DNA of 64,000 nucleotides. Source: Gorillibacterium timonense. Its GTDB lineage: Bacteria > Bacillota > Bacilli > Paenibacillales > NBRC-103111. The translations under genes and the position numbers were made by a program. How positions within the stretch are numbered: the stretch's first letter is position 1; every line of letters starts with the position of its first letter. This document shows, piece by piece, positions 1-64,000 of this stretch. The notes below the pieces were generated by a model that saw nothing but the letters and a program-made list of their open reading frames with translations, searched no databases and was not told where the DNA came from. The stretch is from assembly GCF_001457415.1 (NCBI RefSeq), contig NZ_LN881724.1:2046001-2110000 (forward strand), read 5' to 3'.

Positions 1-926
1 TCCGACGTATTTCCTTGGCCGATCTGCTGGAACACCTGCGGAAAATAGAAGCTATCACTCACCAGCCCGTTCATCACCGGCGTGATCTCTTGACCGGCGA
101 CGCTCAACCCGATGACGAAGTTCTGAGTCGCTTCAAGCTGAACCATGATCAGGTTCTTTCCCTTTTCGCTGCCGAAGTAAGCAGGATTCTCCACGGTGCT
201 TGTCGAAGAGGAAGAAGCAAAGGCGGGTACCACCTGCTCCTCCAGCTTCTCTTTGGTTGCGGGAATATCCTTCAAAGCCACATCGGGCTTTTCCCTCTTG
301 GCGGAAAAGGCATTCCAGAGAACCGAGGCCTGATAGTTCGTGAAGCCGACCAGCTCCGCTCTCTTCAGTTCATTGGTCGTGTCGGCGGATGCCCGTACCG
401 TAAATACCGAGAATATCAGAGCGATTGAAACCAGCACGGTAGCGACGGAATAAGGCAATTTGAATGGAGCCGGGACCTGCTCATAAGCGAGCATCCACTG
501 GTCTCTCCGTTTTTTCCAAAGATGAATGCCCCAACCGATCGCAAACAAAACGAGATCTGCGAAATACAATGCCTCCAGCGGCGTAATCAGCGATTTAACG
601 GAGCTCTTGACGGCTGGAAGCTGGTTCAACTCAAACAGAGTCGTATAGGTCGCGACGGATCCAAAATAGCGGAAGTATACCGTGGCTCCCAGCAAAGTCA
701 GCGTTGCGATCAGCCAATACACACCGTATAGGACTTGCCTTACCCGGCGATGCGGGATAAGCTCAATGATACAAGAAATGAGAAGTGCGCTTAAAAGATC
801 AATGATGAGACTGCGAGGGCTTGTACCCGAAAAAACCGTGAATCGAAAAAGCTCTGCCTTAGCCAACACGAGTAACGTGACGATGAAAAAGGGGCTTTTT
901 CGTATAAGGCGTGCGAGTTCGGACAC
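1..926 (-). CDS. LTA synthase family protein (N-terminal part, cut by window edge)
   Basis: This is the N-terminal 308 residues of a polyglycerolphosphate (lipoteichoic acid) synthase, which polymerises glycerol phosphate from phosphatidylglycerol on the outer membrane face. It starts at GTG 926 behind AAAGGAGG. Five hydrophobic segments lie near residues 11-29, 39-57, 66-88, 118-137 and 158-177, as in LtaS. The extracellular sulfatase-fold domain begins around residue 255 with LIMVQLEATQNF, the usual metal-binding stretch. The frame ends in IGQGNTSD, where Thr307 matches the nucleophilic Thr of the LtaS GQGKTSD motif. The rest of the catalytic domain lies outside the window. LtaS itself and an LtaS paralogue (primase or YfnI/YqgS type) cannot be told apart from this fragment. 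Confidence 0.9.
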   Translation of the reverse strand, partial: MSELARLIRKSPFFIVTLLVLAKAELFRFTVFSGTSPRSLIIDLLSALLISCIIELIPHRRVRQVLYGVYWLIATLTLLGATVYFRYFGSVATYTTLFELNQLPAVKSSVKSLITPLEALYFADLVLFAIGWGIHLWKKRRDQWMLAYEQVPAPFKLPYSVATVLVSIALIFSVFTVRASADTTNELKRAELVGFTNYQASVLWNAFSAKREKPDVALKDIPATKEKLEEQVVPAFASSSSTSTVENPAYFGSEKGKNLIMVQLEATQNFVIGLSVAGQEITPVMNGLVSDSFYFPQVFQQIGQGNTS

Positions 927-1096
927 GACCTCCCCCTCCTTTTGCGATTGGATTTCGAAGCATGCCGAAAATGCCGTGCTGCGGAAAGCTAGCATCTCAA
1001 CAGATAAACAAAATTGTAGCAAAATTGCACAGCGGTCGCTAGCGATTGTAAAAAATTTATTAATTTCGCCACGGCCTTAAGGAGGATAAATGGAAA

Positions 1097-1915
1097 TTGC
1101 CTTCCAAAACAGTAGTGCCTGCCGTAATGGTTTTGATATGCTTAACTGTTCTGGCTGTCTATGTCGTTCAATCTCAGTGGAATCCCGGCGCAAGGCCGTT
1201 GAGTGCGTCCGGAGTGCCCGTGGACGGTAATGTGGACGTTAAAGAGCCAGTCGCTCCGACAACCCGAAACGAACAAGCCGTCATCGCATCCGCCGACTAT
1301 TCCAAGCTCCCCGCATCGGCTCGCCTTGATGTGCCCATTGTTTCCCAGTTGCCCGAGCTGTTCAACGGCTGTGAAGTTACCAGCCTTACCATGATGCTGA
1401 TGTTCGCGGGGATCGATACCGATAAAATGACTCTCGCTCGAATGATTGATAAGGACACATCCAACCTCATCTACAACCCAGATGGCTCCATCCTCTCGTG
1501 GGGAAATCCGCACAAAGGCTTCGTCGGGGATATCACCGGGAATTCAAAGGGCTTCGGGGTCTATCATGAACCGATCGCCAAGCTGCTGAATGACATCGCG
1601 CCCGATCAAGCTCTCGACCTCACCGGTAAACCGTTTGAAGAAGCGCTTGTTCAGGTGGCTGCGGGGAAGCCCGTCATTCTCTGGGTCAGCTCCAACTTCG
1701 GCCCACTCCAAAGCGACAGCTGGGTGACTTGGAACAGCAAGGAAGGCAAGGTCCGCATTACGTGGAAGGAGCATGCGGTCGTCTTGACCGGCTATGACGA
1801 GAAAAATCTCTTCATTAATGATCCGCTCGACGGAACCAAGGACAAGAAGGTCAACCGGGAGCTGTTCATTCAGTCCTGGAAGCAGATGGGCGAACAGACC
1901 GTAACGTTTAAGTGA
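1097..1915 (+). CDS. Secreted or membrane-anchored C39-like (papain-fold) protein
   Basis: The 272-residue product has an N-terminal hydrophobic segment (about residues 6-24, signal peptide or anchor), a low-complexity linker, and a Peptidase_C39_2-type domain. The Cys is in NGCEVTSLTMML, the His in KEHAVVLTGYD and the Asp in INDPL, so the Cys-His-Asp triad appears complete. B. subtilis YvpB and related envelope proteins have this layout; their substrates are unknown. The start is TTG at 1097, 11 bases after GGAGG. An ATG at 1090 lies in another frame. It is divergent from the LTA synthase gene, so an envelope role is plausible but inferred. Confidence 0.8.
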   Translation: MPSKTVVPAVMVLICLTVLAVYVVQSQWNPGARPLSASGVPVDGNVDVKEPVAPTTRNEQAVIASADYSKLPASARLDVPIVSQLPELFNGCEVTSLTMMLMFAGIDTDKMTLARMIDKDTSNLIYNPDGSILSWGNPHKGFVGDITGNSKGFGVYHEPIAKLLNDIAPDQALDLTGKPFEEALVQVAAGKPVILWVSSNFGPLQSDSWVTWNSKEGKVRITWKEHAVVLTGYDEKNLFINDPLDGTKDKKVNRELFIQSWKQMGEQTVTFK

Positions 1916-1928
1916 ATGCGGAAATACA

Positions 1929-1970
1929 AAGCGCAAGGCTTCCCTGCTCTGGGAGCCTTGCGCTTTTTTG
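1929..1970 (+). terminator. Rho-independent terminator
   Basis: GCGCAAGGCT at 1931-1940 pairs with AGCCTTGCGC at 1954-1963, the stem is extended by CCC/GGG with one bulged T, and a run of six T follows. It ends the C39-like gene and separates it from the convergent FAD dehydrogenase gene. Confidence 0.85.
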
Positions 1971-2025
1971 GTTCTCAGATCATGTAAAAATTAACGTCAT
2001 GTTCAAGGAAAGATGCGGGCCGCTC

Positions 2026-3498
2026 TCAGCCGTTCGCTGTTTCCACTTCCGGGAGGGAGGTGCGATTTCCAGCTGCTTGGATGACGTTACGGGCAATCCA
2101 GACTCCCGCCGCGCCCGCTTGTGCAAGCCCCCGGGTAATTCCCGCGCCGTCTCCCCCGCAGTAGAGGCCGCCGATCTCCGATTCGAACGTCTCCTTCAGC
2201 TTCGGCCGCGCCGAATAGAACTTCGCTTCTACTCCGTAGAACAAGGTATGTTCAGACGCTATGCCAGGCGTCACCTTTTCAAGAGCCTGCATCATTTCTA
2301 TCAGGCTTTTCATCGTATTGTAAGGAAGCACCAAGCCGAGATCTCCGGGCACTGCTTCAGGCAGGGTCGGCTCGAGGAAGCCTTCCTTAATGCGAGCTGC
2401 GGTGGAGCGCCGACTTTTGAGAATATCCCCGTACTTCTGAACGATCACCCCGCCGCTGGACAGATCATTGGCCCGCTTGCAGATTTCCCGCGCGTATTCA
2501 TTCGGCTTGTCGAACGGGTCTGTGAAGGTATGGGATACCAGGAGCGCAAAGTTCGTGTTGGCGGAACCGAGGGCGGGGTCCTTGTAGGAATGCCCGTTCG
2601 CGGCCATGATGCCGGAATGGTTCTCGACGACGACATGTCCCGAAGGGTTGCTGCAGAATGTACGAACCCGGGTACCGACCGATGTATTGAAGATAAACTT
2701 GCCTTCATACAAATGCTCGTTGATCTCGCGCATCACGACATCAGAGGTTTCTACGCGTACGCCGACATCCACCTGGTTGTTGTACATGTGAAGCCTGCGC
2801 TTTTTCAAGAGCTGCGTCAGCCATGCGCTGCCGTCTCTCCCCGGTGCGATCATCACGGCTTCAGCCTGAAGGCTTTCGCCGTTCTTCAGCTTGATTCCCG
2901 TCACCCGGTGGGTATCCCCCTCCTTGACGGTTTCGATATCTTCCACTTCCGTCTTGAATCTCATTTCGACCTTGCCCTGCAAATAGTCATAGATCGACTT
3001 CAGGATGAGCAGGTTCTCTTCCGTTCCCAGATGACGGACTTCCGCACGCAGCAGCTTCAAGCCAGCCGCATAGGCACGCTGCTCGATGCTGCGCACCGCT
3101 TCGGTTCCAGGATCGGTCAAGACGGGAGTCGCGCCATGATTCAAATTGATCTCATCCACATAGCGGATCAGCTCCTTCACCTTCGAGGGAGCGAGATAGT
3201 CCGTCATCCAGCCGCCGAATTCGGTCGTGATGTTGAACTTCCCGTCACTGTAAGCGCCCGCTCCGCCGAAGCCGCTGGTGATCGAGCAGGCAGGCAGACA
3301 ACCGGCAAATTCCTTTCTTCCGGCCGGAGGCGGGCAAAGCTGTATTTTCTCTTGCAGAATGGGGCAATTGCGTCTATGGATATCATGTCCTTTATCAATG
3401 AGGAGCACCTTGGCTCCCGGCGCTTTCAGCGTCATTTCGTAGCAAGCGAAGATCCCGGCAGGGCCGGCACCGACCACAATCAGATCGTAGGGTTTCAT
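2026..3498 (-). CDS. FAD-dependent dehydrogenase (COG2509-like)
   Basis: A flavoprotein oxidoreductase of about 490 residues. The FAD dinucleotide-binding motif VVGAGPAGIFACYEM is at the N terminus. A Cys-rich stretch (RNCPILQEKIQLCPPPAG) and SGFGGAGAYSDGKFN follow, typical of the uncharacterised FAD-dependent dehydrogenases of COG2509. A C-terminal GGDGAGITRGLAQAGAAG motif closes the FAD site. I chose ATG 3498: AAAGGAGG at 3508-3515 leaves 9 bases to it, whereas the ATG at 3507 abuts the Shine-Dalgarno. The substrate is unknown. The promoter carries a PurR-type operator and the leader contains a terminator-like hairpin, so purine-linked control is likely. Confidence 0.85.
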   Translation of the reverse strand: MKPYDLIVVGAGPAGIFACYEMTLKAPGAKVLLIDKGHDIHRRNCPILQEKIQLCPPPAGRKEFAGCLPACSITSGFGGAGAYSDGKFNITTEFGGWMTDYLAPSKVKELIRYVDEINLNHGATPVLTDPGTEAVRSIEQRAYAAGLKLLRAEVRHLGTEENLLILKSIYDYLQGKVEMRFKTEVEDIETVKEGDTHRVTGIKLKNGESLQAEAVMIAPGRDGSAWLTQLLKKRRLHMYNNQVDVGVRVETSDVVMREINEHLYEGKFIFNTSVGTRVRTFCSNPSGHVVVENHSGIMAANGHSYKDPALGSANTNFALLVSHTFTDPFDKPNEYAREICKRANDLSSGGVIVQKYGDILKSRRSTAARIKEGFLEPTLPEAVPGDLGLVLPYNTMKSLIEMMQALEKVTPGIASEHTLFYGVEAKFYSARPKLKETFESEIGGLYCGGDGAGITRGLAQAGAAGVWIARNVIQAAGNRTSLPEVETANG

Positions 3499-3532
3499 CC
3501 GCTTCATCCTCCTTTATCGGATTAACGACAAC

Positions 3533-3587
3533 AAAAAATCCCAGAAACGCAGCTGCCGCAGGAATAACGGACAAAGTCTGCGCTGGG
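3533..3587 (-). terminator. Leader hairpin with T-run (possible attenuator)
   Basis: On the minus strand CCCAGCGCAG (3587-3578) pairs with CTGCGtttCTGGG (3552-3540), with a bulge of three, followed directly by TTTTTT (3538-3533). It lies between the promoter at about 3627-3655 and the start codon at 3498, so it could terminate transcription before the dehydrogenase gene. I could not match the leader to a known riboswitch class. Confidence 0.6.
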
Positions 3588-3626
3588 AATCGGGATCGTT
3601 TCTCTCTCTTTCTCTCTTCCCTAGTT

Positions 3627-3655
3627 ACTATATCCGAACAATCTTGTTTTGTCAA
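3627..3655 (-). promoter_or_regulatory. SigA-type promoter of the FAD dehydrogenase
   Basis: The minus strand reads TTGACA (3655-3650), a 17-base spacer and TATAGT (3632-3627). The promoter is embedded in the pair of PurR boxes. Confidence 0.75.
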
Positions 3656-3673
3656 ACATTAACGTTCGGATTT
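3630..3673. promoter_or_regulatory. Paired PurR boxes (inverted)
   Basis: ATATCCGAACAAT at 3630-3642 matches the B. subtilis PurBox consensus AWWWCCGAACWWT at every position. The inverted partner at 3661-3673 reads AAATCCGAACGTT on the minus strand, 12 of 13 matching. The boxes are separated by 18 bases, close to the 16-17 of B. subtilis, and cover the -35 and -10 elements. PurR with PRPP as effector is the expected regulator; purR itself is not in the window. Confidence 0.75.
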
Positions 3674-3724
3674 ATGGCATTATTCTAAGAGACTGCCTGA
3701 TCATATCAGCTGAACACGTCTGTT

Positions 3725-3753
3725 TTGGCATATTATTGCGTCGGAGGTATAAT
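3725..3753 (+). promoter_or_regulatory. SigA-type promoter of the thiamine-binding-type gene
   Basis: TTGGCA at 3725-3730 and a perfect TATAAT at 3748-3753 are separated by 17 bases, upstream of the gene at 3791. Confidence 0.8.
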
Positions 3754-3790
3754 GAGAAAAAACCGTTAATACGAAGGGAAGCGCAGGAAT

Positions 3791-4099
3791 ATGCCCATCA
3801 TGGAAGTAACCATCGTTCCGGTCGGAACGGAAAGTCCAAGTGTGAGCCGGTATGTGGCTGACATTCACCGGGTGCTGGAGAGTGCGATAGAGCCGGTGAA
3901 GGTTCAACTCACACCCATGAGCACCATCCTGGAGGGAACCCTTGAGGATTTATTCGCGGTCGTCCGCCGAATGCACGAGGTGCCTTTTGAGAAAGGTGCT
4001 ATGCGGGTGAATACGTCCATTCGGATCGACGAACGCCGAGACAAGGAATCCACCATGGAATCCAAGCTCGCTTCCGTCCGCGAAAAACTGCAGGAGTAG
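3791..4099 (+). CDS. MTH1187/YqgV-type thiamine-binding protein
   Basis: A 102-residue protein of the DUF77/MTH1187 family (B. subtilis YqgV). The family forms a ferredoxin-like fold oligomer, and some members bind thiamine or its pyrimidine moiety. The N-terminal strand MEVTIVPVGTESPSVSRYVADI and the central VQLTPMSTILEGTLEDL are typical, as is a C-terminal basic/acidic helix. The ATG at 3791 has only a weak AGGA nearby, and an ATG three codons later is possible. It is monocistronic, with its own strong promoter and a terminator hairpin downstream. Confidence 0.85.
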   Translation: MPIMEVTIVPVGTESPSVSRYVADIHRVLESAIEPVKVQLTPMSTILEGTLEDLFAVVRRMHEVPFEKGAMRVNTSIRIDERRDKESTMESKLASVREKLQE

Positions 4100-4132
4100 C
4101 CACTTTCGATGCATCCAGAGTATGGAAAACAT

Positions 4133-4183
4133 AAAACCTCCACTCCCCTTTCATCCATGGGATGATCGAGGTGTGGAGGTTTT
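4133..4183. terminator. Bidirectional terminator hairpin
   Basis: AAAACCTCCAC at 4133-4143 pairs with GTGGAGGTTTT at 4173-4183, giving an A/T-flanked stem that can serve both convergent genes ending at 4099 and 4221. Confidence 0.7.
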
Positions 4184-4220
4184 GAATGATTTGAAGCTTA
4201 TTAGCAACCCGATTCAGGGT

Positions 4221-5909
4221 TTAAACTTCTACCGTTTCAAGCCCTTGTCGGATGCGCTCGCTAAATTCTTCTCCGAGCTTCTCCGCTGTGGGGACTCTTG
4301 GCAGCCCGGGCATGGTCATGATATCACCGGTTAGCGCGACGATAAAACCAGCTCCGGCGGACAGTCTCACTTCGCGGATGGTTACCGTAAAGCCTTCCGG
4401 ACGTCCGAGAAGCTTCGGATTATCGGACAGCGAGTATTGAGTCTTCGCCATGCAGACGGGGAGATCGCCGTAGCCGATCTCGGCAAATTTCTTCAAGGAG
4501 CGCTCGGCAGCAGGAGTGAACAGCGCTTCGGCTCCGCCATAGATCTCACGGACGATACGGCTGATCTTCTCCTTAACGGGAAGCTCACGTTCGTAGAGGT
4601 AACGGAAGCCCGGACCTCCTTCCTCGACCAACCGAACCAAGGTGCGAGCGAGCTCAGCCCCTCCAGGTCCGCCATTCGCCCAGACCTGTGACAGCTCGGC
4701 CGGAACGCCGGCTGCCGCACACAAGAGCTTCAGCTCCGACAGCTCAGCATCCGTGTCGGTTTGAAACCGGTTGACGGCAACCAGCACCGGAACGCCGAAT
4801 TTGCGGACATTCTCGATATGCTTCTCCAGATTGCGGAAGCCTCTGCGCAGCGCATCCAGATTTTCACTTTGGAGCTCGTCCTTGGCGGCGCCTCCGTTGT
4901 ATTTAAGCGCCTTGACCGTCGCGACGATGACAGCCGCTGCAGGGGTAAAGCTGCCCGACCGGCACTTGATATCGAAAAACTTCTCCGCGCCGAGGTCCGC
5001 GCCAAAGCCGGCTTCTGTCACCACGTAGTCCGCGGTTTTTAGAGCGAGCCGGGTTGCGGCAACCGAGCTGCAGCCGTGTGCGATGTTCGCGAACGGACCG
5101 CCATGAACAAACGCCGGACAGCCGTCAATCGTCTGAACCAGATTCGGCTTAATCGCATCCTTCAGAAGCAGTGCCATGGCTCCATCCGCTTTCAACTCGC
5201 GGGCCGTTACCGGGCGCCCGTCATACGTATAGCCGATAATCATTTGGCCAAGCCGCTCTTGCAGGTCCTCCAGATCAAGGCTGAGGCACAGGATCGCCAT
5301 GATCTCCGAAGCTACCGTGATAATAAAGCCGTCCTCCCGGGTTTGTCCGTTGCTCTCCCCGAGTCCGATCACGATATTCCGAAGGGACCGGTCGTTCATA
5401 TCGACCGCTCGCTTCCATACGATCTTGTTCAGATTGATGCCAAGCGCGTTGCCGTAATGAATATGATTGTCGATCATGGCGGCAAGGAGATTGTTTGCTG
5501 CCGTAATGGCATGCATATCTCCGGTGAAATGGAGGTTGATGTCTTCCGCCGGAACGATCTGAGCCATGCCGCTACCGGTGGCTCCTCCCTTCATGCCCAT
5601 GCAGGGTCCGAGGGATGGCTCACGGAGAGCCGCCGCCGCATTGATCCCGATATGATTGAGCGCTTGCGTCAAGCCGATAGTGGTGAGCGTCTTTCCTTCG
5701 CCAGCCGGCGTTGGATTCATTGCCGTCACCAGGATCAGCTTGCCGTCCTCCTTGTCCTTCACCCGGTCCCAAACTTCGGGAGCGATCTTTGCCTTGTATT
5801 TGCCGTACAGTTCCAAATCGTCTTCGTTCATGCCTAGCTTTGCCGCTGCCGCCTTGATCGGGTTCATTTCTCGCTTCACAGCTCCTATGGATGAGATCTT
5901 TCCGTCCAT
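4221..5909 (-). CDS. fhs: Formate-tetrahydrofolate ligase
   Basis: This enzyme joins formate to tetrahydrofolate using ATP, giving 10-formyl-THF for purine and fMet synthesis. The product is 562 residues, normal for the family. It shows the P-loop [14 protein letters not shown], the [16 protein letters not shown] segment and DIKCRSG in the family's usual order. I chose ATG 5909 ([11 protein letters not shown]) rather than an earlier in-frame ATG at 5972, because GGAGAGAGG lies upstream of it and the extra 21 residues are not family-like. It is divergent from the sugar-sensing operon. No PurR box was found at this gene. Confidence 0.97.
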
Positions 5910-5954
5910 TATAGGATAGCCTCTCTCCAAAAGGCAATAACCGATTCCCCAACA

Positions 5955-5984
5955 TTTGGCCGAACTCTCCATCTTTCGCTATAA
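5955..5984 (+). promoter_or_regulatory. Promoter of the three-component system
   Basis: TTGGCC at 5955-5960 and TATAAT at 5979-5984 are separated by 18 bases, 38 bases before the first start codon. Confidence 0.6.
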
Positions 5985-6022
5985 TAAAGCCATTCTTATC
6001 GAATGGAGGAAAGGAACTGCTC

Positions 6023-7018
6023 ATGCCGATCCGCAAATGGGCTTGGATCATCTTGCCCTTGTTCCTGCTCTTTGCCTACGTATTAACCCAGTTTGTAACC
6101 ACCTCTGTTCGAATAAAGGAATGGGTTGATCCGCTACGACCCGTTCCAGTGACGGAAGCTGCTTCGAAACGTGTGGTGCTCATCTCTCAGGAGCTTGACA
6201 ATCCTTATTGGCGCTCGATCGGCGACAGCGCGTTAGCCGAAAGCAAACGCGTCGGCCTTGAACTTGATTACGTAGGACCGCTGCGCATCAATGCGGAAGA
6301 GCAGCTATCCCTGTTGGAGCAGGCGATCGCCTCTAAAGCGGATGCGATTCTTGTTCAAGGAACCGGCCTGGAGCGCTCCCGGGCTCTCATCGATCAAGCG
6401 GCAGAAGCCGGAATTCCCGTGCTCACGCTTGACGCGGATGAGCCCGATTCCCGTAGAGCTTCCTATATCGGAACCGATAACCGGGAGGCGGGAAAACAGA
6501 TGGGCCGTCTGATCGCAGAAGCCGCGGACGGGAAGGCCGTTGTCGGAGTTCTGATCGGCACCACGGCGAGCGACAGCCAGAAGCTTCGTCTGGAAGGGCT
6601 GCAGAGCATCCTCTCGACCTATCCCGGCATCCGAGTGGCTGAAGTTCGCACCTCGAACATATCTCGGCTTCAAGCCGCCAGCGAAACCCGGCTCATGCTG
6701 GAGGCCCATCCTGCGATCACGGATGTGGTCGGGTTGAGCTCACTGGATGCGCTTGGCGCGATGGATGCAGTGGAGAGCTTGAAGGCGGAAGCCAGAACCC
6801 GGATCTACGCCTTCGATGATCTGCCGGACACCCGCAATGCGATCGAGGCTAGCAAAATCTCGCTCTCCCTTGTGCAGAAGCCTGAGCAAATGGGTGCGGA
6901 AGCGATTGTGATAACGGCAGACCTGCTTCGTGGAATATCGGTCCCCGCCAATCGGTATACACCGGTCACTGTTTTAGCTCCATCGGCAGCCGGGACGAAG
7001 GGAGCGGATTCGCCATGA
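6023..7018 (+). CDS. Membrane-anchored sugar-binding protein (XylF/RbsB type)
   Basis: The 331-residue product has one N-terminal hydrophobic segment (about residues 6-25) without a lipobox. A periplasmic-binding-protein fold of the ribose/xylose class (Peripla_BP_4) follows: VVLISQELDNPYWRSIGD, ADAILVQGT, AGIPVLTLDAD and YIGTDNREAGKQMG. It overlaps the kinase gene by ATGA and no ABC transporter genes are adjacent, so it probably serves as the extracellular ligand sensor of the kinase. The XylFII-LytS-YesN system of clostridia is the model. The sugar cannot be named from sequence. The start ATG follows AAAGGA by 7 bases. Confidence 0.85.
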   Translation: MPIRKWAWIILPLFLLFAYVLTQFVTTSVRIKEWVDPLRPVPVTEAASKRVVLISQELDNPYWRSIGDSALAESKRVGLELDYVGPLRINAEEQLSLLEQAIASKADAILVQGTGLERSRALIDQAAEAGIPVLTLDADEPDSRRASYIGTDNREAGKQMGRLIAEAADGKAVVGVLIGTTASDSQKLRLEGLQSILSTYPGIRVAEVRTSNISRLQAASETRLMLEAHPAITDVVGLSSLDALGAMDAVESLKAEARTRIYAFDDLPDTRNAIEASKISLSLVQKPEQMGAEAIVITADLLRGISVPANRYTPVTVLAPSAAGTKGADSP

Positions 7019-8472
7019 CCATTCGCACCCGCTTGCTCATCATCCTCCCTCTTCTCGTCCTGTTGATGAACCTCGTTGCGTTTTTTCTGTTTCAAAGCAG
7101 CAACCGGGTTCAAGACAGCTACAATCTGACGATGAAACGGGTTCTGCTCTACCAAAATACCGTCTCCGCCTCCGATCAGAGCTTGAAGCAGCTGTATGCC
7201 TTCCTGCTTCATCCAGTCGAAAGCATGACGCCAAGAGAAGCAGTTCCGGCTGATTCCACTTTGAGCGGGGTAAGAACGGAACTGAAGGCTAACGGGACAA
7301 TTCAGACCGGCACATCGATCTTAACCGGGTTCGTTCATCTGACAGAAACCTTGTCCGAACAGATGGACCAATCCTTTCATCTCGCGGTTCAGGGGAACAG
7401 CGAGCAGGCGCTGAGCCGCTATCTCGCAGCCGAGAAGACAGCTGGCTTCATTCGATCGGAAGCACAAAGGCTGACCGATACGGAGCTCGCCTTTTTTCAA
7501 CCGGTGTATGAGAACATTCACCGCGAGAATGCTAAGCTGTTCGGATACGGCATTGCGGTCTTCGCCTTTGGGACGGCTCTGACCCTTGCTCTGGCAAGCT
7601 GGATATCGCGCAGTGTGACCAAACCGGTTACCGAGTTGATGAAGGTAGCTTCTCGGGTATCAGCAGGAGAACTAGACGTAACGCTACCCGAGAATCCGTC
7701 CAATGACGAAATCGGCAGCCTGTACCGGTCCATCAACCACATGCTGGAGGAGCTCAAACGATCCATCGAACGGGATAATGATCTTCACGAGAAGGAAAGG
7801 CTGGTGAAGACGCTTGAGCTAGAAGCGCTCCAAAGCCAGATTCATCCGCACTTTCTGTTCAATACGCTGAACGTATTATCCAAGCTGGCGCTGCTTGAAA
7901 ACGCCGAGCAGACAAGCGATCTCATCGTCTCGCTCTCCAATCTGCTCCGCTACAATTTGCAAACCTTGGACCGGCCGGTAACCATTCGGGACGAGCTTCG
8001 CCATGTACAGGAATATATCGCCATTCAAAAAGCGCGTTTTCGCGATCGGGTTTCCTTTGAGCTTACCGTAGATGAGAGCATGCTGGACCGCAGCGTCCCT
8101 TCTCTCCTGCTTCAGCCATTGGTTGAAAATGCCTTTACTCATGGGATTGCCGATATGGTAAGCGGAGCTGTCATCTCCATCGATGTTCGTGGTGAAGGCC
8201 TTGATCTTCTATTGACCGTTCGTGATAACGGAAAAGGGATGAGCGAGGAAACGCGCCGCGCTCTCCTGTCCGATGCGCAGCCGTCCTCACTGTCAAAAGG
8301 AGCTTCCACCGGGATCGGAACCCGAAACGTATTTAAGCGGCTGGAGCTACTCTACAACCGGAACGATCTCGTCGCAATCGAAAGCTCTCCAGGCCATGGA
8401 ACTACCGTCAGGCTGATCATTCCAGCAGCCGGAAAGGACAATACCGATGTACCGAATTCTCCTAGCAGATGA
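7015..8472 (+). CDS. Sensor histidine kinase, LytS/YesM type
   Basis: The 485-residue kinase has transmembrane helices near residues 7-27 and 176-197 around a small extracellular domain. A HAMP domain (about 198-250) leads to a His_kinase domain with IHPHFLFNTLNVLSKL, where His277 is the likely phosphorylation site. The ATPase domain has LLLQPLVENAFTHGI (N box) and VRDNGKGMSEE. It overlaps its neighbours by 4 and 26 bases, so the three proteins are translationally coupled. Ligand information probably comes from the anchored binding protein encoded just upstream. Confidence 0.93.
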   Translation: MTIRTRLLIILPLLVLLMNLVAFFLFQSSNRVQDSYNLTMKRVLLYQNTVSASDQSLKQLYAFLLHPVESMTPREAVPADSTLSGVRTELKANGTIQTGTSILTGFVHLTETLSEQMDQSFHLAVQGNSEQALSRYLAAEKTAGFIRSEAQRLTDTELAFFQPVYENIHRENAKLFGYGIAVFAFGTALTLALASWISRSVTKPVTELMKVASRVSAGELDVTLPENPSNDEIGSLYRSINHMLEELKRSIERDNDLHEKERLVKTLELEALQSQIHPHFLFNTLNVLSKLALLENAEQTSDLIVSLSNLLRYNLQTLDRPVTIRDELRHVQEYIAIQKARFRDRVSFELTVDESMLDRSVPSLLLQPLVENAFTHGIADMVSGAVISIDVRGEGLDLLLTVRDNGKGMSEETRRALLSDAQPSSLSKGASTGIGTRNVFKRLELLYNRNDLVAIESSPGHGTTVRLIIPAAGKDNTDVPNSPSR

Positions 8473-9784
8473 TGAAGACTTGGAACGAGAAGGCTTGGAG
8501 TGGATTATCCGACGCTCCTTCCCCGATCGCTTTGAGGTCATCCATGCCGCGAACGGACGAGCGGCCATAGAGAAAGCCGAGGACTTGCGGCCGCAAGTCG
8601 TCTTCATGGATGTGAATATGCCCGGCATTCAAGGCCTGGCCGCCCTACGCGAAATCCGCAGCCGTGCTCCTGAAACCAAGCTGGTTTTGGTGACGGCTTA
8701 TGACTATTTTTCCTATGCCAAGGAAGCCGTCTCCCTCGGTGTGAAGGAATACATCGTGAAGCCGGCTCGGCAGGACCAAATCGTAACCCTGCTGCGCCAG
8801 CTTCTGGAAGAGCTGGACCAGGATAAGCTCAAGCGCGCCGAAGAGCTGGAGCTTCGCGACCGAATGTCCCAGCTCATGCCGCTTGTTGAGAATGAACTCG
8901 CGCTGATGGTTATGGCGAAACCGGCTTTGGATGACGAAGGCAAGCAGTTTGCCGCCTGGCTCCGGTATCCGCTCGACCGCGGAATTGCCGTTGTCGCCGC
9001 TTTCCCGGATTCCGGGCATGTCGGTCAGGAGAAGAAGCTGTTTCGCTCCTTCCATGGACTGGCGACAGCCTTCGGCCCCTCAGTCAGCAGCGCACTCATT
9101 AACCGACATATGGCCATCTTCCTGCGCAAGCCTCCAGGACCATCCGAGACAGATTGGCTCCAGGAGATCCGTTTCTTTGGCGAACAGCTGATCCGACAAG
9201 CCCAGCAGCTCTTCCACTTGTTTGTTACCATCGGCATCGGCACCTTGAGCACCGGTACGGAGGGGCTTCATCAGTCGTACTTTGAAGCCGTCTTTGCCTC
9301 GACATTCGGCGAGGAAGGCAATGAGCTCTGGCTGTTTGATGAGCTCAAGTCAGAGGACAGCGCTCGGTTCAAGCAGCATAAGGACCGACTCGCTTCTCCC
9401 GATGCAAGCCCGCTTTATGTCACACAAGCGCTCGAGCAGATTCGGGAAGAGCGCGAGCAAGAGACCGTTAGCGTGTTGGATAAGGCCCGTCAGTATATCC
9501 GCGAGCGATACGCGGAAGAGCTGTCGCTCGATGAGGTCGCGGATTACGTGCACCTCAATGCCTTCTATTTCAGCAAAATCTTCAAGCAGCAGTATGGTGA
9601 AACGTTCATCGATTATTTGACAGGCTTGCGTATCGCGAAGGCCAAGGAGCTCATTGAACGGGGCGAGCTGAGTCTGAAAGAAATTTGCTTCCGTGTCGGC
9701 TACAAGGACCCCAATTACTTCAGCCGGGTTTTTCGCAAGGTCACCGGAATTGCGCCGAGTGATTATCGGGAACGGCAAAGCTGA
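8447..9784 (+). CDS. Response regulator with AraC-type DNA-binding domain (YesN type)
   Basis: The 445-residue protein has an N-terminal receiver domain (LLADDEDLEREG; phosphoacceptor Asp55 in FMDVNMPG; Lys in YIVKPARQ). A long middle region and a C-terminal AraC helix-turn-helix pair (SLDEVADYVHLNAFYFSKIF and LKEICFRVGYKDPNYFSRVF) follow. It is the partner of the kinase at 7015. The nearest plausible target is the sugar symporter gene at 10068, which follows in the same direction behind its own promoter-like region. Confidence 0.93.
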   Translation: MYRILLADDEDLEREGLEWIIRRSFPDRFEVIHAANGRAAIEKAEDLRPQVVFMDVNMPGIQGLAALREIRSRAPETKLVLVTAYDYFSYAKEAVSLGVKEYIVKPARQDQIVTLLRQLLEELDQDKLKRAEELELRDRMSQLMPLVENELALMVMAKPALDDEGKQFAAWLRYPLDRGIAVVAAFPDSGHVGQEKKLFRSFHGLATAFGPSVSSALINRHMAIFLRKPPGPSETDWLQEIRFFGEQLIRQAQQLFHLFVTIGIGTLSTGTEGLHQSYFEAVFASTFGEEGNELWLFDELKSEDSARFKQHKDRLASPDASPLYVTQALEQIREEREQETVSVLDKARQYIRERYAEELSLDEVADYVHLNAFYFSKIFKQQYGETFIDYLTGLRIAKAKELIERGELSLKEICFRVGYKDPNYFSRVFRKVTGIAPSDYRERQS

Positions 9785-9839
9785 CGAAATCAGACGCCTT
9801 CTTCCGCCACTCTCTCTTGTTTTTCGCTTGAAATCGTTG

Positions 9840-9870
9840 AAGTCCGGACCGATCGGTCTGGACTTTTTTG
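9840..9870 (+). terminator. Rho-independent terminator of the three-component operon
   Basis: AGTCCGGACC at 9841-9850, a GATC loop and GGTCTGGACT at 9855-9864 form a stem with one G-T pair, followed by six T. Confidence 0.85.
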
Positions 9871-10067
9871 CTTTTCCCTGACAAAAGGATGCTAGCCGTC
9901 TTAAATATCGCTTTTGAAAGCCGTTCAGCGCATAGAAATGCGGGTTCCGGATAAATTCGTGCAGGTGATCGTTTCTCATGAATCATGAACCGCTTGTTAT
10001 ACTAAGCCCATAAGAAAGTGAGCGGCAGTCTTGATTCAGGATTGCCACATGAGAGGAGTCCACTGTG

Positions 10068-11507
10068 ATGAGTACTTCCACGATCCCAACAGATTCGGGA
10101 CCTCGTATGAAATTCGTCTTCCTGGTCACGGCCGTCGCTGCGCTTGGCGGTTTCCTGGCTGGTTTTGACACCGCTGCCATGTCCGGTGCGAACGCATTTT
10201 TGCGTGAACGCTTTGCTCTTAGCGACTTTATGCTTGGCTGGACCGTATCTTGCTTGATCATCGGCTGCGCGATTGGCGCCGCCTTCGCCGGAGCGCTCGG
10301 CGACCGGCTTGGCCGTAAGAAGGTGCTGATCGGCGCTAGCCTTCTCTTCATCGCCGGTATTGCCGTATCCGCACTGTCGCCAAGCCTCCCTCTTCTGATC
10401 GTCTTCCGGATGATCGAAGGGCTTGGACTCGGCCTAACTTCTGCCTTATGTCCGCTCTATAATGCCGAGATCGCCCCGGCCAAATACCGCGGCAGATTGG
10501 TCGCCATGAACCAATTGGCGCTGGTGACCGGGATCTTCCTCGGTTCGCTTCTCGCATACGGGATCACCGGCCTCGGTGACGAGCTGTGGAATCAGGCGAC
10601 CGGCTGGCGGATTCTGCTCGGCATCGGCGTCGTTCCAGGTGTTCTCTTCCTGCTTTTGCTGTTTCTCGTTCCGGAGAGCCCTCGCTGGCTGATCAAGCAG
10701 GGCAAGCCGGAGAAGGCGCTGCCGATTCTGCTCAAGATTCACGGAGAAGAGCTGGCGCGCAAGGAAGTACTTGATATCAAGCAATCCTTCAAGCAAGAAG
10801 AAGGATTGGGGCATGCGACCTTGAAGGAATTGTTTGCATCCAAGCACCGGATCATCCTCGTCGTCGGCGTTATGATGGCCGTTCTACAGCAGGTGACCGG
10901 CATCAATGCGATCATGTATTATGCACCGACGATTTTCCGGCAGGCAGGAGCTGGAACGAGCGGTTCGTTGACGCAAGCCATCTTCGTCGGATTGGTCAAT
11001 CTGCTCTTCACGATTCTATCGCTGTGGCTCGTCGATAAAGCCGGTCGCAAGCTGCTGATCTTGATCGGCTCCGCCTTTATGACCGTCAGCTTGACCGTGA
11101 TCGGGTATGCCTTCTACAGCGGCAACACCTCCGGTCCACTCGTTCTAGCCGCCATTCTGGTCTATGTTGCCGCCTTTGCCGTATCGCTCGGCGCTGTCGT
11201 CTGGGTGATTCTCGCCGAGATATTCCCGAACCGCATCCGCGGCCTGGCTACAGCTGTCTGTACGATGGCCCTCTGGGCGATGGACTTTGTCGTCTCCCAG
11301 TCGTTCCCTTCTCTGATCTCTACCGCAGGCCCAGCTGTCACCTTCTGGATGTTTGCCGCGACTTCCTTGTTCACGTTCCTCTTTACCTTAGGAGTCGTTC
11401 CGGAGACGAAGGGAAAATCGCTCGAGGAGATCGAAGCGATGTGGGAGACTCATCGGCAAGACAAAGAAAACAAGGACAGATTGAAGACCAGTCTTCAGAA
11501 ATCGTGA
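10068..11507 (+). CDS. MFS sugar:H+ symporter (sugar porter family)
   Basis: A 12-helix transporter of about 479 residues. It has the sugar porter signatures GDRLGRKK (loop 2-3), VPESPRWLIK (after helix 6), QQVTGINAIMYYAPTIF (helix 7) and VPETKGKSLEEIE (end). The family includes XylE, AraE and IolT, which import xylose, arabinose or inositol with protons. AGGAG at 10054-10058 is 9 bases from ATG 10068; a GTG at 10065 is a less likely start. Its place after the three-component system suggests it imports the sugar that system senses (inference). Confidence 0.92.
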   Translation: MSTSTIPTDSGPRMKFVFLVTAVAALGGFLAGFDTAAMSGANAFLRERFALSDFMLGWTVSCLIIGCAIGAAFAGALGDRLGRKKVLIGASLLFIAGIAVSALSPSLPLLIVFRMIEGLGLGLTSALCPLYNAEIAPAKYRGRLVAMNQLALVTGIFLGSLLAYGITGLGDELWNQATGWRILLGIGVVPGVLFLLLLFLVPESPRWLIKQGKPEKALPILLKIHGEELARKEVLDIKQSFKQEEGLGHATLKELFASKHRIILVVGVMMAVLQQVTGINAIMYYAPTIFRQAGAGTSGSLTQAIFVGLVNLLFTILSLWLVDKAGRKLLILIGSAFMTVSLTVIGYAFYSGNTSGPLVLAAILVYVAAFAVSLGAVVWVILAEIFPNRIRGLATAVCTMALWAMDFVVSQSFPSLISTAGPAVTFWMFAATSLFTFLFTLGVVPETKGKSLEEIEAMWETHRQDKENKDRLKTSLQKS

Positions 11508-11576
11508 TTGCTTTCATGAAGGAACGGGTATGGGAATCCTCCCGTTCATAAGCTCTGTCGATCGTTAGCAGGCACT

Positions 11577-11620
11577 GCAAAAAGACTTTCGCCCTCGGCA
11601 CGAGAGGAAAGTCTTTTTGC
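11577..11620. terminator. Bidirectional terminator between symporter and nrdF
   Basis: GCAAAAAGACTTTC at 11577-11590 pairs perfectly with GAAAGTCTTTTTGC at 11607-11620. The stem lies between two convergent genes. Confidence 0.85.
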
Positions 11621-11643
11621 GTTCAGTTTAGCGGGAAGCTCAC

Positions 11644-12609
11644 TTATTCAAAGATAAAGTCATCATCGGTGAGCGGCTCCACATTGAGCGCACGCACGTA
11701 GCCGTTTCCCTTTTTGGAGAAAAAATCATGCTGCTTGGTGTGGGTGCTGATACCATTGAACACGATCGGATTGACTTCCTCCTCTGGGAACAGAGGGTCG
11801 AAGCCGAGGTTCATCATCGCTTTGTTGGCGTTGTAGCGAAGAAAAACTTTAACTTCATCGACGAGGCCGATCTCCGTGTAGATTTGCTCGGTATACTGCT
11901 CCTCGTTGGTATGCAGGTAGCGGAGAAGGCCGACGAGGGTTTCGTATACGCCTTTTTGCTCCTCCTCATCCAGCTCGGCGTAGATCTCCTGCGCGAGAAC
12001 GCCCACATACACGCCGTGAATGCTCTCGTCCCGGAGGATGAGATCGATGATCTCGCCGCTGCAGGTCATTTTGCCCTGTCCCGCCAGGTAAAGTGGATAG
12101 AAGAAGCCGCTGTAGAACAAGTAGCTCTCCAGCAAAACCGATGCCGACATCGCAAGGAAAAGCTGCTTTGGCGATTGGATATTCGTGTAGTATTGACGGA
12201 TCGTCTCCGCTTTCTTTTGCAGGAAGGGATTCTCCTCCACCCACTTGAAGACGGCGTCGATCTCCTCCGTCGAAGCCAGCGTCGTAAAGATGCTGCTGTA
12301 GGACTTGGCGTGGATCTGCTCCATCATCCCCATGAAGGCGAGCACGGCCTTGCGCTGCAAGCCATCCACATGCTCCATGATCTGCGGCATGCCCACTCCG
12401 CCCTGGATCGTATCGAGGAGCGTCAAGCCTCCCAGCACCTTCATATAGGCATCTCGCTGCTCCGGGCTCAACGTCACCCATACCATCTTGTCGTCTGACA
12501 AGGGGATTTCATCGTCGGTCCAAAATTGCATGATGTTCTGATCCCAGAACATCTTCGAATAATCATCATCCGGCCGGTTCCAATTCACGGCTTTGATCGC
12601 GCTCATCAC
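11644..12609 (-). CDS. nrdF: Class Ib ribonucleotide reductase, beta subunit
   Basis: This 321-residue protein carries the metal centre and tyrosyl radical that NrdE needs to reduce ribonucleotides. Typical segments are [23 protein letters not shown] at the start, [12 protein letters not shown] and [10 protein letters not shown] (metal ligands). The C terminus is rich in Asp and ends in DDDFIFE, the tail that docks to the alpha subunit. It lies 111 bases downstream of nrdE in the same direction, so nrdI-nrdE-nrdF is one operon. The intergenic stretch shows no clear promoter. Confidence 0.97.
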
Positions 12610-12720
12610 CTTGCTCCTCCTATCTGCCTAACTCATGTATACAAACACACCCTAGCGAGGTCTTTGAACGAGGTGAATCGCGGAGACATGCTCCAGAAAG
12701 AGAGTTGTCCCCGCCCTCCG

Positions 12721-14805
12721 TTACACCGAACAGGTCAAGCATTCCTCGACGGACAGCTTGTTGGTCCGGGTGTAGTAAAGCGACTTCAGCCCTTTATGCG
12801 CCGCATACAAGTAATAACGGGCGAGCTGCCGGGTCGTCACATTGCTGTTCACGTGCAGCACCGTGGAGATGCCTTGGTCGACGTGAGCTTGAATCTCCGC
12901 GATCAGATCGAGCACCTTGAACTGATCCATCTGGTAAGCGGACTTGTAGTAGAACAGGTTGTCCGGCTGCAAATAAGGCATCGGGTAGTAGGTCGTCGAA
13001 TTGGCGTACGTGCGCGTTTCGATGCGCTCGACAACGGGCATGACGCTGGACGTCGCATTCTGAATGTAGGAAATGCTCGCTGTCGGAGCAATCGCCATCC
13101 GGTAGGCGTGATAGAGGCCGTTCGTCATGACCTTCGTCTTCAACTCCGCCCACTCGGCCGGTCCCGGGAGCTCGATTCCTTCGAAGAGCGCTTTGACGCG
13201 CTCGCTGATCGGTCGGTAATCCGTCGTGAGGTAACGGTCGAAGTAAACCCCCGTGGCGTAATCCGACCGCTCGAAATCGCAGAAGGTATCCCCTCGTTCA
13301 GCCGCGATGTCGCTGCTCTTCTCGAGCGAATAGAAGTTCATCGCCATGAAGAAGGCGCGTGCGAATTCTTGGGCCTCCCCGCTCTCATAAGCGATCTTGT
13401 TCTTCGTCAGATAGCCATGCAGGTTCATGACACCCAATCCTACCGAATGCATCTCCCGGTTCGCCTTCACCACGCCTGGCGCGTTCTGGATCGTCGTCAT
13501 ATCGCTGACTGCCGTTAGGCCGATCATGCCCTCATGAACCGATTCCCGAAGTTTGCGCTTCTCCATGACATTCACGATGTTGAGCGAGGCCAGGTTGCAG
13601 CTGATGTCCCGGCGGATGGTGTCCGCCTGGCCGTAGTCGGCGATTTCGGTCGTCTCCTGCAGCTGGAAGATCTCCGTGCACAGGTTCGACATTTTGATCT
13701 GGCCAATTCCTCCGAGCGCATGTCCCTTGTTCGCATTCGAACGATTCATGATGTACGGGTATCCCGATTCCAGCTGGACGGAGGCGATCTTTGTCAGCAT
13801 GTCCCGCGCACTCATGATCGCCTTCTTCTTCACACGGCTGTCAGCGAGGAGCGTGTCGTACATATCATCCAGGTTCATGTCGTCGAGATGAATCCCATAC
13901 GCCTTATAGACGCTGAATGGAGCGAAGATATGCAGCGGTTCGTTGTCCTGCGCCAGCTTGTAGAAGCGGTTCGGTACGATGAGGCCGATCGACAGCGTTT
14001 TGAGCCGCGTCCGCTCGTCGGCGTTGATCTTCTTGCTGTCGAGGATCTCCATGACATCCCAGCCGAAAATGTTGTAATACGCGGCGCCCGAGCCCTTGCG
14101 CTGTCCCATCTGATCGGCGTAGGAGAAAGCATCCTCCATCAGCTTGAGCACCGGCATGATGCCCTTCGCAGCGCCTTCCACACCCTTGATCGGCTCGCCT
14201 CGGCCACGCAGCTTCGAGAGATTTACGGCGACGCCTCCGCCGATCTTGGACAGCTGCATGCAGGTGTTGAGCACATAGTTAATGGAGTTAAGCGTATCGT
14301 CCATCTCCAGGAGGAAGCAGGAGACCATCTCTCCACGACGGCTCTTGCCTGCGTTCAGGAAGGTCGGCGTAGCCGGTTGAAGCCGCTGCTCCATCATGGA
14401 ACGGGCGAGCGTCAACGCGGTCTCGACATTCCCTCTGCCGAGATGCAAGGCGACGACTGCCACGCGGTCTGGATAATGCTCCAAGTACTGCGAGCGATCA
14501 TTCGTCTTCACTGCATAATCGGTATAGAATTTGGATGCCGCCATGTAGGAAGGAAATTCGAATCCGTAGACGTGGCTGGTTTCATACACCCGCTCGATTT
14601 CCTCCATCGAATAATGGGCAAGCATATCCTCATAATAGTCATTCTGAATCATATAACGGACCTTCTCGGCCGTGTCGCGGAACGTCAAGCTCTTCGCCCC
14701 GACCTCTTCCATAAACACCCTTACCGCCTCGCGGTCCTTGTCCAGCTGGTAAAATCCGTTCGGATCCAGCTTCATCAGCATGTTGTTCAATTCAATATGC
14801 CGCAA
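12721..14805 (-). CDS. nrdE: Class Ib ribonucleotide reductase, alpha subunit
   Basis: This 694-residue catalytic subunit makes deoxyribonucleotides from ribonucleoside diphosphates. The N-terminal part lacks the long ATP-cone found in class Ia enzymes. Active-site segments include MVSCFLLEMDDTLNSI, KIGGGVAVNLSKLRGRG, NLCTEIFQ and IAPTASISYIQNATSS. The C terminus ends in ECLTCSV, whose two Cys shuttle electrons from NrdH or thioredoxin. It overlaps nrdI by 14 bases. Confidence 0.97.
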   Translation of the reverse strand: MRHIELNNMLMKLDPNGFYQLDKDREAVRVFMEEVGAKSLTFRDTAEKVRYMIQNDYYEDMLAHYSMEEIERVYETSHVYGFEFPSYMAASKFYTDYAVKTNDRSQYLEHYPDRVAVVALHLGRGNVETALTLARSMMEQRLQPATPTFLNAGKSRRGEMVSCFLLEMDDTLNSINYVLNTCMQLSKIGGGVAVNLSKLRGRGEPIKGVEGAAKGIMPVLKLMEDAFSYADQMGQRKGSGAAYYNIFGWDVMEILDSKKINADERTRLKTLSIGLIVPNRFYKLAQDNEPLHIFAPFSVYKAYGIHLDDMNLDDMYDTLLADSRVKKKAIMSARDMLTKIASVQLESGYPYIMNRSNANKGHALGGIGQIKMSNLCTEIFQLQETTEIADYGQADTIRRDISCNLASLNIVNVMEKRKLRESVHEGMIGLTAVSDMTTIQNAPGVVKANREMHSVGLGVMNLHGYLTKNKIAYESGEAQEFARAFFMAMNFYSLEKSSDIAAERGDTFCDFERSDYATGVYFDRYLTTDYRPISERVKALFEGIELPGPAEWAELKTKVMTNGLYHAYRMAIAPTASISYIQNATSSVMPVVERIETRTYANSTTYYPMPYLQPDNLFYYKSAYQMDQFKVLDLIAEIQAHVDQGISTVLHVNSNVTTRQLARYYLYAAHKGLKSLYYTRTNKLSVEECLTCSV

Positions 14806-15151
14806 CCCGGCTCACCTCCATACGAAATCGTTCCGCATCTCCCATTGTGCCGGACAATTCAAACTTACCGATCACGGGAACCTCATATTTCTCCGCGATC
14901 AAATCTGCGCTGCGGGCGAACTTGTCTCCCCAATTGCGATTGCCGCTTGCAGCAACACCCAGCAGAAGATCGTGGTTCTCTCGAAGAAAAGCGGAGACCC
15001 GCTCCGGCACTTGACCGAAGCCGGTCGTATACGTCACCAATACATAAGGTTCTTCCAGCTTCAGGGAGTCATGAATTTGGATGGCGGGAAGTTTCAGCTT
15101 CTGCACGAACCTCTTCACATTGCCCGTCTTGGAATCAAAAACGACTACCAT
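14792..15151 (-). CDS. nrdI: NrdI flavodoxin-like protein
   Basis: The 119-residue flavodoxin-like protein supplies the oxidant that assembles the manganese tyrosyl-radical cofactor of NrdF. It begins MVVVFDSKTGNVKRFVQKL, an FMN phosphate-binding loop, and contains VTYTTGFGQVPE and GVAASGNRNWG, both typical of NrdI. ATG 15151 follows GGGGAG by 7 bases. The open frame extends further upstream but has no ribosome binding site there. No nrdH glutaredoxin gene is present in the operon. Confidence 0.93.
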   Translation of the reverse strand: MVVVFDSKTGNVKRFVQKLKLPAIQIHDSLKLEEPYVLVTYTTGFGQVPERVSAFLRENHDLLLGVAASGNRNWGDKFARSADLIAEKYEVPVIGKFELSGTMGDAERFRMEVSRVAAY

Positions 15152-15240
15152 TCCTGTACTCCCCTTCCTTGCTAGTCCGATCGAGCATTGGCTGAATCCT
15201 TGCTTCGAACCGCATAAAAACCCTTGTCTTCTATACACAC

Positions 15241-15254
15241 CGAACAATTGTTCG
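15241..15254. promoter_or_regulatory. LexA-type (Cheo) box in the nrd leader
   Basis: CGAACAATTGTTCG is a perfect palindrome with the GAAC-N4-GTTC core of Bacillota LexA sites. It lies about 90 bases upstream of nrdI and downstream of the predicted -10, where repressor binding could block elongation or initiation. SOS control of nrdIEF is inferred. Confidence 0.55.
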
Positions 15255-15256
15255 AA

Positions 15257-15304
15257 ACACCATATGTAGTCGGTACTACTTAATTTAACGTCAATATGTA
15301 GTGA
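15257..15304. promoter_or_regulatory. Tandem NrdR boxes of the nrd promoter
   Basis: Two 16-base sites, 15257-15272 and 15289-15304, each match the NrdR consensus (acaCwAtATaTwgtgt type) at 12 of 16 positions. They are 16 bases apart, 32 bases start to start, which is the spacing known for NrdR pairs. The promoter-proximal box occupies the spacer between the -35 and -10 elements. Confidence 0.8.
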
Positions 15305-15310
15305 TGTCAA
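15282..15310 (-). promoter_or_regulatory. Promoter of nrdIEF
   Basis: The minus strand reads TTGACA (15310-15305), a 17-base spacer filled by an NrdR box, and TAAATT (15287-15282). Confidence 0.75.
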
Positions 15311-15443
15311 TCACATTTTGTCGGCTCGACCGATGTTTTTTTGCTCGATAATTACCTATGAAAACCATGAAAACCAGCGGTGAAAGTGTAGGTTTTCGAC
15401 CTATTTTTCATGCTCATCCCTATGCCGTCAGTATTTTTTCAGC

Positions 15444-15470
15444 AAAAAGAGCTGCTCGAGGGAGCAGCTC
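15444..15470 (-). terminator. Terminator of the SOS-type operon
   Basis: GAGCTGCTC at 15449-15457 pairs with GAGCAGCTC at 15462-15470. On the minus strand TTTTT (15448-15444) follows. The rest of 15311-15597 holds no gene that I can support. Confidence 0.75.
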
Positions 15471-15597
15471 CAAATGGGAAAAGATCAACGTTTTCATTTG
15501 TGATGGTATTCACAACATCGATGCGATTTATTTAACCGCCTTAATCGTTATCGTCCTAAATCGCATGGAGGTAAGCTTGTCAATCTGCACGTAATCG

Positions 15598-15891
15598 TTA
15601 TTCCGTATCCGTTGTCCGAAAAACCTTCACATTCATTTTGTCGGCCAAGAAGGAAGGGGCAAATCGACCAAAGCTTTGGAAGTGCTCGGATGCGTTATGA
15701 GCATCGACCGCTTCCTGGTCCTTCCACTCCTCCACCATCGTATAAGCAGTCTCATCTCCCACAAGCTGCATCAACGTGTAGCGGATACAGCCAGCCTCCG
15801 CCTGCGAACCTTGAACCAACGGTTGAACCGCCTCCAAGAATGACTGCTTCTTGTCGGGGAACACCTTAAAATCGGCATGAATGATAATCAT
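15598..15891 (-). CDS. Antibiotic-biosynthesis-monooxygenase (ABM) family protein
   Basis: A 97-residue dimeric ferredoxin-like fold protein with the family pattern: N-terminal strand MIIIHADFKVFPDKK, EAGCIRYTLMQ, YTMVEEWKDQEAVDAHNASEHFQSF and a C-terminal strand. Members include quinol monooxygenases (YgiN) and heme-related enzymes, so the substrate is not predictable. It overlaps the upstream repair-type gene by ATGA and is therefore the last gene of a LexA-boxed operon, an unusual partner for DNA repair genes. Confidence 0.85.
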   Translation of the reverse strand: MIIIHADFKVFPDKKQSFLEAVQPLVQGSQAEAGCIRYTLMQLVGDETAYTMVEEWKDQEAVDAHNASEHFQSFGRFAPSFLADKMNVKVFRTTDTE

Positions 15892-16733
15892 CGTTCCTTC
15901 TCCTCCTTCTCTATTCCGGATGAATCATCAGCCGCGCTATCCTTGCCGACCAAATAAACCGCATCGGCCGATTCCGCGATCCGCGGGGACGCCATCTCCG
16001 TCAGATGCTTCCAATAGCGCTTGGGCATATGATTCATACGCCCTCTCGGGTTTATTCTTTCCTGAATGGCTATGGTTTCGTAGAACCTTTGCCACATTGT
16101 GCGATACGCTTCTTCATCGCGGCTCGCCTCCGGTAAGGTCAACTCGTCCACCTCCATGATAACATGTTCACCCGGCCGGTGCACGAGCGCCTTCTTATGG
16201 GTACGGTCATAAATGAGGAAGGCCTCCCTCTCATACCGGTCACAGAAATGGGGAGCCAGGAGCGGCAGGACCTCGTTCAAGGGTTCGATTTCGGCGACTA
16301 GCACTTGGCCGTAAGCGGAAAAACGAATGAATCCCATCCACTTGTTCACCTCACGGTTCAGGCCCTGAACCGCCTTGTGCAGGGAGTGAACGGTATCATC
16401 CGCCAGACGGTTGAGGGCATCTTGCCCTTCCCGTAAACCAAGGCGAACGTAGCGCAGCACGACCAGCTCCTTATGCGGGTGGCACGTCAAGATGCCATTC
16501 TGAATCAGATCGAGAGCTTCCTGGCCGAGCTTGCTGCGAATCCCCTGCTCGACTCTTCTCGCTTTCTCTTCGACGGTCGGAATCTCGATCACGTCAAAGA
16601 GAACCGGCTCAGCGGAACCTTCCGGTTGAATATCAATAGGGATGATCTTGCGAGCGTAGCTCTCGAAGATACAGGTCAGCAAACCGTCTGCGGTGCCATC
16701 ATAGACGAAGACTACATCTGTCCGGTAAGGCAT
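15888..16733 (-). CDS. TIGR03915-type DNA repair/modification protein
   Basis: The 281-residue product matches the family annotated as a probable DNA metabolism protein, which is regularly encoded beside a TIGR03916 radical SAM protein. It starts VVFVYDGTADGLLTCIFESYARK, has HKELVVLRYVRLGLREG in the middle, and a uracil-DNA-glycosylase-like (DUF4130) C-terminal half (KWMGFIRFSAYGQVLVAEIEP, FCDRYEREAFLIYDRTHKKAL). It overlaps the radical SAM gene by 22 bases. The chemistry is not established; partnership in DNA repair or modification is inferred from the conserved pairing and the LexA box. Confidence 0.88.
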   Translation of the reverse strand: MPYRTDVVFVYDGTADGLLTCIFESYARKIIPIDIQPEGSAEPVLFDVIEIPTVEEKARRVEQGIRSKLGQEALDLIQNGILTCHPHKELVVLRYVRLGLREGQDALNRLADDTVHSLHKAVQGLNREVNKWMGFIRFSAYGQVLVAEIEPLNEVLPLLAPHFCDRYEREAFLIYDRTHKKALVHRPGEHVIMEVDELTLPEASRDEEAYRTMWQRFYETIAIQERINPRGRMNHMPKRYWKHLTEMASPRIAESADAVYLVGKDSAADDSSGIEKEEKER

Positions 16734-18046
16734 TGCACCACATCCTCCCGGCTAACCGCTGTATTCAGCGGATTCTTCGGGTCGAGCTCGTCAAAGAAGG
16801 TGAGCTGCTCCACTTCCGGTTTGTGCAAATGCTTCTTACGCATATTGTCGGACACAAGCGCTCTCAGAGCCGAGTCTGGACTGATCCGCAAGCCTTCCAG
16901 GGTTCTCCCGCTGCAGAGAATAAAATATTGAGCGCGCTTAAGAACCACTCCGAGCTTCTTCAGCCCGGCGAAGTCAAGGGCCCCCGTCCTCCGGGCTTTC
17001 AGGATTCGTTGAGCGCTTGTTACCCCAATACCAGGAACCCGGAGAAGCATTTCGTAAGGGGCCTTGTTGATTTCGACCGGGAACAGCTCCATATGGTGGA
17101 TGGCCCAGTTGCATTTGGGATCCATCAAGGGATTGAAGTTGGGATTCTTCTCGTCAAGCAGCTCCTTCGCTTCGAAGCCATAGAACCGAAGAAGCCAATC
17201 CGCCTGATAAAGCCGATGCTCTCTCAGAAGCGGCGGCTTCGATTCGAGAGCCGGAAGAAGCGAATGCTCAAGAACGGGCGTGTAAGCGGAATAGAAGACA
17301 CGCTTCAGCTTGTATTTGCGGTAGAGGCCTTCGCTCAGATTCAAGATGCGGTAATCCGTATCCGGAGTCGCACCCACGATCATCTGCGTGCTTTGACCAG
17401 CCGGTACAAACTTGGTCGCATGGCGGTATTTGACGATATCCTTGCTGTTCTCGGCGATCCGCTCCTTCATGTGGCCCATCGGCAACAGAATCGATTCCTT
17501 CGTCTTGTCCGGTGCAAGCAGCTTCAGGCTTTCCTGCGAGGGAAGCTCAATGTTCACGCTCATCCGATCGGCCAAATGCCCCAACCGGGTCAACAGCTCC
17601 GGATCGGCTCCCGGTATCGCTTTCACATGAATATAGCCCCCGAACCGGTATTCGGTTCGCAGCAGCTCCAAGGTTTCAATTAATCGCTCCGTTGTATAAT
17701 CGGGATTCCTCATTACTCCCGAGCTGAGAAACAATCCCTCTATGTAATTGCGCCGATAGAACTGGATGGTCAGGTCGGCCAATTCCTGCGGGGTGAAGGC
17801 CGCTCGCCTTGTGTCGTTCGATTTCCGGTTGACACAGTAAGCACAGTCGTAGATGCAAACGTTGGTCATCAGCACCTTGAGGAGCGAAATGCAACGACCG
17901 TCCGCAGAGAAGCTGTGACAGATGCCCATGGATACGGCGTTTCCTAACGTACCGGGCGTATTCTTACGGTCAACTCCGCTTGATGTGCAGGCCACATCAT
18001 ATTTGGCGGAGTCAGTCAGGATAGTCAGTTTATCGATGACGTCCAT
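16712..18046 (-). CDS. TIGR03916-type radical SAM DNA repair/modification protein
   Basis: The 444-residue radical SAM enzyme has the cluster motif CIYDCAYC with Cys64, Cys68 and Cys71. The C terminus carries a helix-hairpin-helix (EMLLRVPGIGVTSAQRILKAR), the kind of module that contacts DNA. ATG 18046 follows AGGAGG by 7 bases. The gene leads a three-gene operon behind a strong promoter with a LexA-type box in its spacer, which supports a role in the DNA damage response. The reaction is unknown. Confidence 0.9.
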   Translation of the reverse strand: MDVIDKLTILTDSAKYDVACTSSGVDRKNTPGTLGNAVSMGICHSFSADGRCISLLKVLMTNVCIYDCAYCVNRKSNDTRRAAFTPQELADLTIQFYRRNYIEGLFLSSGVMRNPDYTTERLIETLELLRTEYRFGGYIHVKAIPGADPELLTRLGHLADRMSVNIELPSQESLKLLAPDKTKESILLPMGHMKERIAENSKDIVKYRHATKFVPAGQSTQMIVGATPDTDYRILNLSEGLYRKYKLKRVFYSAYTPVLEHSLLPALESKPPLLREHRLYQADWLLRFYGFEAKELLDEKNPNFNPLMDPKCNWAIHHMELFPVEINKAPYEMLLRVPGIGVTSAQRILKARRTGALDFAGLKKLGVVLKRAQYFILCSGRTLEGLRISPDSALRALVSDNMRKKHLHKPEVEQLTFFDELDPKNPLNTAVSREDVVQCLTGQM

Positions 18047-18068
18047 ATCGGTTCCTCCTGTCTTATCC

Positions 18069-18098
18069 AGTATAGATAAGAACGTTTGTTCTTGTCAA
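18069..18098 (-). promoter_or_regulatory. Promoter with embedded LexA-type box
   Basis: The minus strand reads TTGACA (18098-18093), an 18-base spacer, and TATACT (18074-18069). The palindrome AAGAACGTTTGTTCTT at 18078-18093, with a GAAC-N4-GTTC core at 18080-18091, fills the spacer. This is the classic layout of an SOS-repressed promoter. Confidence 0.8.
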
Positions 18099-18182
18099 GA
18101 AAGACTCCATGAATGTCTCTCGTTAGCCGCTCCGTTATCCCTGCTCCTGGTGCATACCCAAAGCAACAGCCAAAAGAACAAC

Positions 18183-18209
18183 AAAAAGCACATCCTCAAG
18201 GATGTGCTT
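18183..18209 (-). terminator. Terminator of the ferredoxin gene
   Basis: AAGCACATCC at 18186-18195, loop TCAA and GGATGTGCTT at 18200-18209 form a perfect stem. On the minus strand the stem continues into a T-run. Confidence 0.75.
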
Positions 18210-18249
18210 ACTTGTTGTTGCGTTATGACAGAGTTCGATCAACTTGATC

Positions 18250-18561
18250 TCAGCTTCCTAGACGCATCATCATCTTCTCTTCGACGATTTCACCATTGAC
18301 GAAGTGATCTTCGACGATCTGCGGAACATCCTCAGGCGTAAGGTCATAGTACCAAACCCCTTCTGGATATACGAGCATGAACGCACCGTTCCCACATAGG
18401 CCCAAACAACTGCACTTGTTGATCTTTACCTCTTTCATAATCCCATGCTCGACCAACTGCTCTTTAAAGGCCTCCATCACGGGCTCCGTCTCCTGGTTGT
18501 TGCAATGCTCGCTGCTGCAAAAGAACACATGATGCTTCAAGGCTTTCATCCGCATATTCAT
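18250..18561 (-). CDS. Thioredoxin-like [2Fe-2S] ferredoxin
   Basis: A 103-residue thioredoxin-fold ferredoxin. Cys residues in HHVFFCSSEHCNN and INKCSCLGLCGNG can bind the cluster, as in the Aquifex-type and NuoE-like ferredoxins. I chose ATG 18561 (MNMRMKAL), 9 bases after GGAGG, over an ATG seven codons upstream that precedes the ribosome binding site. It is monocistronic. The redox partner is unknown. Confidence 0.85.
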   Translation of the reverse strand: MNMRMKALKHHVFFCSSEHCNNQETEPVMEAFKEQLVEHGIMKEVKINKCSCLGLCGNGAFMLVYPEGVWYYDLTPEDVPQIVEDHFVNGEIVEEKMMMRLGS

Positions 18562-18694
18562 TCTCGTCCGCCTCCATGTCATCTATCGTGACTGATTTGC
18601 CGAGAATTATAGGGGATGTTCACCGTTTTGCTTATGATATTTCTTACAGAAGCGGATCCATTTCGAAATTGTTTCAAAATGTCCTTAATCTGCG

Positions 18695-19021
18695 TCAGCT
18701 AACTTTACACGAACGTTCGACTGCAGCTTGATAGACGGCCTTCGAACGCAGTCCGACCAGCTTATCCACCGGTGAACCCTTATAAAAAAGGATCACCGTC
18801 GGCATGCTCATAACTCCGTAAGTGGATGCAAGCTCGGGCGAATCATCGACATCCACCTTCGCGATTGGCAGGGAAGCTCCGTATTCTGCGCTCATCTCGT
18901 CCAGAATAGGACCTAACGCCCGGCAAGGAGCACACCAGCTTGCACCAAATTCGATCAATGCCGTTTCCCCCGAGTTCACGATCTGTTCGAACCCTTCTTG
19001 ATTTACGGTAGGTACGTTCAT
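18695..19021 (-). CDS. Thioredoxin
   Basis: The 108-residue protein has the active site ASWCAPCRALGP with Cys30 and Cys33, the cis-Pro loop SMPTVILFYKG, and the KVDVDDSPELASTYGV segment typical of thioredoxins. It overlaps the MerR-type regulator gene by ATGA, forming a two-gene operon. An extra Cys lies near the C terminus (ERSCKVS), uncommon in housekeeping TrxA. It is probably an accessory thioredoxin under thiol or drug-stress control (inference). Confidence 0.92.
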   Translation of the reverse strand: MNVPTVNQEGFEQIVNSGETALIEFGASWCAPCRALGPILDEMSAEYGASLPIAKVDVDDSPELASTYGVMSMPTVILFYKGSPVDKLVGLRSKAVYQAAVERSCKVS

Positions 19022-19386
19022 GATTTGTCGCTCCCTTCGTTTTCTTCAAGGATGGAGGTAATCCGCTCGGCGAGATTGGCGCGTATACCGGTCAAAAGCC
19101 CAATTTGAGCATCGAGCTCGGCCATCTTCTGGCGGTAGATCGGAAGGATTTCTTGGCAAAAGGCTTCCTTGTTCTTCATGACGCAGGTCAAGAAACCGGA
19201 TATTTCTTCGGTAGTCAGCCCGAGCGATAGATAAAATCGGATGGTCTTAACCTGCTCAACCGCCGTGAGGTTGTACTCCCGGTAGCCGCTATCCGAGCGA
19301 TCCGACTTCAACAAACCCTGCTGTTCATAATAACGCAAGGACCGAATGCTGGCTCCCGTCAGCTGCGATAGCTCTCCAATTCTCAC
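19018..19386 (-). CDS. MerR family regulator
   Basis: The protein starts at GTG 19386, 8 bases after AAAGGAGG; the open frame upstream lacks a ribosome binding site. The winged helix begins RIGELSQLTGASIRSLRYYEQQGLL, followed by SGYREYNLTAVEQVKTIRFYLSLGLTTEEI and a long C-terminal dimerisation helix. Two Cys, in FLTCVMKNKEAFCQEI, lie where redox or metal sensing occurs in some MerR proteins. Its own promoter has a long 20-base spacer with a dyad, so it probably activates itself and the thioredoxin. Confidence 0.9.
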   Translation of the reverse strand: MRIGELSQLTGASIRSLRYYEQQGLLKSDRSDSGYREYNLTAVEQVKTIRFYLSLGLTTEEISGFLTCVMKNKEAFCQEILPIYRQKMAELDAQIGLLTGIRANLAERITSILEENEGSDKS

Positions 19387-19417
19387 CGATGGCTCCTCCT
19401 TTCCTTGACTTGCCCTC

Positions 19418-19449
19418 ATTATAAACCCTGACATTAGTGTCAGAGTCAA
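19418..19449 (-). promoter_or_regulatory. MerR-type promoter: long spacer with dyad
   Basis: On the minus strand TTGACT (19449-19444) and TATAAT (19423-19418) are 20 bases apart. The spacer contains the perfect inverted repeat CTGACA-N4-TGTCAG (19428-19443). Such over-long spacers with a dyad are the hallmark of promoters activated by DNA distortion by MerR proteins. Confidence 0.8.
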
Positions 19450-19647
19450 GCGAAAGCTATACTTCTTGTACTTATAGGTTGCCCGGAAATTCACATGCTT
19501 CGCTAAGCCTTGCGTTCAAGCGTGTCCAACCATCCGAAATCCAGATTGAAAACAAAACCTAGTCGACCGTTCGTGGTTGTGGAATAATAAGGGAATCCTT
19601 GATTCATTCAAAGGATCATGGGATAGAAGTTGAGGAGGTTGGCATTC

Positions 19648-20589
19648 GTGCTAGAGCTTGAAAAAAACAATTATTTTACTCTTCAGAACGTGGCAGCCGG
19701 GATTTGGGCCGCGATAGCCGAACCTGGCAGCGGGGCGGCGGCCAACTCCGTCATCTTGGATCTGGGCGACACAACCGTCATCGTCGATACCTTCAGCTTA
19801 CCTCAAGCGGCTGATCATTTGCGCGAAGCCGCCGAGAGGCTGACAAACAGGCCAGCAGCGTTCATCGTCAACACGCATTTTCATGGAGATCATCATTATG
19901 GCAATCAATCCTTCCCTGGCAGCCGGATCATCGCATCCATAAGAACCAAGGAACTGCTGGATCAGAATCCGCGCGGGGAGACTGCCGACTGGCAGGATGG
20001 GCTGCGGCGGCAAATCGATGGCTTGTCGGAAGTGAGAGACGCTGCTTTCGATCCCAGAGTTCGCCTTGCTTTGGACCATGAAATCGGGGATAAAACAAAC
20101 CTGTTCGAGGCTGCCCCCTCTATTCAACGGGTTGGCGCTTCGCTAACCTTGAAGGATGAGTTATGGATTCATGGCTCCGAGCGAAGCATCCGCTTGTTTA
20201 CGTATGGAGGAGGACATACCGAGAGCGACCTTCTCGTATACGTGCCCGATGCCAAGGTATTGATCTCTGGCGACTTGATCCTCGGGAGATCGCATCCCGC
20301 TATGCTGCATGGCGAACCGAAGGAATGGGTATCCATCATTCAAAGGATAGACAATGAACTGGATATTCATAAGGTGATCCCTGGTCATGGGGAAGTTGCG
20401 GACCGGAGCTGTCTAAGGGACATGACAAGCTATCTGACGGATATTCAAGCCTATGCAGAGCAAGCAGCCAAGAGCAGCATAGACGTTGAGTTCTGGCTGG
20501 CGAAGGGTGTTCCCGCTCCTTATGATGAATGGCGCTTATCCCATGTGTTCGAGTGGAACTTCCGTTGGCTGTTCGCCAAAAGCCAATAA
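19648..20589 (+). CDS. Metallo-beta-lactamase-fold hydrolase
   Basis: The product of about 313 residues starts at GTG 19648, 9 bases after GAGGAGG. The zinc-binding motif is NTHFHGDHHYGN, followed by GGGHTESDLLVYVP (third His), LISGDLILG (bridging Asp) and VIPGHGEV (last His). This matches the broad MBL-fold hydrolase family (quinoprotein relay-like or YflN-like); the substrate is unknown. A second, unrelated MBL-fold gene lies convergently just downstream. Confidence 0.88.
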   Translation: MLELEKNNYFTLQNVAAGIWAAIAEPGSGAAANSVILDLGDTTVIVDTFSLPQAADHLREAAERLTNRPAAFIVNTHFHGDHHYGNQSFPGSRIIASIRTKELLDQNPRGETADWQDGLRRQIDGLSEVRDAAFDPRVRLALDHEIGDKTNLFEAAPSIQRVGASLTLKDELWIHGSERSIRLFTYGGGHTESDLLVYVPDAKVLISGDLILGRSHPAMLHGEPKEWVSIIQRIDNELDIHKVIPGHGEVADRSCLRDMTSYLTDIQAYAEQAAKSSIDVEFWLAKGVPAPYDEWRLSHVFEWNFRWLFAKSQ

Positions 20590-20680
20590 CCCCCTCAAGT
20601 CCGGGTTAGGGATCATCCCAAGGAATGATCGAGTGCAGCCGGATGAAGGGGCATTCTGGGAATGCGGATTCAACACATTC

Positions 20681-21427
20681 TCATTTATAGACGATTCTTC
20701 TTGGTTCGCTGCCGTACGGATGAGCTTTGGATGTGCCGCCAAACCATTCGTAGGGGATATCGTTTTCTTTTTTTCCTTCACAGACTTCTTTCACAGCATT
20801 CCGATGCGCTTCATAGAGTGACGCATCCTCCAAGTCTCTGCTATGCCCGGTTAAAATGAAATCATATTCGCCGCGTATACTCTTCAGCGTGTCTAGAGAC
20901 TGTAAAAACACCTCCATGGGCAGACTTTCCTCCAACTGCATCCATGTCTGTTCAATGATGCTGTCACCGGTAAACAAGATTCGATCCTGGCGGTCCAGCA
21001 AGCAAATGCCTCCCGGGGTATGTCCCGGAACACCGTAGACTTCCAGCTCGAGTCCTCCCAGGTCGATCACATCTCCTGCGTGAATCGGTCGAAAATCCGC
21101 CGGTTTCAGCTTCATTTGTTCAATCGCTTCTGTAAACATCGGCTCCTGATAGAATTGCTGTGCCAATGCCAGATCGTCCGGATGGAGATACGCTTCCTCG
21201 AAATAAATGTTGCCGTAGATATGATCAGGATGACCATGGGTGTTCACAACCATTAGCGGTAAGCTTGTAATCGTTTCCGCAATTTCTCTCACATTCTCAT
21301 AGCCGTTCATCGTATCGATGATCAATGCTTTCTGGGAGCCAATCACAAGATATCCGGTTGCTTCGTCGTTGTCATTCATTAACCAGATGTGATCCTTGAT
21401 TGGCTTCATTTTTACTCGCTCGAACAT
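20681..21427 (-). CDS. Metallo-beta-lactamase-fold hydrolase
   Basis: The 248-residue product has the motif NTHGHPDHIYGN, which retains the HxHxDH pattern, then GVPGHTPGGICLLD (third His), LFTGDSII (bridging Asp) and FILTGHSRDL. It resembles short MBL-fold hydrolases of the glyoxalase II/YqjP group; its substrate is not predictable. ATG 21427 has GAGG 8 bases upstream. The 91-base gap to the convergent gene at 20589 holds short inverted repeats but no convincing T-run. Confidence 0.87.
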   Translation of the reverse strand: MFERVKMKPIKDHIWLMNDNDEATGYLVIGSQKALIIDTMNGYENVREIAETITSLPLMVVNTHGHPDHIYGNIYFEEAYLHPDDLALAQQFYQEPMFTEAIEQMKLKPADFRPIHAGDVIDLGGLELEVYGVPGHTPGGICLLDRQDRILFTGDSIIEQTWMQLEESLPMEVFLQSLDTLKSIRGEYDFILTGHSRDLEDASLYEAHRNAVKEVCEGKKENDIPYEWFGGTSKAHPYGSEPRRIVYK

Positions 21428-21565
21428 GGTTTCACCCTCGTCTGTTTCTTAAGATAGAAGACAATCCGCAACACCAAAAAAGCAATTCTAGTTTATACCA
21501 AATTCATCGCAACCGCCAATCTTGAATGCCCGCATGAAAGGGAGATCTTCCGATCCATACAAGAA

Positions 21566-21610
21566 AGGACCAAAAAATCCACGGCGAAGTAGATTTTCAG
21601 GTCCTTTCGA
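21566..21610 (-). terminator. Terminator downstream of the alpha-galactosidase
   Basis: Nested inverted repeats are present. An outer GAAAGGACC/GGTCCTTTC pair encloses AAAATCTAC/GTGGATTTT, with TTTTTT in the descending arm on the minus strand. It lies about 90 bases past the alpha-galactosidase stop. Confidence 0.6.
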
Positions 21611-21696
21611 TTCAAGTAAATCAAACGTTAAGCGGAGCACATCATGTCATATAATGACGGTGATACCGCCTCCACACTACTTTCATTCCATTCTTA

Positions 21697-23853
21697 TTAG
21701 TGGGAGGAAACGGCCTTCAGCCGGAAGACCTTGCTGGCATAATCGCCTTTCAACGGTTCGAAGGACAGGCCGACATTCATCAAGCGGTCTCCCCCGTAGG
21801 TTCCGACTCCTTCGACGACGTAATCCCGCTCGGGATCAAGCCCTTTCAGGTGTAAGGACGCTTTCGGCCCAAACGGTTCGGCCAGCACCTTGAAGAAGAA
21901 GACCACCGCATCGGAACGGTCCTCGCTGACGAACATCCACGCCGTCTCCTTGTGCTCGAACGGGCTGCGCAGGCGGTATAGCTCACCTTGCTGGATGATA
22001 CCGCGAATTTCCTTGTACATCGCAACCTGACGCTTTACCTCGACCCGTTCCTCTTCCGTGAACTTGGTGAGGTCCAGCTCATAGCCGAAATTGCCGGACA
22101 TGGCCACGTCGCCGCGCATGGACAACGGCGTGAAGCGGCCCACTTGATGGTTGGGAACGGCGGATACGTGAGCTCCCATTGTGCTGGCCGGATAGACCAG
22201 GCTCGTTCCATATTGGATCTTGAGGCGCTCGACGCTATCCGTGTCATCGCTCGTCCAGGTCTGCGGCATGTAATAGAGCATGCCCGGGTCGAAACGGCCG
22301 CCGCCGCTAGAGCAGCTTTCGAAGAGGACATGCGGGAACGCCGTGGTGATCCGCTCCATCAGCTCGTACACGCCGAGCATGTAGCGGTGAGCGATTTCGC
22401 CTTGCCGTTCGGCAGGCGCAGCGGCGGAGCCGATCTCGGTCAAGCTGCGATTCATGTCCCATTTGACATAGCTGATCGATACGCTGCTGAAGATTTTACT
22501 GAGCGTGTCATAGATATAGTCCACCACTTCCTGGCGTGACAAATCCAATACGAGCTGGGTCCGCGCTTCCGTTCTTCTACGGCCCTCCACATGCAGACAC
22601 CAATCCGGATGAGCGCGGTACAACTCGCTGTCCGGAGAGATCATCTCCGGTTCGACCCACAGGCCGAACTTGAGCCCTTGGTTATTGATCCGCTCCGCGA
22701 GATTGCCGAGACCAAGCGGCAGCTTCTTCTCGTTCACAAACCAGTCACCAAGCGATGTCGTATCATCGTTGCGTTTACCGAACCAGCCGTCGTCGAGTAC
22801 GAACAGCTCGATCCCGAGCTCCGCTCCGACCTTGGCGATATCCTCGATCTTGTCGGCGGTAAAATCAAAATACGTCGCTTCCCAGTTGTTCACGAGGATA
22901 GGGCGGACTTGGTCACGATATTGTCCGCGGCAGAGACGAGTCCGATACAGCTTGTGGTATGTACGGGACATGCCGCCAAGCCCTTCCGCCGAATAGACGA
23001 GAATCGCTTCGGGAGTTTGGAACGAATCCCCCGCTTCCAGAACCCAATCGAAATCGAACGGGTTCAGCCCGATCTGCACCCGCACCTTCTTCATGAAATC
23101 CACTTCGGCCTCCGCAAGGAAATTGCCGCTGTAGACGAAGCTGAAGCCGAACACATCGCCTTGATCTTCATCCGCGCCCTTGCTTGCCAGCGCAACGAAA
23201 GGATTCAGCTGGTGTCCGCTCATGCCGCGGCGGCTTTCGAGCCGGGTGCTGCCGGGACCCAGCGGACGGCGCTGCATATGCGCTTCCCTGGACCATGCTC
23301 CCGCCAGATACACCACATCATAATCAGATACATCCAGATCGACGCTGGCGCTGAGGGCACGCAGAAGGTGGAGACGTTTCTCTCCGCCATTTACAAGCTT
23401 GGCCGAACGAGCGACCGCGTCGGAACCAGCGAATACGCTGTAGCTGAGCACAACCGTGAGGCCGGAATAAGCATCCTTCGCGGTGATTTCAAGCGTGAGT
23501 GCTTCTTCGTCTTGCTCGGCGTAAACCCCAGGAAGCCCTTTCAATTCCGGTTTGCCCGGAACGATCCGATACCCTTCATACAGCAGCTCCGTGATGCGGG
23601 TTCCGTCCTCCAGCTTGACCTGATAAGCCGGTACGCGGAAGTCTCCGTTGCCATACTGCGGATACTCTTGACTGGTCATGTCGAGATTGGCTTGTGTGGG
23701 ATAATTCGGAAGCTGAGCAAGGTTGCCCGAATCCCGCAGCTTCTTGCCCCAATACTGGTGCACGAGCACCCCGTTCACGACTTGCACGATGTAGCTGACT
23801 TTATCTCCTTGCAAATGAAACAGCAGTTCGTTTTCATGGACTAAAATCTTCAC
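21697..23853 (-). CDS. GH36 alpha-galactosidase
   Basis: The enzyme removes terminal alpha-1,6-galactose from raffinose-family sugars. The product is 718 residues from GTG 23853 (MKILVHENELLFHLQ), typical of bacterial GH36. GGGAG lies 10 bases upstream; the longer frame adds 22 residues without family support. The nucleophile is Asp466 in YVKWDMNR and the acid/base Asp536 in WTSDDTD. Their 70-residue spacing equals that of the Geobacillus AgaA pair. No signal peptide is seen, so it is cytoplasmic and needs an importer, none of which is adjacent. Confidence 0.95.
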   Translation of the reverse strand: MKILVHENELLFHLQGDKVSYIVQVVNGVLVHQYWGKKLRDSGNLAQLPNYPTQANLDMTSQEYPQYGNGDFRVPAYQVKLEDGTRITELLYEGYRIVPGKPELKGLPGVYAEQDEEALTLEITAKDAYSGLTVVLSYSVFAGSDAVARSAKLVNGGEKRLHLLRALSASVDLDVSDYDVVYLAGAWSREAHMQRRPLGPGSTRLESRRGMSGHQLNPFVALASKGADEDQGDVFGFSFVYSGNFLAEAEVDFMKKVRVQIGLNPFDFDWVLEAGDSFQTPEAILVYSAEGLGGMSRTYHKLYRTRLCRGQYRDQVRPILVNNWEATYFDFTADKIEDIAKVGAELGIELFVLDDGWFGKRNDDTTSLGDWFVNEKKLPLGLGNLAERINNQGLKFGLWVEPEMISPDSELYRAHPDWCLHVEGRRRTEARTQLVLDLSRQEVVDYIYDTLSKIFSSVSISYVKWDMNRSLTEIGSAAAPAERQGEIAHRYMLGVYELMERITTAFPHVLFESCSSGGGRFDPGMLYYMPQTWTSDDTDSVERLKIQYGTSLVYPASTMGAHVSAVPNHQVGRFTPLSMRGDVAMSGNFGYELDLTKFTEEERVEVKRQVAMYKEIRGIIQQGELYRLRSPFEHKETAWMFVSEDRSDAVVFFFKVLAEPFGPKASLHLKGLDPERDYVVEGVGTYGGDRLMNVGLSFEPLKGDYASKVFRLKAVSSH

Positions 23854-24018
23854 CGATTGAACACTCCCGTTCTCGCATAATTCCCGCACGGAGCCGAATG
23901 CCGGAGATATTCGCGGCAAAACGGCGATCGACGGAACCTTACACGATGAATTATACCGAACCGGAGAAGTCGAATGAATGTCATAGTGTCGGGAAGACCT
24001 GTCATGATGTACCGGAGG

Positions 24019-24717
24019 CTACCACGGACGCTCGCTGTCCATCCAGCCTTCCCGAACCCAATGCTCCCGGTCGAGCGGATTCCATTTGTTCCCCTTTTGG
24101 CTCAGTCTCATGATTCGAAAGATCATCCGGGTTTTGAAGCCTGGACGAGCAGAGTTGACCTCCTTGCGGATTTGCTTCGCCAGCTTTGACGCTTTTCGCT
24201 CAATTCGCTGAATGGTCTCCGGTTTCACGCTCTGCCAGTTGAAGGCCGCCACCTTTACGCTCCAGCGGTGGATGACTGGCACCCCCCAGAAAAAGAGTTG
24301 CGTCCGAAGATCCTTGGTCACCTTGGAAGCTCCTGCGCCTGCGGCGGTAGAAATCACGAGGCCGACCTTGCGAAACATGGTGGCACTCGGCCGATGAGAC
24401 ATCCAGAGATAGCCCACGTGATCGAGGGTTGTCTTGAGCTGGCCGGTCATCCCGAAGACATAACAAGGAGAATCGAGAATGATGACATCGGCTTCTTCCA
24501 GTGCCGCGACGATGGGTTGAACCGCATCTGAATGGGGGCATTTCATTTCCCCTTCCATAAAACACTTGTAACAGCCGACACAGTAGCCTGGCGTATCGCG
24601 CGGCATGAAGAATTCGCGAATCTCTGCTCCTTCACCGCCTAACCGATCAAGCACCGAGTGAGTCAAGTGATACGTGCTTCCCCGGTGCATCTGTCCGTGC
24701 AGAACGGCAATTTTCAT
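24019..24717 (-). CDS. NADPH-dependent FMN reductase/flavodoxin-like protein
   Basis: The 232-residue flavoprotein starts MKIAVLHGQMHRGSTYHLT, the FMN phosphate loop. It has a Cys-rich insertion (GYCVGCYKCFMEGEMKCPH) and SPCYVFGMTGQLKTTLDHVG, characteristic of iron-sulfur flavoprotein-like and NAD(P)H oxidoreductase families. It follows the TetR gene by 3 bases, so the regulator probably controls it. The likely role is reduction of a quinone, nitro compound or drug (inference). Confidence 0.85.
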   Translation of the reverse strand: MKIAVLHGQMHRGSTYHLTHSVLDRLGGEGAEIREFFMPRDTPGYCVGCYKCFMEGEMKCPHSDAVQPIVAALEEADVIILDSPCYVFGMTGQLKTTLDHVGYLWMSHRPSATMFRKVGLVISTAAGAGASKVTKDLRTQLFFWGVPVIHRWSVKVAAFNWQSVKPETIQRIERKASKLAKQIRKEVNSARPGFKTRMIFRIMRLSQKGNKWNPLDREHWVREGWMDSERPW

Positions 24718-24720
24718 CCG

Positions 24721-25425
24721 TTATCCCCTCGCTCCCCCATATACCCTGCGGAATTGAATCACATGCTGCTTCACTCTCTCCAGCGCTTCCTCCTCCTTCT
24801 CCGGGTGACCGTCGTAGAGGCAGAGCAGAAGGTAGAGCGGCGAATAAAAATGCAAGGCAGCGATGTCAGGATCTTCTTCTCGAAACGCTCCGCCGTTCAT
24901 GAGCCCTGCAAACAGGAGGCTCTGATAATGGAGCGGACCGTTCAGGAAGGTATCTGTAAATGCGCTCCCCGCTGCATTGTTCCGATACTGCTCGATGGAG
25001 AGCATTCTCCGGAACTTGGCCGCGTAATCGTCGCGAAGGTAATACCGAAACAAGGCACAACTCATTTCGATGAGAGCCTCTTCGGTGATTTCTGAATAGA
25101 CGATAACTGGATCGAACTCCACTCCCTGCTTTGCTTCGCTAACTGGAGCGACAGCCGCTCCGGGGATTCCCAAAGCGCTTTCCATCGTATGGTAGCGTTC
25201 GTTCATCTCTTCGAGAAGGGTGTCAAAGATGGCCTGCTTGTTCCGATAATGCTTGTAGAGAGAGCTCTCCTTGATCCCAACAGCCCCCGCTATATCGCGC
25301 ACCGATACCCCTTCATACCCATGAACCGAGAAGAGAGTCAAAGCTTCTGTCAAAATTCGTTCCTTGGTGGTGGGCTGCTCACCGGCATCCAAAGCTGCGG
25401 CTGGTGTCCTATCCTTGCCATTCAT
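24721..25425 (-). CDS. TetR family regulator
   Basis: The 234-residue protein has a TetR helix-turn-helix near residues 20-65 (KERILTEALTLFSVHGYEGVSVRDIAGAVGIKESSLYKHY). The ligand-binding part is divergent. ATG 25425 follows GAGGG by 7 bases. It is co-transcribed with the flavoprotein gene, and palindromic sites overlap its promoter, consistent with autorepression. Confidence 0.92.
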   Translation of the reverse strand: MNGKDRTPAAALDAGEQPTTKERILTEALTLFSVHGYEGVSVRDIAGAVGIKESSLYKHYRNKQAIFDTLLEEMNERYHTMESALGIPGAAVAPVSEAKQGVEFDPVIVYSEITEEALIEMSCALFRYYLRDDYAAKFRRMLSIEQYRNNAAGSAFTDTFLNGPLHYQSLLFAGLMNGGAFREEDPDIAALHFYSPLYLLLCLYDGHPEKEEEALERVKQHVIQFRRVYGGARG

Positions 25426-25441
25426 TCGAAATCCCTCATTT

Positions 25442-25490
25442 GGCTAACAGTTGATAGCCACATTATAGCGAACAATCGTTAGCCTGACAA
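25442..25490 (-). promoter_or_regulatory. TetR-flavoprotein promoter with operator candidates
   Basis: The minus strand reads TTGTCA (25490-25485), 17 bases, TATAAT (25467-25462). A near-palindrome GCGAAC-AATC-GTTAGC (25468-25483) fills the spacer, and GGCTA-N8-TAGCC (25442-25459) lies just downstream of the -10. Either could be the operator of the adjacent TetR protein. Confidence 0.65.
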
Positions 25491-25550
25491 TCACCCACTT
25501 ACGAATCAGCGGAATCTTCAAAATCCGAAGACTCGTAAACTGGCCGAAAG

Positions 25551-25620
25551 AAAAACCGCTTCTGAATCGGTCTCCCCCCATGATTAGAGAGGCGGTTCCG
25601 ATTGAAGCGGTTTTCTTTTT
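25551..25620 (-). terminator. Terminator of the GNAT gene
   Basis: An imperfect long stem pairs AAAACCGCTTCtgAATCGG with CCGATTGAAGCGGTTTT. T-rich ends on both strands let it work in both directions; it lies just past the GNAT stop codon. Confidence 0.7.
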
Positions 25621-25625
25621 CAAAC

Positions 25626-26156
25626 CTAAATCATAGCGGCTTTTTTGAAATCATCAACCGTCAATTCATAATCGATAAAGGATTGTGGCTCGCCAAGCTG
25701 ATCCCTCCATGAATCCATGCGAACGTCGGCTTGTCGAAAGCCTAGCTTCTCATAGACATGCTGAGCCCGCTTATTCTTCACGTTTGTATCCAAGATGATT
25801 GTGGTATATCCCATCTGCTCAAATAAAAAGCGAATCAGCATCGATAAATAGAGAGTTCCATAGCCCTTCTCCTGTTGCTCAAAATCGCAGATTTTGATGC
25901 CAATCCCTGCCGTATTCTCTTTAACGGTACTGTAGCTCATTTCCCCGATAGAGATGCCATCGACTTCCAGTATCAGTCGTCGGCTGCTGTCATTATCAGC
26001 TAGAATGCGATTCAAGACTTCCTGCTCCGTGGTGCCAATCCCATTCGGAAAGCCAGCGTGAGCCATAATCGCTCCATCGTTCCACCATTTGCATAACGTT
26101 CGCGCATCCTCCGCATTCGCATTTCGGATGACGAGTCGGTCCATAACCAGTTTCAT
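25626..26156 (-). CDS. GNAT family acetyltransferase (RimJ/RimL-like)
   Basis: The 176-residue protein has the GNAT fold: RLVIRNANAEDARTLCKWWND at the N terminus, strand 4 GIGIKICDFEQQEKGYGTLYLSMLI with the acetyl-CoA pyrophosphate loop QEKGYG, and TNVKNKRAQHVYEKLGFRQ. It resembles enzymes that acetylate protein N termini or small amines; the substrate is unknown. GGGAGG lies 7 bases before the ATG. The 296 bases to the next gene hold no recognisable feature. Confidence 0.88.
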   Translation of the reverse strand: MKLVMDRLVIRNANAEDARTLCKWWNDGAIMAHAGFPNGIGTTEQEVLNRILADNDSSRRLILEVDGISIGEMSYSTVKENTAGIGIKICDFEQQEKGYGTLYLSMLIRFLFEQMGYTTIILDTNVKNKRAQHVYEKLGFRQADVRMDSWRDQLGEPQSFIDYELTVDDFKKAAMI

Positions 26157-26452
26157 TTCATTTCCTCCCTAATTAGTGGGAAGGCTAACGAATTGCAACC
26201 CTCCCGGGTATCATACAAGCGGACAACATCGACTTTTTCATGACTCTCATCCTTTCTCTTTACTCTTTCGCAGTAGACAGATAAAGCTCGACCCTTCTCG
26301 AAATGGTCGTCATTTCCCGTCCCTCTTCCTTATCCTAGCATGAGCAGGGCATTCCTTTTACGGAGAGTTTCCTTTATAGGAATGGATTCCGTCGCTCGAT
26401 TCCAAACGAATTCCAGCCGTGTTTCTTTCAGCAAGAGGATCGAGGTTCACGA

Positions 26453-28801
26453 TTAATCCGTAATCAAGCTGGTTACACTGATCTTGCGGACCCGCCGCGA
26501 GACGAGCATAGATACCACACAGGAAACCGCCAAGAGTCCCAAGCACAGAAGCGACACCTCCGGCAGGTTCACGCTGAACTCCACGTTGTAGATGCCGAGA
26601 CTTGACAGCAGCAACATAAACAATCGATCGGAGTACAAATAGCCGAGAAGGCTTCCAACCGCTACTCCCATGAGGATGACCGGCAAAAGGCTTAAGGTAA
26701 TCTGCGTCATCAATTGATGGGAGGTATGCCCTAACCCCTTGAGGATCCCAAGCTCTCTTTTTCGTCGAATGACAAGCGTCTTGATGACCAGATACAGGAT
26801 CAGGCTGACCACAAACAGGGTAACCGCCGTTACGGTCCACGTGATGGTCGAGATGGCATAGGTAAAGGTCCGCAAAGTCCCCTCCAGCCATTCTTCCATA
26901 TTCATGGTGATCCAAACTCCTGGGAACCGTTCTTCCAGCTCCTGAACGAAAGCTTGCGGATCTGTCCCCTCCTTTAAGTACAAGTCCAAGGTTTTGGCCG
27001 TATAGTCCGGCATCAATTTGACGAAGCCCTCCTCCGTCATCGAGGCGACCATTCCCAATTGGGTGATCTGCTGACTGAGGCCGGTAATTATGTAGGTGTG
27101 AGTGATTCCGTTCGCCATGACCGGGACCTCATCCCCGATGGACTTGCCGATCCGCTTCGCCACCATCCCCGACAAGGAAATTTCGTTATCGTATAACGGA
27201 TGTCTGCCTTTGTAGACCGTTTGGGTCTCCAGCTTGCTGAAATCATTGGACACTTGCAGGAGGACCATTTGGTTCTCAATCGTTGCGTTCATCCCATCCA
27301 GCAGAGCCAGCTTCCGAACCCCTTCCATGGAGGACAGCTCGTTGTACCTTTCCGGAGTGATCTTCCCCTGCTTCGGCGCGAGCTTCACGTTGCTGCGTTC
27401 GATCCCGACCAGCTTGATCACTTCCGTGTTGTCCCTCGTCATATTGAAGTTCAGAATCAGGCAAAAGACGCTGGAAAACGTAAGTCCCGTCACGATGAGG
27501 ACCAGCATTGCGTTCTGCTTCGTTTGCCGAATAAGAGCCTTCAGCCCCAAAGCCAGCTGCAAGGGAAGCCGCGAATTCGCTAGAGGAAGCGGATTTCGTT
27601 TGAAATTATGCGTTTGGAGCCCGCTTTGCAACGCGGCAATCGGAGTGATGCCTCCAATTCTCCTGCTGGATAGGAAGGCAACCAAGAGCAGCAAGCCTAC
27701 GATGGTCATGAGGCTCACCACCGCACTGATCGAATCAAAGGAAGGCGACCACAGAAGCCCAAGGGAAGCTGAAATCATATTTCCGACAAACGGCATCACC
27801 ACTGCGGATAACCCCAGACTGGGCAAAGCCGCGGTGAGCCCGATGAAGAGAAACTGCAGCAGAATGGAGCTTCTGATTTGCCGTGAGGTATATCCATTTG
27901 CTTTTAGGACCCCAATATTGACCATGGAATCTTCAATTTGCACCAGGATCTGAAACCGCATGACCACGAGGGCTATGCTCACGATCAAGAGAGAGAAGAC
28001 CACGAGAATGGCAGCTAGCATGCGAACCATAAACTGGTTCCCCTCCATGGCAGCCCCCCCATCGAGGATGGTATAGTTGCCGCTTGCATCGGAGGCGGTT
28101 AGCTTCTCAGACAAGTCTTGGCATAGCTTATTAACCGATTGACTGGGATTGTCCAAGATACCAGAGAGGAGCTCATATCGAGCCTCTTGGCCCAGCACCT
28201 TCTCTAGCTGACGGTAAGCCGATTCGTTCGCGAATAGCTTCACAGGTCCGTTCGTAAACGATCCAAGCAGAGCTTCCTCGAAGAAGCCTCCGATCATAAA
28301 GGAATACGAGCTGCCTTTGATCGGAATGGTGAAGGTGTTGCCTGCTTTGTACCCGCCGGACAGCTGAAACATGTAAGGCAGATAAATCAGCGCCTTCCCA
28401 GCCGGTTCCGCATGCGGATCAACCTCCGTATAGGGCGACAGCGATCTCGGAGCATCCTTATTCAGAATAAGCAAGCTGGCCAGAACCTCCGAGTCTGCAT
28501 AACGGATCTTGCTCTCTCCGACTTGCAGAGCACGCTCGGCTTCCCAATGGAGGGTAGCCGGATCGTTCTTGACTACCTCTTGAAACGAGGAAACCTCCCT
28601 GCTTTCTTTGTAAAAGGCAATTATGTCAGGAACGTTCAGTTCCTCCTTCTTATGCTCTTGAAACGAACCGAGTCGCAGCATAACAGACAAGCCGATATAG
28701 AGAAGCATCACAGACAGTAAAATCAAAATCATGAACGTGATGGCGGCGCTTTTGCGCTTGCGGATATTGGACCAAGCTACCTTACTTATCGCGTATCCCA
28801 T
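26453..28801 (-). CDS. ABC transporter permease, duplicated FtsX type
   Basis: The 782-residue membrane protein has an N-terminal helix (about 20-43), a large extracellular region, three helices near 265-385, a fourth near 433-455, a second extracellular region, and three C-terminal helices. This is two FtsX units in tandem. The last unit contains RKRELGILKGLGHTSHQLM, the coupling segment of FtsX/MacB permeases. It follows the ATPase gene by a few bases. With the upstream regulator-kinase pair it probably forms a peptide-antibiotic or envelope-stress exporter (inference). Confidence 0.9.
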   Translation of the reverse strand: MGYAISKVAWSNIRKRKSAAITFMILILLSVMLLYIGLSVMLRLGSFQEHKKEELNVPDIIAFYKESREVSSFQEVVKNDPATLHWEAERALQVGESKIRYADSEVLASLLILNKDAPRSLSPYTEVDPHAEPAGKALIYLPYMFQLSGGYKAGNTFTIPIKGSSYSFMIGGFFEEALLGSFTNGPVKLFANESAYRQLEKVLGQEARYELLSGILDNPSQSVNKLCQDLSEKLTASDASGNYTILDGGAAMEGNQFMVRMLAAILVVFSLLIVSIALVVMRFQILVQIEDSMVNIGVLKANGYTSRQIRSSILLQFLFIGLTAALPSLGLSAVVMPFVGNMISASLGLLWSPSFDSISAVVSLMTIVGLLLLVAFLSSRRIGGITPIAALQSGLQTHNFKRNPLPLANSRLPLQLALGLKALIRQTKQNAMLVLIVTGLTFSSVFCLILNFNMTRDNTEVIKLVGIERSNVKLAPKQGKITPERYNELSSMEGVRKLALLDGMNATIENQMVLLQVSNDFSKLETQTVYKGRHPLYDNEISLSGMVAKRIGKSIGDEVPVMANGITHTYIITGLSQQITQLGMVASMTEEGFVKLMPDYTAKTLDLYLKEGTDPQAFVQELEERFPGVWITMNMEEWLEGTLRTFTYAISTITWTVTAVTLFVVSLILYLVIKTLVIRRKRELGILKGLGHTSHQLMTQITLSLLPVILMGVAVGSLLGYLYSDRLFMLLLSSLGIYNVEFSVNLPEVSLLCLGLLAVSCVVSMLVSRRVRKISVTSLITD

Positions 28802-28804
28802 CCG

Positions 28805-29590
28805 TTACCACCCCAGCTTCGCCAAGAAGTCTTGAAGCTGCGCAAGCCGCTCCGAATCGGAATTTCCACGATAAGAGGGCAAGCGCAGCTCATCCATGAC
28901 GATCCCGTCTTGCAAATAGAGAATCCGATTGCCTCGCAAGGCGGTTTTGACATCGTGGGTCACCATCACAATGCTCTGTCCCTGTTCGTTGACTTCCGTC
29001 AACAGCTCTAGTACGCTTTCACTCGCTGCACGGTTCAGGGCTCCAGTGGGCTCATCGGCAAAAATCGCCTTCGGGCTGTTGATCAAGGCCCGGATGATCG
29101 CTGCCCGCTGCGCTTCGCCGCCGGAAATCTGCGAGGGGAATCGCTTCTGCGTGTTGGCGTCGAGTCCCACTCGGGTCAACATCTCTCGGGCTATGCGGAC
29201 CGCCTCGGCCCGGTTTTTCTGGACCAGATAGGCGCTGGTCAGCACATTGTCCAGCACGCTCATCGTATCGAGCATGTGGATCTGCTGAAACACAAACCCG
29301 CAATGGCTTCTGCGGAAAACCGCCAGTTGGTCATTGCTCATTCGGGTCATCTCTGAGCCTCCGAACGAGATCTCACCTAATGTCGGCTTATCCATTCCCG
29401 ACAAGGCATAGAGCAAGGTGGACTTCCCCGACCCGGAGCTTCCCATGATGACCGTGAAATCACCCTCATAAAGGAGTAAATCCAGATTCTTCAACACGTG
29501 CTGCTGGGTTCCTCCGTGAGAGAAGGTCTTCACCAGCTTTTTGGTTTGCAGCAAAACGCGTCTTTCGGCGTCCTTATCACTTGCTATCAT
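28805..29590 (-). CDS. ABC transporter ATPase (LolD/MacB type)
   Basis: The ATPase of about 261 residues has Walker A GSSGSGKST, the signature ISGGEAQRAA, Walker B AIFADEPTGAL and the H-loop VTHDVKT. The sequence is that of the LolD/MacB/BceA group, which pairs with FtsX permeases. I chose ATG 29590 (8 bases after a GGGGTGG stretch); a GTG at 29602 is the alternative. An insertion sequence ends 62 bases upstream, separating it from the sensor kinase gene it presumably belongs with. Confidence 0.92.
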   Translation of the reverse strand: MIASDKDAERRVLLQTKKLVKTFSHGGTQQHVLKNLDLLLYEGDFTVIMGSSGSGKSTLLYALSGMDKPTLGEISFGGSEMTRMSNDQLAVFRRSHCGFVFQQIHMLDTMSVLDNVLTSAYLVQKNRAEAVRIAREMLTRVGLDANTQKRFPSQISGGEAQRAAIIRALINSPKAIFADEPTGALNRAASESVLELLTEVNEQGQSIVMVTHDVKTALRGNRILYLQDGIVMDELRLPSYRGNSDSERLAQLQDFLAKLGW

Positions 29591-29704
29591 CCTCGAAACC
29601 ACCCCATCCGGTTGATGCTCATTACGGGCCTTCTCTATCAGGCATAATAATGAGGGTGTCCCAAAAGCAAGCTTTGGAACAACCTCAGGAGCAAATGGGA
29701 TAGC

Positions 29705-29757
29705 AAAAAAAACGAAACGAAGGAGCTAAGCGGACCGTTCTCGCTTAGCTCCTTCGT
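29705..29757 (-). terminator. Strong terminator inside the IS
   Basis: ACGAAGGAGCTAAGCG at 29717-29732 pairs perfectly over 16 bases with 29742-29757, and on the minus strand eight T (29712-29705) follow shortly after. The stem overlaps the last codons of the transposase gene. It should stop read-through from the kinase operon into the ABC genes. Confidence 0.85.
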
Positions 29758-31294
29758 TTTTGGCGTCTATCGCTGCCTTCTTGAGCAAATTGTGGGCAAG
29801 CGACAACCACCCGACCTCGAGGCTCACCTTTGGTAAGCCTCGAAGCAGGAATCGTCTAAAGCCCCGGTTGTTCTTGATATCGCCAAACACAGGCTCTGGC
29901 TCAATCATGCGTTGTACGGCTAAGGCGTACCCTTCTGCACTGCGGAGCTTCTGTCTGGCCTGGTTCTTGAGCTGCATATATTTCATGCTGACCCTAATCT
30001 CACGATTCCCTTGTGCTTTCGTACACTGTGATTTCAGCGGACAGTCCTCGCAGCTTGTGCTTCGGTAATGCCGGTATTCGATTTCATATCCGCTTTCCGT
30101 CAGTACCTTGCTCGTTCGACGAAAATGAAGCGTCTGCCCGGCCGCACATGTCCAGGTGTCCGATTCGCTGTCATGGCTCCAGTTGTCGATCTTGCTGATG
30201 TCATTCTGCCATGCCTTACTCGTCTCCCGATGATACGTGCTGTATTTGACGATCGCTTCGACTTCACTTTGCTCCAGATAGTCGTAGTTCTCTTCACCGC
30301 CATATCCCGCATCGGCAATCACGGTGCTCGGCAGTTTCCCGAGCTGAGCCTTGATCTTTTCGAGATGAGGGATGAGGCAGCGCGTATCGGTCGGTCGCTG
30401 GTGGACGCTGTACCCGAGAATGAACTGGTTTTCGGTACCGACCTGCACATTGTAGCCCGGCTTGAGCTGGCCGTTTCCCATGTGGTCTTCCTTCATCCGC
30501 ATAAACGTCGCGTCATGATCCGTTTTACTGTAGCTGTTTCGCGTGCCTAAGATGGCTTGGTGTGTTTCGTACCTCTGAAGCCGGGGAAGCAAGTCCTTTC
30601 GGAGCGCGCGCACGGCTTTCTTGAGCGGTTTGTCCTTGGGCTTTTCCTGCAGGCGTTCTTCCAACTGTCGGACCGCCTGCTCCAGCTTTTCACTGGTAAC
30701 GGCTGCCGACTCGCCCACTTCGAGAAGATCCCGGCCCTTGTGCACGCCTTCCTCTTGCTTCTCCGCCTCTTCAATTGTCGCAAATAGCGTTTGGACCTTC
30801 TCCTGGAGCTTGGCCTTGTGCTTCACGACTGCTTTCCCCCACACAAAGGTATACCGATTCGCGTTGGCTTCAATCTTGGTACCATCCACGAAGTAATGCT
30901 CCAATTGCACGTAGTTCTCCTCCGCCAGAAAGTGAAGAACGGCGGTAAACACGGTCTCCAGCACGGTTTTCATACGCTCCGAGCGAAACCGATTGATGGT
31001 ACGGAAGTCCGGTCGTTGTCGGCCTGCGATCCACATGAACATGATGTTTTCGCGCACGGCTTTGGCAATCTGACGAGAGGAGTAGATGCGCTGGGTGTAG
31101 GCGTAGATGATGACTTTAGTGAGCATCTTGGGATGGTAGCTATCTCGTCCTCCTCCAGGGTACGCCGCGTCGAAGATGGCGTCGTCGAGACGATTGACGG
31201 CGGCGTTTACCACGCGAACGAGGTGATTTGCGGGAATGTCTTCCTCCAAATCCATTGGTAAGCACAGTTGATCCATGCTATATTGAATGTACAA
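29726..31294 (-). CDS. IS1182-type transposase (DDE)
   Basis: The transposase of about 522 residues starts at TTG 31294, 9 bases after AAAGGAG. The N-terminal part (PANHLVRVVNAAVNRLDD, PKMLTKVIIYAYTQRIYSSRQIAKA) is typical of the family. Catalytic acidic residues lie in YFVDGTKIEANANRYTFVW, VIADAGYGGEENYDYL and EPVFGDIKNNRGFRRFLLRG. No frameshift or stop is seen, so the element may be active. Confidence 0.92.
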   Translation of the reverse strand: MYIQYSMDQLCLPMDLEEDIPANHLVRVVNAAVNRLDDAIFDAAYPGGGRDSYHPKMLTKVIIYAYTQRIYSSRQIAKAVRENIMFMWIAGRQRPDFRTINRFRSERMKTVLETVFTAVLHFLAEENYVQLEHYFVDGTKIEANANRYTFVWGKAVVKHKAKLQEKVQTLFATIEEAEKQEEGVHKGRDLLEVGESAAVTSEKLEQAVRQLEERLQEKPKDKPLKKAVRALRKDLLPRLQRYETHQAILGTRNSYSKTDHDATFMRMKEDHMGNGQLKPGYNVQVGTENQFILGYSVHQRPTDTRCLIPHLEKIKAQLGKLPSTVIADAGYGGEENYDYLEQSEVEAIVKYSTYHRETSKAWQNDISKIDNWSHDSESDTWTCAAGQTLHFRRTSKVLTESGYEIEYRHYRSTSCEDCPLKSQCTKAQGNREIRVSMKYMQLKNQARQKLRSAEGYALAVQRMIEPEPVFGDIKNNRGFRRFLLRGLPKVSLEVGWLSLAHNLLKKAAIDAKNEGAKRERSA

Positions 31295-31476
31295 AGAAAC
31301 CGACTCCTTTTGGTTTATGGTTGGGTGGTACCTCCATTTTACCAAAGAGTGGTTTCTTTTTGTTTGTCCAAATGAGAAAGAGGGCGCCCCTCTGTCATCC
31401 TTGATGACTTTTGGGACACCCTCTTATCGTACAATAGAAGTTCTTAGCGGGTCTTTGTCGATTCCTTAATCATTCC

Positions 31477-32745
31477 TTAATTCGTTCCCGTAAGTGGAAT
31501 AATCAGCTTCACCGTAAATCCGTCGGGACGGTTATAGCACTCGATCTCCCCCTGCATTCTCCGCATCAGATGGCGAGACAGGTATAAGCCGAGACCTGCT
31601 CCGCTCTGGTTGACCGCCCGACTCCCTCGATAGTATTGATGAAACAACAGGGGCAGCTCTTCTTCCTCAACTCCCGGTCCTCCGTCTGCGAACTCCGCCT
31701 CCAAGAAGCCTTCGCGGATCAAGAAGCTTACGGCAACACCCGTTCCGGCATATTTGCGGGCATTGTGCACGACATTGTCCACGACCTGCTGAAGGCGGAT
31801 GGCATCCACTGCCAACAGACAGGAAGGCACGGGCTGAGCGGTGATTACGCCGGAGTAGTCGGCATTGCGAATGATCTCATTCAGGAGCTCGCTACTCTCC
31901 TCTGTGATGTTGACCTTCAACTCGTTCAATTCCTCCAGGGTGGAATGGAACATATCGGTCACCAGTTGGTCGATTTGGTCTGCTTTGGAGTAGAGCGTCT
32001 GCAGTTGCCTTTCCGTCTTCTCATCCGCGACATTGATCAGCATCAGTTCAGTGATGGCCTTGATCGAGGCGACGGGCGTTTTGATGTCGTGGCTCAGGCC
32101 GGCCACCAGCTCCTTTTTGCTTTTGTTGGCCAAATATTCGTTTTGCCTCGCGACCGCCAGCTCCTCCCGCATCATATCGAAGCTCTCGGTGAAGGCTCCG
32201 AACAGATGGTTCCGGTCCATCTCCAGCGGCAGATCGAGATCACCTTTGGCGATATGACGGGCAAACCGCTGCATTTTTGAAAAAGGGCGCAGGACGTTCT
32301 TGTTCAAATAGAGGATGTAGCCCAAGCCTAACAGGAACGGGAGAACCATCATCGCGCCGCTCAAGAGAGTCAATCGCATCTTCAGGCGATGGAAAGCGGC
32401 CTCGTGGTCATTGTGAATAATGATCTTGCCGACTAGCTGACCGTTCACCATGATATCGATCGGGGTCTCCCGGTTGAGAAGCGCTTCATTCACTGAGCGG
32501 GAAAGCCCCTCTGCCGACTGGAACAGAACCGCTCCAGATTGATCCAGAAGGGTATACGCATAGGGACCTTCCAAGCGTTCTAGCGTTTCGGGTATCCCCC
32601 AGTTGATTTCGGTCTGCTGCACCATCGCATTGATCGCAACCCGGTCTAGCGGCGTCTCCTCCTTGAGTTGAGCCAGAAACCCGAATACGGCAACGCCTCC
32701 CGTCAAAGCAACCACCACCAGCAGAAGCATCAATTTGCGGAACAT
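31477..32745 (-). CDS. Sensor histidine kinase
   Basis: The 422-residue kinase has helices near residues 4-24 and 126-148 around an extracellular domain of about 100 residues, then a HAMP region. A HisKA domain with LVAGLSHDIKTPVASIKAI follows. The ATPase domain has VVDNVVHNARKYA, DGGPGVEEEELPLLFHQYYRG and GAGLGLYLSRHLM. It overlaps the response regulator by 16 bases. The extracellular domain distinguishes it from BceS-type kinases, which lack one. The ABC exporter genes downstream, now beyond an IS, are the likely targets. Confidence 0.92.
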   Translation of the reverse strand: MFRKLMLLLVVVALTGGVAVFGFLAQLKEETPLDRVAINAMVQQTEINWGIPETLERLEGPYAYTLLDQSGAVLFQSAEGLSRSVNEALLNRETPIDIMVNGQLVGKIIIHNDHEAAFHRLKMRLTLLSGAMMVLPFLLGLGYILYLNKNVLRPFSKMQRFARHIAKGDLDLPLEMDRNHLFGAFTESFDMMREELAVARQNEYLANKSKKELVAGLSHDIKTPVASIKAITELMLINVADEKTERQLQTLYSKADQIDQLVTDMFHSTLEELNELKVNITEESSELLNEIIRNADYSGVITAQPVPSCLLAVDAIRLQQVVDNVVHNARKYAGTGVAVSFLIREGFLEAEFADGGPGVEEEELPLLFHQYYRGSRAVNQSGAGLGLYLSRHLMRRMQGEIECYNRPDGFTVKLIIPLTGTN

Positions 32746-33434
32746 GCGGCGCGCTCCTCAAAGACATAACCAATTCCCCATACCGTGCGGATATGGGCAG
32801 GTTCATTGGGATTCTGCTCGATCTTTTCCCGCAAATGACGGATATGTACATTCAAGGTCCCATCCCCGGCGAAGACATCTCCCCAAACGCTGGCGAAAAG
32901 CTCTTCTTTGGGAATGACGCGGTTTTTGTTCTGGACCAAGTAGCTGAGCAATTTGAACTCCATCGTTTTCAATTTTAGCGGTTCCCCGTTCAAGGTGGCC
33001 TTTTGCAAATCCGGATCGATCCGGACCGGCCCCGCTGTCCACCCTTCTCGCTCGGGCTCCGGCGTGTCCTTGCTCCAGCGCTTCAGAACGGCCTTCACTT
33101 TGGCCAGAAGCACCCGAAGGGTATACGGCTTGTGGATGTAATCATCTCCGCCGATCTCAAGAGCAACCAGCACATCGTCCTCCGAAGTGCGTGCGCTGAT
33201 AAACAGAATCGGGATGCCGGTTTCCTGACGGAGCTCTTTGCACAGCTGGAAGCCCGAGGTCTCATCCAGATTGATATCTAGCAGCAATAAAGACACCGAG
33301 TTTTCTCGCAAGAACGCACGGCATTCCTCTGCACTCGTCACATAAGCCGTTCGCACATCGAACAAGTTGAAATATTCACTTGTGCTCTCTGCGAGCTCCC
33401 GCTCGTCATCCACGATCAAGCAATCATAATTCAT
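32730..33434 (-). CDS. OmpR-family response regulator
   Basis: The 234-residue protein has a receiver domain (IVDDERELAEST; phosphoacceptor Asp in LLLDINLDETSG; Lys in YIHKPYTLR). A winged-helix output domain follows (LKTMEFKLLSYLVQNKNRVIPKEELFASVWG, LNVHIRHLREKIEQNP, VWGIGYVFE). It is the first gene of the regulator-kinase pair. A TAGAAT-type -10 lies about 30 bases upstream, but no good -35 was seen. Confidence 0.94.
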   Translation of the reverse strand: MNYDCLIVDDERELAESTSEYFNLFDVRTAYVTSAEECRAFLRENSVSLLLLDINLDETSGFQLCKELRQETGIPILFISARTSEDDVLVALEIGGDDYIHKPYTLRVLLAKVKAVLKRWSKDTPEPEREGWTAGPVRIDPDLQKATLNGEPLKLKTMEFKLLSYLVQNKNRVIPKEELFASVWGDVFAGDGTLNVHIRHLREKIEQNPNEPAHIRTVWGIGYVFEERAACSAN

Positions 33435-33477
33435 GGCATTCTCCCGCTGACAGAAGTTTGCCTCTATTCTAGCATAA

Positions 33478-34911
33478 TTAAGCTAACGGAGGAGTTGCTG
33501 ATCTTACCATCACATACCAATAAGGCTGCTTTCCACCATAGGTGTAATCTCCGCTTTTCCATTCCACAAAGAGATAGTCAGTCTCGTCTATCCTTCTGAC
33601 CTCATAAGTTTCGGCAATTTCATTATTCGAATCAAGCAAAAGGCCTTTCGTCCATGAACGTTCATAAGGTTCCTTTTGACCATACTTCGCGATGGCTCTT
33701 CCATCCTTCTTAAATTCTATCCGTTCAAAATATAGCTCTTCCTTCGGGAAGCTTTGCTTTGCTGGATCAAAATCCATTGGGTTCAAAACGAAATCACGGA
33801 CTTTCCACGATCCGAGTAGGGTCTCATCCGGAACAAATGGATAGTCGGTATTGTCGCGAATCCGGATCTCGTCTCTAGAAAAAGCTCGGTCTGAAACCTT
33901 TTCATACACCCAAACGATCGGCATCCCGCCGCGAGCCTCATGCTCGTAATCCTTCATGTGAAGGAACATCAGTTTTTTCCCCTGATGAGTCCGGAGGGTG
34001 TAGCGATTTTTGTAGATTCGTTCAGGGTATCCGCTCGAAGTAAACAGCCACCCCTTCGTCCAACCTCCGACTGCCCAAAACGGTTCACCGTTCGGAAGGA
34101 AGTACAGCTCTTGAAGCCATACGCCCTGATTTGATTTCTCCTGTCCATATCGAAATTGTTCTTCACTCGGTACGACATCAAGGAATTTCCATTTGCCGAC
34201 TGCATCCGAATCATCCTCAAACGGCAGGTTGATATCATCGTTGATCATCGCCGGATAGGCTTTCTCCAGCTCCTGCCTTTTGCATACCAAAGTAGCTACA
34301 TCAGACTGCACTAGAATGACTTTGTCCTCAAAGGCGAAGTCATCCGGCAGCCTACCTGTAATTTCAACGCAGGAGCCAAGGTCAAACTGGCTTTCGCGGT
34401 ATTCGGTTTCATAATTAATGATCACTTCCCTTCTACCAAGCAGGTTCTTTGGCAGCAGGCTTTTCATTTTCGCGATTTCTGCAAAGGCCTCTTCTTTCTC
34501 CGCGTAGACTTTTCTTAGCACTGCAACACGCAGGGTATCCGCGCTTCTGATGATAAGATCGAACGTCTCCGTTTCCCCCTCCGACATGACTTGTTTGACC
34601 GCTTCGAGCCGGTTGAGCCGCGACTCGGTCAGCATGAGGGTATTTTTCAGCTCATCCTGCTTTGCTTCAATCAGGGCGATAATCCGGTCTGCTGAGTCAG
34701 CCTCCATCCGAAGCTTAATCTCTTCAAGCGTAAAGCCAAGCTCTTTCAGTGCAACGATCCGATAACAGTCGGCAAGGCGAGAGGCTGAATAATAGCGATA
34801 GCCCGTAAAACGGTCGATTTCATCCGGAATAAGCAGCCCTTCGCTGTCATAATACCGCAAGGTTTTGACGGGTATTTTGCTCAGCTTTGAAAGCTCTCCT
34901 ATTTTGTACAT
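33478..34911 (-). CDS. MerR family regulator with large duplicated C-terminal domain
   Basis: The product of about 477 residues begins at ATG 34911 (MYKIGELSKLSKIPVKTLRYYDSEGLL), 10 bases after AAAGGA. After the MerR head and coiled coil (to about residue 115) comes a GyrI-like effector region. Two related repeats follow: GKWKFLDVVP…ELYF…GWTKGWLF and GSWKVRDFVL…ELYF…SWTKGLLL, each ending in a GG-x-P-aromatic stretch. These repeats look like lipocalin-type small-molecule binding modules. The ligand and targets are unknown. Confidence 0.88.
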   Translation of the reverse strand: MYKIGELSKLSKIPVKTLRYYDSEGLLIPDEIDRFTGYRYYSASRLADCYRIVALKELGFTLEEIKLRMEADSADRIIALIEAKQDELKNTLMLTESRLNRLEAVKQVMSEGETETFDLIIRSADTLRVAVLRKVYAEKEEAFAEIAKMKSLLPKNLLGRREVIINYETEYRESQFDLGSCVEITGRLPDDFAFEDKVILVQSDVATLVCKRQELEKAYPAMINDDINLPFEDDSDAVGKWKFLDVVPSEEQFRYGQEKSNQGVWLQELYFLPNGEPFWAVGGWTKGWLFTSSGYPERIYKNRYTLRTHQGKKLMFLHMKDYEHEARGGMPIVWVYEKVSDRAFSRDEIRIRDNTDYPFVPDETLLGSWKVRDFVLNPMDFDPAKQSFPKEELYFERIEFKKDGRAIAKYGQKEPYERSWTKGLLLDSNNEIAETYEVRRIDETDYLFVEWKSGDYTYGGKQPYWYVMVRSATPPLA

Positions 34912-35148
34912 CGGGTCACCATCCTTTCTGCCGCAATTTTGAACCATCTGGGTGATCGAAAAAACGATCTATCTCATTCTTATCATTACACTCAACGGGA
35001 GAGTCTAGAGTCTTTTAAAGAGATGTTACATTCCCTTGTCACTCTGTCTGTAAGCTCATCTTAGGAAACAACAAAACCGAATGCAATGTATATTCATATA
35101 TCTTTCATTAAGGCATTCATTGCCTATTGCGGATCAAAAAAACAAGCG

Positions 35149-36126
35149 CTAGATTCCGAGGAATCTGCGCCTGAGTGTATCGAGTAGAGTCTGCTCCGTC
35201 TGCTTCAGTTCCTGCATGGCGGCTTCAAACCGGTCAACATTTCGATTGCTCCCTCCGCCTGTTTTCCCTCGCATCAGCTGCCCGCGAGCCGTAAAAGCTG
35301 CCTTTTTCGACCGTTGAATCAGGATCCCGAGTCCATCATCCAAATCAGTGGCTGTCAAGAATCGACCGAACAGCTCTCTGGATGAAGCCAGAAAAAAGAG
35401 AGTTCGCTCCAGCCCAATCATCCGATTCAAGTGCAAGCCTTCTCCGTTGGGGGATTCCCTCACCATCGCGCAAATGGAGTCGTAGAGGGCGAAGTCGTCC
35501 AAATACATATCCAGATACTCTTCCAGAGGTTGGCGAAAGTTGGATCGATCCAGCGAATCCAGCTTTTCTCGATCGATCTCGTAATACGCTATGTAATGGG
35601 CGAACGGATACTCAGCTTTGTCATAGCAATCGCGGACGATCGATTCCGCATACCAATCGAAGAAATCCGGCCTCGCATGATCTTGGACAAACCATTCCGG
35701 ACCGTTCTCGTCCGTTCGATACCCCGTGAGCATAAAATTATGCGGCTGCAGCCGAATGCCATAGGTTTCGATTCGATGAGGAACATAGAACCCGTCACCT
35801 GAAAAGAAAACCGCCTTCCCTTCCGCCAATCGCCTCAGAATGCTTGGCTTCGCAAGCTCATAAGTGGGATAGACTTCTTGGAAGGTGCGAACCCCAAGTA
35901 GGTGAAGATCGAAGTAGGGGGAAGGAAAATGCCAGCGGTCTCTCCCATGCACGACAAAGCTGTGATAGATCCGCTGCAGGGGCTCCAGGCATTTGTAGAA
36001 GACAAGCTCCACCGGCACGTTCAGGAGCTTGAGGTAGCTGAGCAGATGCCCCATGTAGCAGTTGAAGAAATCCTCATCATAGCGAGGAATGATCCCTATG
36101 GCTTCTATGACCTCTATACCTTCCAC
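35149..36126 (-). CDS. BtrH-like/C39-like acyltransferase-type protein
   Basis: The 325-residue protein has a papain-like layout in its first half: Cys23 in DEDFFNCYMGHLLSYL, His129 in LQPHNFMLTGYR and Asp149 in FVQDHARPDFF. BtrH, which moves the acyl side chain from its carrier protein to ribostamycin, and related natural-product proteins share this type of N-terminal domain. It is the last gene of the cluster, starting at GTG 36126, 7 bases after GGAGG and 20 bases past the ATP-grasp gene. Overall similarity to BtrH is low, so acyl transfer is a hypothesis. Confidence 0.6.
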   Translation of the reverse strand: MEGIEVIEAIGIIPRYDEDFFNCYMGHLLSYLKLLNVPVELVFYKCLEPLQRIYHSFVVHGRDRWHFPSPYFDLHLLGVRTFQEVYPTYELAKPSILRRLAEGKAVFFSGDGFYVPHRIETYGIRLQPHNFMLTGYRTDENGPEWFVQDHARPDFFDWYAESIVRDCYDKAEYPFAHYIAYYEIDREKLDSLDRSNFRQPLEEYLDMYLDDFALYDSICAMVRESPNGEGLHLNRMIGLERTLFFLASSRELFGRFLTATDLDDGLGILIQRSKKAAFTARGQLMRGKTGGGSNRNVDRFEAAMQELKQTEQTLLDTLRRRFLGI

Positions 36127-36145
36127 TGTCGTCCCTCCGAATATC

Positions 36146-37492
36146 TCAAAACCGATCGGCCATCGTCTCCAGCTTGCGGTTCAACTCATCCACGCGCTCC
36201 CAATTCTCCGCAATAACCAACGCAAACAGCCGTCCATGATACTTGCCGGTGGATTCATCGGCTCTCAGAGGGAGGGTGCCTGAGGTATAAACCAACACTC
36301 CTTCATCGATTGAACGGTTGTAAAGCAATCCTCCTCTCTCTAGCCTTCGGCATACATCAGCGTAGGAAAGGGATTCGTCGCTGACGAGCTTGAAATAGCG
36401 GCTGATGAATTTCGCTCGTTCTCCGAGCACACGAGTGAGAAAGGAGATGTACGTGGAGAGCGTAAACCGCCCGTTGATTTCAATGACAGGGATAATCTCC
36501 CCCTGCTCCGTGATGATCGAATCGATCCCAGCAACTCCTGTATAGCCGATGGAATGCAGGCTTTGTCCAATTTGCTCGCCGAAGCGGCGATACAACTGTT
36601 CCTCTTCACCTTCCCAAGGTACAGGAAACCGGGAGCCGATATACACCGTATCTCGGAGCATCTGCTGCTTGATGGAAAAGACTTCTGTCTCGCCTTCTGG
36701 AGAAACGTAGATTTGATAATTGACGTCGGCCAGCTTGGAGTACCAGCCTTCCACCAGCCAGCGGGCGTCGGGATGGCTTCGGGCATATCGGTTCAAGCGA
36801 AGCAGAAGCGTCTGAAGCTTCTCAGGGGAATCGACGATGTACAACCCTTTGCCGGAAGCTCCGTACGGTTCCTTGATAATCACCTTCTCAAACGCCGGTT
36901 CTCCGGTTGTTAATGCCATGTAGGCCTCGCGAATCTCATCGACGCTCTCACAGATCCGCCCCTTGCAGACGGGGAGTCCAAGCCTTTCGGCGATTTCGCG
37001 GTTGCCGATCTTGTCGTTGACAGCCGCGTTGACCGCAGCCGGTGCGGAAAATAAGGACAGGCCGCAGCGTTCGGCGATTTCTTCCTCCAAGCGGGTTGCC
37101 GCGTAAGGAACAAAGGCGACATCCGCCTCTGTCTCCGCCAGTCGCTTCAACTCCTGCAACAATTCGTCATCGCTTAGAACTAGCTCGGAGATTCCGGCCC
37201 GTTCGTCGCCAGAGGCAGGAACAAGAATCCGCGGGATAGAGAATCCCCATTCGCGAAGCTGCTCCAAGTACTCCGGGTTCGGTGCCTCGCGCAGGATAAG
37301 GATATCCTGTTCTCGGCAGAGCAGCAGATTCATTTCCTCCATCCGGCTTACAATGCGGTCTTCATTCACATCGACGATTCCGGGCTGTACCTGGTTCCAG
37401 AACCTCTCCGCTCCGATATTAAACAGCCAGACGATGATTCCTTTGCAACGTTCCTCCGTCAGCCAACGGATCAAATGGAACGAATCAGACAT
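36146..37492 (-). CDS. ATP-grasp ligase (BtrJ-like)
   Basis: The 448-residue protein has an ATP-grasp core: NDKIGNREIAERLGLPVCKG, VIIKEPYGASGKGLYIV (ATP-binding Lys and glycine-rich loop), and IPVIEINGRFTLSTYISF (metal ligands Glu and Asn). In butirosin synthesis BtrJ is an ATP-grasp enzyme that loads glutamate on the carrier protein BtrI and later caps it. Here the gene overlaps the PLP decarboxylase gene by 8 bases and two carrier proteins are encoded upstream, so aminoacylation of a carrier protein is the leading idea. Confidence 0.75.
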   Translation of the reverse strand: MSDSFHLIRWLTEERCKGIIVWLFNIGAERFWNQVQPGIVDVNEDRIVSRMEEMNLLLCREQDILILREAPNPEYLEQLREWGFSIPRILVPASGDERAGISELVLSDDELLQELKRLAETEADVAFVPYAATRLEEEIAERCGLSLFSAPAAVNAAVNDKIGNREIAERLGLPVCKGRICESVDEIREAYMALTTGEPAFEKVIIKEPYGASGKGLYIVDSPEKLQTLLLRLNRYARSHPDARWLVEGWYSKLADVNYQIYVSPEGETEVFSIKQQMLRDTVYIGSRFPVPWEGEEEQLYRRFGEQIGQSLHSIGYTGVAGIDSIITEQGEIIPVIEINGRFTLSTYISFLTRVLGERAKFISRYFKLVSDESLSYADVCRRLERGGLLYNRSIDEGVLVYTSGTLPLRADESTGKYHGRLFALVIAENWERVDELNRKLETMADRF

Positions 37493-38873
37493 GAATCACG
37501 CGGTCTTCCTCCCGGCAGCCGATTCCATTCTGGCCGCGCAGGAAATCTTCCGCTTCCCCCCTTTCTCTCAGAACGTGATCTTCTCCCTCATAATGGAGAA
37601 CCTCCGCTGGCAGCGAATGGCTTAGAAATAACGCCGGACTGTGGGTCAAGCCGTAAGCCCCCGAGCATTCAACTGCTAGGAAATCTCCTGGCATGGGAGG
37701 AGACAAGCGGACCTTCTGCCCGATCACATCGGTTGGGGTGCACAGAGGGCCGACAACGGTCAGCTCCTCCTTAGCTTCTTCGCCCGGCAAGCTATAGGCG
37801 GATCCTGCAGCTGCAAGAACTCGTTCTTCGCTTCCGTCTGAGTGATCATGAAGGCTGGCTGACTCCTCCGCAGCCGCAACCAGCCGCATTGGGAAATTGT
37901 TGCGGACGTATCTGCCAAGGAAGGCGCTCGCAGCATGTTGGTTTGATCCACCGTCGCAGACGGCAAATTTCGTTCCCTTGCAGCTTTTGACATCCAGGAC
38001 GCGGGTTAAGAAGGTGCCTGCTTCCGCGAGCAGGAAGCGCCCGCTCTCCACGCCAATGCGGACGCCCGCCAGACTCTCGGCGTAACGAGACCAGATGGCG
38101 GCAAGCTCTCGTTTCAAGAGATCGCAATCCAGGGGCTGCTCGCCTGGGAAATAAGGAACGCCGAAGCCGCCGCCCAGATCCAGGAACTGCAGGCGGATTC
38201 CGACGGCTTCGCTAAGAGACAGGGCGAGGCGGATGATCTGCTCCATCGTCTCTGCCAAGACCCCGGCATCGAGCACCTGCGACCCAGTGAAGACATGCAG
38301 CCCGATGAGCTCAATACCCGGAAGCGCCGCGATTTCCTTCAGAGCCGCTTCCGCTGTCCCCTGATCGATTCCAAATTGCGTCGGAACGCCGGTCATCTTC
38401 AAGCCCGCTCCCGCGGCATGGAAATCCGGGTTGATTCGCGCCGAGATCCGGACCGTTGTTCCCTTGGCTTCGGCTAGTCGACTGATCGTCCGCGCTTCCG
38501 TCACGGACTCCACGTTAATGCTGTAGATTTCCTTATCGATCGCAGCCGCTAGCTCCCGCTCCGTCTTGCCCGGACTCGTCCAGACGATCGAACTCGGTGG
38601 AAACCCGGCTGCAAGCGCGACATGCAGCTCGCCAGCCGATGCGATCTCCATGGAGCTGCCCAACCTCCGAAGCAGCTGGCAGATTCCAAGCAGCGGGTTG
38701 CACTTGGCCGAATAGAATACCTCGAATGGTTCCGGCAAGCAGCTCTTGAGCCGCCTGTATTGCCGCTCGATCCAATCGCCGTCGTAGACATACAGCGGTG
38801 TTCCATATTGTTCGGCGAACTGCCGCAACCGCTTGTCTGTTCCTACCTCCGGCATTTCCGCTTCCTTCCTCAT
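37485..38873 (-). CDS. PLP-dependent decarboxylase, DapDC/BtrK fold
   Basis: The 462-residue fold-type III enzyme has the PLP Lys57 in FYSAKCNPLLG, GLHVFTGSQ, DLGGGFGVPYF (phosphate-binding glycine loop), GPLCTPTDVI (catalytic Cys) and ECSGAYGLTHSP. This is the diaminopimelate/ornithine decarboxylase fold. BtrK of the same fold decarboxylates glutamyl-carrier protein to GABA-carrier protein. No lysine-synthesis genes are adjacent, whereas an ATP-grasp ligase and carrier proteins are, which favours a BtrK-like role. ATG 38873 overlaps the upstream stop by ATGA. Confidence 0.85.
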   Translation of the reverse strand: MRKEAEMPEVGTDKRLRQFAEQYGTPLYVYDGDWIERQYRRLKSCLPEPFEVFYSAKCNPLLGICQLLRRLGSSMEIASAGELHVALAAGFPPSSIVWTSPGKTERELAAAIDKEIYSINVESVTEARTISRLAEAKGTTVRISARINPDFHAAGAGLKMTGVPTQFGIDQGTAEAALKEIAALPGIELIGLHVFTGSQVLDAGVLAETMEQIIRLALSLSEAVGIRLQFLDLGGGFGVPYFPGEQPLDCDLLKRELAAIWSRYAESLAGVRIGVESGRFLLAEAGTFLTRVLDVKSCKGTKFAVCDGGSNQHAASAFLGRYVRNNFPMRLVAAAEESASLHDHSDGSEERVLAAAGSAYSLPGEEAKEELTVVGPLCTPTDVIGQKVRLSPPMPGDFLAVECSGAYGLTHSPALFLSHSLPAEVLHYEGEDHVLRERGEAEDFLRGQNGIGCREEDRVIHV

Positions 38874-41512
38874 CGAACACCCTCCCCCGCAGCAGGAACG
38901 ACCGAACCGCCAAAGCCGGTCCGCAACCGTCCCCGATGATAGATCAAAGCATTGTAATAGAACACGGGATTCGTATCAAAGCTGTTTAAGAGAGCGATCC
39001 ACTCCTCTTCCACAGCGTCCGTATTGGTCACAGCGAACAATACCATACGATCCGGACGATACGGATTTGCCGTACACACCATGGCGAAATATTCACCTTC
39101 GACAGCTTCTTCTCCCCAACAGATACCGGAGGCTTCCGCAGTCAGCCCTACGTCGTTAAGCAGCCTCTGCTGCAAAGGTGTCTTGTCTCTTGCGTCCACT
39201 AACACGATCAAATGACGCTCGCCCGGTTCCTCCAGCGAGAGCTCCGCCTCCCGGCAAGTATCATACCGGTAGAAAATGTATCGATCCTTTATTGGATTCT
39301 GCAGCAGATAAGCGAGCTTGCTGAAGAGCGAACTGCGGACGGCGGGCCGGACAACGGCGCATTTGCCCAGGTAGATCCGTTTCATTCCCATCTGATTCTC
39401 GTCGATGAGGATGTCTTGGTACCACTTCTCGAATGCTTCTGGTGTCATAAGCTCGGTTGAAACGATGCGGGCTTCAGCGCTCGATGTATCGAGTTCAATC
39501 GAGGTATACCCACCTAGATGGATGCTGCAAACGGAGCCGTTCACGAAGAGCACCACATCCTCGTCCAAACCGAGGTCTTTTCGACTCAGCACTACCCGGA
39601 GCCGATCAATATTCCGAGTTTCGAGCTCGATCCTCTCGGACGAGAGGATATCGGCCTGCACACGGGTAGAATCACCAGGAACACTGAGCCAGATGATCTG
39701 AACCCAGTGCGACTTCACAAAGCAGGGATCGGGCGGAGCAAAGGCGATCCATCTCGGAAAGCGGTCCTTCTGGAAGGTCAGGAGCTGCCTCAGCAAAACC
39801 CGAGAATTATGAAGCGCATTCAGCTCGTTGTGCATAAATCCGCTGTAGACCGCCGTGCGCGCTTCTGGCAGTCGGCCCCACAAATCGATGAGGCGCGTGC
39901 TGTTGAAGAACCAGTTCTCGTAAGCGCAGACGCCGAGTACCGGCATATCGCCGAGATTGTCGAGCCAGGCGTATTCCGGCTTGTGGATGTTCAGCGCGAT
40001 CTCTCCGGCTACCGATGCGATTGCAGCGAACAGATCAGGCACGGCGAAGGCGGTCCGGTACGTCTTGTGCGTTCCGGTACAGAAGCCGATGCCATATAGC
40101 CGATCCCGGTCGAGCTTCCATTCGGCTGCGACATGCCGGATGGTCCGAACCGTCTGAAGATCATCCGTATAATTGCTGCGTCCGATGCCTACGATTTGGA
40201 TGATCACGGCTTCCGATTGAGACAGATCCTTGATCCAAGGCAAATCCACGGGATAATTGCGCGCCATCGCATCGTGAAAAAAGAACACGCCCGGGTAGCT
40301 CTTGCCCGGATCGTACCCATCCGGCAAAAGCACCGTATAGGCCAAGTAGGCGTCGCCTGTTTCTCTTAGCCGATACCGGATAATTCTGCGCGAAGCCGCG
40401 GCGGAAAGAGCCAAGCGGTTGGTTGCGAGCGCGGTTTCCATCTCGTCCAGCTTCTCCAACAAGGTCTCCCGAATGTCATAGGGCATATACTGATTTAACG
40501 ATTCGAACGCATGCGGCAGCTGCATGAGCTGACGGAAGGATTCCGCCTCCCCGGCAGATAGCTGTGTCGTTAACGCGACTTCGGAAAGCAATTTTTCTCT
40601 CATTGCCGCTTCATCGCCTGCGAACAGGAAAACCGCTTTCGCGGATAGTCCTGCACCACGCGCCTTCAGAACGAGCACGCCTGACGCCGTCTTCGGAATG
40701 GCGAGTGCGCAGACGCTTCCGACTTGGGCAGTTTCGGAAGTAAGCCGCTCGCCGGATCGGGTCTCCAGAATCACCTCGATCGGTTTCCCGGTATGGCCGA
40801 CTCCAGCATAGCGGGGAACGACGGTTATCCGCAGCAGTTCTCCTGGAGCGACCTTCCATTTCTCCGGATACAGGACCAAGCTCCGCTTCATTCCCTCGAA
40901 TCGCTCCCAATCCAGATAAGCATAGGCATCCTTTTCCCTCTCCAGTCTGGCGAGGGGCTGAAAGCGAAGGAGGAACTCCTGGGATGTGAGCGGATAACGC
41001 AGACCCAGTGGCAGCTCAACCAGAATCGGATTATTACCTTGCTTTAACCGGACGCGAACAAGGAGGTCCTTCACAACCCAATCCTCGCTCGCGAGGATGA
41101 TCGGCTCGCCGTTAATCCACAGCCTCAGCGGAGATGGCAGGAAGGTAATGACATACAGAAGCATCTCCACAGGCGAAGGGCTGTACATGTTGGTGACGGC
41201 GTAGAGGTAACGGTCGGGCCTGCGCTCGAACCGTTTGCTCGGCTCGTTCGGCTCCTGAAACGAACCGATGATATCGGAATTGTAATAGCTCCAATTGTCT
41301 TCCAGCTCGCTGCCAGCGAGCAGATTCGCTTCAGCCGTGAGCAGAATTCGACCGGACTCGTCGAGGTAAGGCTTATCCCCCCAAGAACGGGACGCCGGCT
41401 TGGTCACGGCTCGGACCAGCCAACGGGAGAGCGAAACGGGATCGTGGGGACCGAAGGTAACCGGTAAATGAACCGTCGTCAGCAATTTCTCCAAAAACTC
41501 GGTCAATGCCAT
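38870..41512 (-). CDS. Large alpha/beta-hydrolase protein with Cys in the nucleophile elbow
   Basis: The 880-residue protein has a long N-terminal region of unknown fold with beta-rich segments. Next comes an esterase/PHB-depolymerase-like alpha/beta-hydrolase domain (about 390-590), then another uncharacterised region. The hydrolase domain shows YTVLLPDGYDPGKSYPGVFFFHDA and DRLYGIGFCTGTHKTYRTAF, where family members have G-x-S-x-G. Here Cys478 takes the Ser place, and His561 in GFMHNELN fits the catalytic His. No signal peptide is seen. Possible roles are thioesterase, acyltransferase or cyclase on a carrier-bound chain, all inferred. Confidence 0.7.
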   Translation of the reverse strand: MALTEFLEKLLTTVHLPVTFGPHDPVSLSRWLVRAVTKPASRSWGDKPYLDESGRILLTAEANLLAGSELEDNWSYYNSDIIGSFQEPNEPSKRFERRPDRYLYAVTNMYSPSPVEMLLYVITFLPSPLRLWINGEPIILASEDWVVKDLLVRVRLKQGNNPILVELPLGLRYPLTSQEFLLRFQPLARLEREKDAYAYLDWERFEGMKRSLVLYPEKWKVAPGELLRITVVPRYAGVGHTGKPIEVILETRSGERLTSETAQVGSVCALAIPKTASGVLVLKARGAGLSAKAVFLFAGDEAAMREKLLSEVALTTQLSAGEAESFRQLMQLPHAFESLNQYMPYDIRETLLEKLDEMETALATNRLALSAAASRRIIRYRLRETGDAYLAYTVLLPDGYDPGKSYPGVFFFHDAMARNYPVDLPWIKDLSQSEAVIIQIVGIGRSNYTDDLQTVRTIRHVAAEWKLDRDRLYGIGFCTGTHKTYRTAFAVPDLFAAIASVAGEIALNIHKPEYAWLDNLGDMPVLGVCAYENWFFNSTRLIDLWGRLPEARTAVYSGFMHNELNALHNSRVLLRQLLTFQKDRFPRWIAFAPPDPCFVKSHWVQIIWLSVPGDSTRVQADILSSERIELETRNIDRLRVVLSRKDLGLDEDVVLFVNGSVCSIHLGGYTSIELDTSSAEARIVSTELMTPEAFEKWYQDILIDENQMGMKRIYLGKCAVVRPAVRSSLFSKLAYLLQNPIKDRYIFYRYDTCREAELSLEEPGERHLIVLVDARDKTPLQQRLLNDVGLTAEASGICWGEEAVEGEYFAMVCTANPYRPDRMVLFAVTNTDAVEEEWIALLNSFDTNPVFYYNALIYHRGRLRTGFGGSVVPAAGEGVR

Positions 41513-41551
41513 CGTCTGTCCTCCTTCGCTTAGGAAAGCTAGAACCGATTT

Positions 41552-42280
41552 TCAACGATGATCGGCAGCCTGCTCCTGCCGATCAGCCGTAGTGGCGATT
41601 TCACGGGAAGCGGCCCAGCTCTGCTTGCGCTCGATGAGCGCCCATACGTCTCCCAGCACCTCGGCCGCAGTGAAATCCTGAACGATTCGCGGAGGTGGCT
41701 GGCCCTTTCCCGAAGCCTCCGCAAACAGCTTCAAATAACACTCCCGCATGTTTTCCAAATAGAGCAGCTCTTTATGGGGCTCCGCAGTGAGCTGATACTT
41801 GCGGCTCGGATGATACAGCGCTTTACCTCGTAAGGCGATCCGATGGAAGCAGACGGCAGGAGGAGTATCGCAGAAGACGATCAAATCAGGCAGCGGCGCC
41901 CCTGTGTACCAAGGCCGTCCGATCCACCCAGCAGCGCCGTTTACGTTGTCTCGGGCCATGCCCGTATAGATGTACCGATCGGCAATAACCACTTCTCCCC
42001 GCTTCAGGCGGGGTTTCATGAGGGTCTGATAGCTCCGATGAAATCCGATCCATTGAAGAAGGCTGTATACAGCAGGGTTCATGATCCGACAGACGTCCAG
42101 AATCCGGACGAGCCTGCGAATAACCGGATTGGCATTCCATTCCGCGACGGAAACCGTCACTCCCCGATTTACAAGCTCGCGTGTTAACCGGTTGATTCCC
42201 TCGCTTTTGCCGGAACCGCTCACTCCCTCGAATACGATCAGGCAGCCCGTCGCGCGAGCTTTCCTCGCTTTTCCTTTCAC
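41552..42280 (-). CDS. Thymidylate-kinase-like P-loop kinase
   Basis: The 242-residue protein starts at GTG 42280. It has the P-loop IVFEGVSGSGKSEG, DRYIYTGMARD (the DRY/H motif of dTMP kinases), and LPDLIVFCDTPPAVCFHRIALRG (lid side). The nucleotide kinase fold is clear, but the lid and length differ from housekeeping Tmk. In this cluster it may phosphorylate the product or a nucleotide-like intermediate; a membrane-anchored 5'-nucleotidase in the same operon would be the natural counterpart (inference). Confidence 0.8.
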   Translation of the reverse strand: MKGKARKARATGCLIVFEGVSGSGKSEGINRLTRELVNRGVTVSVAEWNANPVIRRLVRILDVCRIMNPAVYSLLQWIGFHRSYQTLMKPRLKRGEVVIADRYIYTGMARDNVNGAAGWIGRPWYTGAPLPDLIVFCDTPPAVCFHRIALRGKALYHPSRKYQLTAEPHKELLYLENMRECYLKLFAEASGKGQPPPRIVQDFTAAEVLGDVWALIERKQSWAASREIATTADRQEQAADHR

Positions 42281-42339
42281 ATTCCCCCCCCTGTCCCTCT
42301 ATAGGTAATAGGCCGAGTGCGACGGAGGACGGACCCTCC

Positions 42340-43491
42340 CTAAACGTGCTTTGGCTGGATCACTCCTCCTGCCAACCGGCGGGAGTAAGCCAAAGCCAGA
42401 TCGGGTTTGGATTCGCGCGCAGCGGCCAGCCGCTCATACAAGCGGATTAATGGCTCATCGGAGAACCCTGATTCCTTCCATTTCTCATAAGAGATGCCGA
42501 AGCCCAAGGCTTCCCATAACTCGGCATTCCGCTTCTCATGCTCGCCGAACGGCTCCAGCAGCACCAACGGAGTCGCGGAGCCAAGTGAATCGATCATGGT
42601 CCCGGCGCCCGGCTTGCCGATAATCGCCTTCACCCGGGAGGCGATATCGAAGAGCCCATGATGATCGCTACCGATGCGGTAATCGGCAGTCCCGTCTTCA
42701 TGGATTCGGCCGAAGGGCGGAAACGTAAAGTGATCCTCCGCATTCCTCAGCCATGGAGACCAATCCGGATCGATTCGGAACACGCGGTCGCCGGGGGCTG
42801 CTTCCTTCTCTTCCCCATGCTCGTATGCGACGAGGTCAAGCTCAAAGCCGTGCTCGCGAAGCTCGGGGATCTTCGTCCGGTAGGTTCCCATCCCCCAGCC
42901 TCCGCCGTGAATCAGGCAGCGGTTTAGCCTATCCCCGTAAGGAACGGGCCGCGTGCAGCCGACTTGAATCGGGTGGAGCAGTTCCGCCCGTTCAGTGTCG
43001 TACAGGCGGAGTTCTCCGTAATGTCGAGCATAATCCGGTTCGTAGTGGCGGACGCTCTCCCAGGAAGGCGGCAACCCTCCGTCCACATAGAGGATATCCG
43101 CATGAATCTCAACGGGGCTTCTGCGCTGCCGGTAGTGGTTGACGATATGCAGCCAATGCCCGGAGAGCAGCAGGAAATGCCGGCGGTCCTCCGCCTCCCA
43201 TTCGCCTATCAGTCGTTCAACCGCTTCGGGATCCACGCTCTTCGCAATATCCATCGGCATGCGCGCGGACATCTTGGCTACTGCGAAGCTGCGGTGGCAG
43301 GCCTGCTTGCTGCGAAGGATTCCTTCCTGCTTATCCGCTTGAATGGCCGTCTCGAATACCTCGACAACCGTTTTCCGTCCAAGAGACCGAAGACGGTCGG
43401 CGATGAGCAGGCCGGGAATATAAAGCCCGAGCCCGAAACCGGAGCACAAGACCGTGATGACCGCCGACTCATCTGCCCCTTCGGTCCTCAA
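42340..43491 (-). CDS. GT28/MurG-like glycosyltransferase
   Basis: The 383-residue protein has an N-terminal SGFGLGLYIPGLLIADRL loop and a C-terminal donor-site segment IGKPGAGTMIDSLGSATPLVLLEPFGEHEKRNAELWEALGFG. This is the layout of the MurG/MGDG-synthase (GT28) and MJ1255-type families. Donor and acceptor are unknown. It starts at TTG 43491, whose TTGA overlaps the stop of the upstream gene, so translation is coupled. A sugar or pseudo-sugar part in the product is suggested. Confidence 0.7.
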   Translation of the reverse strand: MRTEGADESAVITVLCSGFGLGLYIPGLLIADRLRSLGRKTVVEVFETAIQADKQEGILRSKQACHRSFAVAKMSARMPMDIAKSVDPEAVERLIGEWEAEDRRHFLLLSGHWLHIVNHYRQRRSPVEIHADILYVDGGLPPSWESVRHYEPDYARHYGELRLYDTERAELLHPIQVGCTRPVPYGDRLNRCLIHGGGWGMGTYRTKIPELREHGFELDLVAYEHGEEKEAAPGDRVFRIDPDWSPWLRNAEDHFTFPPFGRIHEDGTADYRIGSDHHGLFDIASRVKAIIGKPGAGTMIDSLGSATPLVLLEPFGEHEKRNAELWEALGFGISYEKWKESGFSDEPLIRLYERLAAARESKPDLALAYSRRLAGGVIQPKHV

Positions 43492-44699
43492 CTGGATTTC
43501 ACCGTCTGAAAACGCTTGAAATTGTCTGCCGCGTTACCATCAACGCTCAGGATTCGGTTCACATCGAACAGCCGGGTGAAGAAATCGTATTCCCAAACGG
43601 ACGGCTCTTCGTTCTCAATTGCATATTGATCCAGATAGGTCAGATCATCTGGTGCGAAGGCCTTCGCAATGCTCTCGGGAACGATCTGCGGGAACATCAG
43701 GCCGATATAGTGGAAGTTGTAGGAAACGACCTTTTCCAATTGGTAATGCTTCACCCGCTCCGTAAATAGCTCCCAGTCGATCTCTGCGGCAAATTAGCGG
43801 ATGTACATGTACAGGTCTGCGAACTTGTACAGCTTCAAATCCTTGAGGCTGGAGATCCACACCATGAGCACCGCTTCCTTGTACAGATGGCAGCACAGTT
43901 GGATCAGGTTGTCGGCATGGTCCAGTCGGTATCCCTTTGCACCGTATAGATTGATCGGAACGGCACGGCTGATTAGCTCCCGCGTCGGTACTTTGTAAGG
44001 GCAATTTCCGCGCCAGAGGATATCGTGATTGACATCCACCTCCACAACGGAAGCGAACGGATTGTCGCAGAGCTGGATGAACTCCTGAATTTCGTGAGTT
44101 GTCATCTGATGGACCATTTTGGCTTTACGCGAAGATACATGGATCTCGTGACGGTCCGCCGCATACTCACCTTGGACATACCCCAAGCCTTCGAGCACAT
44201 CCGTCACCCGGTTCACATCCTCCAGCTGCATCAGGAAATCCAGGTCGTTGAAGGTGCGCGTCTCCAGGGACGGATAGACGGTATTCACGAGAAGATTTCC
44301 CTTCAGGACCGTCAGGACAAGCTCCTTTTCGGCAAAAGCGTGGAGGATTTCAGTCAGCTTGGCGGCGTAGAAGCCATTCCGCTCACGGTATGCCGCCCAT
44401 TGCAGGTTCAAAACACGCTTCAGCTCTCCCTCGAGCTGTTCGAATAGGCCGAATTTCTTGAGATTGTAGGTCAGCATGTTAAGGGTGCGGTGCGTGATCA
44501 TCTGATAGACGACCTCCGACCAATCAAGCGGCGAAGCGAGGATTTTCTCCAGCTGTTCCCTCTCGTTCTCGTCAATCTCCACCGAAGCCATCAGAATCAG
44601 TTGACGCTCCAAAGACAGTTCCCGTCTATTCATATCAATAGCCCTCCTCATCAAGAGTTTATTGCCGAGCAGCTGTTCATTCTGACGGTTTATCTTCAT
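43488..44699 (-). pseudogene. Nucleotidyltransferase (NTP_transf_5 type) interrupted by an in-frame TAA
   Basis: Reading from ATG 44699, the product shows the signature of the uncharacterised nucleotidyltransferase family, LTVLKGNLLVNTVYPSLETRTFNDLDFLM (key residues KG, R, D-x-D). After 301 residues a TAA at 43796-43794 stops it (…LYMYIR-stop). The same frame then continues without another stop for 101 codons, FAAEIDWELFTERVKHYQLEK onward, which reads as a normal C-terminal half, to TGA at 43488. A single G-to-T or C-to-T change (GAA or CAA to TAA) would explain it. Either this is a point nonsense mutation, or two polypeptides are made (GTG at about 43754 could restart), or it is a sequencing error. 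Confidence 0.75.
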
Positions 44700-44750
44700 C
44701 GTTTATCACAAAACGGATGCCGATTTCGGGTCGTTCAGCCTCAAAGCCGA

Positions 44751-46280
44751 TTAACTGCCCGTCTGCAGCAGGCTATCGTACATCGCTTTGACTTCCTTCT
44801 TGTTGATCTTGCCGATGACATTGCGTGGAATGCTCGCGACGATGTGAATTTCCTTTGGCACCTTGCGGTCCTCTAATTGCGCGGCGCACCACCGGAACAG
44901 CTCCGCACTTGCCGCCTGACGACCCTCTTTCAAACAGACAAAAGCGACGATCCGCTGCCCAAGCTTACGGTCCTCAACGCCGAGTACCACGGCTTCGCTG
45001 ATGGCTTCGTGCCGCAGCAGAACCTCCTCGATGTCCGCTGGGTATGCGCGGCTGCCTCCCTGCGAGATCATGTCGTCGCTGCGGCTCAGCACATAAAATC
45101 GTCCTTCCGCATCCCGGTACCCAATGTCCTTCACACGCAGGCCGTTCGGAGTAAGCACCTCGCGGGTGGCCTGTTCCTGCTTGTAATAGCCATCCATGAG
45201 GTAATCACTCTGAATAAACAGCTCCCCGATCTCGTCAACCTCCGCTTCGGTTCCGTCTTCGCGGAGAATCTTGATCGAGCAGCCGTCGATCGGTTTGCCG
45301 ATCACCCAAGGCAGGTTGATCACTTCGTCATGCAACCCGAGAGTGACGCGGGCTACCGCTTCCGAGGCGCCATAAGCGTTATACACCTTAGCCTCTGGCG
45401 CACAACGAGCTGCTTCCTGATAGATGCCAATCGGATTGATCATGCCGCCGATCAAGATTCGCTTGAGCGAATGAAGGTCATAGGATTTAAGTCCGGGATA
45501 CTCGAGCATCTGCAGCAGCATGGTCCGTACGATATAGAACTGGTTCGCTCCGTGATCCTGAATGGCTTTCAGGAAGATCGCCGGGTGAAAGACGTTGTTC
45601 ATCAGGATGATCGCACCGCCCCGGCTGATCGCCATAAAGACATCTCCCGCAATGGGACTCGCCTGCGCGAGCGATCGGGGAAGAATCGTGCGGTCACCTT
45701 CTTGAAAATCCAAGCGTTCAGCAATGGCGCAAGCATTTCCGACCACGGCGCGATTGGAGAGAAGAATTCCTTTCGGCCGCGCAGTGGAACCTGACGTAAA
45801 GCAGATGCCGAAGGTGTCGGCCCCGAGCTCCGGAAGCGGCCGCGGAAGCTTGTCCGGCACTTCATGGACGCGGAAGGTTTCGTCCGCCTGTACTTCAAGA
45901 ACGACGCGGACATTGTGGGAGTCGGACCGATCCCTGATCGCTTCCCAGCCCTTCGTATCGGTGATCAGCAGTTCCACATCTGCGTAATCCAAGAGCTCGA
46001 TCAGTGCATCTCCCTTGAACTGATACGACAAGGAGACGAACACTTTCCCGCTTGCGTTCAGGCCCAGCATACTGATGAGAAAAGCGGGACAATTGGGGAG
46101 ATAAACGCCGCCCATCCGAAAGCTCCACTTCCCGATCAGCTCCGAGAAGCGAACCGCCTGTTCATAGATCTCTTCATAGCTGTAAGTTCGGTCGTTGTAG
46201 ATCAAGACCAGTTCTTGCCTGTATTTCCCGCAGCTCTCCACAAATAGCTCCCAGGGCGAATTCGCCTTCTTCATGTGCAA
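44751..46280 (-). CDS. AMP-binding acyl/aminoacyl-CoA or -carrier ligase (ANL family)
   Basis: The 509-residue adenylating enzyme has the ANL core motifs: GICFTSGSTARPKGILLSN (P-loop, A3), NAYGASEAV (A5), ELFIQSDYLMDGYY, RVKDIGYRDAEGRFYVLSRSDDMISQGGSRAYPADIEEVL (A7-A8) and RNVIGKINKKEV with the catalytic Lys (A10). Stand-alone ANL enzymes activate a carboxylate and hand it to CoA or a carrier protein. Two carrier proteins are encoded in the cluster. The acid cannot be predicted with confidence. Confidence 0.9.
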   Translation of the reverse strand: MHMKKANSPWELFVESCGKYRQELVLIYNDRTYSYEEIYEQAVRFSELIGKWSFRMGGVYLPNCPAFLISMLGLNASGKVFVSLSYQFKGDALIELLDYADVELLITDTKGWEAIRDRSDSHNVRVVLEVQADETFRVHEVPDKLPRPLPELGADTFGICFTSGSTARPKGILLSNRAVVGNACAIAERLDFQEGDRTILPRSLAQASPIAGDVFMAISRGGAIILMNNVFHPAIFLKAIQDHGANQFYIVRTMLLQMLEYPGLKSYDLHSLKRILIGGMINPIGIYQEAARCAPEAKVYNAYGASEAVARVTLGLHDEVINLPWVIGKPIDGCSIKILREDGTEAEVDEIGELFIQSDYLMDGYYKQEQATREVLTPNGLRVKDIGYRDAEGRFYVLSRSDDMISQGGSRAYPADIEEVLLRHEAISEAVVLGVEDRKLGQRIVAFVCLKEGRQAASAELFRWCAAQLEDRKVPKEIHIVASIPRNVIGKINKKEVKAMYDSLLQTGS

Positions 46281-46424
46281 ACTCCTCCTCTTGCGTTGTC
46301 ATCCTTCTCCGTAAGAATATGAAGCGTGAGCGCGGCGTCGATCCGCATGGAAACCGGATGTGGATACCTTCGTTGTGAGGTCGACAACGTACTAGGGAGT
46401 CCCCATTGGTATTGCTGCTGGTAA

Positions 46425-47567
46425 CTACGCCAGCGTCTCCAGCCAAGCGACCAGGCGCTCCTCCGCTTCCCGGGCCAGAACGAGCTGCTCCGCCATGTCC
46501 ACAAGAAGTTGAGGCTTGCCCGTCAAGCCAAACTTTAAGGCGAGATTGGCGACGATGTCATACCGCATGGAGGCTTCCTTGAGGCATTCTTCTGCGGACT
46601 CCTCCAACGACCAGCCAAACTCCGTCCGGGCAGCCGTTAGGAATGCGAGGAACCGTTTGCGTTGGCGGGCGACCGACTTCCATGCAGAATTGTAATAGAA
46701 CCGGAATTGATTCCGATCCTCCTGCTCGATCGGTTTTTCAAGCTTGGCATGGAGTGCCGTGATGAAAGCATCCAGCGCACGAAACCCGCAGACTTGACCG
46801 AGCACCTCTTCCTCCCCCCTCATTCTTCGGCAGCTTCCGAGCACCAGCTCCTTCGCGAGAAGCTCAGTCAACCGGAAGGACGGATGCAGATGGAGCTCCA
46901 TCCAGAGGTTCTCCATGGGGCGCACCGTGGTTCCGCTCACCGGATTAACCGTCACGCTCGGTGTAGTCCGCCCTGCGACAACTTCCTCTATCGGAAGGGT
47001 ACCGTCAAAATCACTGCTCGACATCGTATATTTGTCGAACAGGTAATACACGCCCTCTTCCAAGTCATAGCCGGTTATCACGACGGCATGGACGCCATGC
47101 TGCTGCTTGTAGGCGCGGTGATAACTGATTTCGTACAGATTGACAACGACGATCACCGCTTCCCCTTCGTCGATCAGCTGCTTCAGCCGATCATGAGCCA
47201 CTTGAGGATCCTCGTGCGTATACAGCCGGATTTGGAAATGCTCGGCATCAACCGCTGAGACGGCCTTCCCCTCTAGGTACGCGGACGTTGCTGGCAAATA
47301 ACCATAGGCCATCGAAGAGTTCAGCTCTTCTTCCGTGAAATAGAAGGTGGCCGAGGCATGGTTTAGAAAGTTCACTCCGATGTATTCGCTGTCCGGGTCA
47401 TACATGAACGACAGGTAATCCGCCAAAGCCAAGGCGGGATTGATTCCTTTGCGCTGCAGCAAAGCGCCGTAAGCGTTATAGAAGCAGTCGTTGACATAAG
47501 GCTCGTAATAGCGCGGAACATCCTCAAGCACTCGCCGCTTCGGAATCGCTTGGCCGCTCGCCTCCAT
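46425..47567 (-). CDS. BtrH-like N-terminal-domain protein (C39-like fold)
   Basis: The 380-residue protein has Cys28 in YVNDCFYNAYGALLQRKG, His160 in QHGVHAVVITGYD and Asp178 in YLFDKYTMS, a papain-type triad in the pattern of the butirosin biosynthesis protein H N-terminal domain. The start at 47567 directly follows the stop of the carrier protein gene at 47568, so the two are coupled. That favours a role acting on the acyl group held by that carrier protein. It resembles the shorter protein encoded at the other end of the cluster in its triad layout. Confidence 0.75.
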   Translation of the reverse strand: MEASGQAIPKRRVLEDVPRYYEPYVNDCFYNAYGALLQRKGINPALALADYLSFMYDPDSEYIGVNFLNHASATFYFTEEELNSSMAYGYLPATSAYLEGKAVSAVDAEHFQIRLYTHEDPQVAHDRLKQLIDEGEAVIVVVNLYEISYHRAYKQQHGVHAVVITGYDLEEGVYYLFDKYTMSSSDFDGTLPIEEVVAGRTTPSVTVNPVSGTTVRPMENLWMELHLHPSFRLTELLAKELVLGSCRRMRGEEEVLGQVCGFRALDAFITALHAKLEKPIEQEDRNQFRFYYNSAWKSVARQRKRFLAFLTAARTEFGWSLEESAEECLKEASMRYDIVANLALKFGLTGKPQLLVDMAEQLVLAREAEERLVAWLETLA

Positions 47568-47828
47568 TCAAGCCGCCTCCAGCTTCCCGCTGACATAAGT
47601 AGCGATAACGCCCGCCGTCGAGAAGAACTCATCGGTTAACGAACTGCTGTCGAAGAGAATGCCGAACGCCTCCTCGATCTCCACGAGCAGCTCCACCAGC
47701 ACCAGGGAATCCACACCGTAGGTCTCGCGCAGATTCGCATCAGGCCGGATGCCTTCCCCTCCAAGCGGTGCAAAACTCGCGATGATCTCGCATACCTGTT
47801 GTTCCACCTGTTCTTTGCTCATGGTCAT
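47568..47828 (-). CDS. Acyl carrier protein
   Basis: The 86-residue carrier protein has TYGVDSLVLVELLVEIEEAFG, in which the Ser of DSL receives the phosphopantetheine arm. I chose ATG 47828 (MTMSKEQVEQQV), 8 bases after AAGGAGG; the ATG six codons earlier contains the ribosome binding site. It abuts the BtrH-like gene with no gap. No ACP synthase or fatty acid genes are nearby, so it belongs to the specialised pathway. Confidence 0.9.
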   Translation of the reverse strand: MTMSKEQVEQQVCEIIASFAPLGGEGIRPDANLRETYGVDSLVLVELLVEIEEAFGILFDSSSLTDEFFSTAGVIATYVSGKLEAA

Positions 47829-47873
47829 GCGTTCTTCCTCCTTCATTCATGGTCAATCGTCATGGTCAAACGT

Positions 47874-49466
47874 CTATTTGTATCGCTTATTCGTTACGGT
47901 GATGCGTCCTTCCGTTTCAGGAGAGACCGTCCCCTTTTCCTTCAAGTAAGCTGCGAGCACGTCGCGCAGAAGTGCGCCCTTGCTGAGCCGCTTCGCATTC
48001 TCGAACTCGGTGAAGTTGTCGCCCCCGGTGACCAAATAGTCGTTCGTGGCTACCTTGTATTTCTTCTCCTTGTCGAGCGGCTGGTCGTTCATCGTGACGC
48101 TGACCAGCCGCTTGCCTGCCGGCTTGGAGCCGTCAAAGGTATAGGCAATCCCCGATACCTGCAGGAAGCCGCCGTTGCTGGAGCCGTAAGGCCAAGCCCG
48201 AAGCCCGCGCTCAATAGCCTCGTAGATCTTCTCCCCCTCCACTTCGACGGTCATCAAGGAGTTGACGAAGGGCAGCGGCTTGCCGACATCATAGAGCGTG
48301 ATGTCTCCCTTGCTTATGCTCTCGCGAATACCTCCTCCGTTCAGCAGCGCAAGGTCCGCCTTGCCCTCCTCGCGCATGGCGTCCGTGATCAGATTGGCGA
48401 GATTAGTTTCCTCCGTCCGGACATGTGTCCGCATTCCGTCCAGCTCGACTTTCGAATGACCGACAACCGCTTTGCCCTTCTCGAGAGCGATGGCATGGTA
48501 CTTCTCCGCGACGGCGGCAACGGCTTTGTCTTCCTTGGACACATCCTTGGATTGATGGATGGACCATTCGACATGCTTGACCTTGCCGTTCTTGAAGTAC
48601 AGCTCGGCCAAACCGACATGCGTGCTGTACGAACCGGCTTCAACGAGATAGGTGTCGCCGATCTTCTCCGCCTTCTTGTACAGCCAGTGGTGGTGGCCGC
48701 AGAGCACCAGGTCGATGCCGGGCACCTTGCTCACGAGCTCCTTGTCCAGATCGTCGCCCAAGTGAGAAACGAACACGATGGCGTTCACGCCTTGTTCCTG
48801 GAGCTCGGCTACAATCTTGCGGGCTTCCGCCTCCGGTTCAGTGAAGGAGACATCCGGTTCTCCGAACACGTTCATGTTCGACAGGGAATCCGGGACGGTC
48901 AGACCGAAGATGCCGATCTTGAGGCCCCCTTTTTCCTTGATGATATAGGAAGGAAACGCATGCTCCCCTTTGTAGAACGTATTGCCGGACAGAATGGGAT
49001 AGTTCAGCTCCTGCTTGATCTCCAGCATGCGCTTGAAGCCGAAATCGAAATCGTGGTTCCCGGCGACCATGGCATCATAGCCCATCATATTCGCCACTTC
49101 GACGATGCCCTTCGCTTCATCGACATTCGCTTCATTCGTACCGTGGAACATGTCTCCACTATCGAGAAACAGGGAATTCTTGTTTTTCGCGCGAAGCTCG
49201 TCGGCTACCCCCTTCATGAGGGGCATGCCCATTTCCACATTTACCTCGTCAAGGGTGTAGTAGCCTCCATTCACTTCGTTATAGACAATGTTTCCGTGGA
49301 TGTCCGCCGTGTTGATGACCGCTAGCTTGTCGTCATAAAAACCGGCCTTCAGCTTCCAGTCCTCAAGAGGTGCAAACCGATAGGTCAGATAGCCGATGAC
49401 TCCTAACAGCAATACCGTCAACACCAGAATCGGAGTGTAGGAGCGTTTGGTCGCCTTCGCGTTCAT
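47874..49466 (-). CDS. Membrane-anchored 5'-nucleotidase/metallophosphatase
   Basis: The product of about 530 residues from ATG 49466 has one N-terminal hydrophobic helix (about residues 9-29) followed by a metallophosphatase domain: NTADIHGN, DSGDMFHGT, AGNHDFDFG, VFVSHLGDD and VLCGHHHW. The C-terminal 5'-nucleotidase domain has LLNGGGIRESISKGDITLYDV, FLQVSGIAYTFD and VATNDYLVTGGDNFTEF. The enzyme should face outward, anchored to the membrane. In this cluster it may remove a phosphate from an exported inactive precursor (inference). An ATG at 49517 overlapping the upstream stop is an alternative start but has no ribosome binding site. Confidence 0.9.
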   Translation of the reverse strand: MNAKATKRSYTPILVLTVLLLGVIGYLTYRFAPLEDWKLKAGFYDDKLAVINTADIHGNIVYNEVNGGYYTLDEVNVEMGMPLMKGVADELRAKNKNSLFLDSGDMFHGTNEANVDEAKGIVEVANMMGYDAMVAGNHDFDFGFKRMLEIKQELNYPILSGNTFYKGEHAFPSYIIKEKGGLKIGIFGLTVPDSLSNMNVFGEPDVSFTEPEAEARKIVAELQEQGVNAIVFVSHLGDDLDKELVSKVPGIDLVLCGHHHWLYKKAEKIGDTYLVEAGSYSTHVGLAELYFKNGKVKHVEWSIHQSKDVSKEDKAVAAVAEKYHAIALEKGKAVVGHSKVELDGMRTHVRTEETNLANLITDAMREEGKADLALLNGGGIRESISKGDITLYDVGKPLPFVNSLMTVEVEGEKIYEAIERGLRAWPYGSSNGGFLQVSGIAYTFDGSKPAGKRLVSVTMNDQPLDKEKKYKVATNDYLVTGGDNFTEFENAKRLSKGALLRDVLAAYLKEKGTVSPETEGRITVTNKRYK

Positions 49467-49509
49467 GTACCAACCTGCCTTCCGCTTGATCGGGCATGAG
49501 CGCCCGTCC

Positions 49510-50343
49510 TCAGCCATACATGGAATTGCCTGTGCTCGTGTAGCTGCGGACCCCTCTGCGCCAAATCAGATACACCAGGATGAACATCAGGATTCCGACA
49601 ACCGGGGTCAGATAAAGGTAACCCTCCCAAAAAGGCGCGAAATCGCTTTTGCGCAGGAAATACTGAGCCGGAAAAAAATTAACGAATGAAAAAGGAACCG
49701 CAAAGATCAACAGCTTCTGAATGAAAACCGGATAGAAGGTGATCGGGTACCCCGCGATGCGCCGGGAATTGAAAAACAGCAAATTGCGCACGTTCTCCGT
49801 CTTGATCGCCCAGAAGCTGAAGCAGGCTGACAGTAAAAATAGAGATGCCTGAATCAAGGTGCCTCCGATGATCACGAGGACATAGTACAAGGCGTTCTTC
49901 CAGGTCCAATCGATACCGACCGAGAAGGCTGTGTTCATGAAAAGCAGTACACCGACGACCCCATGGCCGATTGTGGCGGAGAAATCGATGCGCGCCGCTA
50001 CGATCTGGAACATGAGCCCGACTGGCCGCGTCAGCAGGCGGTCAAACTCTCCGGAATGCACCATGCCGTCAAAATCCCGAATACCCGCGAACAAGAAGAC
50101 GAACAGGCTGTAGCTGAGGAAGAGAAAGCTGTAGAGAAACAGCAGCTCGTTCAAATCCCAGCCGCGGATGTGGAGGAACCTCAGAAGAATCAGCAGCATG
50201 ACGACCACGCTGATCATCTCCCGGCAAAAGATCGCGATGGCGATCAAGCTGCGGTTCAGCTTGTATTCCAGCACCAGCTTCATATTGAGCTGCGAATAGC
50301 GGAACAGCAGAGCCGCTTTTTCGGCCAGAGTATGCTTAGGCAC
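49510..50343 (-). CDS. ABC-2 type permease (DUF990-like)
   Basis: The 277-residue protein has about six hydrophobic helices and the family pattern FDRLLTRPVGLMFQIVA and SFWAIKTENVRNLLFF. It is one of two ABC-2 permeases of the same family encoded next to each other, followed upstream by their ATPase. The trio is an exporter and is the natural candidate for product export or self-protection. Confidence 0.88.
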   Translation of the reverse strand: MPKHTLAEKAALLFRYSQLNMKLVLEYKLNRSLIAIAIFCREMISVVVMLLILLRFLHIRGWDLNELLFLYSFLFLSYSLFVFLFAGIRDFDGMVHSGEFDRLLTRPVGLMFQIVAARIDFSATIGHGVVGVLLFMNTAFSVGIDWTWKNALYYVLVIIGGTLIQASLFLLSACFSFWAIKTENVRNLLFFNSRRIAGYPITFYPVFIQKLLIFAVPFSFVNFFPAQYFLRKSDFAPFWEGYLYLTPVVGILMFILVYLIWRRGVRSYTSTGNSMYG

Positions 50344-50346
50344 GGC

Positions 50347-51153
50347 TCATCCCCCCTGTACGCTCAGCTTGCGGGAAGCCCTATGCCACAGTACAATCCC
50401 GGCCAAGCCCAGAATCAATACCCAAGCCAGTTGTCGAAGCATGCCCGTCACAATTTCATCCTCGGGGATCATGCCGAGATAGATCTGGATCGGCGTGGAA
50501 TAGATCGAGGCAAACGGGGTGGCTTGGACGAAATCGGCGAGCCACTCCGGCATGAACCAAACGGGAATCAACGCGCCGGAGAAGATCAACACCGCCGCAT
50601 CCTTAATCGTGACGAGGCTGAACGTCCAGTAGAACCAGAAGGAGCTGATCCAGACGAGGAAGTTCAAGTTGTACAGCACCAGGAAGCCGAGCAAGGCGCT
50701 GACGGCGAAATAGAGTGCCATCTGCACGGAAAACGGCGGCAGCATTTGAAACAAAATGATCGACAACAGCAGAGCCGGGCTCAGTTGAAGCAAGAGACGG
50801 AAGACGAGCGTACCGAGCGTGTTAGAGAAGACGAACATCCGGAAGCTGATCGGCTTTAAGAGATCGGAGGAGATCAGTCCGCTTCGCACCTTCACCTCGA
50901 TAAAATATTCATCCATCACATACAGGGTCTGCAGCAGAAAGGAGAGCACAACGTATGTCGCCATCATCTTGAACTGCAGCCCTTCGAGAGCTCCCTCTTC
51001 TTCGTAAATTGCCCGCCATATCGAAATGTTGACGAAAATCATGACGATGGCGTTCAGCACCCCGGCGATATATTCGGCGCGGTAGACCAGGTTGTTCTGA
51101 AAGGACTTCTTAGCCAACTCCAGATAAGCTCGGCTCAATCCGGATCCCCCCAA
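50347..51153 (-). CDS. ABC-2 type permease (DUF990-like)
   Basis: The 268-residue permease has about six helices and VRSGLISSDLLKPISFRMFVFSN, matching the position of the equivalent loop in its neighbour. It overlaps the ATPase gene by 44 bases and ends 3 bases before the second permease gene, so all three are co-translated. The pair is probably a heterodimer. Confidence 0.88.
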   Translation of the reverse strand: MGGSGLSRAYLELAKKSFQNNLVYRAEYIAGVLNAIVMIFVNISIWRAIYEEEGALEGLQFKMMATYVVLSFLLQTLYVMDEYFIEVKVRSGLISSDLLKPISFRMFVFSNTLGTLVFRLLLQLSPALLLSIILFQMLPPFSVQMALYFAVSALLGFLVLYNLNFLVWISSFWFYWTFSLVTIKDAAVLIFSGALIPVWFMPEWLADFVQATPFASIYSTPIQIYLGMIPEDEIVTGMLRQLAWVLILGLAGIVLWHRASRKLSVQGG

Positions 51154-52120
51154 GGTAAATTTCCCGGATGAGCGCTTCGATGTCGGGCTCCTGCACCGTC
51201 AAATCCACGATGCTATAGCTCTGCGACAAGCGGTTGATCAGCTGGGAAACTTGAATTTCGTCCTTGCGGAACTTCAACCACAGCTTGCTGCCCTGCCGAT
51301 CCACGGTCTCAACCCCTGGATAACTTAACGGTTCCACCTTCTCGGCGAATTCCACAGCGAGGATTCGTTCCTTTCCGTATGCCGCTTTGATCGCGTCCAT
51401 GGAACCGTCATAGATCTTGCTTCCGTGATCGATGATGATCAGCCTTTTGCAGGTCTGTTCGATATCATCCATGTCATGCGTCGTGAAGAGCATCGTCGTC
51501 TGCTTCTCCCGATTCACGTAACGCAAGAACTCCCGGATCTTCTCCTTGGCGACCACGTCGAGCCCGATGGTCGGCTCGTCGAAGAAGATAATCTCTGGAT
51601 CGTGCAAGAGCGCCGCCGCAATATCCGCCCGCATCTTCTGCCCGAGGCTCAACTGCCGCACCGGAGTCTTGATAAAGTCCTGAAGCCCGAGCAGCTCGCT
51701 GAACATGTCCAAATTCCGCATGTACACCGGCTTCGGAATCTTGTAGATGTGCTTGAGTAACTCGTACGTATCGAGCACCGGCAGATCCCACCAGAGCTGG
51801 GTCTTCTGCCCGAAGACGACGCCCATGCGGGCCGCGATCCGCTTCCGTTCCTTTTCCGGGTTCATGCCGCATACTTCTATGCTTCCGGAGGTAGGAGACA
51901 GGATGCCGGTCAGCATCTTGACCGTCGTCGATTTGCCGGCGCCGTTCGGGCCGATGAAGCCGACCGTCTCTCCCTTCTCGATCGCGAAGCTGATACCGTC
52001 CACCGCGCGGACATGCTTGAATTCCGGTATCAGCAAGCTTTTGACCGCTCCTGCGATGCCTTTGGAGCGGACGCTAACGCGATATTCCTTCACCAGCTCC
52101 TGTATCTGAATAGCTGCCAT
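51110..52120 (-). CDS. ABC transporter ATPase
   Basis: The 336-residue ATPase has Walker A GFIGPNGAGKSTTVKML, Q-loop VVFGQKTQLWWDLPVLD, signature LSLGQKMRADIAAALL, Walker B IIFFDEPTIGLD and H-loop TTHDMDDIEQ. QKTQLWWDLP is characteristic of the ATPases that partner DUF990 permeases. The C-terminal 90 residues form the usual accessory domain. It powers the exporter encoded just downstream. Confidence 0.94.
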   Translation of the reverse strand: MAAIQIQELVKEYRVSVRSKGIAGAVKSLLIPEFKHVRAVDGISFAIEKGETVGFIGPNGAGKSTTVKMLTGILSPTSGSIEVCGMNPEKERKRIAARMGVVFGQKTQLWWDLPVLDTYELLKHIYKIPKPVYMRNLDMFSELLGLQDFIKTPVRQLSLGQKMRADIAAALLHDPEIIFFDEPTIGLDVVAKEKIREFLRYVNREKQTTMLFTTHDMDDIEQTCKRLIIIDHGSKIYDGSMDAIKAAYGKERILAVEFAEKVEPLSYPGVETVDRQGSKLWLKFRKDEIQVSQLINRLSQSYSIVDLTVQEPDIEALIREIYLGGIRIEPSLSGVG

Positions 52121-52124
52121 GCTC

Positions 52125-52391
52125 TCAACCGCCTCCCGTCGATAGAAGGGCCTGCTTGGTCTCCACGATCAACCGCAGCTTCTTGACCGTGTTCAGACTG
52201 TCCAGGAGAAGCTCTTCATCTTCAAACACAATGCCGAACTCTTCCTCCAGATTGACGACGATGTCCATACAATTGAGCGAGTCAAGGCCAAGAACCCCCA
52301 GCGGCTCATCGTCCGAACGGGTTTTGACATTTTGCGGCTCTACTCGGAATACCATCGCAACAATCTCACAGATTTTGTCTCGAATATCCAA
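52125..52391 (-). CDS. Acyl carrier protein
   Basis: A second carrier protein, 88 residues from TTG 52391, 11 bases after AAAGGAG. LGVLGLDSLNCMDIVVNLEEEFGIVF contains the phosphopantetheine Ser in DSL. The frame is open further upstream, and a GTG six codons earlier overlaps the ribosome binding site, so the exact start is uncertain. It is only distantly like the other carrier protein of the cluster, so each probably has its own partner enzymes. Confidence 0.85.
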   Translation of the reverse strand: MDIRDKICEIVAMVFRVEPQNVKTRSDDEPLGVLGLDSLNCMDIVVNLEEEFGIVFEDEELLLDSLNTVKKLRLIVETKQALLSTGGG

Positions 52392-52627
52392 ATTTCGCTT
52401 CACTCCTTTCCCGTTCCCCGATTTCTGCACGACTTTGCTACACGGTGCCGTTTCTTGTTGATGGTATAAAAATACCGCAATCTGCATGATTGCCCCAGAT
52501 GCCGACCGTCACCAACTCCCCATCCAACCTGCATGGCAAGATGGACAAAAAGAAGGACGCATTGCCAAACCTTCTGGCTTTGCGTCCTCTTCCATAATAT
52601 GGTATAGGTAATCAGACTCACTGCTCG

Positions 52628-53278
52628 TTACGCCCCGATATCATGCTCCACGGCAAAGATGGCGAGCTGGACTCGCGTTTTCAGATTCAGCTTTTTCAAG
52701 ATGGAGGAAATGGTGTTCTTGACCGTTCCTTCCGAAAGGTACAAGCTGCGGGCGATCTCACGGTTTTCCTTGCCCAGCTTGATCTCGCGGATGACCTCGG
52801 TCTCCCGCTTGGTCAGGGGGTATGTCACTTCTGGCTTGTCAAGTGAAGGTGAAGAGTCCGTTGTGCCGTTCAGGCTGCGAACGATGCTTTGCAGCGTATG
52901 TCCTTGGATGACGCTCAGCCCCATGGCGACGATTTTTACCGTCATGACGAGCTCCGTCGGATCGATCTCCCAGCAGACGCTCCCCGTTGCTCCCCGCTGT
53001 ATTCCCCAAGCGATCTTCTCCTCGTCGTGCGTATTCGACAACAGGATCGTCTTGGTATTCGGATGGGGCATCATGCGCCAATCCCGATCGCTTGTCATCC
53101 CTTCGGTGAGTTCGGCATTCATCAGCAGGATATCCGGTTTCTCCCTTTCGCACAAAAGGAATGCATTCTCAAGAGAAGCAGCCGCACCGATCACGCAGAG
53201 ATCCGTATCTTTTTCAAGAATCAATCGGATTCCTTCCCGCATTATCTTTCGGTTTTCCGCCAATACCACCTTGATCAT
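52628..53278 (-). CDS. NarL/LuxR-type regulator with degenerate receiver
   Basis: The 216-residue protein has a receiver-like N-terminal half and a LuxR helix-turn-helix (LTKRETEVIREIKLGKENREIARSLYLSEGTVKNTISSILKKLNL). The phosphoacceptor position is Asn54 (PDILLMNAEL), the acidic pocket reads AEN rather than ADD, and the conserved Lys region reads GATGSVCWEID without Lys. It therefore cannot be phosphorylated in the usual way. No kinase gene is adjacent. It is the first gene of the cluster and probably its pathway-specific regulator. Confidence 0.9.
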   Translation of the reverse strand: MIKVVLAENRKIMREGIRLILEKDTDLCVIGAAASLENAFLLCEREKPDILLMNAELTEGMTSDRDWRMMPHPNTKTILLSNTHDEEKIAWGIQRGATGSVCWEIDPTELVMTVKIVAMGLSVIQGHTLQSIVRSLNGTTDSSPSLDKPEVTYPLTKRETEVIREIKLGKENREIARSLYLSEGTVKNTISSILKKLNLKTRVQLAIFAVEHDIGA

Positions 53279-53535
53279 AATCCTTAGCCTCCCTGTTCAT
53301 TGAAATGGCTCCTGCTCAAACTCGGTTCGCACTCTCCGTTCCGCATCAGTTATACAACCATGCCTATTATGGTGGCTAGCGACTCTTACCTGGTTTTGCC
53401 CAAGGATTGGACATCCATCTCTATTATAGAGAAGAATGACATATATTGCCTTTTAGATAGATGATAAAAAGACAAGAAAACTGTCTTTCTTTCCATATGG
53501 GTTCATTTTCCATGCCATCGGACGACTAAGTAAAC
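53279..53535. other. Upstream region of the biosynthetic cluster
   Basis: No gene is seen here. On the minus strand a TATAAT (within the palindrome TCTCTATTATAGAGA near 53410) and a TATAAC near 53350 are candidate -10 elements, both without a good -35. GGGAGG precedes the regulator start. Binding sites for a pathway regulator would be expected here but none could be named. Confidence 0.4.
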
Positions 53536-53587
53536 AAAAGGGTTGGCCAACAAGTCACGTTTCGCAGCTTGTCGGTCAACCCTTTTG
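53536..53587 (-). terminator. Terminator of the lipoprotein gene
   Basis: AAAAGGGTTGG-CC-AACAAG at 53536-53554 pairs with CTTGT-CGG-TCAACCCTTTT at 53568-53586 with two mismatches. T-runs flank the stem. It separates the lipoprotein gene from the biosynthetic cluster. Confidence 0.75.
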
Positions 53588-53686
53588 ACATTTCGCATGT
53601 CAAATGTTACCATTCATCGTCTATCCATAAGTACAAACGGCCTCAAGTTACCGCTCTTTCCTGAGACGGCGGCCTAGCCAAAGGTC

Positions 53687-54373
53687 CTATCGCTTCCGAT
53701 AACGCACGAACCCGATTACGCCGATTCCGAGAATCAGAACCAAACCTCCTGCCGTAATCAGATCGTTGCGGATATTCGGAACATAGAGAGCCAACTGAAT
53801 CGGATTGGAATCCTGGAGTGCGACATGCCAAGTCAAAGTACGGCCGGATTGTTCGTCCGCATTGTTGGCACCGTACAGATTATAGGGCAGGGTTAATTTG
53901 AAGTCGAATGCAAGCCCCTTCATCAGCAGGCGGATAACCGATTGGGACAAAAGATTCGTGCCCGCGATCCCCAGCGATTGATCGACATAAGCATCCATTT
54001 TCGGTTGAACATGGATGTCGTACTTTGTATACAGCCAGTTCTTTGTCACTTGGACATTCGTGTCGGCCAGATCAAGACCCTCAGCAGATTGGATCGATTC
54101 GAAAGAGGAGTACGTCTTCGTGAATTGATACCGAGTCGACTGTCCATCCGGAATCTCCTTAAGCTCGATTCCAGAGCCTTCCAGACGGCTCGCCAGTTGT
54201 TCTTCCAGCTTGTCCCCTACAAGCTTTTTCACCTTCGAGTTTAGCAGCAGCTCAGCCGAAAGATCGATGCTTCCATTGCGGTTTACCGTGAGATGCATCG
54301 TCCCGTTTGAGCATCCGGCAAGTATAGTCAGCGACAATAATAGTCCGATGACGATGACACATCTTCTAGTCAA
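53687..54373 (-). CDS. Membrane lipoprotein (DUF3153-like)
   Basis: The 228-residue protein starts at TTG 54373, 7 bases after GGGAGGG. The frame is open further upstream, but that stretch is antisense to the neighbouring transporter. The signal peptide VIVIGLLLSLTILAGCSNG has the lipobox LAGC. A C-terminal helix (TAGGLVLILGIGVIGFVRY) would place the body outside between two anchors. The body resembles DUF3153 proteins of Bacillota, whose function is unknown. Confidence 0.85.
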   Translation of the reverse strand: MTRRCVIVIGLLLSLTILAGCSNGTMHLTVNRNGSIDLSAELLLNSKVKKLVGDKLEEQLASRLEGSGIELKEIPDGQSTRYQFTKTYSSFESIQSAEGLDLADTNVQVTKNWLYTKYDIHVQPKMDAYVDQSLGIAGTNLLSQSVIRLLMKGLAFDFKLTLPYNLYGANNADEQSGRTLTWHVALQDSNPIQLALYVPNIRNDLITAGGLVLILGIGVIGFVRYRKR

Positions 54374-54536
54374 GGTCTCTCCCTCCCTGTATCCCAGTAT
54401 AAAGGGAACCCGATAGGAATAGAAACATCCTCTGTGGGCCGCTTGGTCGGGAAGTATTGAAGCCAGAAAAAGATTGAATGGGCGAACCAAACGGGATAAA
54501 ATAAAGAGAACGATCCTACCTAAATGAGGGAAACAA

Positions 54537-55595
54537 GTGGAAGCCATCCAGAAATTTTTTGCCCATCCGATTGTGAAACGCATCACCTTTGTTTTACTTG
54601 CTTGTTTACTGCTGTACAGCGTCCGCCATCTGCTGAACCTTCTGCTGCTTCTCTTCGTCGTCACCTTCGTCATGGGGAGACTGCAGAATTTCGTCGTCCG
54701 CAAGCTAAACCGATTTTTCCCCGTCTCGAATACTCTGGTTACCGTCCTGCTGTATATTTTGCTGGTCGCCGGACTCCTTTCGGCCATCTTCAATTACGTG
54801 CCGCGGATCGTGGGTCAGGTCGCCGATCTGATCAACAACATCACCCGTTTCCTGGATAACTCCCAGAATGACGAGACACTGCAAAAGCTGAACACTCTCC
54901 TCGAAAAGATCAACTATGAAGCTTATTTGGGCAACGTTGTGACCTACATCAAGCTGCTTGGCAAATGGCTGGAGATCATTCTGATGGTCATCATCCTCAG
55001 CTTTTTCTACCTCCTGCAGAAGCACAGCATCTCGGCCTTCACCGAAAAATTCCGCACTAGCAAGATCAGCTGGCTGTATGGAGAGTTTGAATATTACGGT
55101 CGCAAATTCGTCGCTTCGTTCGGCAAGGTCATCGAGGTTCAGCTCTTGATCGCCGTCTTCAATACCATCCTGACGATGATCGGCCTTATCCTCTTGGGCT
55201 TTCCTTATCTGGTCGCCCTGAGCGCACTGGTCTTCCTGCTCAGCTTGATCCCGGTTGCCGGGGTGGTCATCTCCTTCATCCCCATCGGTATCATCGGGTA
55301 CCAGATCGGCGGGTATCCAACCGTCATTTGGGCCGTCGTGATGATCCTGGTCATCCATGCGCTGGAAACCTACTTCCTCAATCCGCGGCTGTACGCGCAC
55401 AAAACGAAGCTGCCGATGTTCTACACCTTCATTGTGCTCATCATTTCGCAGCATTATATGGGCATTTGGGGATTAATCATCGGCATTCCCATCTTCATGT
55501 TCCTGTTGGATCTGCTGGATGTGAATCAGCCTTTGGATCCGTTGGACCCGGAAGAACTCGAACCGATTGATCCACTAAAGAAAACCAATGAATAA
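54537..55595 (+). CDS. AI-2E family transporter
   Basis: The 352-residue membrane protein of the TqsA/PerM family starts at GTG 54537 after GAGGG. It has about seven helices, two N-terminal (about residues 15-45), one near 66-88, and the C-terminal block with FLLSLIPVAGVVISFIPIGIIGYQIGG and the conserved LNPRLYAHKTKLPMF. Members export small signals or act as Na+/H+ antiporters, so the substrate is open. The C-terminal tail is acidic and proline-rich (DPLDPEELEPIDPLKK). Confidence 0.9.
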   Translation: MEAIQKFFAHPIVKRITFVLLACLLLYSVRHLLNLLLLLFVVTFVMGRLQNFVVRKLNRFFPVSNTLVTVLLYILLVAGLLSAIFNYVPRIVGQVADLINNITRFLDNSQNDETLQKLNTLLEKINYEAYLGNVVTYIKLLGKWLEIILMVIILSFFYLLQKHSISAFTEKFRTSKISWLYGEFEYYGRKFVASFGKVIEVQLLIAVFNTILTMIGLILLGFPYLVALSALVFLLSLIPVAGVVISFIPIGIIGYQIGGYPTVIWAVVMILVIHALETYFLNPRLYAHKTKLPMFYTFIVLIISQHYMGIWGLIIGIPIFMFLLDLLDVNQPLDPLDPEELEPIDPLKKTNE

Positions 55596-55637
55596 CTTAA
55601 GAGTGCTAGAAGGATAATCGTCATGAATAGCATAGAA

Positions 55638-55675
55638 AAGCCAGAAGGCTCAGCGTCCTTCTGGCTTTCTTTTTA
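55638..55675 (+). terminator. Rho-independent terminator
   Basis: AAGCCAGAAGG pairs with CCTTCTGGCTT, and T-rich sequence follows. It lies 43 bases past the AI-2E transporter stop. Confidence 0.85.
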
Positions 55676-55708
55676 TTAATTCCGTTCCTACACTCCATCC
55701 CATCATTA

Positions 55709-55728
55709 GTGATTTATTGATCAATAAC
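55709..55728. promoter_or_regulatory. TetR-type operator copy at the epimerase 3' end
   Basis: GTGATTTATTGATCAATAAC contains the perfect palindrome TTATTGATCAATAA and matches the operator copies upstream of the epimerase and TetR genes. Its place at the stop codon of the epimerase gene, not at a promoter, is unusual. Confidence 0.55.
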
Positions 55729-56702
55729 TAAACTTGCCGCTGTTTGGCCTTTCTTTCCATCCGTTCTCGAATCGTGGCGGCGATCCCCTCTTCGAAATCC
55801 GTCCTCGGAATCGGACCAATGAAACGCTCGTACTTCTCCCCGCTCAAAACGAACGGCTCTTCGGTCAAGTAGAGCATCTCCACAACCTCCTTCATAACCG
55901 GCAGCCCGATGCCTAACAAAGACAGGCCAACTCTTCCCAACGGAAGAACGGGGCGCCGGCTTCCGCTTGCCTTTTGTGCGATTCGGATAATCTCCTTGCC
56001 GGAGACAAGCCCGGAGCCTGGAATATGCCAGTTCTGCCCATAAGCAGCTTCTCTGTCTGCCAGCTCGATAATCATCCTTGCCGCATCGGGCAGGTATACA
56101 TATTCGCGGGGAACGCGTGTATTGCCGATGAAGAAAGCGGGTTTACCGGCCGCGATCGCCTCAAGCGTGGAACCTAGATAAGAAGCGTCATTCGCGGTTG
56201 GTCCGTAATAATCCGGCAAGCGAACGATCATGACCGCAGCTCGTTGCCAACGGCTGTCGAACAGCATCCGTTCATAATCAAGTCGAATTCTTCCCTTCCT
56301 CGTGTTCGGTTCCTTGGGATGCTCTTCGGTCGCTCTCTCCATCTTCCTTCTTCCGTATGGATAGATCCCGTCAATGGCGACCACCTTGCTGCCCAATCGA
56401 TCCGCCGCTTCCATAACCGACTCGCCTAAAGGGATGAGCTTATTTACCATCTCATGGTAAGGGACGTTCGCACAATGAAAGAAGACATCGACCTCATTCG
56501 CTGCTGCGATCAGATCATCCTGACGAAAAGCATCTCCGAGAGCAATCGTCAACTGCTTGGGATGACCCAATCTGCTCTTCAACTCCTCCAACTTCCGAGA
56601 AGACCGACCGAAGGCTATGGTTGGAATGCCACGATTCACTAGCTCCTCGGTGATTGCAGCGCCCGTGCCTCCCGCCGCACCAATTACGATCGCTTTTTGC
56701 AT
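55728..56702 (-). CDS. NAD(P)-dependent epimerase/NmrA-like protein (atypical SDR)
   Basis: The 324-residue protein has the Rossmann motif IVIGAAGGTGAAITEELV, FHCANVPYHEMV, VAIDGIYPYGRR (Tyr of the active region) and a C-terminal substrate domain. It belongs to the extended or atypical SDR group; many members reduce or merely sense NAD(P). The upstream TetR gene and shared operators imply coordinated control. The substrate is unknown. Confidence 0.85.
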   Translation of the reverse strand: MQKAIVIGAAGGTGAAITEELVNRGIPTIAFGRSSRKLEELKSRLGHPKQLTIALGDAFRQDDLIAAANEVDVFFHCANVPYHEMVNKLIPLGESVMEAADRLGSKVVAIDGIYPYGRRKMERATEEHPKEPNTRKGRIRLDYERMLFDSRWQRAAVMIVRLPDYYGPTANDASYLGSTLEAIAAGKPAFFIGNTRVPREYVYLPDAARMIIELADREAAYGQNWHIPGSGLVSGKEIIRIAQKASGSRRPVLPLGRVGLSLLGIGLPVMKEVVEMLYLTEEPFVLSGEKYERFIGPIPRTDFEEGIAATIRERMERKAKQRQV

Positions 56703-56726
56703 AAGCAGCTCCGCCCTTCATCATTT

Positions 56727-56787
56727 GTAATTGATCAATCACTAACATAATTTCACTATACTCAGTCGTGATTGATTAGTCAATAAC
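56727..56787 (-). promoter_or_regulatory. Epimerase promoter with two TetR-type operators
   Basis: On the minus strand TTGACT (56783-56778) and TATAGT (56760-56755) are 17 bases apart. GTGATTGATTAGTCAATAAC at 56768-56787 covers the -35, and GTAATTGATCAATCAC at 56727-56742 lies just after the start site. Both match the copy at the TetR gene promoter. Confidence 0.75.
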
Positions 56788-56828
56788 CAAAATCGAATGA
56801 CCAAAGAAGAAGGTGGTTTAAAACCATC

Positions 56829-57350
56829 CTACTTCTCGTTCAATTCCGGTAAATCCAATGCCATCGACACATTGCAGAGCATCCCTCGAGCGAGGAACAG
56901 CAATGTCCGCTCCTCCGGATTGGGTATTTGAGCTCTCCGAAAAGCATCCAGAACCATTTGCCGAACCTCGCGAAACCCCTCGCGCATCGTTGTTCGTATC
57001 GCTTCTTCCCCGATCGTCTGGGCCTGCATCTGCAGCAAGACTTCTTTCTGATGCATGCCCATAATTTCTTCGTAGGCTTGAATCAATCCGATTTCCAGTT
57101 GCTCTGGAGAAGCCGATTCGACAACTTGCCGGAACGCTTGAAGCATTCTTGACCAGGACACCTCCAGCGCGGATAGCAATAAGGCTTCCTTCGTCGCAAA
57201 GAAGCGAAAAATATAGGGTTGTGAGATTTGAGCCCTCTGAGCAACCAGAGCCGTTGTCGCGCGATAATACCCGACTTCTGCAAAAACCTCGATTGCAGCC
57301 GAAATGATGTCCGCCTTCCGATTTACAGATGTTCCTGCAGCTTTTGCCAT
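56829..57350 (-). CDS. TetR family regulator
   Basis: The regulator of about 173 residues starts at ATG 57350 (MAKAAGTSVNRKADIISAAIEVFAEVGYYRATTALVAQRAQISQPYIFRFFATKEALL), a clear TetR helix-turn-helix. A GTG four codons earlier lies too close to the ribosome binding site. It is encoded 127 bases upstream of the epimerase gene in the same direction. Matching palindromes at both promoters make it the likely repressor of both. Confidence 0.93.
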   Translation of the reverse strand: MAKAAGTSVNRKADIISAAIEVFAEVGYYRATTALVAQRAQISQPYIFRFFATKEALLLSALEVSWSRMLQAFRQVVESASPEQLEIGLIQAYEEIMGMHQKEVLLQMQAQTIGEEAIRTTMREGFREVRQMVLDAFRRAQIPNPEERTLLFLARGMLCNVSMALDLPELNEK

Positions 57351-57377
57351 TCTCGTTTCCACCCCTCTTCATGAAAA

Positions 57378-57428
57378 GTGATTCATCAATAACTCATTCA
57401 GTATATCGGATCATTTTTGCCGTCGCAA
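57378..57428 (-). promoter_or_regulatory. TetR gene promoter and operator
   Basis: The minus strand reads TTGCGA (57428-57423), 17 bases, TATACT (57405-57400). The operator GTGATTCATCAATAAC at 57378-57393 follows the -10. Confidence 0.7.
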
Positions 57429-57432
57429 CATA

Positions 57433-57455
57433 AAGAGGCTCCAAGTTATGGAGCC
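57433..57455 (-). terminator. Hairpin downstream of the SRPBCC gene
   Basis: GGCTCCA at 57437-57443 pairs with TGGAGCC at 57449-57455. The T-run on the minus strand is short, so termination is weakly supported. The stem also overlaps the start of the TetR promoter region. Confidence 0.45.
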
Positions 57456-57496
57456 CCAACGCATGGAAATGGGATACGAATTCCTTATCCCTCTCC

Positions 57497-58024
57497 TTAT
57501 TTAACCTTCTCCAGGTGCTCGGCCAGCCTGTCCCACGTTTCCGTTATTCCTTGGAGCATCCCCATCTCCAATACAGTATTCAGCGCTTCCCCCGACTCGA
57601 ATTCGGCGCGATTCATGACCCGCGTCTTGCCGGAGGAATCCTCAAATTGCAGCGTGATCAGCGTGTCCGGCATGCCTTCAGCCGTATTGCCCTCTTCGTC
57701 CGAGAAATAATCCGTATAGACGATCCGCTCCGGAGCCTCGATTTCCCGATAGATTGCCTTGCCCCAGGATTCCATGCCATAGAACTCCCCCATGCCCTCG
57801 TCTATGCATTTCATACAGTAGTGCCATACCCCTTCAGGCCGAAAATCGACCTTGCATACCGGGAGATCCCAGCCTCGGGGTCCCCACCATTCCTTCAAAT
57901 GATTCGCTTCGGAAAAGCAGGAGAAGACGAGCTGTCGCGGAGCGTCAAATGTTCGTTCCAATACGAGAAAACGTTCTTCCTCTACCCAGGATTTCATGGA
58001 TTCGTCAGAAGTGGGAATCGTCAT
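57497..58024 (-). CDS. SRPBCC/AHSA1-family protein
   Basis: The protein of about 175 residues has the activator-of-Hsp90-homologue (START-like) pattern: LVLERTFDAPRQLVFSCFSEANHLKEWWGPRGW, a middle VDFRPEGVWHYCMK, and a C-terminal helix GMLQGITETWDRLAEHLEKV. The family binds hydrophobic ligands; few members have known roles. ATG 58024 follows GAGGAGG by 8 bases, better than the start seven codons upstream. Confidence 0.9.
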   Translation of the reverse strand: MTIPTSDESMKSWVEEERFLVLERTFDAPRQLVFSCFSEANHLKEWWGPRGWDLPVCKVDFRPEGVWHYCMKCIDEGMGEFYGMESWGKAIYREIEAPERIVYTDYFSDEEGNTAEGMPDTLITLQFEDSSGKTRVMNRAEFESGEALNTVLEMGMLQGITETWDRLAEHLEKVK

Positions 58025-58146
58025 CGGCCAGGCCTCCTCAATCAAGTTGAGATTATCGCGGCAATCTTGCCGGGATGTCTCTACTATAGCACAAGCCTAG
58101 GCCTTGGAGTATTTCCGGTACGAGTACCGCTATCAATTGTAGGGAG

Positions 58147-58878
58147 TCATTTCAACCCGTGCGTAAGTCCGATCATCACCAGCAAGCCAATGATAAAAGA
58201 AAAGGTCGCAGCCCGCTCATTGCCGTCCCCATGACTTTCAGGGATCAGCTCCTTGTAGACGACGAACAGCATCGCACCTGCCGCAAATGCGAGTCCATAA
58301 GGGACGATACCCAGAAAACGATGCGAGAAGATATATCCGATCAAGCAAAAGACAAGCTCGACGATCCCGGTCGCAGCCGATGCCAGCAAAGCTGCTCTTC
58401 TCCGAAAGCCTTGAGTAAGCAGGAACAGGGCAATCAGAAATCCTTCGGGCAAGTTTTGCAGCCCGATGCTCAAGGCGACGATGCTGCTGAGGCTTCCTTC
58501 CAAGCTCCCGTAACTGATCCCGACGGACAGCCCTTCTGGGAGATTGTGGAGCATCATGGCGGACATAAAGAGCAAGGCCCCGTTGTGCGATACGCTCCCG
58601 GAGCCGGAATGCCGCGGATCCTGATGAGGAAGCACGCGTTCCAGTAGCATCAGAACGGCTGTTCCGAACAGAATCCCGGCCGTCAAAACGGCCAGATTGG
58701 ACAGCTTCAAGGCGGACGGAATGAGACCGTAAGTCGAAGCGGCGACCATGATTCCCGCGGTAAAGGCCAGCAGAATGTCCTTGCCGCGATGAGTTACCCG
58801 GGTGAACAGCAGGGCCGGACATGCTCCGAGTGCCGTACACAACGCTGTGGCTGAGCTGCCAAGCAAAATTTCATTCAT
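58147..58878 (-). CDS. ZIP family metal transporter
   Basis: The 243-residue protein has about eight helices. The metal-binding helix-4 motif HNLPEGLSVGISYGS is present, together with NLPEGFLIALFLLTQGF in helix 5, the pair that forms the binuclear transport site in ZIP proteins. A His-poor loop (HQDPRHSGSGS) lies between helices 3 and 4. It probably takes up zinc or another divalent metal. No Zur box was recognised upstream. Confidence 0.92.
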   Translation of the reverse strand: MNEILLGSSATALCTALGACPALLFTRVTHRGKDILLAFTAGIMVAASTYGLIPSALKLSNLAVLTAGILFGTAVLMLLERVLPHQDPRHSGSGSVSHNGALLFMSAMMLHNLPEGLSVGISYGSLEGSLSSIVALSIGLQNLPEGFLIALFLLTQGFRRRAALLASAATGIVELVFCLIGYIFSHRFLGIVPYGLAFAAGAMLFVVYKELIPESHGDGNERAATFSFIIGLLVMIGLTHGLK

Positions 58879-58986
58879 CGATTGGCTCCCTTCCGGACGG
58901 ACATGCTCTCTCGTCCATCCTATGAGCGCAACCTGAAAAAGATGAAGAGATTGGATCTTGTCCAGATGACCTGGTTCCGGTTGGAC

Positions 58987-59034
58987 AAAAAAAGCTAATG
59001 GATACCAGCCAAATAAATGCTGACATCCATTAGC
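58987..59034 (-). terminator. Terminator of the dehydrogenase gene
   Basis: GCTAATGGAT at 58994-59003 pairs perfectly with ATCCATTAGC at 59025-59034. On the minus strand seven T follow. Confidence 0.85.
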
Positions 59035-59065
59035 CTATTAAGAATGATTGACTGCTGCCGACAGC

Positions 59066-60118
59066 TTACAGTCGAGGCGAAACGAGGATTTTCACTTGAT
59101 TTTTTTCCTTGAGCAAGGCCTCGAATCCTTGTTCCACGACTTCGTCCAATTGGATCTTCTTCGTGACTAGCTTGTCCGCCGAGAAGAAGCCCTTCTCCAT
59201 CAAAGAGAGGACGGCAGGGAAAACGTCGCGGTAACCGATAATCCCGGTCATATTGCGTTCCTTCAGCACGATGTCGTTTGGCATAATCGTCGCGCCTTTT
59301 TCGAAAATGCTGACGATCATGATCTGTCCGCCCAATTTGGTGGAGCTGATCGCTTGCGTGAGAACGACCGGAACTCCGGTCACCTCATAAGCGACATCCA
59401 CGCCGCCGTTCGTTCGGGTTTGCAGTTCTTGTACAACATCGAATTGCTTCGGATCGAGGACAATGGCGCCAAGCTCTTCCGCCTTCGCCTTGCGCTCCTC
59501 CGACAGCTCGATGACATAGATCTCCGAAGCTCCGGAAGCTCTCAACGCTTCAATGACCAACAAGCCGATTGGACCTGCGCCAAAAACCGCTGCCTTGTCG
59601 CCGACCTTCAATTGGCTTTGACGAACGGCATGAAGTGCAACAGCAGATGGTTCGACCAATGCCCCTTGTTCAAAGGATAACGAATCTGGAATTTTATGAA
59701 CCATATCAGCGTTTACGGAAACGTATTCGGAGAATCCTCCCCCGCCTCCCGCCAATCCGAGAAAGCCCATTTTTTCGCAGAGGTTGTATTTGCCCTGCTT
59801 GCAAGCCTCGCATGTGCCGCAGGAGAAGATCGGTTCCACAACAACCCGATCGCCGAGAGCAAATTCCTTCACACCTTCACCGAGCTCGATAATTTCACCG
59901 GAAAATTCATGGCCCATCGTGATCGGAGCCTGCTCACCCGTAAGCGGATGCGCTGTGCCTTGGGGAATAAAGATCGGACCAGCCACATACTCGTGAAGGT
60001 CGCTGCCGCAAATTCCGCACCACTCAACGCGGATCTTCACTTGTCCTTGTAGCGTTGTGGGCACTTCAATGGATTCCAACCGCAAGTCTTTTACATTATG
60101 CCATCTCAATGCTCGCAT
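59066..60118 (-). CDS. Zinc-dependent 2,3-butanediol-type dehydrogenase
   Basis: The 350-residue medium-chain dehydrogenase starts at ATG 60118 (MRALRWHNVKDLRL), 9 bases after GGAG. It has the catalytic zinc site ICGSDLHEY and GHEFSGEIIELG, the four structural-zinc Cys in CGTCEACKQGKYNLCEK, and the cofactor loop VFGAGPIGLLVIEALRASGASEIYVIE. Similarity is greatest to BdhA-type 2,3-butanediol/acetoin dehydrogenases, though sorbitol or threonine dehydrogenase activity cannot be excluded. It is divergent from a LacI regulator. Confidence 0.88.
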   Translation of the reverse strand: MRALRWHNVKDLRLESIEVPTTLQGQVKIRVEWCGICGSDLHEYVAGPIFIPQGTAHPLTGEQAPITMGHEFSGEIIELGEGVKEFALGDRVVVEPIFSCGTCEACKQGKYNLCEKMGFLGLAGGGGGFSEYVSVNADMVHKIPDSLSFEQGALVEPSAVALHAVRQSQLKVGDKAAVFGAGPIGLLVIEALRASGASEIYVIELSEERKAKAEELGAIVLDPKQFDVVQELQTRTNGGVDVAYEVTGVPVVLTQAISSTKLGGQIMIVSIFEKGATIMPNDIVLKERNMTGIIGYRDVFPAVLSLMEKGFFSADKLVTKKIQLDEVVEQGFEALLKEKNQVKILVSPRL

Positions 60119-60152
60119 TCTGTCCATCTCCCATTTGCTTATAGTTGCATTA

Positions 60153-60168
60153 CCGGAATCGTTTCCGG
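60153..60168. promoter_or_regulatory. LacI-type operator
   Basis: CCGGAATCGTTTCCGG is a near-perfect palindrome centred on CG, the form of LacI-family sites. It lies between the divergent dehydrogenase and LacI genes, about 40 bases downstream of a TTGACA (60202-60197) on the dehydrogenase side. Confidence 0.7.
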
Positions 60169-60339
60169 AATCAATACTCGCACACGCACGAACCATTGTC
60201 AATAAAGATGCGTTCCAATTAAGAAAATGAACCGGAAATTGTGAAAAAAGCTTGTATACAATTTTTCCCTTCACCATTCTCCCGCCGCTTGGGTTATGGT
60301 ATCGTAGAGGTAATGAGATCGGATCGAAAGGACGTTCCT

Positions 60340-61356
60340 ATGAAGGACAAACGCAAGATCACCATTGGAGATGTAGCCAAGAAGGCCCAAGTCGGAATAG
60401 CGACCGTATCCAGGGCTATCAATAACTCCGGGGAAATCAACCCCGAAACGCGCGTCCGCATTCTTAAGATCATTGAAGAGATGGGGTTTTCCCCGAACAC
60501 GGCCGCCCAGAGCTTGAAGATCCGGCAGACCAAGCAAATCGCGCTTGCCGTTCCTGACATTCGCAATGCCATCATTCCGGATATCGCCTGGTCTGTCGAA
60601 CAGACAGCCAAGCAGTACGATTACCGGGTCATCCAGATCAACACCTCCGGCAATCCGAGAGCCGAGCTGGACACGATCCGCGACATCAACCGACTTCATG
60701 TAGATGGGGTATTGATCATGCCTTTGGCTTATCCTAAAACCTTGAGCGCCCTGATCAACAATTGCCCGCTCCCCGTCTCCATTCTGAATTATGGTAAGCG
60801 GCTACATGATGGAATGAAAGCGGATATCGTCCGTTTATCCCGGATGGAGGGCAAGCTGGTGATGGACCATCTCCACGGTATCGGACGGACGAGGATCGCT
60901 TACGCCGGCCCATCCAAAAAGCTGATTGAAGATCGGTATATCGCCTACGAGGAATCCTTAACCGCAGCGGATGAAGCCCTCGTCTTCCTCGATGAAGAAT
61001 TATCGACTCAAATGGGAGAACGAGCCGCCGATTCCTTCCTTGGACTGGAGAACAGGCCGGATGCCATTTACGCAGCCAATGATATGGTCGCCATCGGCCT
61101 CATCAATCGGTTTAAGAAGCTGGGCATTCGCGTGCCGGAGGATATCGCCGTCGTCGGAATCGACAATAATCCGATGACGACCCTCATCGAACCTCAGGTC
61201 AGCTCCGTGTCGATCATGGGAGCCGAAGCCGCCAGCCTTGCCACCGAGCTGCTCTTGAAGCGCATCGTCGAGAACCCGCAGCGCGAATACGAGACCGTGC
61301 AGCTGGAGCCTCGGCTGATCGTCCGGCAATCAAGCCTTTCTGTAGTGCGTGTCTGA
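60340..61356 (+). CDS. LacI family regulator
   Basis: The protein of about 338 residues starts at ATG 60340, 7 bases after AAAGGA. The headpiece is ITIGDVAKKAQVGIATVSRAINNSGEINPETRVRILKIIEEMGF, followed by the hinge NTAAQSLKIRQT and a periplasmic-binding-protein-like effector domain (VDGVLIMPLAYP, AIYAANDMVAIGLINRF, VVGIDNNPMTTLIEPQVSSV). The adjacent divergent dehydrogenase gene and shared operator make it the likely regulator of that gene. Confidence 0.94.
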   Translation: MKDKRKITIGDVAKKAQVGIATVSRAINNSGEINPETRVRILKIIEEMGFSPNTAAQSLKIRQTKQIALAVPDIRNAIIPDIAWSVEQTAKQYDYRVIQINTSGNPRAELDTIRDINRLHVDGVLIMPLAYPKTLSALINNCPLPVSILNYGKRLHDGMKADIVRLSRMEGKLVMDHLHGIGRTRIAYAGPSKKLIEDRYIAYEESLTAADEALVFLDEELSTQMGERAADSFLGLENRPDAIYAANDMVAIGLINRFKKLGIRVPEDIAVVGIDNNPMTTLIEPQVSSVSIMGAEAASLATELLLKRIVENPQREYETVQLEPRLIVRQSSLSVVRV

Positions 61357-61385
61357 AGCTAAAACCTATCTCCTGTTCATCCATG

Positions 61386-61422
61386 GAAAAAGGCGTTCAG
61401 GTCTTAACGGCCTGGACGCCTT
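61386..61422. terminator. Terminator hairpin between convergent genes
   Basis: AAGGCGTTCAGG at 61390-61401 pairs with CCTGGACGCCTT at 61411-61422 with one mismatch. TTTTT follows on the minus strand, so it mainly serves the chemoreceptor gene. Confidence 0.75.
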
Positions 61423-61481
61423 GATTATGTAATCGGGAAAAAACCCTTTATGTGGTTGATCCTTAGAATGACCGCAACCGA

Positions 61482-62309
61482 TTACTGCATCAGCATGCTT
61501 TCCACCAATTGTTTAAGGCTCTCGCTCGTCTCATTCAACAGCTCGACATTCTCTACAAAATGAGAAATCAGCTGCGCTTGTTCTGCCGTTGCAAATGTGA
61601 TTTGAGCGATTTCCGACTCCATGGTACGGATGGTTTTCTGCACCCGATTAAGGGATTCTTCAATATGTACGGCGGCATTCTTGGTATGTTCAGACAATTT
61701 ACGGACTTCCTTGGCTACGACGCCAAAGCCGGCTCCCGCTTCACCGATACGGGCGGCCTCAATCAAAGCGTTCAGGCCGAGGAGATTCGTCTGATCGGAC
61801 ACTTCTCGAATCAGACCTGTGACCTCGGCAACCGCGGAGGAATCCTGAACGGCTTGTTGGGAGTTTTTCCGAATCTCGTCTGCCGTTGCGGAAAGCTCTT
61901 GCGATTGCGCAGCAATCTGTTCGATGGCACTCAATAATGATGAGATGGAGTCATTGGTTTGACTCGTTATTTTCTCCAGGTGCGCTTGCTTTTCCAAGGA
62001 ATAGTTGATTCCGATTTGAGCGACGATCTCCTCCTGCTCATTGAACACGGGAATCAAGATAGCCACGAAAGGAACCCCGAAGACTTCCTCCGGAATGGTA
62101 TTGATGATTTTCTCCTTCTTCCCGCCAAGCCCTTTGAAATCTTGATATTCCGGCAGCAGAGGATCTCCGGCTTTTATCCCTAAATGTAGGTTTTCTGTCT
62201 CGGAGAAGTAAAGAACATGCGTCCTGTCATTAAGGGAGAGAGAGACCTCGTCCCGAAACAATTGCTGAATGTAAGGAAAACTTTGGAGCAGTGAATCCAC
62301 AATATTCAT
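61482..62309 (-). CDS. Soluble methyl-accepting chemotaxis protein (YfmS-like)
   Basis: The 275-residue chemoreceptor starts at ATG 62309 ([18 protein letters not shown]), 9 bases after AAAGGA. It has a small N-terminal sensor domain and no transmembrane helix. A coiled-coil signalling domain follows with the hairpin tip [45 protein letters not shown]. subtilis YfmS has the same architecture. It should act in the cytoplasm by modulating CheA; the signal is unknown. Confidence 0.92.
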
Positions 62310-62427
62310 CGTATGACATCCTTTCATGATGGAGGAGAGAATACCCACTATATCGGCAGCATGGTTGTCCATACCAAGTAAGATCCTTCCAAAGCGATGA
62401 ATATTATGTGAATGCTCTTATGAACCG

Positions 62428-63009
62428 TTACCGGTTTGCCATAATTCCATCAAAAGCAGAGGTTACCAATATCCTCACATAAGCGTCATCCACAGGATCG
62501 CCGGTAATCAACAATCGGTAGAAGATCGGGCCATAGATCAGATCGATGCAAACTTCGACGTCGAGCTCCTTCTTCAGATCCCCACGCTCAATCCCCCGCT
62601 CCAAAAGATGGCGAGCTTCTTGCCTCCGAGGCTGAAAGTATCGGGTCCGGTAAGCCTCAGCGAGTCCGAGGTCGGATTGCCCTTCCCCTATCAGTTCCGT
62701 AATAACGGTTCCCTCTCGGCTTGTCATGAACCGGGAGACATTGGCCGCATGCATAAGAATATCCTCTAGAGCGGATCCTGTGTCGGGAACGGGAAGCCTC
62801 GCCTCAGCGGCAAATAAGAAACCGTCCATGACAACGGCAGCCTTGTTGGGCCACCATTTGTATATGGTCGCTTTGCTGACCCCCGCACGCTCAGCGATTT
62901 TCTCCACCGTGACCGATCCAAATCCCTTTTCCAACAGCAAATCATAAGAAGCCGTCAGAATCGCTTTCTGTGTTTCTACATTGCGCGGACGCCCTCTTTT
63001 GGCATTCAC
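62428..63009 (-). CDS. TetR/AcrR family regulator
   Basis: The 193-residue protein starts at GTG 63009 after GGGAGGAG. The head is RGRPRNVETQKAILTASYDLLLEKGFGSVTVEKIAERAGVSKATIYKWWPNKAAVV, with a TetR_C-type ligand domain. It is divergent from an MFS transporter gene and three repeated sites lie between them, so repression of the transporter is likely. Confidence 0.94.
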   Translation of the reverse strand: MNAKRGRPRNVETQKAILTASYDLLLEKGFGSVTVEKIAERAGVSKATIYKWWPNKAAVVMDGFLFAAEARLPVPDTGSALEDILMHAANVSRFMTSREGTVITELIGEGQSDLGLAEAYRTRYFQPRRQEARHLLERGIERGDLKKELDVEVCIDLIYGPIFYRLLITGDPVDDAYVRILVTSAFDGIMANR

Positions 63010-63049
63010 AAGAATCTCCTCCCTTATTCAAGTCATCCTTAAATAAAAT

Positions 63050-63160
63050 ACTATACGTTCAATATACAAAATAATCGAAAAAAAGAACAGCAAAATGCCT
63101 ATTTACAAAACCGTACGTTCAGTATATTATTTAGCTATTATTTATTGAACTGTACGTACA
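63050..63160. promoter_or_regulatory. MFS promoter and three repeated TetR-type sites
   Basis: ACTATACGTTCA at 63050-63061, ACCGTACGTTCA at 63110-63121 and TGAACTGTACGTACA at 63146-63160 share the core AC-y-r-TACGTTCA. For the MFS gene TTTACA (63102-63107) and TATTAT (63125-63130) are 17 bases apart with the middle site in the spacer. The first site overlaps a TATAGT on the TetR side, and the third lies in the MFS leader. Confidence 0.7.
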
Positions 63161-63196
63161 TTATTTAATTTCAATGGAATGCGAGGAGGAATTATC

Positions 63197-64000
63197 ATGA
63201 AAGCAAATGAAACAGCTAAAGAAAACCGGCTTTCAAATGGATTGATGTTTCTGTTGGCAGCTGCTTGCGGTCTTATCGTGGCCAATCTTTATTACTCCCA
63301 GACTCTTGTCGGTCCGATTCGGATTGCTACTGGGCTCTCTTCCGCAGCAGCGGGGTTAATCGTTACACTGACTCAAATCGGGTATGTACTCGGTCTCTTG
63401 TTCATCGTTCCGCTAAGCGACCTCTTGGAAAATCGGCGTCTCGCCGTCCTATCCCTTCTTGTCGCAGCTAGCGCTCTGGTTGCCGCTGCATTCGCATCGA
63501 ACGCTCCGATGTTCCTAACGGCCTCCCTGTTTATCGGACTCGGCTCCGTTGTCGCTCAAATACTCGTCCCCTATGCGACCTACTTGTCTTCAGAGGAGCA
63601 GCGCGGCCGCGTAGTAGGTAACGTGATGAGTGGACTTCTGCTCGGTATTATGTTCGCCCGTCCGGTTGCAAGCTTTATCGCCAGCTTGTGGAATTGGCAA
63701 GCCGTGTTTGCCCTCTCAGCTATCGTCATCACGCTGCTCGCCATCATCTTGTGGCGCGTGCTTCCTCGTCGCAGACCGCTCCGGGTGATGAACTATGGCC
63801 AGTTAATCGTATCCTTAGGGGTTCTCTTCAAGCAGACACCGATTCTGCGCCGCAGAGCCTTCTACCAAGCCTGCTTGTTTGGGGCCTTCAGCCTCTTCTG
63901 GACGACGGTTCCCCTTCGCTTGGCAGATGATTTTGGCTTGTCTCAGCAAGGGATTGCCCTCTTTGCACTTGTCGGCGTAGGTGGCGCAATCGCCGCACCG
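63197..64000 (+). CDS. MFS transporter, DHA1-type (cut by window edge)
   Basis: The first 268 residues of a 12-helix efflux-type transporter, in frame to the window end. It starts at ATG 63197, 6 bases after AGGAGGA. Helix 1 holds [22 protein letters not shown], loop 2-3 reads [15 protein letters not shown] (a diverged motif A), and [20 protein letters not shown] follows helix 4. The sequence is of the sugar-efflux/YdhP-like DHA1 group. The substrate is unknown; control by the divergent TetR regulator is likely. Confidence 0.9.

Follow-up and report, generated by a model that had tools for sequence, protein, structure and literature searches.

The side chain of butirosin is prized: it shields aminoglycosides from resistance enzymes, and amikacin copies it. 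The butirosin system (BtrI, BtrJ, BtrK, BtrO, BtrH and BtrG) and the locus reported here have in common a stand-alone carrier protein, an ATP-grasp ligase, a BtrK-type decarboxylase and a BtrH-family protein, where BtrJ, BtrH and BtrO are likened to genes of this locus and its relatives by family or role. Precedent for decarboxylation on a carrier comes from two further systems, according to published accounts. In vicenistatin biosynthesis (VinN/VinL/VinO), decarboxylation by a PLP enzyme has been shown to take place on a stand-alone carrier that an AMP-ligase has loaded with an amino dicarboxylate (PMC11284099); the same carrier loading and PLP decarboxylation have been proposed for BolO/BolC/BolN of bolagladin (PMC7756342).

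The locus occupies positions 35149-53278 of the window, by which we mean the whole 64-kb stretch of DNA analysed. A preliminary description had proposed an undescribed 16-gene cluster here. All 16 open reading frames lie consecutively on the minus strand where it placed them, and Pfam assigns most of them to the families it named; the exceptions are a weak second BtrH-like protein, a GT28 assignment based on motifs only, and an interrupted nucleotidyltransferase. In order of transcription, the genes are as follows.

52628-53278, minus strand: orphan NarL/LuxR-type response regulator (Pfam GerE 3.3e-16, Response_reg 1.6e-8)
52125-52487, minus strand: carrier protein 1 (PP-binding 3.7e-9), true start probably downstream
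51110-52120, minus strand: ABC exporter ATPase, DrrA-like (ABC_tran 1.2e-28)
50347-51153, minus strand: ABC-2 permease 1 (ABC2_membrane_6 1.2e-15)
49510-50343, minus strand: ABC-2 permease 2 (ABC2_membrane_6 2e-43)
47874-49517, minus strand: UshA-like 5'-nucleotidase with N-terminal anchor (5_nucleotid_C 9.2e-48, Metallophos 2.3e-12)
47568-47846, minus strand: carrier protein 2 (PP-binding 3.1e-12)
46425-47567, minus strand: BtrH-like C39-fold protein (BtrH1), predicted acyl-carrier acyltransferase (BtrH_N, PF14399, 2.7e-15)
44751-46280, minus strand: AMP-forming ANL ligase, predicted amino acid:carrier protein ligase (AMP-binding 1.1e-52)
43488-44699, minus strand: MNT-fold nucleotidyltransferase (NTP_transf_5, PF14907, 4.2e-43), in-frame TAA at 43794-43796
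42340-43491, minus strand: GT-B/GT28-like protein, tentative glycosyltransferase (motif by eye, no Pfam match)
41552-42280, minus strand: thymidylate-kinase-like (TMK-like) P-loop kinase (Thymidylate_kin 6.8e-16)
38870-41512, minus strand: alpha/beta-hydrolase-fold protein (ABH) with Cys nucleophile and beta-rich flanking regions (alignment with esterases)
37485-38873, minus strand: BtrK-like PLP decarboxylase, predicted aminoacyl-carrier decarboxylase (Orn/DAP decarboxylase 9.9e-49)
36146-37492, minus strand: ATP-grasp ligase, predicted BtrJ-like role (PreATP-grasp and PGM1_C)
35149-36126, minus strand: second BtrH-like protein, accessory (BtrH_N E 0.017, below the Pfam cut-off)

Gene overlaps do span the 4-44 bases first reported but are fewer than the "many" claimed: judged from the coordinates, 5 of the 15 junctions overlap (by 44, 8, 4, 4 and 8 bases), taking the nucleotidyltransferase frame as running to 43488, and the 44-base overlap is contingent on a TTG start. 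No condensation or ketosynthase domain was found by Pfam among the 16 genes; hence this is not an NRPS or PKS cluster. Nor did Pfam reveal BtrG or 2-deoxystreptamine families among them, in agreement with the preliminary description as regards 2-deoxystreptamine. No gene for an acceptor scaffold was recognised, which counts against the reading we prefer (below). We also considered a defence system and rejected it, as 10 of the 16 proteins, compared with PADLOC, gave only two weak kinase P-loop matches (E 3e-4 and 6e-4).

Eleven other genomes share a recurring core, which in two of them is split over two loci. This core consists of carrier 1, the ABC exporter, the anchored 5'-nucleotidase, BtrH, carrier 2, an amino-acid ligase, the nucleotidyltransferase, the TMK-like kinase, the BtrK-like decarboxylase and the ATP-grasp ligase. 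Because gene order recurs in these genomes, the grouping is more than chance. Homologs of the exporter ATPase in the other loci are ∼65-71% identical to it. The regulator often accompanies the core: G596, G018, G035a, G035b, G013, G503a and G510a carry a homolog of it at the corresponding end, as does Cohnella, where it is split in two frames; no tblastn match to it was found at the cluster end in G036, G049, G050b or G518. Frame breaks occur in the G035a and G049 loci, and G050a is a remnant. By gene content, the 16-gene run is a member of a mix-and-match cluster family found in a minority of Paenibacillus-like bacteria. Genes of the relatives were called with a simple codon-usage script and checked by tblastn, and a gene is termed absent where the stretch fetched gave no tblastn match at E 1e-3. 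At the stricter threshold of E 1e-5, tblastn confirmed the counts of luciferase-type (LLM) monooxygenases as well as the CYTH genes, the ligase of G510b and the sulfotransferase of Cohnella.

The closest solved relative of the decarboxylase in a PDB search was BtrK (305 bits, versus 185 for the best DAP decarboxylase), and the enzyme carries BtrK's CTPxD motif (here CTPTD) as opposed to CESxD in LysA. CTPxD is present in all 11 cluster decarboxylases aligned, the window's included; the alignment leaves out those of G036, G049 and the G050a remnant. Could the gene instead belong to ordinary amino-acid metabolism, encoding a further LysA whose substrate is free diaminopimelate, among neighbours assembled by chance? 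Its score against the LysA family TIGR01048, 287.7 bits, is near the cut-off of 297.9 but below it. That score, the motif, the proximity to BtrK and a separate, dedicated LysA encoded elsewhere in the genome led us to reject LysA function; with the relatives' decarboxylases also linked to carriers, we regard this account of the locus as highly improbable.

Relatives of the ATP-grasp ligase adjoin a BtrK-like gene in all eight other neighbourhoods fetched, which were drawn from 16 other genomes with matches. A gene resembling carriers is present in each of the eight as well (blastp E 6e-4 to 2e-9) and touches the pair in six. On plasmids, carrier and AMP-ligase genes lie within 9 kb of BtrK-like genes in six of six annotated regions, a seventh region being unannotated. 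Ser70 of the GLDSL motif in carrier 1 is invariant in 15 rows, as is Ser47 of carrier 2 in 13, and the genome holds three PPTase-family matches over cut-off. The ANL ligase has acyl-CoA ligases, rather than amino-acid adenylating enzymes, as its nearest PDB relatives, which counts against our preferred reading. In G503b and G510b, the ANL slot is filled by an amino acid:[carrier protein] ligase; that of G503b matches PF00587 (6.6e-10) and has bll0957 as its best PDB match (2.3e-16), and that of G510b is 81% identical to it. Butirosin-type carrier logic, as first suggested for this DNA, is supported by the BtrK match and motif, the separate LysA, the joint travel of ATP-grasp, decarboxylase and carrier genes, and the ligase that occupies the ANL slot in two relatives.

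Two BtrH-like proteins had been proposed. The first, BtrH1, belongs to the BtrH family by its Pfam match, with C28, H160 and D178 invariant in 15 rows, and is predicted to be an acyl-carrier acyltransferase; it gave no match in the plasmid collection. The second is not its equal, given its sub-threshold score; inspection by eye shows Cys and His residues placed much as expected, and a 32% relative lies beside carriers in L147.

A second candidate for acyl transfer is the alpha/beta-hydrolase. When it is aligned with esterases, its C478 falls at the position of their GxSxG Ser. Every one of 10 cluster copies has Cys as its nucleophile, and the four distant relatives aligned have Ser (shorter, weaker matches were left out). 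This replacement of Ser by Cys suggests an acyltransferase. Confidence in the structural model is low (pLDDT 56.8), and its Foldseek matches, to esterase/DPP-IV, support only an esterase-like alpha/beta-hydrolase core. Two loci that have no such hydrolase, G035b and G013, encode monooxygenases of the luciferase type, the class of BtrO. LLM genes are absent from G518 and G050b, two of the four hydrolase-free loci that hold the decarboxylase (tblastn E 1e-5), which counts against the reading we prefer. Pfam detected no BtrO-type monooxygenase among the 16 genes, and tblastn (E 1e-5) found no LLM relative in the whole window.

What points to masking of the product by phosphate or nucleotide is the company of genes: kinase, nucleotidyltransferase, exporter and anchored 5'-nucleotidase are conserved together. 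The kinase (best PDB match 2plr, 2.8e-19) has P-loop, DRY and RGK motifs invariant in 13 rows. D152, D154 and D222 of the nucleotidyltransferase are invariant in 12 rows. Beyond the TAA, its frame goes on to 43488, and the Cohnella and G596 homologs read through; the truncation in this genome counts against our preferred reading. In the 5'-nucleotidase, D72/H74, N154/H155, H252, H275 and H277 are invariant in 13 rows, and a single hydrophobic stretch (residues 26-49) predicts a membrane-anchored enzyme sited outside the membrane. The same genes could be explained if the product were built on a nucleoside or nucleotide: the kinase and nucleotidyltransferase would then make the scaffold rather than a mask, and the carriers would deliver an aminoacyl part. 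The kinase is indeed closest to thymidylate kinases, and the nucleotidyltransferase and 5'-nucleotidase are conserved together, as this would have it. However, TMK-like kinases may take varied substrates, and no nucleoside-assembly enzymes were recognised by Pfam among the 16 genes; we judge this explanation quite unlikely.

The label "GT28-like" has motifs as its basis. Neither Pfam nor NCBIfam gave a match to the protein, its match to a processive glucosyltransferase in the PDB is at chance level (E 0.099), and an AlphaFold model from two sequences is unusable (pLDDT 37.8); a C-terminal GKPGAGTxID...GE motif was read by eye as GT-B-like. Homologs (56-58%) occur in only two of the relatives' cluster loci, G596 and Cohnella, which counts against the preferred reading. 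With the ABC-2 exporter, this GT-like protein brings to mind decoration of a cell-surface polymer or glycolipid, in which a carrier-borne aminoacyl group would pass to an exported glycan or lipid, much as in D-alanylation by DltA/DltC. A sulfotransferase in two of the relatives' loci (the Cohnella one confirmed by tblastn) fits such a role, as does a BtrK-like/carrier/ligase set that adjoins exopolysaccharide genes on a Shinella plasmid. Against it, Pfam recognised no polymerase, flippase, DltB/DltD-like protein or lipid-carrier transferase among the 16 genes, and the GT-like gene is rare, as noted. Distribution is patchy, with strong BtrH1 matches in 11 of 392 genomes of the order. Moreover, LLM, acyl-CoA dehydrogenase and sulfotransferase genes are swapped among the relatives' loci in a manner that resembles small-molecule tailoring. 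Decoration of a surface polymer thus seems unlikely, if a little less so than a nucleoside scaffold.

We consider it somewhat probable that the locus is a biosynthetic cluster that follows butirosin-type carrier logic with no megasynthase, and whose product is exported in phosphorylated or nucleotidylated form and unmasked outside. Our best guess for the product is a carrier-built amino-acyl metabolite. From the genes, we infer every reaction below, all substrates, the masking step and an antibiotic-like small-molecule product. The two carriers would be armed by PPTases encoded elsewhere in the genome. The ANL ligase would load an amino acid onto carrier 2, and the ATP-grasp ligase would couple an acidic amino acid, of Glu or Asp type, either to a carrier or to a carried amine, where the BtrK-like enzyme would decarboxylate it to leave an omega-amino acyl chain. 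Transfer of this chain to an amine or hydroxyl of some acceptor would fall to the BtrH-like protein and the Cys-nucleophile hydrolase, and a sugar may be added by the GT-like protein. Phosphate or nucleotide would then be added by the TMK-like kinase and nucleotidyltransferase, the masked product would leave through the ABC-2 pump, and the membrane-anchored 5'-nucleotidase would strip the mask outside.

A bolder proposal, which we put forward only tentatively, is that the Paenibacillus order harbors a new class of megasynthase-free pathway, uniting carrier-bound ligation and decarboxylation, transfer by BtrH-type and Cys-switched hydrolase enzymes, self-protected masked export and 5'-nucleotidase unmasking. 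If this carrier logic is indeed reused outside aminoglycosides, with no megasynthase and with ligases, oxygenases and transferases that can be exchanged, the cluster family would offer new chemistry as well as acyltransferases for side-chain engineering. Detection rules built on NRPS/PKS domains might overlook such clusters.

How does the locus compare with known systems? PGM1 and BesA are ATP-grasp peptide ligases that act on free amino acids. The ATP-grasp ligase here shares their PreATP-grasp and PGM1_C domains and could likewise ligate free amino acids, which counts against our preferred reading; similarity to both is weak (45.7 bits for the best PDB match), however, and the ligase here keeps company with a carrier and a BtrK-like decarboxylase. 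Exosortase A-associated (XrtA/PEP-CTERM) systems include a decarboxylase (TIGR03099) and a ligase (TIGR03098) that resemble those of this cluster, with scores of 354.2 and 210 bits. Both fall below the cut-offs (478.45 and 592), on which basis XrtA membership was rejected, and no exosortase or polysaccharide genes were recognised among the 16. The vicenistatin and bolagladin sets feed polyketide or peptide assembly, whereas the 16 genes have no condensation or ketosynthase family. Among the matches listed in the open-access PMC literature (titles and the starts of abstracts), none describes such a cluster, leaving the earlier "undescribed" uncontradicted to that extent. Relative to butirosin, this cluster lacks BtrG and 2-deoxystreptamine genes among its 16, and a BtrO-type gene in the window, and adds a second carrier, the ANL ligase, the Cys-type alpha/beta-hydrolase, the TMK-like kinase, the nucleotidyltransferase and the 5'-nucleotidase; two of its relatives share with butirosin the monooxygenase of BtrO's class.

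All 16 minus-strand genes between 53278 and 35149 were present in the window as open reading frames. The families assigned to them in the preliminary description were mostly borne out by Pfam and NCBIfam, with three corrections (the nucleotidyltransferase, the last gene and the glycosyltransferase label). The genes considered here are:

52628-53278, minus strand, regulator
52125-52487, minus strand, carrier protein 1
47874-49517, minus strand, 5'-nucleotidase
47568-47846, minus strand, carrier protein 2
46425-47567, minus strand, BtrH1
44751-46280, minus strand, AMP-forming (ANL) ligase
43488-44699, minus strand, nucleotidyltransferase (PF14907)
42340-43491, minus strand, GT28-like (GT-like) gene
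41552-42280, minus strand, TMK-like kinase
38870-41512, minus strand, alpha/beta-hydrolase-fold protein
37485-38873, minus strand, decarboxylase
36146-37492, minus strand, ATP-grasp ligase
35149-36126, minus strand, last gene (BtrH2)

The GT28 glycosyltransferase label had come from a motif reading and gained no backing from Pfam, NCBIfam, PDB or a usable model. The BtrH-like label of the last gene comes down to a weak likeness (BtrH_N E 0.017).

The cluster family is real and conserved, and apparently undescribed. Across 104 genomes of the family, the 880-residue hydrolase had strong homologs in five genomes besides its own and weak homologs in another 13; a scan of a named collection added Cohnella cholangitidis and identified four of the five as Paenibacillus sp. 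SYP-B3998, P. marchantiophytorum, P. sp. N3.4 and P. athensensis. BtrH1 gave strong matches (>289 bits) in 11 of the order's 392 genomes, this one included, which with Cohnella makes 11 other genomes with the cluster. Gene calls and tblastn in their neighbourhoods revealed a recurring order: carrier 1, ABC ATPase, two permeases, 5'-nucleotidase, BtrH1 and carrier 2 (in either order), ligase, nucleotidyltransferase, kinase, the hydrolase in some, decarboxylase and ATP-grasp. The regulator heads the cluster in G596, G018, G035a, G035b, G013, G503a and G510a (G-handles denote genomes, a and b their separate loci) and, split, in Cohnella; no match to it was found at the cluster head in G036, G049 or G050b, and the only relative of it in G518 lies after the cluster on the reverse strand. 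Immediately upstream of this response regulator, four relatives carry a CYTH-domain gene (G018, L030:1250-1843, Pfam 1.1e-16; G013; G503a; G510a), of which there is none in the window. Two genomes, G035 and G050, hold two copies of the cluster each. G050a is a remnant; in G035a frames are interrupted and BtrH1 gave no match, and frames are broken in at least two genes of G049; G035 has one further BtrH1 copy apart from its clusters. In G503 and G510 the set is split over two loci, one with regulator, carrier, BtrH1, kinase, hydrolase, decarboxylase and ATP-grasp, the other with carrier, ABC genes, 5'-nucleotidase, nucleotidyltransferase, carrier, ligase and BtrH1.

The decarboxylase resembles BtrK more than a diaminopimelate (DAP) decarboxylase: among solved structures it comes closest to the two BtrK entries (305 bits), versus 185 bits for the best DAP decarboxylase. 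LysA has a CESxD motif, whose Glu binds the distal amino group of DAP, and the LysA of this genome has CESGD there. At that position BtrK and the window enzyme have CTPxD, as do 10 further cluster enzymes and four plasmid relatives. Among 278 plasmid records with a BtrK-like match, seven regions were viewed, one of them lacking annotation; in 6/6 annotated regions, carrier and AMP-ligase genes lie ≤9 kb away. Two Streptomyces plasmid stretches (L117, L120) place a BtrK-like decarboxylase, holo-ACP synthase, AMP-ligase and carrier beside ectoine synthase and ectA, possibly a carrier-linked variant of ectoine-type chemistry. Carrier-bound decarboxylation by an enzyme of this type is shown for vicenistatin (PMC11284099) and proposed for bolagladin (PMC7756342).

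The ATP-grasp ligase has PreATP-grasp and PGM1_C domains, with BesA and PGM1 as distant relatives, and was matched at E 1e-20 in 17 of 299 genomes of the class, own genome counted. Neighbourhoods from eight of the 16 other matching genomes all have a BtrK-like gene directly next to it and a carrier-like gene within the stretch, touching the pair in 6/8. ATP-grasp, decarboxylase and carrier therefore seem to form a module that other types of cluster also use. Another carrier-type cluster of the class (stretches L123, L124, L125, L126 and L129) has the three together, along with genes that by eye resemble ketoacyl synthase III and, in some, MATE exporter genes. Among the cluster loci, only those of the window, Cohnella and G596 have the GT-like gene. 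Relatives of it in G415, G208, G169 and G072 (a fifth match, G130, was weak and left out) each directly adjoin an ATP-grasp gene, which, as judged from gene order, links the GT-like family to the same ATP-grasp family as the window's. These stretches (L090/L093, L091, L092 and L033, respectively) form a second type of cluster, in which ATP-grasp, GT28-like and carrier-like genes are combined; all four genomes have a radical SAM gene there, G415 and G169 ABC exporter genes, and G072 alone a BtrK-like match.

BtrH2 had no tblastn match in any relative's cluster and represents a separate family, matched in 38/392 genomes of the order (own genome counted). Its two closest relatives (46–47%) are in G503 and G018, both with the cluster elsewhere in the genome, and a 32% relative in G057 adjoins carriers and other BtrH-like genes; that stretch (L147, G057 C29) encodes an ANL-containing protein of 962 residues besides three BtrH-like proteins and two carriers, one of these carriers assigned by eye. 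Other BtrH-like genes stand at the ATP-grasp side in five relatives (G050b, G510a, G518, G013 and G035b; BtrH1 profile weak, E 6.5e-5 to 0.011), so a second protein of this kind is a recurring but variable feature of this end.

Replacements at individual positions bear on function. The ligase slot of G503b holds a class II aminoacyl-tRNA-synthetase-like protein whose best PDB match is the amino acid:[carrier protein] ligase bll0957 (2.3e-16); in NCBIfam, amino acid--[acyl-carrier-protein] ligase (7.4e-25) is slightly bettered by serine--tRNA ligase (6.2e-27), both far under cut-off. G510b has an 81% identical gene there. The ANL enzyme therefore likely loads an amino acid onto carrier 2, even though CoA ligases are closest to it in the PDB. 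An acyl-CoA dehydrogenase gene adjoins the second locus in both G503 and G510. Among 15 relatives' loci tested, a luciferase-like monooxygenase (PF00296, 3.3e-37 and 1.9e-38) was found only in G035b and G013, both of which lack the hydrolase; there was none in G518 or G050b, the two other hydrolase-free loci with decarboxylase. BtrO belongs to this superfamily (PMC2922099). Between kinase and hydrolase, G596 (L074:13065-14168, Pfam 2.1e-11) and Cohnella (L034:8552-9406, 57% identical) carry a sulfotransferase, followed in Cohnella by an APS-kinase-like gene (by eye), hinting at a sulfated product variant.

C478 of the hydrolase takes the place of the catalytic Ser when aligned with three esterases. 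This position is Cys in 10/10 cluster copies and Ser in the four distant relatives aligned; Foldseek with a weak model matched esterase and DPP-IV folds. A Cys nucleophile would favour transfer of a thioester-bound acyl group rather than hydrolysis.

The kinase, nucleotidyltransferase, exporter and 5'-nucleotidase recur as a group, and their catalytic residues are invariant. Because its single hydrophobic stretch is N-terminal, the 5'-nucleotidase most likely works outside the cell. The simplest reading is a putative masking scheme, in which the product would be exported phosphorylated or nucleotidylated and the group removed outside. This would parallel streptomycin phosphate, which is exported in phosphorylated form and loses its phosphate outside. 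The nucleotidyltransferase described earlier is present, but an in-frame TAA (43794-43796, minus strand) interrupts it about 100 codons before the natural end, beyond which the same frame runs on to 43488; its homologs in Cohnella and G596 are uninterrupted. The shortened protein keeps the three active-site acids and loses a conserved C-terminal region, and the pathway may therefore be impaired in this genome.

The butirosin logic proposed for the cluster is supported for the carrier chemistry, which is butirosin-like, but this is not a butirosin cluster, and its mode of working matches the butirosin side-chain pathway in part. Product identity is of specialist interest; the underlying logic already has precedents.
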